A DNA stretch of 64,000 nucleotides from NCBI RefSeq assembly GCF_037975245.1, contig NC_092572.1, positions 11,231,769 through 11,295,768 of the forward strand. Reading direction: 5' to 3'. A program made the position numbers and the translations under genes. Origin of the DNA: Apostichopus japonicus. Lineage: Eukaryota > Echinodermata > Holothuroidea > Aspidochirotida > Stichopodidae. Under the pieces are notes generated by a model. It saw only the letters and a list, made by a program, of their open reading frames with translations. It did no database searches and was not told the origin of the DNA. Position 1 is the first letter of the stretch. Every line of letters starts with the position of its first letter. Of this stretch, positions 1-64,000 are shown piece after piece.

Positions 1-491
1 CAATTACTTTTTCGAATAGTTGATGCTTGAAAATGTTGTATTGTTCGTAGTCTGTGGTACACACAATGCTACGAAAGTAAAACTTGCGAGTTTCCAGAAT
101 ATTAAAAAGGTCAATTGTTATTGAAATGGATAGACACTGTAGCACAATAGGTTACAATGTGAAATTGATGAACACTATTCCAGGAACGAGTATTATCCTC
201 TCACTCAATCTAACATACTGATAAATAATTTTCATCAGCAAGGAGTGGCCTGCAACGTATGGGAAATATATACCGTAGTAAGGAACAACCAAATAATACA
301 AGTCTCTCAAATAACGAACCTCTCTTGATATTTGTTTAACATAATACTAATAATCAACAGTTATATTTACGTAAACTTTGACTTTTCTAAATGTTTCTCA
401 AAATTCATTAATTCCTCCTGTAATAAGGGAACTTAATGCGTTCATTAATCGCCTGACCATTTTCACAAATTTTGCTATGAGTAGTTGGTAT
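1..491. other. Sequence downstream of gene A
   Basis: This should hold the gene A 3' untranslated region on the minus strand. I see no further coding exon or recognisable repeat. Confidence 0.4.
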
Positions 492-1174
492 TTAATGTTT
501 GGCCATTACTATATTTCCTTCCATTGGCGTGTATCCATCTTCGGCTAGGCTTTCACATGAAAGTTTCCTAGTCAGACCAATCTCGTTAATTTCCTGTGAC
601 AAAGAAGCAAATAGTATAACGGGATAGAAACCAACCGTCTTTATTAATAACTAAATACAATGCATTAGTTAAACTTCAGGAAAACATATATAATGACCAT
701 GTACATGTCTTCTAGCCATCTTTTTCGTTCTATTGGTATCATAATATATTGAACAAATTTATTTCCCTCTTGATAAGAATGTAAGCAAATTGTGAACACA
801 TATACACTATAGTGTCTGGGTTTAACTGCTTCCCATCAGTATTACAAACTGACAAAAGTGGCTTCGTTCAAGGCTAAGAATTACGTACTTTGTAATGAAA
901 AACATGAAAACTATATCCAAACGTCCATTACGTCATAGACTCCTTTAATATAAAGGGTACATCTTCACAGATAGGAATGCCTTCCATTACTTTCTGCATC
1001 TTTCGTGTGTTTATATGATAACTTGAGGAATTAAGACGAACGAACAATTCTAGTGTGCTTGTATTACCTACCATACTCTGGTCAGTCATCCACGTACGCA
1101 GTGTTGTCCGCAGGTCTCTCAAAGGCGGACGATCTGCAACTTCAATCGATTTACAATTCATCAAGCACTCCAAA
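492..1174 (-). CDS. Gene A exons K7-K8: helix I and YTPM tail
   Basis: K7 (1072-1174) reads ECLMNCKSIEVADRPPLRDL, matching the RTK pattern CW..xP..RPxFxxL. K8 (492-593) encodes a 33-residue tail ending DGYTPMEGNIVMAKH and a TAA stop at 492-494. YTPM fits the YxxM consensus for PI3K p85 SH2 docking and sits where B has YMSM and C has YIIM. Confidence 0.72.
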
Positions 1175-2230
1175 CTGCAATTTGAATATTTGCGGGTATA
1201 CAATGAGTATTACCTTTGTGCTACCTATGTGCTGTTAAACACACGAATCCCTCTTCGTGATTAGACAATGAGTAATTATTTCTAATATACTGTTAAGTTG
1301 GGGCACTCCGGCTCAATTAGTTCGGGCTCCGTCATTAAATAAGTAGAATTAACAGCAGATAAAGAGAAACTCCAGACATAGATATATTTGTAGAATATAA
1401 GCTTTATCTATTCTGTGGTGATATTGTTGCTGGAGTACAGATCCAGAATAGTGTATCTGAACTACACTCTCTGAAGTCTGGAATGCTAGTCTTTTTGCAT
1501 ACTAAGAAACTACATTATTTAAGTCATTAAAACTTCCTGTGAAGGGGCAATAACCTTTCTGTGACATAAACTCTTGGTCACAGAGTCTTTTACTTATAAT
1601 TACTAGGGGACATAGGAGATGGCTATGACTAACCACATTTGTATGCACATGAGATGCAACAGGTTGTCATCTGTGGTTAAGCATGAATATTTCATGGAAT
1701 TAAGACAAAGGGGGCTTCTACGAATATGATGTGGGTGAGGGGTGAATAAACTCGGGAACAGGAAGCATAGTAGTTACTCTTTAGACAAAGAGGCATAGAA
1801 GCACATGTTTAAAGTAATATGTTGGGGATACAACTACATACTACATTGCAATACACTTAAAGCTCCATGATATATTCTATCTCGACGGTCTTAACATGTC
1901 TCTTCGGTATTATTGTGTGGTGAATAAGCACACAATCACGATGTTTACATTTTTTGCCAAAACGTCGGCCACGTCACAGAGATCGAGCAAAGGAATAATT
2001 CAAACCAGAGGTGTCCCTTTCTTCGTTATTGTTTTATTCGATATGAAAACATTATTTGAACAGATTTTCTTAAAAGCGATTGAAGATTGAAGGAACGGTT
2101 ACTTGGTTTTTTTAATGGAATACTTAATATGGCTTAATAGGGTTGAGGTCATGTTAAATTCTGCATCTGAAAACTTTTGCAAAGAAGCACGTAACCCACC
2201 ATTCACTTAATTACATACAATTTTACTTAC

Positions 2231-4893
2231 ACGAAGAAAGGGTATTTCTGGTCGCGCAATCCCAGTATTTGTTCCAACGTTTGGTTTGAACCTGCTTCAA
2301 AGAAAACCGAAATTTTGACAGTATCGTCTTATTGTAATCAGGGAGTTGCAATGAGTAAAACAATAGGTATGTATCGAATATGTTTTTCATTCTTGAAGAA
2401 AATGCACATGTTAATACTGCTGTTCGAATTGATAACGTCTACTTTCTTTAAATTAGCAAAGTTTTGCTTCAAATTCCTGAATCTGTCAGCAATTGTAAAA
2501 TTACATTTTCTATAAATAAACGCTTACAATAATTGTTTCCTCTTTTACGGGTGATTAACTGATCATACTTTCAAGAATTTGATGCTAGATCACGGTCATT
2601 TGAATCTAACACCTTGAAGCTTAGTCAACGTACAATGCTGTAGTTACGTAACTGATCAAATGACGACTTGTACCTACCATACGATATCATTTTCCAGACA
2701 CAAGTTCCCGTAGACCAAGAATCACTCGCCCATGTGTACTCGTTCCGTGCTTTTGCTTCAATTGGAAGTTCAGGTATCGTTTCCTTTACAAAATTATATA
2801 TGGTTATGATAGAATAAACGATCATAACAAAGATGTTGGTTATTAACAATTGTAATAGTATACGCCTTTTTGTACAATTGCAACTGTTAATGAAAAAATA
2901 GGTTTGTTTTGACCGTTCATTAAGTCTTAACCTTCATAATGAAAACAGGTTGACAACACTTCCGATTAGATTAAAAGTATCTAATGGTTATAACTTCAGA
3001 CTGTCTGGAATTGGACACTTGGAGGGAAAGGTAAGATTTAAATTTGCTGTGTCATGCTGTGCCCTTTCTCTAAATTCAACGACAGTTTCGGAGGTTATCC
3101 TAATGCTTTGCAGATTTATAATAGGAAATATGGTACTGCCCCAGGGTCCCTTAGATGGTATGTGTTTGTTGAATCTCTTTTCAGCTATCTTGAAAAGCTC
3201 TTCTTTCATTCAAATACATAAAATGAAAGCTGTAATTCCAACAGCTGTATAACTTACCATTTTCTTCATAGCTATTACCTTCCTCGAGGCATCTTCCTTG
3301 AGGCAAAAATCGTACAGTTTGCAGTACTTATTTTCTGTCATCAGAATTCTTCTCAATGACAGCCCAGGATGTAAGAACTGTGTGTATCGGAAGATACAAT
3401 TAAGTTAAGGTTTAAATTAAATCACAGAAGCACCAGTTTACCTCTATATGCGCAATAATAAATTTTTGCTGCTAATGCAACTTAATTATTGGCCTACTGT
3501 GTATACACACACCTACAGCCATCTGCATGTTGGCAAATTTCTAGTTATCACGCTCAGAGTAAAATTATATTTTCTAACTTAAAAATCTTAAATATCTTCG
3601 ACAAATACAAACTCCAAGTCGCTCTATTTATGTATAAATATGTTATTGGACTTTTGCCTTTTAATTGTGATGATTACTATCTTTTTAATTGTGACATTCA
3701 TAACTACAATACACGCTTTTGTCAAAACTTCCGTACATTTGAACACTTACGAGAGGACTCATCGACTTTTTATCAATTCTGGAGTTACAATTTGGAATAG
3801 TTTGGACAACAAAATAATAACATTCAAAAGTATTCATTGCTTCAAACAAAAAATGCAATCCATGTTACTCAACGATTATTATCATTAAGCAGTGATTTTT
3901 TCTTTCTTGCTATTTTTCTATGTTCTTCTCTCTTTTCTTCTTCCTCTTACTTATCCTTTGTATTCTTGCGTTAATTGTTTTGTAAAGGGGGATTGCTCGT
4001 TAAAGATCTGCTTCTTCGGTCCTCCCCCCACCTCATTGTATGTTAACTATTAACCATTGTATTTATATTATGTGGAAATAAATCAAACTCAAACTCTAAC
4101 ATAATACATTTCTACAGAAATTTAAATAGGATCAGCAGTTACCGAGTTTTCATAGTATTGGGTTAATATCGGACCAATGAAATGTTATTTTCAAAGAGGA
4201 CTATACAATGAATACCACATATGAGCTTAAGACTGTAACGCAATGCTTAAACGTGACGCGCCAAATCACTGAGAAAAGCGTACTTTCGTTTGACGCTTTC
4301 TTAACAACAATGTGATTAGCGTCATCTAATAGGACGCTTTCGTTTTACGGGCAGTTGGACAATAATTGATTTACTCCGTGTGTTACGATGAATTCCATTC
4401 CTTGCACGACTTGTAAGCACAGATCCAGAGTATGTGATGACATCACTTTTCCGTCAGTTTCTTGAACGTCTCGTAGTAATTCATCCAATGATCCCACAGG
4501 TTGGTACTCTTGCAGATGGTATATGTGCTATCAATAAAGGGAAAGACACTTTTTTTCACAAAATTTAAACATAATGGTCCCCTTATGTTGCAGTTTATGT
4601 AAATATATATGTTTAGAAATTGATTTTAATAACTGAATATAGATTGCATAATAATTAAGGATACATCTTTTCCACTTATGTATATTAAATGATAATACTA
4701 ATAAGCTGATAATTCCATTACCGTTGTCAATACAGATCCCTTCTGTCTTAATTACGTTAACATGATCAGGAAATTCCATCAGCTTCTGCACGTAAACATC
4801 CCACTGAAGTTCGTTTTTCATTTCCTTGTCGTCTGAATTAAAAAAGGGAAAATAACTGGGTAAAGTACACACACACACACAGACACGCACACA

Positions 4894-4944
<51 letters not shown>

Positions 4945-5261
4945 CGTTTACCTCCATTTCATTCAACAGAGTATGTTCAAAGTATCTCATTCTAGATCTG
5001 TCTTTAGGAATCACATATGATTTCGAGTTGCTTAGCATCACGTTTGATCTCTATAGTAAGGCAAATATGTCACCAAAACAGAACTAGTATTGTTCGATAC
5101 AGGTGACAAATGCCTTACAGTGGAATTACGACCTTCCTAAGGTATTCCATAAACTGTTGGTAACAGTATACCCTCAGGGGCATAACCACCTCTTTCACTT
5201 TATTGTTGACTGTTCTCTTTAACTGAATATTATTCTTTTACCTTCGTTATTACTGTACTTC

Positions 5262-5356
<95 letters not shown>

Positions 5357-5670
5357 ACTATATATATATAACTATATATATATAACTATATATATATATA
5401 ACTATATATATATATAAATGAAAATTTAGATAATTTTTATTGTTATAAATTTATGTGATGTCAACTGTATACTTCTTGATATTTATTTATATGGAAATTG
5501 AATTGGAATATGTACCTGAAGGTAGAGAAATAAAAACACATGTTTTATTTCCCGGCGTTTTGTTTATCGTACCAATCCATCGGTTTAAAAGCATCCCTTT
5601 CTTCAGTTGGGCTACAAAACATATCTCTCTTTTTGTGTAGACATTGCGCATCAACGAGCCTTCCGTCAGC
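2231..5670 (-). CDS. Gene A pseudokinase exons K1-K6
   Basis: K1 (5516-5670) carries the glycine-loop region LKKGMLLNRWIGTI and strand beta 3 CVFIS, where the lysine is Ser. K2 (4722-4832) is the alpha-C region (WDVYVQKLMEF) with no Glu at the salt-bridge position, then NVIKTEGIC. K3 (4375-4527) has the hinge LQEYQPVGSL and helix E GMEFIVTHG, but starts 2 nt short. K4 (3258-3377) has FLHPGLSLRRIL and YDFCLKED. K5 (2678-2783) has RNEYTWASDSWS. K6 (2231-2291) is GSNQTLEQILGL and following residues. Apart from K3 the phases chain as in genes B and C. Confidence 0.75.
3480..4100 (+). mobile_element. LINE remnant: reverse-transcriptase C-terminus and 3' end
   Basis: Plus-strand reading has the typical end of a non-LTR reverse transcriptase: LKILNIFDKYKLQVALFMYK, then HNYNTR, and in another frame TIWNSLDNKI with FKQKMQSMLL and a stop at 3888. 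At least one frameshift separates the two parts. After the stop comes a T-rich 3' region ending in AATAAATC with a short CAAACT repeat near 4097. It lies in the gene A K3-K4 intron, opposite in strand. A dead 5'-truncated copy of a CR1/Jockey-like LINE. Confidence 0.7.
4866..5417. repeat. (AC)n/(AT)n microsatellites
   Basis: (CA)n at about 4866-4894 adjoins (AT)n at 4896-4940. A second (AT)n block at about 5262-5345 grades into a higher-order TATATATAACTA array to 5417. The first flanks the K2 acceptor of gene A, the second lies in the K1-K2 intron. Confidence 0.9.
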
Positions 5671-6352
5671 CTAGAATAGTAAACTATGTTCAAGGAAGCA
5701 ATTACATGAGCTATCATCACTTGATTGTTCTATGGCTACTATATAAACTTGGCACTATGCCATGGATGTGGTTAAAATATTCTTTTATCCGATATGTTTA
5801 CTCACATCTGGGCCGAATCACGTGTTATGCATCTGTATTTATCACAAAATAAGTTTCCATATATTTTTTCATGTCTCTTTAGTTGCACATATATACTCAA
5901 CTAGTATGTTTATTCCTGTTTACAAAATTGGAATAATATTAAACAGAGCCAATTTTGTAGACTAAATTGATTAAAAAGTAAAAAATGAAGTGTTTATTTA
6001 ATAGTCATTACAATGTGTATGGTACGTACTCTTTGTCCATTTGCTACCGAATAAAACAACTAGTCTACATTTTCTTACAGCAACCTTGACTAACAGCTCA
6101 AAGTTAATAAGTCAACAATGAATAGCAGTGCTGTAAATGATACACTTGTTTACAATGAGGAACATCCGGGAATAGTTAGTAAATTTTGCAACATTTGTGG
6201 TGATTTTCATAATGTTAACAGACCTCTGAGGAGTAGTTTGCAAGTTTGCTGTCATGTGACACGGTACTGCCATGATACTGACAGACCATGCTGTCCACGA
6301 ATTGTTAGCTTTTAATGTATTATGCAAAATTGTGTTCAACATTAAATCCTAC

Positions 6353-6399
6353 CTTCAACAGAGTCTGTACTCTCGTCGGGGAGTTTGGGAAGTGACATA
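6353..6399 (-). CDS. Gene A juxtamembrane exon (MSLPKLPDE)
   Basis: A 47-nt exon, phase 2 to 1, reading MSLPKLPDESTDSVEG. It aligns in length and sequence with B 19706-19752 (MALPKVPRE) and C 37934-37980 (MVLPAIPQE). Acceptor TTTGCAG and donor GTAGGA are clear. With partial Ig2 only 350 nt upstream, the TM exon and other juxtamembrane exons seem deleted from this copy. Confidence 0.6.
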
Positions 6400-6751
6400 C
6401 TGCAAATAAAGGTAAATCAGATACTATATCATTCGAAGAGTTTCGAGCAAAAGACATTTCCACCGGTAAGCAATGCGTAATAGTACCAAATCACAATGAC
6501 AGGTAATTTAACGTCATAGCCATCTCATATCATTTTGCTTTAGTTACATGTATTATCATTGTTGGAATGCTACAGACTATAAGTTTAACTTCCAATGACT
6601 AAACAATCAGAGGACTCAACTGAAATCAAGGCATATGTTCGTTAGTTAAAAGAGGGATTACATCTACATAGTACTTAAAGAGCTATGAAAATTTAAGAGA
6701 AAGATGACCCAATGACATTCTTTGCCATACATCGGTAAAACCCCTACGAAC

Positions 6752-6955
6752 CTTTATTTATTTTCAAAGTTACATTGAATCCCTTGTAGTTGGTTTCTAT
6801 GTAAAAAGTCGTCCAGTCGGAGGAGGAGGAGACTTTCTGCTGTACGTAAACTTCCGGAATGGGATTTCCATTAGCTTCACATATGACGTTAGCTTCTTCG
6901 CCTTCTTTAACTTGCCACTGTTTAAGGGCAGGGTAAATCGTTACGACTGGCAAGT
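6752..6955 (-). CDS. Gene A exon 3: first part of Ig domain 2
   Basis: A 204-nt phase 1-1 exon. It has an I-set-like start (PVVTIYPALKQWQVKEGEEA) and a B-strand Cys (NVICEANGNP), but ends at FNVTLKINKG before any F-strand Cys. I found no exon for the missing half. The exon is about 100 nt shorter than the complete Ig exons of genes B and C. Confidence 0.65.
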
Positions 6956-7796
6956 CTATTAAAAAAAAATACAAAGAAAAGTAAACATAATAGCCTAACC
7001 ATCAAAACGATTCTAATGTTTATTTACAATTTGTCTACGAAAACGATAATTGACCATAATTAACGTAAAAAGTAGTCCTCGCTTTGAACTTATTTTTTTG
7101 GCAAATGGTTAACTGGGATATGTAAAATATCATATCTTCCAAATATGTATTATTTCTCTTATCTGTATCGGTGTGAACAAAAATGTATTAATTGATTTCC
7201 ATATATGACACGCAAGGCACGAATAATATATTTCCATCAATAAAAGTAAAATTAAGTGTATCGAACGATTGACTGGGCTTGTGTTATAAAAAGAACAAAG
7301 TAAATCGACCATATCAAACAGAGGAACACGCCATAGGTCCATATCATACGCACTATGACATTTGTTTAAAATTAAACAAACATTATAAGCTTATTTGTAT
7401 TAGACACTAGGAAGAGAATGACGCTTAGATATTTGGTGTAAGAATATATCATGAAATATAGCTTTTATTTTGGTAGGTTTTTATAACGCTTTTAGTCAAA
7501 CAATATTTTTATCAGAGATAGCAATTGAACATTAAGAATGTATTTCAATAAAACTGACAGCGAGATGTTTGTACCTGGTTGATATTATTTTGAAACAATG
7601 CTCAGTTTCACTTTCTGCAATATTCAAAGTTAAAACATCGAAACTTTTCTGATATGATTAAGTTTTAATTACTAAACAATTTCTTATACTGTACGAATCT
7701 CTTACATCTCTAAAACGTGTTTAAACATATAAAAGATCACATTGTTAACAACTTAAAACGTGAAACTAATGTTTACAGCTTGAAGCATGTTATTAC

Positions 7797-8099
7797 CTAG
7801 AACCATTAACGTCACGTCATGCGTTTCTACATCTTGTGCATTAGATTATGATTGTTGAATACATGAGTAATTTCCAGCATCTTCTAATTTAATTTGATTT
7901 TTCACTAATGCAGATATCGAATGGTTTAAGTTAACGGTCAAAGAGAAATCCTTATATCCAATGGCAGTCCCTTCTATGTAGGTAGCAATCATGTCACCTT
8001 TGTGTATCCATACCAACGTATCCAGAGAAGAAATTAGATGACACATCAGGGAGGTATGTTCCCTTTCAATGACAACTTTCACATTAACTGAATGTTGTG
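7797..8099 (-). CDS. Gene A exon 2: Ig domain 1, with in-frame stop
   Basis: A 303-nt exon, phase 1 to phase 1, as for every Ig exon in this cluster. It shows a B-strand Cys (SLMCHL), a Trp (LVWIHK) and the F-strand DAGNYSC motif. One codon group after that Cys the frame hits TAA (7846-7848), yet the remaining codons still read as a G-strand ending in VTLMVLG and stop at a good GT donor. The stop therefore looks like a point nonsense change in a once-open exon. Confidence 0.75.
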
Positions 8100-8643
8100 C
8101 TAAGAAAACAATAGTTTTAAAGCAAAAATAATAAACATTAGCTATATTTGCATGCGTGCTACTTTGATATATTATCGAAACGGTCTATATATTTGGAAAC
8201 TGAGCAGGACGTTATCATCCATCGGTGAAGTCGTATTGCTACATAGACAAACACACAACAGTTTTAATATTCAAATCGGTCATTTAGTTAGGTTTAATCC
8301 ACAATATTGATGTGCCTACTTGGTCCGTTATATATATAAAATATGAAACTTTTTTTGCAATAACTTAAGGTTTTAACCTGGGATGTTTTTCAACTTTTCA
8401 TACTTGTTAATATATCTAATTTGTTTTATCAAGGGTGGTATCACAGAGTCTTGATAATGGTGCGAACTTGAAGTGTAACTGTATACTGTCTGTAGATTCA
8501 CTCTATTTCAGCAATGCTGATTTCACGTAGATGGCATTTAGACTAAAATAATATCAACGTTTACTGCATCTGACGTGTTTAATCGCAGAGCAATTATGAT
8601 GTAAGCACAGGTAGAAGTTAAGAACTCAGTAAAAAGCACTTAC

Positions 8644-8758
8644 CATTAACCGTTTTCAAAAGGGATGTCAGTACAAAGAAATATATTGTTTTGGATGGTA
8701 TCTGAAGAAACATTGTAAAACCTTGAAAGATGATGTTCTGGTCCGTGTTAACGTCCAT
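8644..8758 (-). CDS. Gene A exon 1: signal peptide
   Basis: ATG at 8758 opens a short exon with a hydrophobic core (TIYFFVLTSLLKTV) and ends in phase 1 at a GTAAGT donor. The phase joins in frame to Ig1 at 8099. An inner Met gives a shorter leader with the same hydrophobic stretch, so the exact start is uncertain. Confidence 0.65.
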
Positions 8759-9639
8759 AAAGACACTGATTTAACAAAACAGAAAAGTTCTTAAAAATGA
8801 CTAGAAAGGAAAAGTGAAGTTGAAATTCGAGGTTAACATTCACTTTTTATAGACTGTTGCCTTCAGTTAGAACAATGAGATGGTTGCTAATCATTAATCG
8901 TTAGCCTATGTATTCGTCTTAAGTCGTACTACGTTTCAATTATAAATACATTAATAGACGCTGTAAAGTAAGTTATCGAATGGTTTCGGAGAGGAACATC
9001 AATAGACTTCTAACAAACATTAGATATCCGTCCTTTATTTAATCTTCATATGGGATTTGGATAACGAATTTATACAATTATTGTCAACGGTGTACGATGT
9101 GTTTACGTTACGCAATATGGTGCACTCAAGTTCTTGTGTTGTTGCGGGCTATCTTGCGTTACATAAACACACTGCACACCGTTTACAATATATACTAGAT
9201 TTCTTTATGACGTATTTTGGAAATAAATATTTTATATTTTCTTGTACTGTATACAGTTTCGCATGCATTACTAATATTTTATGAGTTCATATGTTAAATC
9301 GTGAATATTGAAGTGTTGCTTTATTAACGAATTCGATTAATTAAGTACATCCATATGTATTAGAAACCACTAAGTCACGTACAGTCTTAGCTTGCAGGAT
9401 TTTATTTCTCAAAGTTTTTATTTGAAAACAATAATATACTCTATGATGATACGTGAATAACAAACATCAAACCAGTTATGTATTCCCTCAGCAAATAGTG
9501 GGTAATCGTGACAAAGGATAATTTTCTTAAATGAAAAGGAAGAAATTGTGACAAACAATGTCAGAGATGGCAAATATAAACAAAGTTTACCACTAATTAT
9601 TTTGTTCATTCGTTTTTGCTTTCATATCTAGTTTCCTCT

Positions 9640-9712
9640 CCTGCGCCATGCTCACCCTTCCGGTGGATATGCTGGCGTAATAAATCACTATTATTATTAT
9701 TATTATTAAAAA
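9640..9712 (+). mobile_element. Retroelement 3' tail with (ATT)n
   Basis: A CGCCA ... TGGCG stem-loop is followed by TAATAAATCACT and seven ATT-like units. This is the form of a SINE or LINE 3' end. No body is recognisable upstream. Confidence 0.45.
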
Positions 9713-11400
9713 TGTAAGTTTTCGTTCTGCACTTGTATTTTCCCTTGACACAATTGATGTTAGTACAATAAAGATTGCATAAACAGTTCTGTATGTTAAT
9801 TGAACAATGGATGCAGGAAACGGAAGAAGGTTTCTTTTAAATTCGTTTCAAAGCATTCTTGGCAATTGCGAAAAGAAATAGTAAAAATTCAGCTAATTAT
9901 GTTTTCACGATGGAAGGTTGGAACGGTGAATGTAATGTATAATACACCCACTGGAAGCTACCGGAAAGATTCCTTTTCTTTTAACATGAACCTCTCTACC
10001 CACAGACCCAAATGACATTATCTACCCAAATCAGCCACATCGGCTGCAACTACACAGTTCAACGCAACGGAATTATCTGTTCATTTAGATACGTATGTTT
10101 CACATTTTAAGCCACACACGGTTGTTCCCATTGTCTCTTTGGCCTCGAAAGCATGAACTAAACTTACTCAAAATACCGGAAGCGGTATGAAAATGTTCTA
10201 TTTCTTTAAAATAATACTCTTGTCAGCATCTACGTCTGTCAAAATTTCAAGGCAAAGCGCATGGATTGAACTAGTGACCAAGTTTTGTTGCATGACTTGA
10301 CCAATCCAGTTAAATCAACATCACATGTTTTTGTCGTGGTTTTTTTTTTTCTATGAAATTCTTTTCGTGATGATGAGCGATGTGGAAAAGGCTTTCTGGC
10401 TTTATATCAGAATGCGATGGAAGTGCCAATGGGCAATGTTGCTCTGCATTTATCCGCATGGGTGCGTGTACTACAGAATTGTGGTTACTGTGTAAATCCC
10501 TTGTCAAAGTAAGACGTAGGCATAACTACCGAAGACACGTTGCAAAAAGAGAAAGATGTGCGCAGAGACTTCTAATCGTCTACATAATCCGTCTATATGT
10601 CATATCGTATATTCATTTTTTGAAATGTGATGCATTTGGTATCTCTGATTAGTATTTCACAAAATTATGGATTTGGATGAGGATATAAAATGCTATCTGG
10701 AAAAGGGTTTTGACCTCAATTGGAAAACTTTTCCATCAATTTCTTTAATGAATTAAATTCAACAACACTGCATTATAATTTAAATACGCTGTGCTGATCT
10801 TTTGAAGTGAAAAAATAGATCGCGCCTATGTTCATCGTTAAATAATCGACTAATATGAAGAAACTTGCATTATGCAGAATAAAGGAAAGTGTTGCTAATT
10901 CTAGAGCAATCATCTATCAATTCCTTTGAAATAATGAAACTATTGATAATCCATTCCAGTCCGATTCAGGAAGGTCGAATTGCTTATGTAGTCCCGCCAT
11001 TCATATTGCAACAGTTGTCCATTTCGTGACCTATCTTTCCTTAATATTTGTTAATAACTATTATTTTCATTCCTCATTTTGAAAACATATTTAATGATTC
11101 ATATAAGATTAAAGAGAAACCAACAAATATTGTCCTCCTGACAGTGAATGGAACATAATACAGCTTAAGCTTTCTTTGTTTTCCGCTTCACGAGAGGTTC
11201 TTAATAAGCATTTTTCAAAATCAATGATTTTCTCTGTTTCTACATGTGTTTAATATATAAATCAATAAAATATATTGATAAAAATCAAACAATAAACACG
11301 TCAGCTGTTGCCATCGCTTTTAAATCAGTCAACTTCAAGCTCAGGTAAATAGAACATCAACGTGAGAGCTCTCTGTTTACAGTATACTGCTGAATAAGCG

Positions 11401-11464
11401 ATGGATATCTCGAAACATGTTATCACATTTGTATTGATCTTGTCATGTTTCGCAATAATAAAAG
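11401..11464 (+). CDS. Orphan signal-peptide-like exon, plus strand
   Basis: ATG at 11401 reads MDISKHVITFVLILSCFAII, an ideal signal peptide, and stops in phase 1 at a GTAAGC donor (AAAG before GTAAGC). The size and phase equal those of the first exons of the receptor genes, but the strand is opposite. I see no plus-strand Ig exon downstream before gene B. It may be a remnant of an inverted copy, the first exon of a gene with a distant second exon, or chance. Confidence 0.4.
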
Positions 11465-11769
11465 GTAAGCAAACTTCTCATATTTAATCATCCAAGCCGG
11501 ATACATATTGTTAATGAAAACGTTCCTAATACTAAATCTTAAATTGCAGTCTCGTATTACAAAATATTGTAATGTGCATGTTAATACTTTTATAAAAAAA
11601 GGATTATACTTACGTTAAAAAAAATATTATAGGCGAAATAATGAAACTCATATTTACTACATGAAATTTGATTCAAAAGAGGGTTCAAGCGTCTAAAAAA
11701 CTCACCTATTCACGTGCTACCGTCATTGGACCTTGTAATTTGTTCGATCCTTTCGTGTATCTTTAAGTT

Positions 11770-11875
11770 TGTGTTCTTCTGTGTTGTATTTTTGTACTCC
11801 TTTTGTTTCTTGTTAAGCGCATTGAGATCGCCAGGATAATGCGCTATATAAATAAGTTTTATTACTATTGTTAAT
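11770..11875 (+). mobile_element. Retroelement 3' end with GCGC hairpin
   Basis: TTAAGCGCATTGAGATCGCC and then AATGCGCTATATAAATAAG pair as AGCGCA...TGCGCT, followed by TTTTATTACTATTG. The same layout occurs inverted at about 62998-63075 beside a LINE reverse-transcriptase fragment, so this is probably the tail of a related LINE or SINE. Confidence 0.55.
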
Positions 11876-13234
11876 ACTAAACAATTCTGAATTGTATAAA
11901 CAAACACAGGCCACAAGTTGCCGTAGGAAGAGAACTTCAATGAAATTGGTTAATGGTCCATTTCATATAGTTGTTTATATACTTTATGTTGTCATAATGA
12001 AAGGATACTAAGGAATAAGGAACTTAAATGAAATACAATATAAGTGTAATTTAATACAAAGTTATTCTTGATTTTTATGTTGAAAATCGATTTTCGTATA
12101 TTAATATGTGGTACTCTTTATCGCACCACGATAACGCGACATTATATTCTCACGTACCTTTAAATGGAATAGAATGTTTGTCAATTTTTTGAAATTTACA
12201 TATATTGCTGTTTTCAAATAAATGTAACAGAATATATGAGCATCATAGAATTTCATCAGACATAACTTTTCAATGAATTAAAATAACATTGCTAATCGTG
12301 GCGAGAAATTGATCTTTGAAATTCAGTCATGCCAAGTGAATATCTTTTACACAGTGCGTTCATATCTCTAGTTTCATTATTTTCATTTCTTGTTTTCGTT
12401 CATTGTTAAATTTTCCATTTATTAAACATTTCAACTGAGACATATTGGTATATTCTGTATCAAAATATATTAATATTGCAACGTGTTATCATTGCAAACC
12501 TGACACGCTTCGTTCCAAATAATTAAGAACATTTAAAACACAAAATGAAACTTGCGAATCGATATGTATATTAGGAACTTCCTGATCAATGAAAGGAGAT
12601 GAGTATCAACTCACTTAAAACCGAACAATCGTGTAAAGTTTATGCATTCAGAGGCTACCTTTTGTGAGTTTTCAACAAGAAGACAAAGAGGAATTGATGA
12701 CTCAAACGTACTTGTCTTTAAGGCAGACATTGTGGAAAGGTTAGCTAATGACCTTAAATCACCCAGCCCCATTTAAAGAGAAGCGGTTACTTTAATTTTG
12801 TAACAACGTAGACTATGTACAAACACTTTGCAATACATTTTTATTTATTCAGAATTAGTAAATAAGAAAACAGTATTAGAAAATCTAAACGCCCTCCTCC
12901 CTCCTTCCCCCACCCGAACGAACAGCTTCGATTTGTATCAATCTGGAAACAACATGTTGTTTTCTATTATAACATATTTTGTAAACAATACATTAGAAAT
13001 GTTAAAGAGGCATGGAAAAACGCAATATAAGATATTCATTTTTCTAACAGAATTAGCAAAACGTATGCTTGAATGGAAAAACATGCGTATGTTGGAATCT
13101 TTCAACCAACGTAAGTTCAAATTATTCATAACAACTTGTGATGCTTAGTAGACACCAAGGTCCACCAACTTTCGTGTGATTCAACTAACAATCGAGTCCA
13201 GTTTTAATAAAGATCTGTAAGAAGAAATGATATT

Positions 13235-14397
13235 CTACAGACTAGTCGTAATAATATCATGTCTGTCTACCGTTACGTGCGCACTCATCGACATGTATCC
13301 CTCCTCGTCATCACTTACGCTTGGCGAAGAGCAACTGCTGCTCTCACTATCATCGTCTGGCATCAGTTTCTGAAATAACAATAGCACAGCAATCCTTTTT
13401 TCCAGGAAATATATCTTTCTTAATACGACAAGGTTGTAAATATTCTACAAACAATTCAACGTAGATACTAGCACAATATTGATTTTATACGTAATTTTTG
13501 ACCTTATTTATAGGGTTTATTATGCAACTCTATCAGAAAACACCATTTGACGTCTAAAATGTGTGGGTTTTTTTCTTCTTTTTTTTTGGGGGGGGGGGTG
13601 TGGAGGGCTGTAAGAACTCCATTCATGCGAGGATCCTCAACGACTCAAGGTCACACCCCTTTTTAATAAAATCCTTGTTCCGTCCCTCGTGCATAACCTA
13701 TATGTCTATGTTTGCTGGTGACTTACCACGTTACACTTCAACATTTGTGAATGAGGGTAACAGTATACTTATGTGAGCTATATCACTCTATTTGTATGTT
13801 TAAATTCACCCGATGGTGTAGGACAGTTTCTAGCTGTTGCAGTGTTTTTCGAGTAAAATTCCAGCAAAATTGATTGTAAGGTGTTTCTTGTTTGACGACC
13901 AATACTCTTGATTTGTCACACACTTGACAAGTTAGTTCAACTACAATACAAGGTATTTTTTCTCTAACATTCGGGATATATAGGAAATCCAAAAGCAAAA
14001 GCAAAGTGATGTAAAGTATTAATTTTCACAAAAATTGGCGTAACCAATCCTGGTTCCTGATGGCCAATATTTATTGTCAACAGTTCACAAATGTTTTGAT
14101 GTAATATTATCGTAAAACATTCCCTAATAAAATTATAAATAGGCATTTACATTTACTAGTAATGGTGTCAAATGCAATACAAAAACGTCAATTTTAAAGC
14201 AAAAATGTTATTGCCAGAACATTTTTTATAACGGTAACACGTTGTGACGATAATATCACATAATATATACGTATATTTCATTTAATAAACTCACGATGCC
14301 CTCTTCCGATAACCAGGTCGATAATGATTCTTTCAAATTTCGCAACGGAAGTCGATTCATGGGATCTTTTGAAAAACATTCTTGTAAGCTGTTTTGA
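13235..14397 (-). CDS. Gene B exons K7-K8: helix I and YMSM tail
   Basis: K7 (14295-14397) reads SLQECFSKDPMNRLPLRNL, the CW..DP..RP region with RP changed to RL. K8 (13235-13369) is a 44-residue acidic, serine-rich tail (DDDSESSSCSSPSVSDDEE) leading into GYMSMSAHVTV and a stop. YMSM is the classic IRS-type p85 SH2 site. The Ser/Asp/Glu run also resembles casein-kinase-2 substrates (inference). Confidence 0.82.
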
Positions 14398-17300
14398 CTG
14401 TAAACAGAAGCAACGACATCACATCATCACACATCAGAAGTCATAAACTGTCTTCATAATGTTAGAAAACACTGTATTTCTTGTGACAGGAAAACCTTGT
14501 AAATAAAGACTCTTAATTAGGATTTATGTCATTTCTAAGGAAATATCATACCTCAAAATCTGAATACATATTTTTTTTATCTCCATGCATGAACAGATGA
14601 ATACATTTGAGTTCAACTCGTGTCAATCCTGGAATGCAAAATTCCATGAGGCTAAGTTAAAAATCAATAATCAGTGCAAAGATTCCTGTTTTAATTGTAA
14701 ATGTCTGTGACTCTTTTATTTACATAATGTCACGGAACGTTCACAAACAAATATTACATTTTTTATAAAAGAGAGAATAATATAACGTATTTTCGTGTAC
14801 ATAGTTTACACAGCAAAATAAATGAATTGCATAAAAAAGTTAACATGCAACATGTTATGTCTTGATAGGATCATCGTAGATCATAAATGTATGATTCTAC
14901 TATTTGTTTCCAAGAACTTGTAAACCCACAAGACGCAAACGTTACCTCATAGAACATTCATAAAGTCTTCTTCAACATTATTTATTTTAGTACAACAATT
15001 TTGTTTATATTTTGGTACAGTCTGTGGAAACAAGACTTGCTGAGAGATTTTTTCCTTGACACATTTTAGGAATTCATTGTGTATAATTATTGTTTCAGAG
15101 TTAAAGTGTAAACTAACTCACACATCAATTGGTAAATCACGCTGTCCATCTTCTGTTTCACCGTCGATGTCCACCTTTATCCCATGAGCTTAAAAAAAAG
15201 GGTGAACGTTGTCCAATAGTATAATAAATGTATCAATTAATCAATTTAAATAGAAACACATTGTGTAGTAAACTTCACTTAGTGGAGAAAAAGATATAAT
15301 TGTTGAGGAAGGAGGCACGACAACATCAGTGACATTAGCACTGATAATTCTGCTGGAAAAGACTGTATAGTTACATGGAGTGTAGTAAAAAGTAACATCG
15401 TGTGATTCCATTTACGTATTAAATTATTTCTAAAATTCATTGTTTATTGAATTGTTTCTTGTTTACAGATCATTAAAGGAAATACTTGCAAAGATCATAT
15501 TCTTACCGTATGCAAATACGTCACAAATGCATATTGCCACAGACCAGGAATCACTTGCCCAAGTATATTCGTTGCGTTCTTCTGTCTCTGGTGGCAGGGT
15601 CGGTCTATTCTCCTATTGAAAAATAGAAAAGACGAAACGTAACTAGAACTGCACCTGCCTGCAAATACGCAGTATATACTGCGCGTGGAGTGCTTACAGT
15701 ATTTGGAAACAATTTTCGTTTGTTAATGGTGTTATTTTTTGGGCGGACAATATACCATTGTGTATAGCCATGTAGGTTCCTACAAAGTGAGAGCGGATGT
15801 GAGCGCCGTTAAAAGGCTCATAATATGTTGGCTATGCAGCTAGCCGCCTGTGAAACCTCAAATGTACACATACTATATGAAACTTTAAGTTACTTGGTCA
15901 GTAATGCGCACGCGCACTACAATAATAAGTACTTCAGTTATCACGAACCGTTTACCTTTGCATGTTTGTGATGTCTCACCTGTACCTAACCCCACCAATG
16001 TATAACTGTCATTTTTGTTTTAAAAATGAAGTGCTTCTTACCTGTTTTTAATTCGTTTTGAAATCAATTGCTTTTACAATCAATCGGCCTTGAGATGTCA
16101 TATAACTCTATGCTTAGCTTATTCCAGAAACAAAGGCAACTTTATATATTTTAAGGAAGCCTATTCTTATACAATATTCACCGATGAACTCATAAAGAAT
16201 TATTCTATATTATCAAAAATTTCCCTTTGTGGATATTCATAACGTCTTTTTCACAAAGTTCCTAGCAACCATATTTATTAATCCACTGCAATATTTATTC
16301 AATAACTTCAACTGACGAAAGAAAATACAGAAATTGAAGAAATCAGTAATGCCCGTCTACGTTTGCATCAAATCGCAGGACATACCAGTTTTTTGTTGTC
16401 GTTTTGTGGGAGGGGTTTGTGTTCTACATAAAGAATTCGAAACAATTCGATATGAAACCGGGTCTCAATTGAGTTCATGTATTATAAGAAGGTGTTCAAA
16501 GTGACTCATTATCTTTTCTGAAGTTCCTTACTGATACTGGTACTGCCAATATCTCTAAAAAAAAATACCTGAGGACTATTAAACTACATTATCCATTGCT
16601 GACGCGTGAGCTTCATTCTTTATCGTTATATAAAAGATAACTAAATTTTTCGAAACTTTTTTTTTTATTTTTAAGGCACACAAATTTTAAGATCGTTTAG
16701 TGATTGTCACGAAAATCCAAAACAAAAGCCATTACACAATAATGTTGCTTTTCTAAAGAAACTTATTGGCTGTGATAAAAATAACACTACGGTGTGTTGC
16801 AATTACATTATTTGATATATATGCTTACCTTCCCTTTAATCAAATCGACTTTTTTCGAGACATCCTCTTTGAGACAAAAGTCATAGATTTTACAGCACTT
16901 TCTTTCTGTCAACAAAATTTTTTTCATTGAAAGTCCAGGGTGCAAAAACTGTGAACAAGTAAACGACAAAACTTCATTGTGAAACGTGGCGCTGAATAAT
17001 GCGTTTAATGAAATTTAATAACGTACGTGTGATATGTGTACTAAAGTTAATGATATTTGGATATTACCTTCGAAAGCGTACTGCATGAGACAAAAATACT
17101 AAACTCTTCTCTTCTAGATTGTGTTGTAAAGAGCACATACAAAGTTTTTGGGTATATCTTGCACACATATAAGCTGCAATCACATGCAAGTTTTTAATTT
17201 AATCTGCCGAGTTTAAGTTTAAGATTTGTATTTCCTTTCAAAAGTAATTTTTTGAACTGTGCGATGACAATGTTATTAGAAACAGCATATCATGAAAGTT

Positions 17301-20300
17301 AAATGTCGTGATCTGAGCCTTATGTGCAGCTTAATGCCGGACCCTCATTTTCTGCGCATGCTCAAAGCTTCTGATTAGTGTAGTTTAAATGGTAATTGAC
17401 GTCCATCAAGGAAGTAACACTAATTTGCTAGGTGGTTTGCCTTCATGACGACATGACATGCGGTTATTTAGAATTTGTTGTTTGGTAATTATTGTTGTTC
17501 TGTAGGTTTGTAGAGCATAAATCAGTGTAAAACGCTGATAGTCATGTTAAGTAATCGCTCTCTGTCGCTTAAAGACTTTAGTTGCCTGTACTGGTGCTCA
17601 CCCTCCTGGGATATACTAGTAGTCGATACTATTAGTCGTACTCTGTAAATAGTAGGCTACACTAGTAGTACAAGATTAAATATTGGCACTATATCGCTTA
17701 GAACCCAATACTCATACTTATACTTTGTACCAAAGGTAATTTTACTTATAATTTTTCATCATGTTGCTGTACTTGTACCAGAAGTTTGTTTTTTGGTAGT
17801 TTGGGACTTGTTTTCACCTTCACTTTAAGGTGAGTAAATTATGTCAGTTACAGAGATATCTATCTCCTTACCCCATATGTAACGATCATTTCCATTCCAG
17901 CTACAATTTGATTTGCATATTCCAACACTTCTACGGTTGTAATAGAGCTGGCGGTCTGTTGTTTTCCTACCATCCAATCATCTAGTGTACCAACCGGTTG
18001 ATAGTTTTGCAAAAGGAAAATATTCACTGTAAGAAAGAGAGCAAAACATCCCATTAAATTGATAAATGGATATTTAGTAGATATATAACACTTATAACTT
18101 CGAAAAGGAGCTCAAACATTGTACTTAATGGATTCAAGTAATTGTATTAACACATACCTCTGTCGATACAAAGCCCCACAGTTTGTATCAGTGCTCTATG
18201 GTGAGGCATTTCCATGACCTTCTGAACGTACATATCCCAGTGGTATTCTCTCTTTACTTGTCTGTCTTCTGTAGATTGATGACAATCAAAAGTTGTGGTA
18301 TTTTCAGTGTATTCTTGTCGCTTTTTTAAATTAGGAACAAAACATATTTTCATATTTCCCCTTAACTTCCTAAATGTCAATATCATATTGCACCCAATCA
18401 ATACTCCCATACACCTCTGAGTATACATCTGCAAATTTTAACCAATTCCGCTGGTTATGTCTTTACACGCACGCTACCCTTGTTATTGTTGGTACCTCTA
18501 TTATTGTATATGTTAAGATATAAATATAAATGGTACCTTTCACAGAGGTGACGAAAACCGACTTCTTGTTACCATTTTTGTTGACAATTGTTCCCATCCA
18601 TCTGTCAAGTAACATTCCTTTCTTCAAATGAAGTACGAAACAGACTTCATGCCTCTTGTAAATTTTCGCGTGCAAGGACTTTATTCTGAGACTAGCGTAG
18701 TCTAAGTAAATTTTAAAAAAATGCTTAACAACAGTAATCAATGTGTTAATATATATTTGTATGTTAATGCAGATTCTCATGCCTTATCAGTTAAATCTGG
18801 AAAAGGTGAGTACACGTTAATCAGTTGAGGCTGATGTGTGTTATAATTTTTTTTAACATGTGCTACATTAATGACCAGTTGCTACTGAGAAGGACTTACA
18901 AACAGAAAATACTAAACACACAATCCTATGCATAATGATGGACTGGACTAACCAGACTACTTTAAAGGGTTTCGCCAATAATGGTGTACATATTTTAACA
19001 GAAAGTGAATGACACATTGCTGCAAAAGTCATACTTACAAGTTAAACATAGTAACAGCTATCAATCAGTCGTAATCAGTCATTTGAAGGCAACAGCCTTT
19101 GAGTAATGAATTGGTCTGTTAGTATTTTTCCACAGTTACATATGCTGACAGGTCTGATTATTGATTAATGGCTGTCTCGTTTTCGCATTCCTAACTGATC
19201 AACCCATGTACATTGTGTGACATTTTAACCATGAGATTCAGTTAGTTGGCGTGCCATTCTCACACCCTTATAGTCCCTACAATCCACTTATCGTACTGTA
19301 CGAATAAGTTACAATTATGGAAATATCTGGCGCTATTCATGAACTCATGTTGTCATTGCGTTCATATATACTGATTGTTAAAATGTACATTTTTGTTACA
19401 AATAGTATCTTATATGTAACTACGGTCAACGTCGAAGGTGAATCTGTATCACAAGGTGGTGTAATAAGAAAATTTGAAAGTCTTCACTTCTACTTTTGAA
19501 AGCATAAGATGAAAGGCGACTACTTAGCGTATTACGACAAAAGCCTTGGTACATGTAATCACCGTAAAAAGCATTCGTATAGTCTGTAATGAGTTTTCTT
19601 GAAGGAATCACTACCAAATGGCACATTTATTTACCAATATAATTTATGAGTAGCAAGTTGAAGTCACAACTTTTTGTGCGTAAACAATATCGATATCATA
19701 CATACCTCTATAAGAACGCCTGTTCTCTCTCGGTACCTTTGGCAGCGCCATGCTGCAACAAAAGAAATATATTTATTTTGATAGCAATAAGTCGTGCAAA
19801 CGTTGCGCAAAAGCTTATTTTTCATTGCAAGATGGGCGTGTTCTCTTTCATCATATTGACTAAAATAAATGAATGCTACATTGGAAATTTCTATAGAACG
19901 CAGAATGCTTTCAACAAAATGTGACTCGAACCACTATCGTCATGAATAAAAGTACTGTGCTCCCTAAATATGATCTCTGGAGCTTTGTAACGATCGCCGT
20001 ATTATTATTCCCTTTATGACGGATGCCAGTCAGGAGTTGTGGTATCTGGCAGTTTATTATGAAATTAATATGTTTCATGTTCGTTTCAAACATCACAATT
20101 ATTGTAAGACTAGCTTCTTATGGTGTATTAAATCGTGAGTCTATAACATACCTCTGCTTTCTGTTAGCTGGTGTATTGCCAGTTTTATCTGTTCGGATAT
20201 GACGTAAATTTGGTTTTAATTTAATGTGTTAAAAGTGGAAAGATTTGTTTCAATACATGAACTGTGTTACTGTTGATCACACTATCATTTTTAATTTTCA

Positions 20301-23300
20301 AGTCAATCGCACCTCAACGTGTAACGCTGCTGTATTGAGTCATGTTTTTTTCATAGTCGGAATTTCACGTGACAGTCATACAATGCAAAAGTCAAACTCA
20401 AATGGTTATTGCAACATATAAAACATTGAAATTAAGTTAGTGAATTAAAGCTGATCTCAAAGAAGATACTTGTATGGCTCTCACAGTCTCAGGGGACATT
20501 CCTTACATATATGGGTTGGTCACATCGCCCGGGACAAGTATAAAATCATAACTCGGCAATAATTGCGACGTGTATTAGTCTTCAACGTTGGTGTAATACC
20601 TATCTGTGCAGAACATACAGCCATATGTTCACCACCTGCTATCGTGTCATCTAATGAAGTACATATGGTTTCCGTATCTGGTCTACAAAGCAACGATTAA
20701 AGAAATGAAAACCTGTTATCACATGATATACGAGTAGGTTTTTGACAAACATGCACGGGTGGATGGATGTATATTATGTTATCTAATCAGAGTCTAGTGT
20801 TGGAAAGCAAAACTAATAGCAATCGATGGATGATTTACTATTCGTTATGAATCATTGAAATGAACATACACATTACTGTGCCTTTAAGATGATATTTGTA
20901 ATAACAAGTGCTTAGTTGCGCTTTTATTTATTCTGCTGCACTTCATGTTTAACTCAGCCGACATGTATTTCCTGTTGTTTGAAAACTATTTTATTCTGTT
21001 TATAAATACACAGAATTTAATAACTATTTTTGCTGATATTTAACTTCTAGTTTCGAACACTAGAACTATCAAAATATTGAAGTACTCATAACATCTCAAG
21101 AATCAAGAGATATAAAATAACAACATTTATAAAGTTTTACGAACTCACAGGGTAGCCTGGGGCAAATTTGTAATCTTCAAATGACATAGACAAGGGCAAT
21201 GAAACCCTCGAGCGCCCTTTTAACGATATGCATGTACTATAAGCTTGAATCTCAGTTAAGGGCCAAATATTCACGTTCATCTTTGGGGTTTTTTTGTGGG
21301 GAAGGCAGTGGGTATTTATATTGATAACTCAACCATACTATATAATATGTTATCTTTATATAATCTTCAGGGTTTCCTTGTATGACCTTCAGCATAATTC
21401 TTTCCATACGACAAAATTGTCATGCATTTTAACTTTTAAGTATCAATGTGTTACTACTGAAGTCATGATCTCCTTGTAGCAATGAGTGTCACTCATAAAT
21501 GTTTTGTTTTTTCTTTGATTGAGAGTTCTCATACTACGACTAAATGATGATAGTTGAGCAATTATTAAGAAAATTGCAATTAGGCATATCTTTAATTGAT
21601 ACATAAACTGTTTTCAGTGAGAACAATAATTATCTTAACACATTAAGCAGCATGTTGCAGTAAATGTATAACTTGCATACTTGAAATCACTTACCGGGTA
21701 ATTGCTGCACTCCTTGTGTCAAGATTAGAAAATGAGCGGACTATCGAAGAAGATGAAAAGAGATATTGAACTTGTAGAAATTAGAACACTTATGTATCTA
21801 ATCGAAATAACAAGCTGTCAACAACTTAAACAGTTTAATAGTATTTAGCACAACGTAACTAAGCACTTTCCGATAGCCATAGGTTTACACAGCTGTAATT
21901 TTAAATTAGGAGGTAATATCATGAATGTGTGCACCTTTGACCGAAAACTGAACCGAAGAAGACATGATTATCATTCATATTCATTTTATGAATTGGTTAA
22001 ATTCCTGAACTGTAGTGTGGTCATTTATAACAGTTAGTAGCCACTGAGTGCCTTGCATATAGGTATGATCTGAAGCAGATCAAGCAGGACATTGTACATA
22101 GAACAAGAAAAAAATAGATATGTGATCTTACTTACATCTACGCACGTTTCTGTAAATTATAAATGTACCCACGAGGACTGCAGCCAAAATCAATGCAGGG
22201 GTAATGATGATCTTGTTAAGGTTCCATGAATGAAGGTCTGTGCTTTCTAAGATAAAAAAGGAAACTGATAATGTTAAGCAGAGCTTAAAACAAATGAAGA
22301 AAATGGTAAACAATATAACGAAAACTGTAGTTGGGGTGTGTGCATGTGTGTTTGGGTGGGTGGTAAAGGGGGAGGGGGTGAATGTGTTCATATATTTAGA
22401 CCTCACAACTGGTAACATGGAACAAAAGAAATTCCTGTCACAAGTTGTCGAACAAAAGAGAACAATAGTGTTCGGTTGTCCAGACAAAGGGTTAGAATAA
22501 AGGTAAATGTCATCGGTTATAGCTCATATAATAGAAAACCAATTTAAGAGGGGAGAGGTGGTTTGAATGTAATTACGATAGCATGATTGACTTAATCAAC
22601 TAGGTTAGAATAAGTCATATATGCATGGATGCCACAAGTAATTATGTTTCCATGCTTTCCGTATCAATTTCACTTACCAGCTTGAAGCTTCATCAGAAGG
22701 GTAACTGACGAGTTACAATTCTGTTCCTCCAACTCTGAATCAGCTGTGCAAATTACTTGAGCGATTTCCGTCTCAAGACGAAAATACAGATCATTGACTA
22801 TGTCGAAATATTGGTCTTGTTCATTCCTTTGTGCGTATGTTGTACTATTTACCTCAAAAACTTCACTTGACTTGGTCAACCAAACCAAGGTAACATTTGG
22901 GTTCCCTCCCATAGCAAAACATGTTAGCTTATGGGTTATGTCAGGATCAATACTGATATTTGTTTTAATTATTTCCTCTTGGAAAACTATGATGATTTCT
23001 GGAGGTACTGTTGAAAAAGTAAATAAATGATGTTTGAAAGTTATCCAATGGTTTGCTTACAGTGCATAGTGGTTTATACTTTTTAAATATTAATAGTAGT
23101 TTGATGGACTTAATGTTAAATGGTTGTAATTATGAAATACGACTTTCCCTAACAAACTGCTGTCGAACATTTCGTAACCATGTAAAACTATTTATCAAGT
23201 ATTTAATGAAATAATCAAATTTTTAGTGACTCACCAAACGTGGCGATCTGCAAGTGAGTGGATACATTTCGCATTTCGACTGGATCTTCTATTTTGCATT

Positions 23301-23610
23301 TCGCGTAAAAATATTCTGATCGAGCTTGAAAAGGAAGAGTTAGTGGGTCGATGTTGTATTTGCCTCTGTGTTCAATTGCCATGGTTTCATTCGCAATTTT
23401 CACTTTAGGACTCGGACTTATTGAGAAAAACAATACATATGCTGACAACATGTCACCCCTAACATTGCAAGTGACAGAATGATTAGTGTCGTAACGCATA
23501 TGCATAATTTCATCAGTTGTATTTAATCCATCCAAGCAAATACTTATTTCAGGAAAATCTGAAAAACAAAATGTACATATATATCTCATTGGCTTACAGA
23601 TTTGAAATGT

Positions 23611-23660
<50 letters not shown>

Positions 23661-26600
23661 ATTGTTACCCATATGCATTTGTTATAGATCGCGTTATGTA
23701 ACATCATTATTTCGGACTGACATGTCATGAATCACTCGTATTTAATATTCTATCGTTTGGATAATGTTTTGCCAGCGTTATGTTAAAAACAAGCAGGGAC
23801 ATAAATATTTCATTGTACGATGAACTTGCCATGAAACTCAATGGTCAAAGTAACAGATGTATCTCGAACGGTCCTGTTGCTGTCAATTGCGATGCATGTT
23901 ACGTTCAGTACTTCTGCACGGGATACCGTCATATCCAGACTAGTGACAGCCAATTCTTCACCCGACCCATTAATAATTGTGTTTATATTGTTTTCTCCCG
24001 GGGTTAAGGAGAGTCTAGTGAGGTGCCATGTTAACGAATCCAATACTTCCACATTTGATGCGTTGCATGTTAACCTCACATGGGTGCCAACGTAAACATT
24101 GAGATCGACTCGAGCGACGTCGCCTTTGTAATACATGGTCACGTTTGGAGCTTCTGAAGAAGAAATGATAATGTATTAGTTTCATTCGTGATGAAAACTA
24201 TTTTCATTTTCTTTTAACTAATACGTTATGTTTGTTCCTGCAGCATTTCCAATGACGTATTCGTCAGCTCTTCGACAATCCATTGATGCGATACGATATC
24301 ATTGTCTATTGCATATTTAAAACACTCGTGCATATTGAAACACAATATTTGCACAAGGCTTGTTCAAAGTTCTCACCGTAGTATTGTATAACCACCGATG
24401 TCACTTTACGTTGAAGCTCACTCTCACCAGACGATACACATGAAACAGTAGTGTAATCTTCTCGTAATACAATTGACACATTACTTGTCACTATGCCATT
24501 TGTATTTTTAACAAATGGTATAATCCTCACGCCATATAGTTCATCCAATCGTTTTCCCTCTGCCGTCCATTCTACCTCCAATTGTGAACTCGCGTTTATA
24601 GCAATACATGTCAAATTTACAACTGGCTTGTCGTAGACTGATATCTTTCCCACCGAAGACGCATCATTAACTAATATATTAAGATCTGGGACAACTATGG
24701 ATGAAAAAACATCATAAAGAAAGAAACGTTGACAAAGTACGGTTATCTCTTGTCCTAAGGGTGACACATTACATTTACATTTACGAGCAGGACTGTTAGC
24801 TAAAAGTGTAGTTGAAGTGTTTGGATTGAAGAGTTGTTGCCGTCACTAGCGAATATAAAGATCACACCCAAAATATAGTATATGTGGTATGAAATAGATA
24901 TCACTCTACATTCTCTTAGAATTTTACGTTCGATCTAGTTTCAAGTTATCATACAAAACCATATGTACAGTACTTCAGACTGTGCAGTTATTACGTAGCA
25001 AGAACAAAGGAAGGTCACTGGGTATATCAATACAATTGAGTTGGCATATGCGTCGTATATTTACGTCACTATATGTTCATTCGTCTCACATAAACAGTAT
25101 TAGATGTCGTACATAGAAAGCATCTTCATGAGCCTTGAATTACTTCTTGGTCGCCATACGTGTTGTAGCTCAATTATTCAAGAAACTGCATTCTACATTG
25201 TATTACTGAACTGATGATCATTCAACTTCAATGAACCATGCATATCTTACGGTAGGCAAATACTTGGGCCCTCTTTGAAACTGTAACAAATTCAGGCTCT
25301 ACATAAGCTGAGCAAACCACTGTTGAAGTATGTGTTTGGAATGCATAGGAAAGATCGATCTTTGAGGACACATTTCCGTTCGTATCTTCGTTAAAGAGAT
25401 GATTTACGTTTTCGTCTATCGATACAGAGTTAATGATCCACCGTAGTTCTACTTTGAACTTTGCAGACCTTGCTTCGCATGCTAAGTTATACGTCTGTCC
25501 TTTTATGACCTCCACTGTATCGATTACCTCGTCTTCGTTCAAGAAAATACGCAGGCGAGGCAGATCTGAAACAAGGTAAAAAAGATTGCCTGTGATTATA
25601 TCATTATGAAACACAGTCCTTTTCAGGGAGCCCTACAACATAAACGGTCCATCCTACATACACTGTTCATATTACTTGTACATCCTATTATCAAAGATAT
25701 GGTTGGCTTCTAACTACTGTTAGGAAACGTGTCATGGGCAGTTTCTTGGACAGATACATTTTGTATTTAACATCAACAGTGCATTAACAGTAGCCAAAGA
25801 TTGTCAGTGATAAGTGTGTCTTCATGACGTTGCATTGGTAGCACACCGTGTATATGTAGATGCTGATGGTGTCCCTGTCAGTTTGAAATGTAAGAGTTTA
25901 GTCACTTTAACAGTATATTGATATTTCACTTAGCACAATACTTAAATCAATAGCAATATTAATCAAATTACTGTGTGACTTTCCATGCATAAGTTTCAAC
26001 AGCTCTTTCATTGTCGCTTGCTACTTTCATTTTCATTTCTATAATCACTTCACATCAAACAAAACACTTTCATCTATACATGCTTAATGGACAACCGTAT
26101 AGGGATGTCCAAAACTGCTGTACTACGTAAAAGGAGACAACTCTGTTCAAACTATCACAAATCCCAAACTGAGAAATTATCTTGCGTTAATGTTGAAGTC
26201 ATTTGCATATTAAATTATTTTCAACCAAGTCTTTAGAAATCGAACTAACCTATGTGTTCTCGAACACTTTGAATAATCCAGTGTCACAAACCCAATAATA
26301 CCTAAACGTTGTTTTGCTTTGTAATACATTTTCCTAAACTACCTTTGGAACATTTGATGAACACTGAATGTAATGCATATTCCGTCTTATATTACTTGCA
26401 ACGAAAAGTGAAGGTATCTCTAAACTAGACAAATGAATACCGATGTCTGCTGAACAAGACAAACATGTATTTAGTCCCAAATATAGCACACGAGGACAAA
26501 TACACACTTGACGAACTTTTTGTTATATGTTCTTAAATGTTCTTACCGTGTGCAAATACATGAATAGATGTTCTTGTTCTATTCGTGTCAAAGTTACCCA

Positions 26601-29305
26601 ATGCTATGCACTCCAATATGGCATCATGTTGATTTAAAACGTACGAAAGACTGCTTTGAGAGTAGTGTGTGCCATCATCAGTGTGAAAGTTGCTGCTGTT
26701 TCCGTCGGTATAGTATCCGTTAATCTTCCATTTCACATCCGCCGCTGGGTTTGAGTCCGACGCGATACACTTAAAATCATACATTTTCCCTTTAATGACG
26801 TCAATATTGCCCTCAGTTCTTTCATCATTTACCAGAATACGAAGCTCTGGCGGCCCTTCAATAAATAAATAAATACTTCTAAACTATAAAACAAACATCA
26901 ACATTGACGGTGAAAACTTACATGGCAGGGATGGGGGGGGGGGCAAATCCCTGCATCATCATTGGTGTATGTGATAGAGGTAATTGAGATAAATAACTAC
27001 TTTTAAAAGCTTAGTAAAATTTTTCTTCCCATTTGAGAGATATCTTAGGCTATAGTTAATCATAGAGCTATAAACGTTTATATCTCTATGATTTAATGTT
27101 TCTTTATTCAAAAGATATTTGAAGCGGGTATCTGTATGACATGGAACACGTGTGCTTGAAGCTTATTAATTATATTGGTGAAAAAACGTCATAGACTGAT
27201 AATGTCATAGCTTGATTATGATGAGACGACTTTTACAAATGATTAGTCTTTGATATGTGAAATGTGAGAAAGTTGTTCATTTAAGTTTAACACCTCTATA
27301 ACAAGGTATAAAGAAAACATGATCGTTGTGTTTACTCTCCTTTAAGCATGAAAAAGTTAAATGGTGGCTGCCACTTTTAACTCAAATGTTATTTGGGAAT
27401 GTTTGCTGCAAGAAAGCTCTTTCTGGCACTTGTCCTAGTGTTTATATCTCTTTAACAGAACGAAACCTAACACTAACTAGTTACGTTATATTAACTAGTT
27501 ACGTAAGATGTGCTGTTCGTATATAACTGATAAGTTGAAGGCGTTCTCACCGAAGAAATAGATTGCTTGGCAGCAAATAAATAACTGGGAATTTGATTGG
27601 CGTTGTCCTGATTAATCATGTCCTGATTAACAGTAAAAAGAACTGTTACCCGAATACTAGATTCAAAGAGATATTAGTGATATCATCTTGGAACAGTAAC
27701 ATATCATTTTCGGAAATTTCTGTTTCGAATCTGTTAATAAAATGCTACTTACAAAATATTTCTAATCGGCTAGAAGTCGATGCCTGAAGCTCATTATCAA
27801 TAAGGCATGTTATTTCCTGGTCGTGAACATCTCGAGAACTGGTAAATACCACATCACAACATTGGATATGAAAACTGTTGAAGCAGGCTTCTTGGAATGG
27901 TACGTGTTGATATCTTGTTACTGGCATTTCACCAAGGGACCATGAAAATAAACTTTCACCTGGTGGGAAACTATTCTCAACGCAACATGTTGCTGTTATA
28001 CTTTCCCCTTCAACTGTGGTTGTCTGTGACACTGATATATTTGGATGTCCTAGCAATTTCAAGCAAAAATATTCAGTTTCAAATTTCATATATATATGTG
28101 ATTATTCTATATCGAGATATAAAATGTTTGCAATCACGTTATTGTTCGGAGAGTACATAAGCTGTGGTAAATTCACCGGAACTGCAGCAATTATCAGAAA
28201 ACAAAACATGTCAAAACGAGGACTCAATCTAAAATTCTATGAAAGATACCATATATCTCTAGTGCGGGCAAGCCATGCGACTTTAGACATTTCTAGTTCT
28301 CTCGTAGCGAGTTTAAAGCCTAGTTTGATCGAGTGGAAAACCATGGTTGCTACAGCATTTTTTAAATGTTATGACAATCATAAATTTGAGAGAGAGAAAT
28401 TCAGTTTTCCTATTTTCAAAATCATATTGCAGTGACACGGGCAGTTTCCTGGATGCTTTAGCATTTGTTGATATTCTTTATCTCTAGTAGCTATTAGGGG
28501 GACTTCAGATCTCTCATCTCTGTATGTGCGGCCCTGGATAACCTCATCTTGTTTAAGACGCTTAAAGTATCATTTCCAAATAAGAGAGGTGGTAGTGAAA
28601 TATTACTTGTTTTTAATGTTCGTCTTAAAGTATACGTTGAGTTAAAATCAAAGAAAGTGTACTCTGTTTACATATAATCATAAAACAAAGGTTTATCTAC
28701 CTTGAACAAGTAGCTGAAAATTGGATGACTTGGAAAAACCTTTGGTAGGATATTGTACACAAGAATAATCTCCAGCATCTTTGAAGTGTACGTTTGGAAT
28801 ATTCCACTTCATTGATACCACGTTGTCGTTCGCTTGGACCCCGGCTTGATATGCTTTGTTGTCAATAACATCGTTTTCATATTTCCATAGCAATGTGTGC
28901 GGGAATGGGTAGATTTCGCATGTGAATGTCACGTTATCGTGGAGAAGAGCTAACACAACTTTTGCGTTACTTGTTCTCACTGCAATTATAAAATGAATAG
29001 CATACATGCTGGATTTGTTCTTTGGTTAACTCTACTAATCACCAACACTTATCTTTAGCATGCTTCATAAGTGACTCGCAAAACGCATTTAACTTAACAA
29101 AACAATAACAACAGCAATACCTGAGTAACGTTTGTCACATGTAAACAATAGTTTTAGTAAGCGAGTAAGAAAAAATATATTGTAAAGAAAAAATACAGAT
29201 AACTAAAAGGAATACTCACTGATAAGTAGAAGGAAAGGAATACTCACTGATAAGTAGAAGGTATAGGCTGAGTAAGGTAGTGGAACAAATGTGTTTTCTG
29301 ACCAT
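13235..29305 (-). CDS. Gene B: eight-Ig transmembrane receptor with RTK-like pseudokinase
   Basis: Best-preserved member, about 1,250 residues by my count. Exons: signal 29248-29305; Ig1-8 28701-28979, 27753-28049, 26547-26855, 25251-25565, 24377-24694, 23830-24153, 23235-23558, 22678-23007; TM 22136-22246; juxtamembrane 21695-21704 (tentative), 20636-20682, 20152-20188, 19706-19752, perhaps 19553-19583; K1 18537-18691, K2 18158-18268, K3 17872-18026, K4 16829-16948, K5 15507-15612, K6 15122-15188, K7 14295-14397, K8 13235-13369. Phases chain throughout, except that the last juxtamembrane exon is a weak call. No stop or frameshift was found. The product should be a type I membrane protein with a kinase-fold cytoplasmic domain lacking the catalytic residues and a tail with YMSM. 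The ligand is unknown. I cannot assign it to a named RTK class. The extracellular layout is FGFR/VEGFR/PDGFR-like in general style only. Confidence 0.85.
13556..13605 (+). repeat. Poly-T / poly-G tract
   Basis: A T-rich run with eight consecutive T goes straight into eleven G (about 13588-13598), then TGTGGAGGG. Between K7 and K8 of gene B. Prone to sequencing error and slippage. Confidence 0.8.
15122..18691 (-). CDS. Gene B pseudokinase exons K1-K6
   Basis: K1 18537-18691: LKKGMLLDRWMGTI and SVFVTSV, with the beta-3 Lys as Thr. K2 18158-18268: WDMYVQKVMEMP, no alpha-C Glu, then VGLCIDRG. K3 17872-18026: hinge LLQNYQPVGTLDDW and helix E ANQIVAGMEMIVTYG. K4 16829-16948: FLHPGLSMKKIL and IYDFCLKEDV. 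K5 15507-15612: LPPETEERNEYTWASDSWSV. K6 15122-15188: AHGIKVDIDGETEDG and onward. All phases chain (1, 1, 0, 0, 1, 2). The domain has RTK order but lacks the ATP-binding Lys, catalytic Asp and catalytic-loop Asn. DFG keeps its Asp but has Cys for Gly. Confidence 0.85.
19553..21704 (-). CDS. Gene B juxtamembrane exons
   Basis: Small exons found by phase and by alignment with gene C: 20636-20682 (PDTETICTSLDD), 20152-20188 (DKTGNTPANRKQ) and 19706-19752 (MALPKVPREN). The last is a clear match to A and C. The first piece after TM may be a 10-nt microexon at 21695-21704, and 19553-19583 is a weak candidate for the exon just before K1. The region is low-complexity, polar and unfolded-looking. Confidence 0.5.
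22136..22246 (-). CDS. Gene B transmembrane exon
   Basis: A 111-nt exon, phase 1-1, the same length as the C TM exon. It encodes a short stalk (ESTDLHSWNLNK), a hydrophobic helix (IIITPALILAAVLVGTFII) and a basic stop-transfer (YRNVRR). This makes B a type I single-pass protein. Confidence 0.85.
22678..23007 (-). CDS. Gene B Ig domain 8 (membrane proximal)
   Basis: A 110-codon exon. It begins VPPEIIIVFQEE, with KLTCFAMGGNPNVTLVWLTK and F-strand QVICTADSE. It is followed directly by the TM exon. Confidence 0.82.
23235..23558 (-). CDS. Gene B Ig domain 7
   Basis: A 108-codon exon. It begins DFPEISICLDG, with B-strand SVTCNVRGD and F-strand YAKCKIED. The usual core Trp is not obvious (AYVLFFSIS at that place), so this is a divergent Ig fold. 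It ends at a GTGAGT donor. Confidence 0.75.
23616..23657. repeat. (AT)n microsatellite
   Basis: Pure TA repeat in the gene B intron between Ig6 and Ig7. Confidence 0.9.
23830..24153 (-). CDS. Gene B Ig domain 6 (GC donor)
   Basis: A 108-codon exon. It begins EAPNVTMYYKGD, with RLTCNASN, Trp in LTWHL and F-strand LNVTCIAID. To hold phase 1 and the 3n length of its sister exons it must end at a GCAAGT donor (23829-23824), a GC-AG intron. The start resembles C Ig4 (VVPNVTMTIK). Confidence 0.8.
24377..24694 (-). CDS. Gene B Ig domain 5
   Basis: A 106-codon exon. It begins LVPDLNILVND, with NLTCIAINASSQLEVEWTAE and F-strand TTVSCVSSGE. It ends IQYYG at a GTGAGA donor. Confidence 0.83.
25251..25565 (-). 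CDS. Gene B Ig domain 4
   Basis: A 105-codon exon. It begins LPRLRIFLNEDEV, with LACEARSAKFKVELRWI and F-strand TVVCSAYVE. It is close in plan to Ig3, so Ig3 and Ig4 may be a local duplication. Confidence 0.83.
26547..26855 (-). CDS. Gene B Ig domain 3
   Basis: A 103-codon exon. It begins PPELRILVNDE, then FKCIASDSNPAADVKWKING and the F-strand ILECIALG. It ends VFAHG at a GTAAGA donor. Confidence 0.83.
27753..28049 (-). CDS. Gene B Ig domain 2
   Basis: A 99-codon phase 1-1 exon starting GHPNISVSQ, with B-strand TATCCVEN and F-strand EITCLIDN. It has extra cysteines (FQEACF, IQCCD) that could form a second disulphide. Its start resembles C Ig3 (GHPNVSLTF), which suggests orthologous positions. 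Confidence 0.82.
28701..28979 (-). CDS. Gene B Ig domain 1 (V-like)
   Basis: A 93-codon phase 1-1 exon with B-strand FTCEIY, Trp in LLWKYEND and F-strand DAGDYSC. The exon ends at LLVQG and a GTAGAT donor. Confidence 0.85.
29191..29250 (-). repeat. 28-bp tandem duplication carrying a splice donor
   Basis: On the minus strand CTTCTACTTATCAGTGAGTA is present twice in direct succession, 28 nt apart, each with ATCA followed by GTGAGT. The first marks the end of the gene B signal exon. Using the second would add 28 nt and shift frame. Confidence 0.8.
29248..29305 (-). CDS. Gene B exon 1: signal peptide
   Basis: ATG at 29305 starts MVRKHICSTTLLSLYLLLI, a clear signal peptide. The exon ends in phase 1 at a GTGAGT donor and joins Ig1 in frame. 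The last bases and the donor are repeated once 28 nt downstream, which gives an alternative, frame-shifting donor. Confidence 0.75.
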
Positions 29306-29924
29306 TTTGACTGTTGTTGCTTTTGCCTCGGTTAATAGTTACTCGTTTTTAACATAGCTATATGACTTGATAAGCTCATTGACATTCATTATATGCCGGT
29401 ACGTTATATCAATCTGTTATTAAGAACGTGCCATATATCCGAAAGCAAAAGAGTAATTCGTAAAAGCCAATTAGCTATTCAATAACCGATCCGATCACCT
29501 CGTTATCGGCAACTTTGCAAAACTACTATTTATGGGCAATGCACTACTTCTGTGACCTACCTGACTTAAGCACTTACGTTAACTGAGAGATTCAGTTATT
29601 GTTACATGATTTTATGCAAATCTATGGAAAATTTGAAGAATCACCTATGCGTTACAACTTTTAAAGTAACTATGCTAGGTTTGCCAATTTCCAGAGAAAC
29701 ACAAAAATTTACTTTGGCGTAAAGATGTTAATTCTTGTCTACAATTTTAGTTCTTTACTGTGCAAATTATGGACTGGCATTGGAGAGATTATTTTTTAAG
29801 AGATTTAAAGAAGAGACGATAATTGGCTACTTATATTACAATTATGACATAGGTGATATATTTTTTCTTATGTAGTAAAACACAGAAGTAAACGATATCA
29901 GATTTAATGTTAATGCATTTCGAA

Positions 29925-30140
29925 TCGGACCCGACCGGCAGACGCACTCGAGGACACGCCGCCCAGTGGGAACGCCGACCGCGCAGCCGGACCAGTCCAC
30001 GGGCAGGACCCCGCGCAAGTCCGGGCACGCCACTCCCCGACCGTGGCGGCTCGCCCAGCCACTCAGGCTCGTAAAGATTCCGTCTTTCGGGTTCCCGGTC
30101 CGACCGGCCTAGCCCCAGATATACCCTAAGATCCTCACCA
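29925..30140. other. GC-rich island of unknown origin
   Basis: About 200 bp of clearly GC-rich sequence with sharp edges in an AT-rich region, just upstream of gene B. It is rich in CpG and in CCGG/GGCC. On the minus strand a short frame stays open through it, with no recognised domain. It may be a repeat insertion (the outer piece CCTGGATCTGCCTCTG has a transposon-like look), an upstream CpG-rich element, or foreign DNA. Confidence 0.45.
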
Positions 30141-30159
30141 GAGGCAGATCCAGGTTTCA

Positions 30160-32057
30160 TAAAATGCGAATGAGTGAACTTACTATTTATTTTCCTCTAG
30201 ACTTGAAAGGGTACATTCGGAGGCATGGTTGGGCTATAAATGAAGTTAAAATGTTGTTCTAATAACTATTTTTATTTTCTCGCCTGATTCCGCGCATGCA
30301 CTATCGACTATTAACACTTAGCCCGTGAGGGAATTTATTCGCATCTTGCCACCTCCCACTTTTCCTTTATAACAGAGATAAACACAATTACAAATGATGT
30401 ACAAAAACTATACATGTATTATCAAGATGACAAATCATCACTTTTTAAACTGTTGTATTTTAATGCTAATGCCATGCCTATATTTTTAGATACTATCATC
30501 GTCTTATGATACATATGTAGGTAGGAACACTCTTATAGTACCTTTGTTGAACAACCAATTGTTCCAGTTTCTAAATTGATCCAGACGTAACTATATATTG
30601 ACAATCGAATATTCCTATTACAATACGCTATTTGCAAAGTAAGGTTCACTACAGTGCCAACAACCGACAGTCTTAAAATCATCAATTAATGAAAATCTGG
30701 CCGATGAACTGCTTTTTTAGAAAGATATCATGTCAAAGTAAAAGTATTCGATGTTAAGTTAACTTGAACATTTAAGAGTATACTTATTACGTGGAAGTTA
30801 ATAAATTGACTCTGATAGATGCTGCTGTTCGATTTCTCTAATAGTGCCTCCAATTTGATTGATCGGAGAAACAATAGCGTTGGATCTCAAGAATAGCTTC
30901 TTCCGTTTAACATCAGAGATCAATATCTACACTAGGCCTAACTGTGAATATGATCAGATACAAATGCGGGAGGAGTCTTTAATGCCAGTTAACGGACATG
31001 GCTAATTATTTGCAACTTTCAACATTACATGCTAGCTACAAAACGTTTACCTGTACAAATAATTTGAGAATCAAAGTGAGAGAAATGGGAATTTTCAGTT
31101 TTTAGAGAGGGCGCTGTCATATCGGTCCTAACAATGATGAAGATAAGTCTCTGGATCCTTTTACGCGTTTAAAAAAGATATCATCTTCAATAATAACTAG
31201 AATAATAACATTTAGGGCGTGGCTGGACATCATCGTTCAGAAGGACGGATATATTGATATGTTCATATATGAATGAAACATAATTTATAATTGGTTACAG
31301 TGACCATGGCTATACGTACGAAAATGAACAAAACATTTATCACAGAGTACATTCGACCTAATGTGGGGGTATAGCTAAATAGATCAAAAGAGAATGAATA
31401 TGTTCTTTTGATGCGATTTAAAGTTATAGTACATACAACAAGTATATATCTAGGTGTAATTCAGGATTTACCACACTCTTGACGATTTTGCTACGTTAAG
31501 GACCAAAATCAGTGTCAAGAATAAAAGAAATGATCAAAAGTATTAACAAAAAAATCATTATGATAACTGACGTTTTTGAAATAGTGATAATTGATTTATT
31601 AACAACAGTAAATATTCATTGAAATTAAAATGCGTATCATATATTCAATATATATTGTTATTCTTCTTCTTCTTCTTTATTTGAAATGGTTTCGATACCA
31701 GTTTCCTACAGAACCGCATTTATCAATTTTTGAGTCTTATGTTTCGTTTTCTTGACGGTAAATTGGATAGTGTGAAAAATGTCTATACAATTTGTTTATC
31801 ATTATATCTCACTTTTTTTTTCATTAAAATAATACCATTTATTCATAAATTGCTAACAAATGATAGATGATTAGCCTAAAATGTATTGCAAGACCAAAGT
31901 TTTGAAGTTTTGAACCTAAAATGTTTAACCAGATAATTTTTTAATTGTAAATTTTGTTTAACGGTTTCCAGATAATCAGGGACAGCGTTGGTTAAGGTTT
32001 AAACCCATAATCCAGAACATTGGTTATCCTTGCATCTGCCCTTCATTTCTTGTATAA
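30160..32057. other. Intergenic region between genes B and C
   Basis: About 1.9 kb, AT-rich, without exons I can support. A short (TTC)n at about 31662-31679 is the only simple repeat of note. It should hold the gene C 3' untranslated region. An AATAAA-type signal in minus orientation lies near 31838. Confidence 0.4.
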
Positions 32058-32215
32058 CTAATTTTCCTCGCTTCGGACATTTCCTTCCATAATTATGTAC
32101 CCATCGTCATCTTGTCTTCCTTTTGATGAGGTTGTAACTCCAATGGCTTCAACATGTGATGTAAGAAGCTGTTAAAGAAATTTAAAGGTCAAATAGTATT
32201 AAAACATTATTATAC

Positions 32216-32299
<84 letters not shown>

Positions 32300-32732
32300 T
32301 AGATAGATAGTTATATATAGTTATAAAGTTATATATAAATATATATAGTTATATATATACAGTTATATATAGTAATATATATAGTTTTATACATATAGTT
32401 ATCTATATATAAATATTTATATCTATAGTTATGTAGTTAGTTATATAGTGGTAGTTTAATAGTTACAATATGTATTAAATGATTAGCATTGAAATCGGAA
32501 TAAAAACGATGTATTTATCAAAATCAACATGCGAAGAGAACTACTGCTATAGTAAGGTACTTTTATGCACTCTTCAGCTAACAATAAGAATTCAATAACG
32601 ACTGAGAAAGAGTTATGTCATATAAAATGAACCTGAACTTCTTCTTTCCAGTTTAATAGTGCTTGGCGGAGATCGCTAAGAGGCGGCCGATCATGTGGGT
32701 TTTCTGATTGACAATTCTTGAAACAGTTTTGG
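32058..32732 (-). CDS. Gene C exons K7-K8: helix I and YIIM tail
   Basis: K7 (32633-32732): QNCFKNCQSENPHDRPPLSD, the RTK helix G-I region with the Arg of RP kept. K8 (32058-32168): 36-residue tail ending DDDGYIIMEGNVRSEEN, with a TAG stop at 32058-32060. YIIM fits the p85 SH2 consensus. The flanking GY..MEGN is shared with A (GYTPMEGN), so the site lies in a conserved tail motif. Confidence 0.83.
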
Positions 32733-32831
32733 CTACAAAAATAGTAGAAACAAAACTGACGTTGCCGTTGTCTTCATTTTCTTCTTAAATTGTACGTTTA
32801 CCATGAGCATATACTGCGGTGGTGTTAAGCG

Positions 32832-32865
<34 letters not shown>

Positions 32866-35800
32866 TATATGATATATATTAATAAAAATATTTGGTAACA
32901 TATGCCTGCTATGATGATCAAACCATCATAAAGCGCACATGTTGCTCTTGTTTCTTACGAGTAGATTCCTCACTAATTACTAAGATGGTCCATATTTTAC
33001 ATCACTGGACTTGCATTGAGAATTTATTCCTTTTTCATATTTAGAGAAGAATCCAGCTTTTTCTACAAGTTAGAAATTCCAGTACTCTATCTCAGCCGAA
33101 TAAGTAATACATACACATAACTCGGGCATTGTATGAGTGTTTCGGGCGCCATGGCTTCTTCCGTACCACTGATATCTGGAATGATTGGAAATAATGATAT
33201 ATCAGGAAAGTGTGAGATATTTTGAGTAGTTATATTGAATAGCAGGAAATGTATAAGGAGTCTATGTAAGTGTCGTTACTAATCAATATTCCTTTATCGA
33301 CTGCAGCTTAATTGGCATATCACTTCAAATTACATACCATACTTAATATATTTGCGTTCAACATAAGAATCAGTGTGCTATCCTGTGATACAAAGTAAGC
33401 TTAATATGGAATATGTTGAATTTAGCTACATATTATCAATTGTAGCGTTTGCTTGGTAAATATTTCTAGCCAACCGAATTTCTCGCAGAAAACGGAGAAA
33501 AAAGGTATTACCAAACGTCATGAGTTTCAGAACGCACATCGCAACAGACCATGAGTCACTTGCCCATGTGTATTCATTTCGAGCTTCTGCCTCAGGAGGA
33601 AGAGGTGATCTTATATCCTAGACAGAACGTGAACGAATGCAATTGATAAGAGGATTTCAATGAAATCGAGCATATCTGTCTGTTGATTATAGTGAAAACA
33701 GGTACTGTTGTCTAATAAAATGGTTATATTTCGTTCCTTAATGGATAACCGCGTACGTTTCTTCTTATGTTATACCGGGTAACAAATTAGATTGTTTCTA
33801 AATGGTCATGAAATAGTGACCTGTTTTTAAATAGATAACAGGTATTAACGATTTAAATAAAATCAATTGACTCCTGGATAAAATCTGCTGAGGATATGGT
33901 CTACGCAGAGATGTTATTCATTCAGTGTGTTATTTTAATAAAAAATACATGATATGGAGGTATCGAGATAACACTATCGTCGAATATAAGTACTCTGCAA
34001 TAAACCCATGATTTGTACTTTAATATACTAGTTTCTCACGTACCGTAAAATTTGACTTTTCAGCTTTCAACAAAATCAATCAGTTTGGAATGTTATAGTT
34101 ACTGTGAATACCTTCTTAATTATCGAAACATACTTTTCCTTTGATGCAGATGACATGTTTCCGGGCATCTTCTTTCAGACAGAAGTCGTACAACTTGCAG
34201 CAGCCATTTTCAGTGAAGAGAATTCTTCTCGTAGAAATACCCGGATGTAAAAACTGATAATTGTAATAATATATAATTTATGATAGGCAATACACAGTGA
34301 CTGAAAGCATAACATACATTAAACTGAATATGTACCAACGTGGCTACCACATGATCAACAATTTCTGCTTAAAGGTGTTTTTTTCTAAACGAATTTTCTT
34401 CTTGCTCATCTGCTTTCAGATTTTCCCGCGAACAGAAACTTCCCATTAGTATCAAATGTGCACCGACGTAAAGAATATCCACATGGTGTATTTTAGGTTT
34501 TCACGAGACACCGTAAAACATATAACGTGCCAATTAACTGCCTACAATTCTTCAAATCTGCATTTTTATTTGCTATCGTATATCGACTTATTTTACTTAT
34601 TCTCATTTGATATATTGTTCATCAATTTTATAAATGAATCTTAAATGATGTACCAATACGAATGGTGGAAATATCAAATAAATGCATACCCCATAAGTTA
34701 CGATGAATTCCATTCCCTTTAAAATTTGCAATCCGATGTCAAACAATTCAGAAGAGGCAAACTCGGCATTAATTCCTCTGTAATCGTGACCATGAATGAC
34801 AAGATTCTCATGTAATGATCCAACTGGAATATATTCTTGCAATAGATAAATGTTTTCTGTAGGAAAATTAGGTCGTTCAATTACAAAACATGTGAATGTC
34901 TTTTTCAGCAGGCAGTGATGAAAATACAAGCCAGAAAAAAAGCACATCAAGTGATCACTTTTATACTAAAATTAATCGATATGAAACGCCGCGTCTTCAC
35001 AATATTAGGCGTAATGCAATTCATCAGACTGGGAACTAAGGACGTATTTAAAAAATTTCATTCTAGATTTTCCGTATACCAGCAAATTATTGAGGCATGA
35101 ATTTCAAAAAAGTTGTTGTGTCGTTTAAAAAAAATCGTTTAAATTTTTTGCTTTCTGTTTTAAAATTTTGGTTTTTGGTTTTAAATTTTGGGGGTTTATA
35201 TATTTTTTGGCATGCCTTCGTTTTTCTTTCGTAGAATTGTAAACTTGTTCTCGGAAATTTTTTGATTTAGATTCCCGGAGTGCCAAGCATTTGGAAAAGG
35301 GAAATGGAAAACGATATTATGTTATTATGTTATTCCTGGCGGGGAATGGTTTCCAGAGAAAGAGAACGACCAAAAGGTACAAATGTACCAGAATTGCCCC
35401 TATGTTGCTAGTGTTAGCAGTACTTGCATCGGCGTAACTGCCAGTGTCGGCCACGGATGCGGTCAAGCTCTAACTGACGTTGCCCCAGTTCCTCCACTGT
35501 GTCGAATTGATAGCAGTCAAATCCAAATGCATCTATGTTCTCTTCTCTTTTTTTTTTAAATCCCAACACTGTTTCGTAAGAAACATTTGACTAGATATTG
35601 CCGAAAACGATAGTTACCGAAAACGGTGCGTAGGATATGTTAAATAGAATTCAATGTCGTGTAATAATAGCAGTCGCAAAGCCCTCGATATTTAAAAATA
35701 ATAATTTACGCAAGATTTATTGTAAACACTTTTTAGAATTTTTTATAAATGGTAAAAACACGTTTTATCTATCATAATACATTTGTTTCTTATGCTTGTG

Positions 35801-38800
35801 CAAATTTAATTATTGTTGAAATTGGCAACTCTTTTCTGTTAAAATGTGATATGCGGGCTCGCGTATTTTTTTTCCTAGGAGGGTTAGGGGCAATTATCAT
35901 ATATAGGCGTATCCAAACCCTCGCGCATGCGTGTTACTCATACACACGCGTTACTCATTGATCGCTGTAATACACGTGTGGGCACTGTGTACGCTGTACA
36001 AAGCAGTAGATCTCCGCTGTACAGTTTTACACGTAATTCAGTTTGCTTTTTGGCCAAGGATTATCAAGTGAGAATTGAATAATATAAGTGATGGGACGCA
36101 GGCTAAAGAAATACAAATTAAAGCGCGATCAAATCGTCACTTCAATTAGGCCCTATTAATTTTCTGGAGGTGTTGTGGCTAATGTAGGTGACTTAATAGT
36201 TTGCGGCTGGTGATTTAATATCTGATAGTAATATCTGATAGAACTAATAGTTCATAAAAGCAGGCTTAATTTTGTATGTAGGCCTACTATATTAGTATCG
36301 TGTATAGAATTTTAAAGTTTACCGTAACATTAAAGTTTACCGTGAAGCTAGAAATGCATGTAATGTAGGCTAGCAGATTAACATTAACCAAACCATTAAA
36401 TTAATGTCCGTCGCGCACATTGATGACAACATATCAAATCCGTACATTGTGTCTAAAATCTGGGTGCCAGTCGAACAGGTCTCCATCGCTGCATGAACGC
36501 ATATGCAAAACTTGAATCGCGTCGCACACACTGTATGTACTACTACTAGCCATAAAACTTTTTACGAGTAACACGCATGCGCGAGGTTCTTTATACGCCT
36601 ATATATGATAATTGCCGCTAACCCTCATAGGAAAAAAATATGCATGCGGCTCGCTTACGGCACGAAAAGTCGAAATTCACGCCAAAATGGCGAATGCCAT
36701 GGGTGACATTTTAATCGATTGTTAAGGTTGAAATTGTTTTTTCAAGCATTCGTGTTTTTTACTGTCGAAATGAGCGTACGGCAAATCGGTGTACTCAAAT
36801 CAGAAAAGGCTAGGGTTTATTTCTCCTTTGATAAACCAGAATACACTCTGCAACAGAAACAACATCTTAAATAAGATCAATTGAGAGGTTGCTGTTATTG
36901 ACAGTGTAAAATGGAGCTTCGCTTATCAATATCTGTCGTGTTTTACCTCTGTCTGTTAAAATGCCTTCGGCCTCGACCACATTCATATGCTTGGGAAGTT
37001 CCATCAGTTTTTGCAAGAAAACGTCCCATTGAAATTCAGTTTTCATATCTTTGTCCTCTGTTGAGAGATATATTTAGAAATGTTTTAATTGTAGCTTCTT
37101 TTTTTCAACGGTATAATGGCGGAACACACGGCGGAACACAAGCCTTACACGGGTTTAAATTTACAGGCGTCAATCATATATAGATATATTAGGTATACTT
37201 CAGTTTCCCGTCTTTGACCTGTGACGGCCCATTGTTGTTTTTTTACGAGAGGTGGTTTGTGAGCTTGAATTACTCTGAATTGCCTGTCAATTCGTAGTTA
37301 CCATTATTGCGATTACCTTGAAATGTTACTTTTGGTGACAATAGTTTCATTTCGCTTTATTGAAGAATTGGACTATTGATTTTCAGACAAATATTGTTTC
37401 TTTTTAAAAAAAATTCAAACTGTATTATGTCAAATAAATCATTTTCAATGCATATTTGAAGCTGTCAGCTTGCATTTCTCCCCGTTCAGAATAGATACGT
37501 AAACGCACTTTTTCTTTCCTTTTGATTCTTCTATTGTCCCTAGCCACCTTGTCAAAAATAGCCCTTTCTTTAGTTGAGCAACGAAACAAACTTCTCTCTT
37601 TGTGAAAATACGCGTCATTTGTAGACTGTCCTTTGGCCTGGAATAGTAAACTGAAAATTGCATGGAGAAGACAATAGAAACAAAGTGACGAGAATTTTTT
37701 TTTTTCATAAGTGTTGGTTACTATCTCTCTCTCTTCACCTTCCTCTCTCACAGATCTCTAGTTGCTGCATTGAGAGTCATATTGTCCACTGAAAGTAAAA
37801 CAGCATAATTTCTACGTATGTGGACGAGGCGGTTTAACTCAATAAAATGTCCGAACAGGCCTTTTCTGTCAGTTTTGTGCAGTGATATATTTGTTGTTAC
37901 CACTTGAATTAATATATCGTTAACAGATCATACCTTGTATTGTCTCTGCAGCCTCCTGTGGTATAGCTGGTAAAACCATGCTATCAAAATAACAAAATAT
38001 ATATATGAAAAACACTTTTTACATGAAACGTGTTCTATATTTGAATGGAATAGAAACATAATAAATTATGGTTTTACTTATAGTATGTAGAATCCATTGA
38101 TTTATGATGCGTTAAAAGCAATTACCCAAAATACATTTAGCTTACCTTTGAACTTTTTCGTGTTTTCGTTGTTGCTGCCCATGCTGATGTCGTACTCCTT
38201 CTTCCGAATCTTATAAAATGTAAATATTGAAACTATTATATCACTGTACAAATATCATGCGCTTATTCCTTTTTAGATTACATGACATTCACACTTAACA
38301 TTTTGAATGTCTGCAATGCTGTTTTCATAGAATACTGGTAACGGTACCTTGACTTATGTTTGGCAACGGTAAATGGTGCTAAAGGTAGAAATAGTCGCTG
38401 TAAGGAATGTTTAATACGTAACGTTTAAAACTGGAAACAGATGGCGACAGAGCTGATGATAATGGGTATGGTTGTCTCTTATGTTTGTCACTTGATGTTT
38501 AATCATCTCAGCGAGGAGATGTGTTCAGTCAGTAAGTTGCCAAGTTCTTCTAACAAAGTTATAGAACAACAAATGCTATGCAGCTATGAAGACATCAAGT
38601 GGTAACATCATTTTTCCCGTAAAGTACAAAACACACTTCTCAGATAAGGTCATGTGTAGTATCTGTTCCCTTTCGAGGGGAATGGTGATGCACAACCGAC
38701 GATGATCACATAGTCACAGTCCCGATGTAAGGGAACTGGGGTTGGAAGCGGATCAGTCGTTTGGTAGTTTGGTTTTGTGCCCAGGTTCTTTCCTGGCGAC

Positions 38801-41800
38801 TTTTCCTTTCCAAAACAAACTTTATAGTTTAAAAAAAGATAATTATGTTGGTTAAACCAGCCAACCAGATAGCCATGGAATGGTATTTTACTTATTAAAA
38901 ACTTTCTTTTATTTTGATGTTTTCATTATGATGATGTTACCTTTCAATGAATGGGAATCCTGGTCTTTTTGTATGTCATCTTTTGTTCCACTCTTATTAA
39001 TTGTACCGACTTCTCCACGTAGTACTTGCCTGGAAAAAGAAATAGTTATGCATACTAGACGAATTACACTAATATTTCCTCTATTTATTTGATACGTTAA
39101 TATTTGGATATATATTTAATTACCTATTATTTACATACACAAACAGTGACAAATGTCATTAATGATACACAAAGTGTTATATTAAATAAGGTTATTGCGA
39201 CTTTATCGTCACAAATTATTGCCAACAGGTGGGCAAACGTAATAATTATATTACAATGTTCGATGACAAAAGGCATTTTGCTGTTAATAATGTGTGTCAA
39301 CTGTTTATTATTGATCAAGTATATTATGAATATAGAAACACACAATTATCTGGTAATTGCAGATTTGTAGACAAGATTTGAAGTTGATTTTTAAACATTT
39401 TGGCATTCCGAATCTTCTGGTAACATTCGAGCATAACACTTTCACGACAGGGGACGAAACGGCAAAATCGTAACCAAGTAGGCTAAACATTGAATTGGCG
39501 GGAGGTTGCTAATATAACGGTTTTTGTTTAAGTATCTGTAAATACGGTTGTATGTCACTGCACTTGTCACAGTAATACGTATTGAAAGTTACACATTAAC
39601 ATGTGAAGAGTTAAATTGTGACAATGAGTAACTTGATATAGTTTTATCCGTTTACTGCAACATTCAACATACCGTGATCTCAAATTTAACGGTGTCGCTG
39701 CGAGAGAAAAACACAATATATAAACAATGTTAGATCTGGCGAAACTTCATTCTCGTTTCTGAGCCCCAGATCCAATTTTCTTCTAAACTCATTAGCATAA
39801 ATAGATATTACGCATTAATGTCATTATTAGAAGAGATTTACAAGTTGACTTAAATAAGAACTGTTAAGTATATTTTGTATAGATTTCTAGGGCAGGTGCA
39901 TTTTTATATGCTTTGACGAACATGTAAAATTATTCGGTATTTTTGTAGCTTTAATAAATGTTCATTGTTAATTAATTTAAGGCCGCAAATTGTAAGTATA
40001 TAACGCACATTATTCGGATATGGGCTGGCAATTAGGCTCAATTTTGAGAAGAAAACATCTCAGTTTGTCTGACAAGTGGCAACAAAGTTTGGTAAAAGAT
40101 ACGTGCTTTACCATGGTTCCTAAATATGTAGATTACGACAGCAACGACTACAATGCATACGATTGTAATGATAGTAAACAGAAAGGGCATTGCGTTCACT
40201 GTAGTTGAGGCACTCTCATTTTCTGGAAAAAGAAAGAATAAAACATGTCTCATATATGTTATTCCTTCTTGTTGGCAATTTTTTTAAATTATTTTCTGCT
40301 AAGTCTCTTATTCAATAATGTCTATTGTTGAAAAATAGGCATGATTCAACGTGAACGAAAGGAATTAAAAAAAAAAGTTAATATTGTTTGCAGAAAGCTG
40401 CAGAGTGGTTCTAAGTAATAAAATGGGTTATTTATTTAGTATATTTTCTCCTAGCTGTTCGAGTGGAAATACTCTTTATTTTAACGGTACCTCTAAAACA
40501 CTACCTTTTACAACAACATATGTTTATATATCTAGTAGTATGTTCATTTAGAGGTAAATATTACTTTTAATTTAGTGTTTACTTCTGACAGAACAATTAT
40601 TTCAGGAAAGGCTTACCATCCGTTACGATATCGGCTGTGACAACTTTACTTTGTAAACTTGTGTTTCCTTCACAGACGCATGAAATTCGGCCTTTTGGAC
40701 CATCAAGGCTAATTTGTATATCACTTCTTTTGTCCAATAGACCAGTGTTACGTTCATTGGACTTTGATTTGAAGTGGTTCTCCGCTATAAATGTAAGTGA
40801 GCCATCCACCAGCCAATATAACTTGACAGCAGGCCTCGCACCGATTGCATGGCATGACAATGTGTATGTTCGACTTCTCTGCATCTCGATAACCGTCCAA
40901 ATCGGTCTGCTCTTAATAGTCATTGTAACGTTAGGTACCACTTGTCAATTAAAATAGAAATGACAAAGGGTGATGTGAGATGTTTCATACTTCATCATAT
41001 TCAAAATACAGTAAAAATTATATATGATACGCTGTTGTCTTGCAAACTAAACTAAACACATTCAACATACTCCTAAATAACTTACCTACCGTCAGTATTT
41101 CTGCACGAGATACTGTTAGGACACTGAAGTCTCCGAACACATTGCATTCTATAAGAGTAAGCACAGCGGTTGCGTGCAAGTTGATTATGACCTGAGAACC
41201 ATTGGATGTGACTTCATTGCTTACTATATTAGTGCCATCACGACTCTTCTCCCACAAAGTAAACATTGATCTAGTTTCAAGTGATGTTTTTGTAATTCCA
41301 AGTCCTTCAGCGGTACACGTTATGACGTGATGAGAATCGTGTAAAGCGTAGACTGAGCCTTCTATAATGTTACCATTTTGGAAAGTGAGACTAACATTTG
41401 GATGTCCTACGTAGTTAGTGAGAAAAGTAGAAAAAGAGAAAAGACGTAAAATATTGATAAAGCTTAATGGTTGAAGCTAGAACGGTCCGAGACTTTTTAA
41501 CATATTATACATTGAATCTCTCTCACAAATCTTGTCTACTGGTAACACATAGGGGTGCCAATTTCTTCACCATGTACATGCAAACAATTGAAGTCAGGTC
41601 TTATTAAACTACGTCCCCAAATCTTGTGTAATCTAAAAACATGTTCAAAAGTTACATTACATCAAATATCTCACAAAACATATATACACTTGTAACACAT
41701 GGGGTCATGTGCTGTATAACTGCGTCTACAACTTAAGTAAGCTGAAAACATGTTTAAATGTAACATTTCAGAAAATGGAACTTCATACCACCGTTAATTT

Positions 41801-43452
41801 TGAGAAAAAAAACTAGGGTGATATTTTGCTTTAAGAGACATACCAAAGTTGCCAAATGAACTTATTTTTAAGAGTAGCTAAAAGTAACCCTAATCAGAAA
41901 TATCAGTAATCACAAGGCATAGTTCTTTTCAAACAAAGTTTACTACTAAATAAATAACAATATAATTACCATCATCTACAAAACACATAATGATTCTGAT
42001 ATCTTAAGGTACAAGTAAGTTTAAATTTCAAATATAGCTATTCATGAAATAAGGCATTACTAATACGAGAATAATAACATTTTATACTTACCATTACTCT
42101 TCAGTTCAATTGATAGACTTACAAACTGCCCATTTTTGAAACTCTCTTGTGTCATACACTCGACGATCGTAGACTGGTCTTTTACCGTAAGAAGAAGATT
42201 GCTTTCAGAGTTGAAGGTACCATTTTCTCTTAGGTAGCTAAAATTATTAGTGTTTGCAACAGACTGCACGCCGTTGATACTCCAGACAAGATTACTCATT
42301 GGTTTTGATCCTTTCGCAGAACATGCCAACATGTACACGTGTCCAAATTCAACGGATGTAACGTCACCTGCGATGGTTCCATCTAGGCTTATTTCCAAAT
42401 TTGGAGTTACTTGAGGTGAAAAGTAATATATAAAAATGCATAAAAGTGAACTACCCAAGACAATCATCCTCATCCACACTGTTTGAATCTTCTTCACGAT
42501 TTTTCACAGCGTTAACATTGTATCAATCAAACTTCAAACTTATGTATATATTATAATATTATAATAAGAATTGTAGTAATTATTGTCTCTGAAAAGTTTA
42601 AGCGTCAAATAGTATGACTACTTTACACTTAATAATTACATTGATCTTGTTATCAGTTCATAGGACGATATTTTATTGAATATGAATCTGACCAACACAA
42701 GTTGAAGCACCTATTTCATATGTATAAACAGGCACCAGCTTTTATTAATGTTGCAAAAGGTTGTTTCAAAAGTTGGATTTATTCGTATTGTATCGTTCGA
42801 CGTACCTCAATATGCGGGATTGTAGGGAGGACCTCTTCAAATTTTCAAGCAGAACTAACTTTGTCATAATATAAAGATCAATTCCTACAATCTACTTCTT
42901 AACTAAAATTATGCCAAAAAAAAAACATTACAAGGGTAACAGTAAAGCGAAATGAAGTATGGATATACATTTATCATGACATATGAAGCACTTACCGTGA
43001 ACTTTGAGGAAGTAGGTGCTAACAACGGATCCACCGACTTTGCAAGTATAGTTACCTTCATCCTTTAATCCTACTCCATTAAATATAAGTGCGTAATTAG
43101 AAGAATTTAGACGCACTTTGTCGTCCAGCTTTGCGACAGGATCACCCGCAGCGAACAAATACATTTCTTCATTTTTTATCCACATAGAACTTTGGGTAAA
43201 TGATGTGTTACATGGTAGTTGCAAATAATCCATTCGAAAACTCGTTACCGATTGTCCGTTACAAAGATTTCCTTCATTTGCTAGGAAAACTGCAAAGCCG
43301 AAAGTTAAAAGGGTTAAATATGTAGTAAGTATGTGACACTGGGAAACTCTTGTTCTCTTTATAACTCGTTTACCGCTAATAAAGGTATGACAAACGTTAC
43401 CTGTCTGGAACAAGGTGATTACGAACGATACGTGAGACATCTTGCCCTTCAT
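32058..43452 (-). CDS. Gene C: four-Ig transmembrane receptor with RTK-like pseudokinase
   Basis: Exons: signal 43401-43452; Ig1-4 42996-43289, 42092-42409, 41086-41406, 40617-40940; TM 40112-40222; juxtamembrane 39673-39697, 38941-39029, 38146-38209, 37934-37980, 37752-37788; K1 37483-37637, K2 36947-37057, K3 34690-34856, K4 34134-34253, K5 33512-33617, K6 33115-33175, K7 32633-32732, K8 32058-32168. Every junction keeps phase, giving about 870 residues. Domain plan as in gene B but with four Ig domains. Catalytic motifs are lost in the same places (VYVS, HPG, DFC) and the tail carries YIIM. The one defect is the donor after K1, which reads GG where A and B have GT. Normal splicing there needs checking. 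A foldback-like element sits in the K2-K3 intron. Confidence 0.82.
32213..32450. repeat. Long (AT)n microsatellite with degenerate tail
   Basis: (AT)n over about 32215-32296, then GATA units and a decayed TATATAGT array to about 32450, between K7 and K8 of gene C. A further (TA)n lies at about 32833-32861. Confidence 0.9.
33115..37637 (-). CDS. Gene C pseudokinase exons K1-K6
   Basis: K1 37483-37637: LKKGLFLTRWLGTI and CVYVSIL, with the beta-3 Lys as Ser. K2 36947-37057: WDVFLQKLMELP, no alpha-C Glu. K3 34690-34856: LLQEYIPVGSLHENL and GMEFIVTYG, four residues longer than B. K4 34134-34253: FLHPGISTRRILFTE and LYDFCLKED. K5 33512-33617: EARNEYTWASDSWSV. K6 33115-33175: ending LIQCPSYV. The K1 boundary at 37483 is set by alignment with A and B, because the bases after it are GG rather than GT. 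Confidence 0.8.
35851..36655. mobile_element. Foldback-like element with about 90-bp inverted arms
   Basis: The segment 35851-35940 recurs inverted at about 36566-36655. Shared blocks include CAATTATCATATATAGGCGT and TCGCGCATGCGTGTTACTC, with the GAGGGTTAG and poly-T pieces in the same order. About 620 bp without coding content separate the arms. It is most simply a non-autonomous foldback/MITE-type DNA transposon or two inverted repeat copies, lying in the C K2-K3 intron. I could not see a target-site duplication. Confidence 0.65.
37752..39697 (-). CDS. Gene C juxtamembrane exons (five)
   Basis: Exons 39673-39697 (25 nt), 38941-39029 (89 nt), 38146-38209 (64 nt), 37934-37980 (47 nt) and 37752-37788 (37 nt), with phases 1-2, 2-1, 1-2, 2-1 and 1-2 fitting end to end. 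They encode a polar linker (for example GEVGTINKSGTKDD; EEGVRHQHGQQQRKHEK; MVLPAIPQEAAE). The 47-nt exon has counterparts of equal length in A and B. The other exons are of my own splice-site calling, supported by phase. Confidence 0.65.
40112..40222 (-). CDS. Gene C transmembrane exon
   Basis: A 111-nt phase 1-1 exon encoding a stalk (ENESASTTVNA), a strongly hydrophobic helix (FLFTIITIVCIVVVAVVIYI) and FRNHG. It matches gene B in length and plan. Confidence 0.85.
40617..40940 (-). CDS. Gene C Ig domain 4 (membrane proximal)
   Basis: A 108-codon exon: VVPNVTMTIKSR, TLSCHAIGARPAVKLYWLV and F-strand RISCVCEGN, ending IVTDG at a GTAAGC donor. Its opening resembles B Ig6. Confidence 0.83.
41086..41406 (-). 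CDS. Gene C Ig domain 3
   Basis: A 107-codon exon: GHPNVSLTFQNG, VITCTAEGLG, FTLWEKSRDG and F-strand LIECNVFGD, ending EILTVG. Of two overlapping GT donors, GTAAGT at 41085 keeps phase 1. Its start resembles B Ig2. Confidence 0.78.
42092..42409 (-). CDS. Gene C Ig domain 2
   Basis: A 106-codon phase 1-1 exon: VTPNLEISLDGTIAG, MLACSAKGS, NLVWSINGV and F-strand STIVECMTQ, ending KSNG at a GTAAGT donor. Confidence 0.82.
42996..43452 (-). CDS. Gene C signal exon and Ig domain 1
   Basis: The signal exon (43401-43452, 17 codons plus one base) begins MKGKMSHVSFVITLFQT and joins across a small intron to 42996-43289, which starts VFLANEGNLC, so the signal peptide is split by the intron. Ig1 has LQLPCNTS, a Trp in SMWIKNEE and F-strand DEGNYTC. 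A second Met at codon 5 is an equally likely start. Confidence 0.8.
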
Positions 43453-46269
43453 ATTTCTTATACTTGGTAATTTCTTTGTCCTCGTCTTTCATTGCCTTGA
43501 TGATGAATGGAGTAGCTGTATTTTATCTATAACTATCGTATCTAATACGATGTATAACTGAACATTGTTCGGAAGTAATTGTATGAAACCATCCTTTGTA
43601 TGCATAAAGGTGAGAAAAAGTATGCAGTTCAACAACTTGTAGGTCTATTGTTCACTGGACTATACTTTTGCTTTCATTTGTATAAAAGATTAGTTCAATT
43701 TTAGATTTGCACGCGTAATACAAATTAGGCATTTGTTACAGCGTTAGCTTGGCATGATTTACGTAGTTCTTGAAACACAGTGGACATGCTTAATTAAATT
43801 TTAATTAAATTTTTGGTTTCGTGTTCACAATTAAAATGGAGACACATAAAAGGGGAACTCACGAGACACGGTGTGACTCTAAACCAGAGATGGTGAGGCA
43901 TTCGTGTGGGTAAGTTGAGGTTCCAATATTTTGCCACGAGTGACAACTATGCACAAACTCCCATATGGATAATGTAAATATCAGTCACATGCCCATGAAT
44001 TTAAAGGTAGCCTGGGTGAGGTAGAGTAGAAATTCCGAATTACACCCTGTTGATTTAATTAGGGGTATGAAAGACCTGTAGGTTAATCAGAAATTAGGTG
44101 TGTGGCTATGGGGACGTTGAATGGGGTCTGGGAGGTCTGGGGTCTGAAGTCGAGTTCAGTTTAACATATTCCATTTAAAATAAACCTCAAAGATTTACTC
44201 GTGAATGAGATTTTTAGTTTTCATCTTCCATCTTCTGTGCGGTAATTTAAACCAGAAAAAGTAAGCAACGTGTAAAAGCTTTATTTCAGGCAAATAATAA
44301 TAATAACATTCTCCAGATCTTCTAGCAAAGCTTCCAGCAGGAATAAGAAGGGACAAAAGAGGGGGGAGGAGGAATTGGTCGAGGGAAAAAGTGAAATGTC
44401 GAAAGATAGCAGGGGCATGCGTTAATCTGTAAAGTTACATTGCTTGATTTGCTTGGATTAATTAACCTTATAATACTAATGGTGAGTTTATACACTCCTG
44501 AATATATACAGGCGTTAGTTGTATCGACGCAACGTGGATGCTAATTTATGTGTTCGTCAAATAGCAAAATGGGGAAATTAAAAAAAAGACTGGAGAAAAT
44601 AAACTAACAAGTTTCACATTCTGTTCTTACATCTTTTATAGATCAAAGAAGCAATAACAAACCGATTTGAAAGACATTGATGGAGTCTAGCGTTGTATAA
44701 ATAAAAGTGATTTGGTCACTCCATAAATACACGTATGCAACTGAAGCATAACATAAACTTTCTAAAAACAATTTTACATACTATATCAGCAATAAAATAA
44801 TTAATTAAAGTATGGTTTTTTTATTTGAGTGATGTTTACATGTAAACTATATTAATTATTGGAATTTCCTGATCACATAACTTAACTAGTAAGTTACCCT
44901 TGTACTTGACCATATACACACTCACTCATTATCGTTAAGTTTTGAGTAACCAAAGTACACACATCATATTTTCGTCTTGGTAATTGCAGCATTTAAACAG
45001 AGAAAATATTCTGGTGATAACCTTACCATCTTATAAGCTATTCTTCCGTTTCTTAATTAAGAGCTTTTTACACCAAATAATGTTCATTTGGGAAGCCGTT
45101 TAGAAAAAAAAAATTCTTGTAACATTGCTCTAAGAAGTTGCAAGAAATATGCATTGAAACGTTCAACCATTTATTATGTACCAGCTTAATACTCTACTCC
45201 AATTTTAAATGTGAGAAAATATAATATTTAATCCGGTCGCCTCTATCTTCCTTTCAATAATTCATGCAATATTTCATGATAACTACTGCAGCAAGGGTAT
45301 GCGTTTTTCAATTCATCTTAAAAAAATAATTTATTATGAACTGATTAAATGTCTGTTCATTCTTATGTGAATCATGGAGCTAGTGTTTGTCATAAATATT
45401 GCAAATATTTATGATCATTGTTATTTTGTTTTAGATAACTGAGTTGTAATGCTTCGATGGAACCAACTCATAAGAAATTAAAGCAGTAGATACATTGAAA
45501 TTTGAAAATGAGTAACAGATACCACCATATAGGCGAATAACTCAATGTAGGGATTTAGAACATCAATAGTACTAAATTTCATACCATGACCACCAGACAA
45601 TACAATGCATATTTTAATGGAAGTACATGCTAAATATTAATCTTCACCCTGTTTACGCTTCCATTATATTCTTATTTTTCTTTAGTTTCTACAATTTGTT
45701 TCTTTAAACGATACCTTTTGACAGCATCTAATTCTAACGACATTTAGACATAACATGGCTTTAACGAAGCAAATCAAACGACAGGTGAAATACAAAGCAA
45801 GGCAAACAGTTAAAAGGAGTGTCACATCCGTTATCCTTTGTCTTAAGGTTTCGTATATATGTAAGTAGTTGGATTCCTCAGTTGCTTTTTGTTCATTCTA
45901 TTAGTAAGAAAGAGGTAAGCGTTGTTGAAAGAAATCTTAATATATGAGATATAAATATATATGAGACATAAAAATATATGACACATAGAAATAATTCAGA
46001 AAAACGTTTTTTTTTTGCTTGCTTGCTTGCTTCCGATGTTGTGTAAATATTAATACGGAAACTGGATTCGTTTAAAGAAGATCTCACTGCAAGAATACAT
46101 ACGGGTTCTTTTTATCGTCGTTATTTTTGGAAGTTTTGGCAAACAGCTCATCATGTCTTAAGAAAGATATGCTCCTTTACTAAAGAAGCATGGTTACATC
46201 GTTAGACCTTAAACTAGACAGTTGAGATTAGTGTAAATGACACCTCGGTGATTGGATTAGACGCCACGC
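43453..46269. other. Intergenic region between genes C and D
   Basis: About 2.8 kb with no supported exon. Any extra 3' exons of gene D or a 5' exon of gene C would lie here, and I looked for kinase-like exons without success. Simple repeats only (TTAATTAAATTT near 43790; CTTG units at about 46017-46031). Confidence 0.45.
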
Positions 46270-46463
46270 TTAATGGAAAAGTCTGTCTTTCATCATTGAT
46301 GTTGGTGTACCTTGCAATTCACCGCTATTTGGAATGATCTCTCTATAAATGAATGACATGTTCAGGTTAGGTTGTAATACTTTCAGGTTTCCTTTCCAAT
46401 TAAACATCGTCTTAGAAGAGTGAAATAACTTACTTTTATATCTTTTGCATAATTTCCGAACAC
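46270..46463 (-). CDS. Gene D cytoplasmic tail exon
   Basis: Acceptor AACAG opens VRKLCKRYKSK, a basic stop-transfer, and the frame runs to TAA at 46270-46272. The only tyrosine-based motif is YREI. A strong GTAAGT lies at 46433-46428 inside the exon, so a shorter 30-nt version spliced to unknown downstream exons is also possible. Confidence 0.5.
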
Positions 46464-46580
46464 CTGTTTGAAAAGAATAATTATTGAACATAGTTAACAC
46501 GACTGTTTAACGAGTCAATGAAAAAATCTGAACACGGCAAGAAAACCGAGTAATAAAGTTTAATGATATAAGTGACTTAC

Positions 46581-46694
46581 CTATGGTAACTAGCATTGAC
46601 GTTTCAATTACAACCATTGAACTGAGTGAAATAATTACTGCTGTGACTAAATACGTTCCTTCTCCGTCTCGTGTGCGATCCACGCATTCAGTTT
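46581..46694 (-). CDS. Gene D transmembrane exon
   Basis: A 114-nt phase 1-1 exon: a stalk ETECVDRTRDGEG, then a hydrophobic stretch YLVTAVIISLSSMVVIETSM and LVTIG. It starts with Glu like the B and C TM exons and is followed by basic residues, so I read it as TM. A Glu sits inside the helix. An alternative is the second half of an Ig domain. Confidence 0.55.
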
Positions 46695-47259
46695 CTATAT
46701 TGAGAGATGCATGAAAACCTGCTGTTTAACACTTTTAGCTCAAAATGATCACAAATGTTTTAAATAATGTTTGTGAAGTCAAATATTAAATGTATACTTA
46801 ACACTTTTGTCGCAACCAATGATTGGATGTCGTCTGGAAAGAATCGCATAACACTCGATTAGAACGACTTGTCTTATTTAATCCGTCTGTCTGACTATTT
46901 CAAACAAAGCCAAAAGTATACCACAATCTTTATAAAAATATCTCAATTTCTTTATAATCCTTGACATGGTTGTTTAAACAGTTACTCTAAAAATCCGTTG
47001 GTGAGTAGTACGATGTGAATTTAGAATTTCATTTGTTCTCTTTCGTTATAGTAATATCTTGTGTCGTTTTTAAAATTATGAGCATTACGTTGTTTGGCTC
47101 ATATTCAATAATTATATTGATCTCTCCATATTGACATTGATATTGTTGTATTTTGAACAATGGTTTTGTAATTGGAATGATCTATCTTTACTTGGGAGAC
47201 GAAATACGCACAGAACATCATTTCTTGTTACCTGAGTTTATGAAATACAGATATCATAC

Positions 47260-47592
47260 CTAAATTAATTTTTACTTCTTTCGAATACTGAAAAATCTTC
47301 GAGGTAGGCCCAAGTGCTTCACATGTTAAGACAACTTCTTCGTCGCAAAATGTCGTTCCTGTAATCAAATAATCAACTTTTGATGTAATGTCAAATATGT
47401 CGCCACGACTGGAGACAGTTTCCTGGTAGTTTTCTAGCTTTATCGGAAGGTCTTCATTGAAATACCACGTAATATTCATTAAAGGCCTAACTCCGAAGAC
47501 GGAACATTCCAGGGAAGCAGCAGTTCTTGTAACAGTACACTCAACATTACTTTCGCATCCTTTGATTAACACATAAGGAGGAGTTGGTGGAA
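47260..47592 (-). CDS. Gene D Ig domain 4
   Basis: A 111-codon exon. Proline-rich start VPPTPPYVLI, B-strand SLECSVFG, MNITWYFNED, F-strand VVLTCEALG. Two extra cysteines (GCESNVECTV) lie near the start. Confidence 0.78.
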
Positions 47593-48066
47593 CTGAGGAA
47601 GAAAAAATTCCATAATACAAATTGATATACCATAATTAACGAAATGTTTATTACGTCAGGCCTGTTATAGCATAATCTTATCAACACCACTTACAAATCA
47701 CTCCTTTGTAAACCTAAATAAGCAAACCCATGTCTATAGTATAGCATTCGCTAGCGGTACAAGAAGCAGTGTTTGAACTTGGTCAGGATATTAGCCAGTC
47801 TGAAAACAATTTGATTTACATTTCAATCTACTAGTAACGGCTTCTATTACTTTTCACTCGTCATAAACCTTCTCTCTCGGTATGCGTGTTCTTAATTTCT
47901 ACCGTCTAGCCTTTCTATACCCTTCCTCCACATTTGCTGTTCTCCCTTCCCAATCCCCCTCTTTTCAGAACACAATCAGACATTAATGTTAAATTTAAAA
48001 TAATGATAATACAAGCATACCAGCATCAGGATATATTATCCCATTAAACAGACATGTTGAATGGAC

Positions 48067-48095
48067 CAGGGAGTTGTTTCCATGACAACTCCCTG
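48067..48095. repeat. Perfect 11-bp hairpin
   Basis: CAGGGAGTTGT, seven-base loop, ACAACTCCCTG. A perfect inverted repeat in the gene D intron after the double-Ig exon. Function unknown. Confidence 0.6.
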
Positions 48096-48209
48096 AATAA
48101 ACTTTGAGACAATAAATAGCGGGCTATACGGAAAACTCGTCATTGAATCGACTCATTATGTAATGATATGTTATATTTAACGTTTTTCTTATCTAGAAGC
48201 TTTAATTAC

Positions 48210-48845
48210 CGAGAACTTCCAGATAAACGCCTTTCATCTTTATAGTTGTTCCTTCCGAGTACAGACAGATGTATAAGCCTTCGTGTGTTACTTTAACTGA
48301 CGAAAAAACCATATCACCAGCATTTGTGAACGAGATATCATTGTAAAGTTTGTTCTTTATCACACTTCCAAAGGCATGCAGTCCGAGAAATGTAGCTGTC
48401 CCATCTTTTACTTTTTTCCAAAGATAAAGTTGATAGCTATGTCCGCATCGCAATTTATGAGGTTTGTCTATTTCTACTGTTGTATTTTCCGCAATATAAA
48501 GCGATTTAAATGAGTCATAATCGGAAAAATCAACAACAATTTCGATCTTTCTTGTATCATCTGGATGGACCCAGTAAGTCTTACATACCCAAATAGAAAG
48601 CAGGTTGCCTTCTGGGGGCGTTTACTCCAACGTTGCTATAGAGTTAAATGTACCGTTTGCGTTTTCCACTATTTCTGTTTGAACAGATGGCATGTGGCTA
48701 TATGCTAATTTCGGCTGCCACAAAATATGTCTGGCGGGTTTTGTTCCATTAAAGAAGCAATTTAATTGTGTTGTTTCTGTTGAATGTTGATAACAGACTG
48801 GACCACTGCATGTTCCAATGAAAGACTGGCTCGCAGGGGATTCAA
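48210..48845 (-). CDS. Gene D double-Ig exon with in-frame TAA
   Basis: A 636-nt exon, phase 1-1, encoding two Ig units with no intron between. The first unit has QLNCFFNGT, HILWQPKL and a late WVCKTY. The second has LRCGHSYQLYLWKK and EGLYICLYS. The reading is open except for TAA at 48622-48624, where the context IATLE-stop-TPPEG suggests a changed Tyr codon. The fused two-Ig exon is unique within this window. Confidence 0.7.
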
Positions 48846-49353
48846 CTGTAAAAACAAAAATTAAATCGAATTTTATAAGTGCGAAACTTTTAGTATGGCT
48901 GCTACCTTATTAATACACGATGGTTATCAGAATCATTACAGAATGTCTTTATTAGAAGAGGGAAGCAGCGACCGCGCGGAATGAACCGAGCCAATATGTG
49001 ACCACTACACCTGATGTCAGTCCGACCGACTTGTAAGTGATGGCTTAGAATCTGTTTGGGTTGAACGGCTTATTAGCGATATATGATGTATCAAAATCCA
49101 TTCTCATATATAACTTTAAAAAATATGTAATATAAAAGATAATTATTATTCAATATAAAAGTAGAAACATTTTTCTTAAGGTCGGTTTACATGGACATGA
49201 AGTATATCTATTGAAATGTACAAACAGATACACTATACACCGTAACTCACACAATTACCCTGAATTTTCATGTCTTGGATAACTGACATTGTAATATACT
49301 CACTGAGATTAGATTAAATATTTAAAATATTAATACAAACTCATTCTACTCAC

Positions 49354-49683
49354 CTAAAACAACGACTGATGACGTATAAACCTTAACATCGTCATTTTCG
49401 TCAATACAAATAACTTTGAATGACTTTTCATGTTCAAGAGTGACCTTCTTTATAATAAGTGAGCCGTTTGTCATGACGTCATAACCTCCTTTGATGTAAC
49501 CTTCTCCTGGTGTTCTCCCGCTCATAGAATCATATCGTACAACGGGTAGGCCAGTATTGTTCTTGAACACATCATCATACCAGAATACTGCTTTGAAGGA
49601 TGGTGGAAACGTCCAATGAATGATGCCTTGGTCGGAATTAATCTTCACATATTCAGGCGATTTACAGCCGAATACACGTACAT
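49354..49683 (-). CDS. Gene D Ig domain 1 (V-like)
   Basis: A 110-codon exon. FGCKSPEYVKI, Trp in IIHWTFPPS and F-strand SFKVICIDE. The long C'-D segment (GLPVVRYDSMSG) is V-set like. It ends VVVLG at a GTGAGT donor. Confidence 0.75.
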
Positions 49684-50181
49684 CTATTGGAAAGAATGAT
49701 AAATATAATTAATCATGGTTCTGACGTCATTTCTTGTTGTTCAATTGATAGCTGTCTGTCCAGGTGTCTCGTTTAATATATTTCTCTTGTCTATGATGTA
49801 TGTGATCTCTTACACTTTGTATTTAACAAAGAGGTCCCTATGTTTTAAGTATCAAATTTAAAATTCTAACATTGATGATATGAAAAATGTTTTCCTTACA
49901 TATAAGATAAACACATACGCAAAAGCACCAGACATCGTTCACTAGAACTAGCAGAAAACTAGTGTACAACAAACGTTAACATTCTTAATATCAGCAGTTC
50001 GAAGAACTTATCATATATATATCACTGTATAGCCAAATATCTCCAATCAAACTAGCCGTTTTTATCAAGTGTACAATGAAAACGATTTACCTGCTGCAAA
50101 CGGTTCCTCGTAAACGTTGGTAATGTCTTGTCCACTGGATACGAGGATCAGCAGGGCGTATACTACTACTAGAAGAATCAT

Positions 50182-53100
50182 TTCATCTAAATTAAAAGAG
50201 CAAGAACTGTATGACATGTTAATTTCGGGGGGAAAAATTTCCGTTAAGGAAAACTTAGCTATACAGTTGTTGACAGTTCTAATTGGAGACAATGTTATGC
50301 TTGTCTGTTAAATGATTCTGCGTGCGCAGTAATGTTATAGAAACTATCATATGAACCGTGTTAGATGGCTTCATATATTCTTCAGAAAATATATATTTCA
50401 TTTACCCCCAAAGATACTTGTCATGGCAATTCAGGGAGTACAGTATACTTCCACTAAAAAACATGACTTTTTACTCAATTGAAAATGTGAAGATACTTCA
50501 TTGCTCTGATGTATGGTAACGTGTAACAACAAAATAATCCATGTGTCATTTAGACTTTCCGCGGACTTTTATTATTGCAGCGTGATGTTGTACACGAACA
50601 TACAACGAACACTGCATGGACCTATTTGGTCGTGACTAAGTTTTATCTGACTTTAATAGTTTTCATAAATAAAATGAAACTTGCGTCGACCAACATAATC
50701 TCCATACAAATGGGGATATTTCTTGAATAACTTCACCACTGATATGCTTCTATTCCTTAAATTCATATGTGTCTTCAATAAATAGCTCATCTCCAAAAGA
50801 AAACCTGAGAGGATGTCTTATGCAAAAAAGAAGGACAGCTCATTTGTACTATGAAATGATAACGCACAAGCTAAAATTATTACATTTCAAAACTGACACG
50901 CACCATTTGAAGACCTAATTTAACATGTTAATTTAACATGTATGATTAGGAACTATATGATAACTAAACTTAAACATTAATCAGTTCCTAATGGAATACA
51001 TTAGATAAATGATAAGCACTGTCCCTTGGCCTACCCCGTTTCTTCTCCACTCCCTCCTACCTCTCCGCCACTTAAAACACGCGATTATTACCACATGAAT
51101 TGAATACGCGATTATTACTACACACCTAAGTAATAATAATTATATTGTAATGCCAATACCACATGAAAGCTGATATGTTCCAAAACAGTGAGGCTCCGTT
51201 CATATGAACAGCACTTGCGTTGAAATGACTTAGGCAAAAAATAAACTGGCAATATAATAGAATATATAACACATATAATACATAATACTTTATATGTTTA
51301 CCCGTTCGTTTGAGATACAACTTTTCAAAGCGTTAACTGGCACCTTTAAACATATCACTTGAACACAGGCATATCGCACGACTACAAAATCATCCGATCT
51401 GTTATTATATTACTGTATTTGTACTGTTATCGTCAATGTACACAAAACTACCAATCAATGTTAACGTTATCTTATTTACAAAGATATAACGTTGACACTT
51501 GATCAATATTTACTCTCAATTTTCTGACTTATCTGATTTAGTTTATTAGCGTTATGGTGAATTGGTTCGCAAACCATATTACATTCTAGATTTAAAATAT
51601 ATAGGATACCATTTATTATGTGTATACATGGTCGTTGATACAGACTATTGCTTTGCTGAGATCGACAACAGAGACTCACAAAGCAAGAGATCCTTAAGCA
51701 TGGGACAATAAATGTGAGAGGAGGAATAAACCACCCACGAGAAAGTTTGATATTATATTTACACACATACAATGACATAAATGAGGGGCTATTTCTGACG
51801 AGGAAAGGGTGCAATATATTGACTTGGAGCACGGGATCGCCCGAGGTCAGGCACGAGTCCAGACTGAATAATAAATCCCCAAAGGTGTAATATTTCCATA
51901 TATTTCTTTTTCTGTAATATTGATTGTCAAGAACACATCTTCATGTGCAAGAACATTTACTCGGCATTACTTTGGAATGTATGTAACAGTTCACAAGCAC
52001 AGTAACACAATCATGCAAAGTAAACGTTCTCTGAAGTTAACAAACGTGGAATGTATCCTCTTTCCTTCATTATCTTCTATTTGTTTACTGTGATCGTTTG
52101 GTCGAACAGAAAAAAACATTTTTACGCTATATCCTTAATCAAACGAGTGTGAAGTAAGTAGTTCCCTTTCAACGTGTTTTCTATTCAATAAAGGTTCCTT
52201 AATCTGCAAAAATAAAAGGTACCGAGAAAAAACGCGGTTGAAGAATCCATTTCCATTCGTTCTTATTCTTTTAATATTATATTGGTGGGTGTATAATACA
52301 TGGAAACGTTGTGCTATTCCGTACTAAGTTCAATATGTGATTTATGTGGTTATCCTCCTCTCTCCTGCAATTATACTGTATTACTTTGGGGCACCTAGAT
52401 CTAATATCTAGAAACGCCAAAAATAAACACTTTCATTAAGTATTTTTGTTGGACTGATTGTTAAAAATGAAAATAATATCGTTTGTCAATGGATATCCTC
52501 AAACGAGCAAAATACCATGTTGTTCTCTCACTCATAACGCTCTCATTGGACAAAACGAATGCGATTGCTTTGGGGCAACGGTTTTACATAAGATAATGTG
52601 TAAGCTTTACAACCATTTACAAACTGTGCCCACTGGTTGATTTATCGGAAATTAATTGACAAATCGCCACGCAACAGTGGTCAAAAAAGATCAAGAACAA
52701 GGTCTCAGCTCTCGGTATCGTGTTTGCTTAATTACATGCATCGACATTCTTAAAAATTTGTCAGAATTACTTTTAGTCAAGCTAATCTATCATACGAATT
52801 GTCTCCTATTAACTAGAAATCATTATAATGCAAAAAAAAATAGGAACATTGTACACGTACGAACATGTAGTGTACATTTAATCGCACATGACATGCTAAC
52901 ATTCTGACGTACGACCGTACGGCGAGTTTGCCGAATGTGAGTTCGGTTAGGCAGTATTTGAAATCACTGAAAATATAAAGAATGTCACTGTAAGACATGG
53001 TAGGTGACCTACTGATTTGGTTTAGAAAGGAAGTAGTGAATGAATTCCGCATCATACGATGAATATATCTTAGGCAGTGCTTACGTAGCCTAGCATTTTA

Positions 53101-54400
53101 TTACAAAACGTAGCTGTAGACCTAACATTAGGCTTAGTAGTCGTGTAGTACTGGCAGTAATCATATTGCTATACAATCGCTAAAAATGAGTACCTTGTTG
53201 AAAATTAAGTTGAACACTTAGTCTACAAACATGTTAATTCACTATATGTTTTCTTTGATATATGCATTCATATCCATCCAGGATATAGGTATACAAAGAC
53301 ACAATTGAAATAGTTAAAGACGTATACATCAAAGAGTCAGAGTCAAATCTCATTCCCTGTTCACAGAAATATTGTTACTTATACCTGACTTTGTCCTGAG
53401 CGATCAGTATGTAAACAACATTTCATGAATTTTACCTGAATACTGTCAAAAAAAATAATTCAATATTGCTTTTTGTAAATTGACTGACTCAGAGCAAAGT
53501 GTTACTTACTACGAAGTTACTATAGAATATTTTTATAATTGTGATCGATCAGTTCAGCAACGGCATATAGCGGTTGAATAAGGCAACATTGTTAACCTTT
53601 GAGCTGCTTTATATACTACCGAAAGACAAATATTGAGATTTGACAAATACACTCATGCGAAGCTTAATTCCAGTCAACAATACATTCACAATTTTCTGAG
53701 ATAATGCTTGCATAGTGGACAAACTATCATGTTTACGGAGGGTCCACAAGTTGGTTCCACGTCAGGGCCTGCACAATATTTGAAAGGTGAGGCGAGATAG
53801 ATATGATTATGGGAATTATAAAGGAGTGACTGTTATGGTGTCATTGCAGCGACTGCTAAGTCAGAGAAGGGGGACTGGGGTCACCCCCTCCGTTCCCCTC
53901 CTTCTCTCTGGGGGAGACTAATTCCAATGCATCTTCCTTCTGGATTTCTTAACAGTATTACAGTATATTTTATTCACAATTGTACATCTTGCCACGATCG
54001 GTGCTGTAACTGATGGTATTAACTTATCCCTAATATTGTACAAGTTCTTCCTTCGTTGATATTCAAATCACTGCATAGTTTCGGAGGTGTGAATAGCGTT
54101 AATATCTATACAAAGATACTGATATGTACAGATTTCACCTAAATAAGTACCCTTCATTGAGTTGGAATTGTGTACAACTTTCCAGAGTTTAATTTATTAT
54201 TCTTTTCTACTGGCTGTTGTGAAAGTACTGTACAGACGTATGAATGCTAGTGTACGTCAAAGGCGTGAAGGTGCTCTCAACCTTTGCATATACATTAAAA
54301 GATTCATTTTTTCCATGAAGCTACAGTTCTGTCTGTGCTATCGCCATGTCAACCATTGCAACCAGAATGCAAAATGCATTGAGGTTTTGATGACTTCAAT
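50182..54400. other. Gene-poor region upstream of gene D
   Basis: No exon with splice sites and a recognisable domain on either strand. It should hold the gene D promoter. A patch at about 53860-53930 is GC-rich (GGGGTCACCCCCTCC) and looks repeat-derived. Confidence 0.4.
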
Positions 54401-54454
54401 GCACACACCAAGTACTAGAGGTATCCACGATTTCCATCGTTACATATCATGTAC

Positions 54455-54600
54455 GAAGTTTTTCAGAGTTTGACCTCTGGTGACATATAGGAAATTTGAC
54501 CTCACAAGCAATAGGATTCTTGTACTCAATATGGCAAATCCATATACCACGTTTGAAAGTATCCATGATTTCTACCATGAAAAATCATGTTTTTAATGTT
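54455..54600 (+). repeat. Diverged unit related to the 145-bp repeat
   Basis: Contains TTTGACCTCTGGTGACATA, then AAATTTGACCTCAC, AATAGGATTCTTGTACTCAA and a CCATGATTTC segment, in the order of the array at 56 kb but poorly conserved. Confidence 0.45.
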
Positions 54601-55929
54601 TTTAGGCCTCGACAAATATTTTTGAAAGTACTCGCTATTTGGCGACCGTGACTAAAAATCTACTCGCCAAATTCCACTCGCCACTAGGCCTATGATTGTT
54701 GTTCAAGTCTCCAAAGTACAGATCTGCAACATCAATACTTTCTATGAACAAAGGTTAGGCAGTTTGGCAGATGCATGGTGCCACGTAATTGCGCATTAGA
54801 AAGTCATGTTTCTTTGCAGTATGAAATTTCAACAAATTTTCACCAAAAGTTAGTGTTGAACAAAGTAAAACATGGCGCAGAATCATAAATAAGCGTTAGG
54901 CATACTGTAGTGTCTCAAACAATTAAAAAATACAACATCTGTAAAAATACCTACGAAGATAGCTTTGCTTCTGTTACATTAGGGCTCCTCTACTTTACTA
55001 GGCATATATACTATACAGACACTAGGTGTGAGGGAGTGCTAAGCATATACAGTACCTCACTGCTACTTTGAACCGCTGCTCAATTAATGCGGCGACTTCG
55101 TACAATTTCTTTTAGCTGCAGATTGATCCGCGAAAAATATCGCTATTACTCCATTACACTGCCTTAATCAGAGCGATCTTTTTTGCAATGAAAATCTGAG
55201 GTTGTAAGAGCATCTATCTTCCAAAAATCCTAGCAGTAACAACAGCAAACTCCTTAAATTGTTCTATACTTTGCGAATTATGACTAATATCTAGTAGGAA
55301 AATTGCCTTAAGAAATAATGAAGGAGATGTTTTGCCATCTTTAGTGTATTGGTATTTTGACTGGTATTCTTCACGTTGTTGTGTTAACGAACCCTATTTT
55401 ACCCAACTGTTGCTGGCCTAGACAACATAAAATTGCTCACAGGCCTACCCAGGTTTGTTCAAGTTGTCCCATAATCATAAACGTGACGAAGGTCGAACGG
55501 TACTTTTAAGTCCTAGCTATGCTGAAACTGGTGAAAGAGACTACACAGATGAGATCAACAGCCGATCCAGACAAAAGCTCGTGAACTCACTGCCAAACTA
55601 AGACCGTTTAACACAATTATTTCGAATTGGTCATAGTAAAATCTAACGCTGCCTGGTCACAACGAAACTACATCAAACCTGAAATAAATACGACGGAAAA
55701 CGTCCAATTTAACCGCTGTTCTACAAAGTACACTTTTTTGCACGCAAAATGAGGCTTCCGAGCGGCACGTTGAAGCCAATGCAAATTTGTTCGTTGTTTC
55801 AGTTTTAGATTCTACGGATGCCCATAAGCTCATCTCCAGTTGCCAATAGCCTCCTATTCGTATGAGACGTAACGCACATTATATCTGATAGGCTGGTCTG
55901 TGGGAGAGACGGTAGCTTATTAAACAAGG

Positions 55930-56515
55930 TTCCACAATATATATATCTGGAGTCTGGTGACTCCAAAAGACCTTTGACCTCAATCAATTCTTGTACTGAA
56001 CGTGTACCAACTACGTACTAAATATGAGATCCTTCCCTTCTTGAGTTATCGTGTTTACAATGTTTTCAAAATCTGACCTTTAGTGAGCCCAAATGGACTT
56101 GGACCTCCACCAAACACAATAGGGATCTTGAACTTAGTGTGGTACTCCTCCACACGAAATACGAGATTAATCCAAGCTTTTCTTCTTGAGATATCGTGTT
56201 TACAAGGTTTACACAATTTGACCACTGGTGACCCCAAATGACCTTTGACCTCCACAAAAAACTATAGGCTTTTGCTCCAAATTGTGGTCCTCCTAATCAT
56301 GAAATATTAGATTGGTCCAAGCTTGTCTCTCTGAGATATCGTGTTTACAAAGTTTTCACTATTTGGACCCTGGTGACTCCAAATGACCTTTGACTTCCCC
56401 ACAAAACAATATGGTTCATCTACTCAATGTGTTACTCATATACACCAAATATTAGATTGGTCCAAGCTTCCCTACTTGAGATATCGTGTTTACAAGCGAG
56501 GCGTCACACACACAC
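55930..56515 (+). repeat. 145-bp tandem repeat with DR1-like motifs
   Basis: The phrase GAGATATCGTGTTTACAA (first copy GAGTTATC) starts at 56043, 56188, 56333 and 56478, a period of exactly 145 bp. Each unit then has a TTTTCAC-like piece, GGTGACTCCAAATGACCTTTG, CTCCACAAAACAATA, a GTACTC piece and TAGATTGGTCCAAGCTT. A decayed partial unit precedes them from about 55930. The array ends in GCGAGGCGTCACACACACAC. Probably derived from a dispersed retroposon-like repeat. Confidence 0.75.
56239..56251 (-). promoter_or_regulatory. DR1-type nuclear receptor half-site pair
   Basis: Minus-strand AGGTCAAAGGTCA is a perfect DR1, the consensus for RXR, HNF4 and COUP-TF class receptors. Near matches occur at 55968-55980 (AGGTCAAAGGTCT) and 56384-56396 (AAGTCAAAGGTCA) in neighbouring repeat units. 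Whether it works is unknown. It may be only a repeat-unit feature. Confidence 0.4.
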
Positions 56516-57247
56516 AAACACACGCATGAATGCAGAGGTTAAGATTATCATCGAAACCAAAAACAAGTCGACCATAGACTATCGTTCGTAGTATAAGTCA
56601 AAGAGTAATTCAGTTTGTTTTCAGGCATCGTGTGTGTTTGTTAGCAAATCAGTGTGACACGACTCATCTTATACAGTAAACCATATGATTTCATATGGTT
56701 ACAAGTCATAGGCTACTATGTCATTATAATCGAAACGCACTTAGGCCATGATGTGCGTGGCACTCGCCTCACTAGTAAGAAGGTGTATGTGTTTTTACTT
56801 GTCATTAATACTCGGCGGATTGCACAATTGCTATAGGACTCACTGAAGTTTCTTTTAAGTGAATTAAAGTGAATGTATCTGATGAATTTTATCCCTGTGT
56901 TTCATACGTCACAAGTTTGGTTGTACATGTTGATCGTAATAAACGAAGGAAGAGAAATGCCATTCCCATCATTCATAGAGTTTGTGAGTTGTTGATAGAA
57001 CAACAGTGCAACAAGCACTGTTTAAAACATAGCAACAATCATATTCACTAAAGTCACATTTTCTTAATCCTCGGTTACATTTGTTAAGAACATTACAGTT
57101 TCTTCCAGTTTAACTCAGTTTTGGATTAATACACGAAAACAATGGAGTAGTTACGTAGGTCCAAAATCTGCAGTCATTCTTTAACTAGTCTTACCCTTTC
57201 AATGAGTCCGCCCGCTTATGCAAAGTAGACATACACGTAAGCTAACG

Positions 57248-57254
57248 TATATAT

Positions 57255-57336
<82 letters not shown>
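57248..57336. repeat. (AT)n microsatellite
   Basis: TA repeats interrupted twice by TATAAATA and TATTTATA. Confidence 0.9.
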
Positions 57337-57339
<3 letters not shown>

Positions 57340-57340
<1 letters not shown>

Positions 57341-60300
57341 TACAAATATGAAAGCCTGCGTTAAAACTTTTTTATGGAAGCAAAGATGTGCCGTGTGTTT
57401 GTCGTTAATATAAAGTATGTCAATAACTTTCCGTAGACATATGATTCAGAATGTAACAAGCAACTTAAGCAGATGCAAAAGGTAAGTAAAATCAGTGTAG
57501 CCTCCCACATCCCCCTCCGATCCCCTCCTACGTCCACGATCCGCACCAACCTCATTTATATCCCTCCCTGCATACAAATTGTTGCTCTTACTTATTTAAT
57601 CTAATTATACCTTAGCTACAGTATAAAGAAGAATTGTTTCAGTCATTTCTATGAAAATTATTTATGGATTTCTTATGATCAATGACAATAGCTTGCGGTT
57701 TCGGGATTTTTGGTGTATTTTGAGAGGGATGTAGTTTTCCCACAAGATTGAAGTACTTACAAATACACGTGTTAACATCTTTCCTGGTTGCTAACAAAAG
57801 CAAGGTTACTGTGTTTTGTTCTGTGTTTACACGTCATGCACAGTTTCTTTCTGTTCCACTTTTTTCGATTAAACATATTATGCAGTGCATCGTATGAGAA
57901 ATTGTGGGTTATGGTTTTTCTTACGTATTGAAAAAACTATACTTTTTGCCTGATCTGGACATTTAAACTTATATTGGTTGTAGGAATACTAAACACATGA
58001 TCTTATATGAAGCAATCTTAGAACAATTAAATAAACGAATAGAAGAGAAGTTAGTTCTTGTCTAATCTCCGAAGCAAACAATAAGGTGTAAAACCGTTAT
58101 AGTATATAATTTACTGGCAAGTGCCACGTTTTTTGGGAAGAATAACCAATCTTGTTTCACGTGGCAATATATAATGAAATGATCACTATATCATTCAAAA
58201 AATTCAAACTTTAATTCCCATTGAATCTGATGATACAAAATGTCGCTTAATACTTCTCTATGATGTTGCATGATGCGTGTACTGTTCAAAGAGATAGCCG
58301 AACTTATTGTATTTTCTGCAATAGTTTCGGGTGATGTTAGACGTTATTGCTTCGCATGATGTAAGGCAACATTTAGGGGAACACGTCTAAAATACTATCT
58401 GCCTAAGGTATCTTTATTTTACCATCATCCCAAATGAATCAGGACTTTCTAATGGAGACTATCGATCGATGATTTGTAATGTTCACCACATATTTTGATG
58501 AGGCGGATGGATGTGTCGTTCAAAGATCTGTTCCACCCCTTCTGTAACGATGGTGGGATGTTACCTACGTGAGTAGTAAACTGTAAAAAATGTTTTCATC
58601 GGGACTGTGGACAAACAAAACAGATGCAAAATTAAAGCAAATGCAAAATGCAATAAGAATTACATAAGAAATATTAAATACAAAGTATATAAGGAGGTTC
58701 TCTCGAATGGATGTGGTAATTGGAAAACTAAAATATTCGAACATAGTTACACTTTCTATTAAATACATTACAACACCATTCTGCACATTTTATCTCCGCA
58801 GCCTTTCATCTCCTAAGCTGTATCACCTCTTTAGTCCAGTCTATCACGATCATTGTGGATGACGTTGATGTAATGATAGGCGTTACCTAGCAGTATGAAT
58901 AGTTAATGCACGGTTGGCTGAAAACAATAGTATAAATGTATTGTAACGCTGACCTCTGAAATCATAGCCATGCGATGACTGCCTTCCTCTCTGCTCGCAC
59001 TAGAGTTAAAACATTTGTTACGTTGGAATGCGAGAGGTCTCGATAATTAATTTTTAACGAGACACAAGCCTGGGTTCGTTTCCGTAAGGAACACAGACAA
59101 ATTGACGAGTCTAGAGATTTTAAATGAAACGTACTATATTGAACAATGGATTTCGAACCAACAACAACAAGTGGTAATTACAAAAATATAGGAAATTACT
59201 CACAAACTTAACAAGATAGGATACACTTTAAAACACGATGGTCTCTTCCAACGGCGATATCCCTCAGCGGCCACGACCTTGATGACGACGATTCTCGGTC
59301 CGTTGTACCGCGAAATTCACTGGTCCTCGACGAAGTTTCTCGCGATCCCAGAAACAGCAGTCACCTTTCCGGCGATGCTCCAAAATAGAAGACGGACTTC
59401 CAGCCACAAATCGAGTGAAGCACAAGTCGAACTTCTCGCCGACTAAATATTACCAGAGTCAGTCCAAAATCAGCTTTATAGCCACTAACTCCTGGCGTAA
59501 CGAACTTCCTCAACGGAGACAGAAATTCTTCACCTTCTCCGAAATAAAGACTGGCACACTGTACTTTCACAGCACAGTCCTCTTCAAACTTCTGAATGGA
59601 AGTGTAGAATCAATCTTGTTATCGATATCTCAATCCCTCAAAAACTATTGGTAGTTGAGCACTGACGATATATAGTAGGATGATATAATATGTGTCGTCG
59701 CTTGTATTCGTACAGAAACTGAGAAACTCTCCGATCTGGGCGGATTTTCATACGATTCGCCATATCAAGAATCATCTAGATCTTTCTCGATACACTTGAC
59801 CCAGTTTTCCTATTCTTGGAAATCCTTTGCATATCTTGCGAACGTTCCAGAGAATCCACGAAGATGCCGTGCACAGCTTACACGCGATTCCACGTAAACC
59901 GACGTTAACCCGAGACCAGCGTGTCATCATAAGGAATATACCAGAACAATCGTGTATTATGACATTGTGACACGGTAACCCGACCTAATTTCTCAAATAC
60001 TGATTTATCACGTAGGCAATTTCAAAGACTTTCTATATAATAACATTAGGTTCCTCACTAGCAGTAACTAGCGTTAGGCTACAATGGGCCCTCGTAACAC
60101 ATTAAAAGGCATGTATGCTACTATCACATGGAATTTTCCAACGCTAAAAGGATACACCGGAAATATCGGGTGATGAAATCAGATGTCCAATGATTGGCTG
60201 AATAGCCTCGAGCAAGGGTATATGTCAATTACGGAGTTTCGATTTGGCTTATTTAAGAACATGGAAAAACACAAAACTAAGAGCTAGGTGCGAGTAAAGC

Positions 60301-62980
60301 AAGAGGCAAGTTCAAATATAGAGGCCATTAGACTTTGCTCTAGCCATTCATCCGTTTATTCCGGACACGACAAACAAATAAAAGAAATAACTTCAATAAC
60401 AAATAACATTTTCGTGACAGTATAAATGCATGTAAGTTAATATACAACTTGTGCCTGAGTTCTTGTTTTCCCTCTGTGACGGTTCTTCATCTGTACTACG
60501 AAAAAGTAGTCTCGGTCACTATACTCAAAATAAGACAAAGTAGTCTCACGAAACGAATAGCTAAGCCAGAAGAATGCGCGCGTTTAGTTGGCTTCATCAT
60601 TACGTGTATACGAACGATCTTCAAAAGTTCACATCTTTAAAAATGGTGATGGGGCTATTCACGTTCTGTGTGTGATGAAGTATAGGAATCATAAATATAA
60701 CGCCCTCGTGGTTCTTACCACTGTGAGTGATATACAAGTTGTCATGAAAGCGCTCGAAGGGATGAGGTGTACCCCGTATTACTCATTCCGACAGATCCGC
60801 TAATCAAGGAATTACCAGTAATCTTACCAAAAGGACACATCCTCTGTGCATTTGTTGCTACAAATTCCAACATAACAGTAAAATGGCACTTTCGGTAAAT
60901 TAAGGGGACACCTTTGTAAAAAAAAGAAAGATAAAACATGCTATTCTGAATATTTTCCGCCTCCCTTGGTTTAAATGGAATGGGCACACCTTCCGTCAGA
61001 AACCCTTTGAATCCTAAATGAATTGGACTTGCCAGAGATCTTCTACCTCCTCCTCTTCAAAGTTTTCCTCCACTTAACGCTTTGGAGTATATACTGGGCT
61101 TAAAATTGCGGTTATTATCGTATTCGATGCAAACACTCTTGAAACATGTTTTTAAAGATAGAACATAGGTCCGGATATCTTACAGCGCTATACAATATCT
61201 ATGTAGGTCTGTAAACTGTAAAGTTCACGCCATAGTCCCCAAACCGTATATACAGATACGACTAAATTAGCACCGATAGTATAGGCCATTGTTTAACGCA
61301 GGTCTCAATTGCCTTCATTACTAAGTGTATAGGCCTACCTGCGATGTAATTGTAAAATCCGTTAGGCTGCGGGCGTTCGCGTGCTCTGCGTTTACATTTT
61401 TGTGTATCAAAAGTATAACAAACCAGGAGTGCAGCGCTTTCGGCGCTGTTAAATTTTCCTCGGACATGCTATTTCGTCAAAGACCATCCAGCGCATTTTA
61501 ATTAGATATGTCACGTTGTTTTCATAGGACTCGTGCCGTTTGTTTGTAGCGACGTCTGGCATCTCTCTTAAATAGAATATCAAAACGGTTCCTCCGGAGC
61601 CTTTTCTCGAACCTGAACGATAAAGGCGTCCTCTACCTTGTACCTAACGTACGTCCTGCAACATAAAAATCAATTCCTCTAGCCTATGTCATTCAGAGGC
61701 ATGTCATTTCTTAAAATTAACCATGCTTAGCATCTGGGGATGTTGATGTTTCAGAAATGATGTCTGTTTGCTTTATCACCTTTTATTCACAATCTGAATC
61801 CCTATCACTCTTTTGGTCAACCAGCTTAAGAGTTTTCTTCTAGCTGAATTTTCATCCAAGTCCACAGTGTTAACTACTGACTTTTCTGACTTACTCTATG
61901 CAAAACGATTTTTTTTTTTTGAGCTTTGAATCGGCGCACTAGTTTCAGGTATGGGAGCGCTAATAATACGGGGATCCTTTTTTGCGGTTAAGTTGTAAAG
62001 TACCTTTAACAAACAGTAAGTAATCAACGCTGAATTAACAATACGCATTACAAGAAACGATCTTCGAAAACGTTATGGGTAATGATATGACACAAGGTGG
62101 GTTCTGAAATATCTCATGTAGCGAGAGTAGGATGTCTCTGACGAGCGTTGTGAGGAACGTCGGTAAAAAGTATTGGGTAGATGAAGACTGGGATGCACAG
62201 GTTGCTTGGAATCTTTGAAACCTAGATGTCCAGTGGCGATCTCTGTTTAAGAGGATACAAATTCTCTGACGCACACTACTGAGTACATCTATGATGTATA
62301 TGATATTATACCACGTCGATCATAAAAGTCATGCATTACATAGAAAAGAGCCACTCATCTGGAATATCCTGATGACAGCTTGCTTGGATGAGAGAGTGCA
62401 AAAAAAACTATTGTGTGTTGCCTCAGTGAATAGCGTTGGCAGAAGAAAACCGTTCGTTACTCGCGTTGACTCGTGATGTTTACATGCCGAGTTATGGTTA
62501 ACACTCTCTCGTAGGTGGAATTTTGTTGTCACTGAAAAATAATTAAATAAGCAAAAAAGAACAAGTAACAAGGGAAAATTGCATTGCCTTCCAAATCGTT
62601 TTTTCGATTGAAATAACAGTATTTTGTTATTAAACAAGGAAAGCACTAATATGCTTTATTAAATGTGTTACTATTCACATCCTTTTTCGAAATAAAAGTA
62701 CGTACTAAAGTATTAACAAGATTAACTTGATCCACTCTCAACCCTGTTCCCCTCACATCGAAAATACAGTTAACCATGTGATTAAGACGGTGCTAGGACG
62801 AACCACTTGTATTGGTCATGTCCTCTGTAAAAGAACCCTGAACACATTTGTAATTCATATACACTATCTTTACCTGTTTTATTCATACGTATAAAAAACT
62901 TGTTACAAAGTTTGATTATTGAATTTGTAATTATCGTCATGTTGCGCACATCAGTTACACAGGTGACATTGGAACAATCC
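57340..62980. other. Gene-poor region with unassigned short open frames
   Basis: No gene I can support. 59220-59930 is less AT-rich than its surroundings and may be repeat-derived. A plus-strand frame at about 60615-60803 (KVHIFKNGDG, then KYNALVVLTT and GMRC) vaguely recalls a doublecortin-type domain, but lacks splice sites and enough identity to call. A minus frame at 62035-62274 is open for 79 codons without recognisable motifs. Confidence 0.35.
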
Positions 62981-62989
62981 AAATTATCT

Positions 62990-63720
62990 TTATTGTGTTT
63001 ACTAACACTTAATACAATAATAATATAGTTCTTATAAAGCGCAACACACAACAAAGTCTCAATGCGCTGTACACAAAACAAAAATGTACCCAAACTATAA
63101 TACAATACAATCGTGAACACATATGAGTCTTGAGAACAGTTTTAAAGTTATTAACATATTGAGCACAGTTGACATGATCTGTGAGACTATTTCAAAGAAA
63201 AGCCGAAGCATATTGAAAGGAACGTTGGCCGTGTGATTTTGAATAGGTGTGATGTGAGAGACAAGACTTCACCGTGAGACCAATCTGGCAGGCGAGTTTT
63301 GAATGCGTTGTAAGTTGCTCAATATCATGATCTGGTAGACCAAACAGCAACATACTACAGTTATCTAATCGAGAGGAGATGAATGCATGAACCAGACGCT
63401 CATTTGTTCGTCTGTCGAGGAAACTACGAATTTTACCATTTTTATGAAGAGCATCAAATGCTGCACGGCAAATGTTGTTTACATGCGAATCCATCGTTAG
63501 GTTGTTGTCAATATGACCCGTAAATTCCGAATTTTACACACAGGTATAACAGGAACGTTACCGATGTTGAAATAAGAAATAGGTGTTACCCATCTGAAGC
63601 AAGATGGTAGGTAAATAATTTCGGTTTTGTCAGCGTTCAGTTTCATATTATTTGCAATAGACCAGGAATCAGAATCAGACAAATATTCCTGGTATGACAA
63701 ATATGTTATTGTTGTATCAC
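62990..63720 (-). mobile_element. LINE remnant: reverse-transcriptase palm/thumb fragment and 3' tail
   Basis: Minus-strand reading gives WSIANNMKLNADKTEIIYLP, then after a one-base frameshift near 63510 MDSHVNNICRAAFDALHKNG, KIRSFLDRRTNERLVHAFIS and DNCSMLLFGLPDHDIEQL, a standard non-LTR reverse transcriptase stretch (CR1/Jockey group). Further frame breaks follow, and the 3' end near 63000-63075 has the CAGCGCATTGAGA ... TGCGCTTTATAAG hairpin with (ATT) units. A 5'-truncated, inactive copy. Confidence 0.72.
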
Positions 63721-64000
63721 TAAAGTAGTCACCGAGACGGTTTGGAAACTACAGTCTAACGGGCAAGGTATGTTATTGCTGGTCAACCATATTCAACTGA
63801 GACATTCAGCTATGAGCATTTTAGAAATATGAAAGAAAGTATTATCTGAGAATATATTACAAATTCAAACTTACAAAGGGAAGTAAGATGCGAAGCATAT
63901 GAGTAAGCTTAATAAAGGATGAGTTTAATATTGGGTGTTAGTGAACAATAGTAGACTGGTAATTTGAACTAAAATAGATTTATTGTATAATGAATGAATA

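Follow-up and report, generated by a model that had tools for sequence, protein, structure and literature searches.

The genes A, B and C belong, as judged from their sequences, to a large family of single-pass immunoglobulin (Ig) receptors that carry a pseudokinase of the tyrosine-kinase fold. The genome is that of an echinoderm, as its mitochondrial code indicates, and probably of a sea cucumber. The original prediction was of three tandem receptors in the window (the whole 64-kb stretch of DNA analyzed here); A, B and C are real and all lie on the minus strand, but the number was too low, as the cluster was found to comprise six copies (A–F). The retention of a dead domain together with a tyrosine motif in the tail suggests a family of scaffold receptors used in recognition. 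With at least 150 exon copies, one ancestral inactivation, near-fixed HPG and DFC motifs and a recurrent phosphotyrosine-type tail, the family offers a natural experiment on why a dead kinase is kept.

Degenerate kinase domains in a cluster of six receptors

All of the kinase motifs originally quoted for A, B and C were located in the DNA. The glycine loop reads LKKGMLLNRWIGTI in A, LKKGMLLDRWMGTI in B and LKKGLFLTRWLGTI in C, as had been reported, and by our own alignment the valine of GxGxxGxV is Arg. The beta-3 Lys of VAxK is lost (VFIS in A, VFVT in B and VYVS in C), and the alpha-C Glu position, set by eye 10 residues ahead of the His preceding beta-4, is occupied by Tyr in A and B and by Phe in C. 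HRD is replaced by HPG and DFG by DFC in all three genes, and the catalytic Asn is Arg in A, Lys in B and Arg in C. Reading errors were considered as a source of these losses and rejected because the same losses recur in many copies. When exons k1 to k5 were joined, leaving out k6 and the part before it, and scanned against Pfam, PF07714 (PK_Tyr_Ser-Thr) matched with E values of 5e-26 (A), 1.5e-24 (B) and 3.2e-25 (C), and the Pkinase model matched as well (E 6e-15 to 2e-14). Matches this strong indicate that the kinase fold is not a chance resemblance, in agreement with the RTK-like fold proposed for these domains. An NCBIfam scan returned generic bacterial kinase models only. Going by the loss of the Lys, the Glu, the HRD Asp, the catalytic Asn and DFG, A, B and C are receptor pseudokinases.

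B encodes eight Ig exon open reading frames (ORFs) at 22673–29025 (starts at 29025, 28101, 26883, 25632, 24842, 24175, 23664 and 23056), and the four that were scanned all exceeded a Pfam Ig cut-off. They are followed by a transmembrane exon (22131–22250), a juxtamembrane exon (19704–19763, LPKVPREN), kinase exons k1 (18535–18666, with VFVT), k2 (18156–18269), k3 (17869–18027), k4 (16835–16951, HPG...DFC), k5 (15505–15612) and k6 (14292–14402), and a C-terminal tail exon ORF (13238–13444, SDDEEGYMSMSAHV). In C, four Ig exon ORFs at 40600–43488 (starts at 43488, 42503, 41476 and 40944; one of the two scanned exceeded a Pfam Ig cut-off) precede a transmembrane exon ORF (40041–40283), k1 (37481–37612, with VYVS), k2 (36945–37058), k3 (34687–34854), k4 (34140–34256, HPG...DFC), k5 (33510–33617), k6 (32639–32737) and a tail exon ORF (32061–32171) that reads RQDDDGYIIMEGNVRSEEN up to its stop codon. 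The span 492–37637 runs from the stop codon of the A tail exon to the first kinase exon of C, and the ectodomain of C (43488–40041) lies outside it.

The corresponding exons of A are two weak Ig-like ORFs (7849–8184, Ig_3 E 5e-4, and 6747–7001, Ig_3 E 8e-4, both below the cut-off), a juxtamembrane exon (6351–6410, LPKLPDES), k1 with the glycine loop and VFIS (5514–5645), k2 with alpha-C (4720–4833), k3 (4372–4527), k4 (3261–3380, HPG...DFC, its first codon being the CAG of the acceptor), k5 (2676–2783, with PIE at the APE position and SDSWS), k6 (1069–1179, RPPLRDL) and a tail exon ORF (492–650) that ends in LAEDGYTPMEGNIVMAKH before the stop. A search for a transmembrane exon of A gave no convincing candidate. 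An exon is expected between k5 and k6; a tentative one in A, k5b (1285–1341), was chosen by eye. When this exon was sought in all six copies, C, D and E yielded no candidate, those in B and F were weak, and the high score of that in A reflected a self-match. Across the cluster, HPG is present in six of six copies and DFC in four, with YFC in D and E, and the Ig domains are of the CD80-like C2-set type (Pfam scan of chosen Ig-like exons only).

In the assembly, A, C and E show joint or frame defects and look damaged. In A, k3 starts in a phase that does not fit the k2/k3 joint of the remaining five copies. C lacks the GT that each of the others has at the donor position following k1. In E there is no GT donor after k3, Ig2 and Ig3 contain stops, and the frame is broken in Ig2 and Ig4. 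In B, D and F, GT–AG was found at the kinase-exon joints examined.

Ancestral loss and retention of the dead domain

A 39-aa probe of the HPG–DFC exon gave at least 150 matches on 15 contigs, with a stop inside the exon in 1 of 150. The pattern HPGL..KK was also tried as a family count and dropped because its 91 places compared with 48 for the reversed control. A kinase-exon listing, in which 139 of 1266 candidates were scored, contained none on contig C16 and two on C12. Among 40 loci read in other parts of the genome, HPG occurs in 37, DFC in 38 and HRD or DFG in none; because the loci were picked by similarity to the exon of A, the HPG and DFC shares are biased upward. More distant members (L079–L081) still match PF07714 with E values of 1.4e-21 to 2.2e-20. 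In an unrooted tree, seven divergent members form one side of a 100/100 branch; the outsiders were FGFR3, EGFR and four kinases of the same genome, including ones labeled ROR-like, ALK-like and PTK7-like from motif reading. Because the members read have the same losses and form one clade, activity was apparently lost in an ancestor common to them, which bears out the proposal that inactivation preceded the duplications.

That the dead domain was then kept also agrees with the data: dN/dS across the kinase exons is 0.13–0.25, not near 1, with values of 0.13 for A–D (p 2.7e-16, k3 left out), 0.13 for D–E (p 0.00095) and 0.25 for B–F (p 0.033, from 10 differences only). By this measure, purifying selection acts on the kinase exons. 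These values bear on whether the family consists of birth-and-death remnants, with many copies being pseudogenes and the common motifs merely a result of descent. The frame conflict in A, the absent donors in C and E, the stops and frame breaks in E and the one probe-matched exon with an internal stop would fit such an account, but we consider it quite unlikely given the low kinase dN/dS, the GT–AG joints of B, D and F, and the retention of the motifs across 29–40% identity.

The seven members, the other six of which are 29–73% identical to A, share 29 invariant alignment columns, including HPG, the FC of DFC, one loop Gly and RWxG. This conservation goes beyond what drift would be expected to leave, and it could mean that HPG and DFC form a re-tooled site with an unusual nucleotide-binding or catalytic activity. 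We regard that explanation as highly improbable: none of the VAxK Lys, alpha-C Glu, HRD Asp and catalytic Asn is retained, Arg has taken the place of the GxGxxGxV valine, and no route to phosphotransfer is apparent.

The two halves of B and F have probably had different histories. Between B and F the kinase half is near-identical (dS 0.036), and divergence rises along a gradient to dS 1.0–1.2 in the distal Ig domains, so that in these two genes the signaling half has probably been converted beneath a diverging ectodomain. Ectodomain dN/dS for the pair is 0.49, which exceeds the kinase-half value yet stays below 1, and thus gives no support for positive selection. A diverging ectodomain above a homogenized signaling half resembles what is seen in recognition families, and this arrangement makes recognition, either immune or self/non-self, the likeliest setting.

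Comparison with known receptors

The family had not been recognized as any of ROR, RYK, ErbB3 or PTK7. For PTK7 the distinction is supported, because the genome has a separate PTK7-like domain (L005), which reads HADLAARN, has CTM for DFG and falls outside the 100/100 clade. PTK7/CCK4 is a receptor pseudokinase with a multi-Ig ectodomain, and the family resembles it in both respects. ErbB3 is set apart by the Ig ectodomain of the family and by the position of EGFR, which stood for its family in a tree that did not include ErbB3 and lies outside the clade. Like ErbB3/HER3, the family combines a receptor pseudokinase with YxxM motifs; unlike it, the family has an Ig ectodomain, fewer tail motifs, other motif losses and a very high copy number. 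The ectodomain of ErbB3 is built of L and furin domains, and its motif losses are unlike those of the HPG/DFC family. The test of ROR and RYK, receptors with a tyrosine-kinase-like fold and altered motifs in some members, was weaker: the 60 best of 842 PDB matches included no chain of either, and the ROR/MuSK-like domain of the same genome (L001) keeps HRD and DFG and lies outside the clade. ROR is marked by Frizzled and kringle domains and RYK by a WIF domain; the Pfam scans of the ectodomains covered chosen Ig-like exons.

The best PDB match of the family profile was an EGFR construct, followed by FGFR and EphA kinase domains. FGFR has an Ig ectodomain, and FGFR and Eph retain their catalytic residues, as was seen for FGFR3 in its PDB match; the family differs from FGFR and EphA in its CD80-like C2-set Ig domains and in having lost these residues. 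With FGFR3 as the sole representative of the FGFR, VEGFR and PDGFR classes, the tree did not place the family among the active classes. A literature search, covering the openings of abstracts and passages of PMC8662651, yielded nothing on the HPG/DFC receptor family.

A tyrosine motif in the tail and a possible role

An acidic-GYxxM motif is present in the C-terminal tail exon of all six cluster copies. In the six frames of the window [DE]GYxxM occurs four times, three of these being the tails of A, B and C, while 50 block shuffles of the window gave a mean of 0.22 and a maximum of 2. Among eight distant members, whose tail exons were assigned by eye, a clear C-terminal YxxM was read in four (L079 YMPM, L081 YVPM, L092 YTRM and L094 YTPM); in L080 the Tyr is replaced by His, L093 offers no more than an uncertain YEKM, and the tails of L095 and L096 contained no trusted motif. 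A C-terminal YxxM in a dead receptor, as in ErbB3, thus appears to be shared by 6/6 cluster copies and 4/8 distant members.

We give an even chance to an ErbB3-like scaffold receptor with a role in recognition. Such a receptor would be unable to phosphorylate and would act, by analogy with ErbB3, as substrate and scaffold. Its Ig ectodomain would bind a cell-surface or soluble ligand, and its pseudokinase would pack against a catalytically active partner, which may come from the expanded set of HGD-type receptor kinases in this genome. This partner would phosphorylate the tail Tyr, and the phosphorylated YxxM could then dock an SH2 protein, the p85 subunit of PI3K being the likeliest candidate. 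In the single HGD-type gene followed in more detail, GEGEFG, VAIK, the alpha-C Glu, HGD and DFG are all present; the HGD exons read are on contigs other than that of the window.

YxxM is also compatible with sorting by AP-2 through a YxxPhi signal, and lysosomal signals typically have a Gly ahead of the Tyr. The proteins might be endocytic or decoy receptors in which the pseudokinase is a folded spacer or else dimerizes with active receptors in a dominant-negative manner. In GYxxM the Met can serve as the bulky residue of YxxPhi, the motif lies close to the C-terminus, and the genome contains expanded receptor kinases with an intact DFG that could be the targets to antagonize. Set against this, the acidic residues ahead of the Tyr, the Met at +3 and the Pro frequently seen at +2 match p85 sites, the tail follows the kinase domain, a long way from the membrane, and the lack of any variation in HPG and FC among seven members points to more than a spacing role. 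We therefore consider endocytic or decoy receptors an unlikely alternative to the scaffold receptor.

Most receptor pseudokinases are old, single-copy genes, and echinoderms are a phylum with large innate immune repertoires. It is conceivable, though we would not expect it, that the scaffold receptors form half of a paired dead/live receptor-kinase system for immunity or allorecognition. In that system a kinase that died once would have given rise to more than 150 HPG/DFC pseudokinase receptors, tandem and dispersed, many with a YxxM tail, that are homogenized by gene conversion under diverging Ig ectodomains and signal via active HGD-type kinases. They would then rank among the largest recognition families of the echinoderm lineage.

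The degenerate kinase domain and its cluster on contig 12

All of the motifs quoted in the original prediction for the kinase domains of A, B and C were found on the minus strand. Six kinase exons (k1–k6) are present in every gene and align from copy to copy, and the joined k1–k5 exons matched the Pfam kinase family PF07714 at 5e-26 (A), 1.5e-24 (B) and 3.2e-25 (C). The best PDB matches of a seven-member family profile, among the best 60 of 842, were an EGFR construct, FGFR1-3 and EphA3. Alignment by eye with an active kinase indicated that all three domains lack the first and third Gly of the GxGxxG glycine loop, the VAxK Lys, the alpha-C Glu, the HRD Arg and Asp, the catalytic Asn and the DFG Gly, and that they keep the DFG Asp, the APE Glu and the SDxW Asp. 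Because these catalytic motifs are lost, phosphate transfer by a domain of this type would almost certainly be impossible.

The receptors had been described as three in tandem. A, B and C stand, but a search of the genome (671.6 Mb, 35 contigs) with the domain of A matched three more copies adjoining the window, which spans 11231769-11295768 on contig 12: F (about 11.208-11.213 Mb), D (11.297-11.302 Mb) and E (11.393-11.399 Mb). F is nearest to B and E to D; the latter two are 93.2-93.9% alike across about 11 kb, and in both the DFG Asp is gone as well (YFC). As assembled, exon k3 of A starts in a phase that does not match the joint common to the other five copies, C lacks the GT at its k1 donor and E the GT at its k3 donor. 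In E, moreover, Ig2 and Ig3 are interrupted by stops and Ig2 and Ig4 by frame breaks, and no Ig1 turned up within the 30 kb read. These defects of A, C and E may reflect alternative splicing, assembly error or recent pseudogenization.

Spread of the family and selection on the kinase exons

A 39-aa query for the exon spanning HPG and DFC gave at least 150 matches (E up to 6.4e-4), a lower bound because 150 of 248 candidates were scored, and an internal stop was present in one of them. Most lie on contigs 12 and 16, with others on contigs 1, 2, 3, 4, 8, 10, 11, 13, 15, 17, 18, 19 and 20. Among 40 loci read, which were picked by similarity to A and are thus biased towards the motif, 37 have HPG (the others HPD, HPS or HPC), 38 have DFC (the others YFC or NFC), and 39 have Lys at the Asn position, the last having Asn. 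In a tree rooted for drawing only and with seven of its ten inner branches poorly supported, a 100/100 branch separates seven divergent members from FGFR3, EGFR and four kinases of the A. japonicus genome, including a PTK7-like (L005) and a ROR-like (L001) locus so named from their motifs. The seven members share 29 invariant columns, including HPG and the FC of DFC, and the inactivation of the family was apparently a single, ancestral event. L005 (contig 8, 28.49 Mb) reads HADLAARN with CTM for DFG; its flank is partly N.

The proposal that the dead domain was then kept was supported by Nei-Gojobori estimates for the kinase exons: dS and dN were 0.036 and 0.009 for B-F (239 codons), 0.054 and 0.007 for D-E (240 codons), and 1.20 and 0.153 for A-D without k3 (186 codons). 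Replacement changes are too few in each pair (p 0.033, 0.00095 and 2.7e-16, respectively, in a simple binomial test for which the counts were rounded). Synonymous sites are saturated in A-B, A-C and B-C. Separately, four dispersed kinase exons on contigs 4, 9 and 20 score equally and contain a single internal TAA apiece, suggesting mobile or retrocopied kinase pieces.

Divergence along the ectodomain

One transmembrane exon accompanies eight Ig exons in B, four in C and five in D; that of A was looked for and not found. A Pfam scan covered Ig exons of A (two), B (four), C (two) and the distant members L079 (two) and L081 (one). A curated cut-off (Ig_3, ig or C2-set_2) was passed by all four from B and by a single exon each from C and L079, and the remaining exons of A, C, L079 and L081 matched more weakly, under it. 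B and F have eight Ig domains in common and in the same order. Between them, dS is 0 in the transmembrane exon, 0.036 in the kinase, 0.15 in Ig8, 0.27 in Ig7, 0.51 in Ig6, 0.34 in Ig5, 0.76 in Ig4, 1.0 in Ig3, 1.2 in Ig2 and 1.1 in Ig1 (kinase versus Ig1-4, p 4e-29 on rounded counts). This rise from the kinase and transmembrane exons to the distal Ig domains probably reflects gene conversion acting on the half that holds the membrane and kinase exons. For the Ig and transmembrane exons of this pair dN/dS is 0.49, and positive selection is therefore not demonstrated. A further Ig-like gene lies upstream of C (ORFs at window 45685-50307, minus strand). One of its two scanned exons matched Ig_3 under the cut-off and the other had no match; no kinase exon was seen in it, and its last ORF contains NYLHIYETL.

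Tail tyrosine, possible role and candidate partners

The gene-ending exon reads EDGYTPMEGN in A, D and E, DEEGYMSMSA in B, DDDGYIIMEGN in C and DEDGYMSMSA in F. A six-frame search of the window for [DE]GYxxM yields four occurrences, three of which are the tails of A, B and C; the fourth is on the plus strand at 31244. Across 50 block shuffles the mean was 0.22 and the maximum 2. Downstream of eight distant members, a clear C-terminal YxxM was read in four (L079, L081, L092 and L094; YxPM in three of these). L080 ends in HLPM, L093 in an uncertain YEKM, and the reads for L095 and L096 gave no trustworthy tail motif. A juxtamembrane exon with LPxxP followed two or three residues later by Glu is present in A, B, D, E, F, L079, L080 and L081; a search of C did not find it. 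A second copy of the tail exon of A (EDGYTSMEGNIVMAKH) lies just left of the window (contig 12, 11231307-11231462, minus strand), ~1 kb downstream of the first.

Purifying selection together with the recurrent tail tyrosine favors a role as a scaffold. The main rival is that the same tail motif serves as an AP-2 sorting signal. Candidate partners are a second expanded group of receptor kinases, in which all five exons read (contigs 17, 18, 19, 21 and 22) have HGDLAARN and an intact DFG; one such gene, read further, has a GEGEFG glycine loop, VAIK and the alpha-C Glu. The exons of this group form arrays on the same contigs (L085-L089 and L097). Literature searches, with most subscription papers outside their reach, turned up no account of the pseudokinase family. 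It appears to be a new family of a kind already known, the receptor pseudokinases, among which its size, apparently single ancestral inactivation and homogenized signaling half are unusual.

Elsewhere in the assembly, contig 35 carries mitochondrial COX1, with conserved residues under code 9 (AAA Asn, ATA Ile, AGA Ser, TGA Trp), followed by ND4L (by eye) and COX2 frames; such a code and gene order indicate an echinoderm. Besides this mitochondrial contig, COX1 pieces are spread over ~16 kb on the minus strand of contig 29 (L083, L084). Within the window, ORFs at 63195-63748 (minus strand) resemble, by eye, a fragment of a non-LTR reverse transcriptase.
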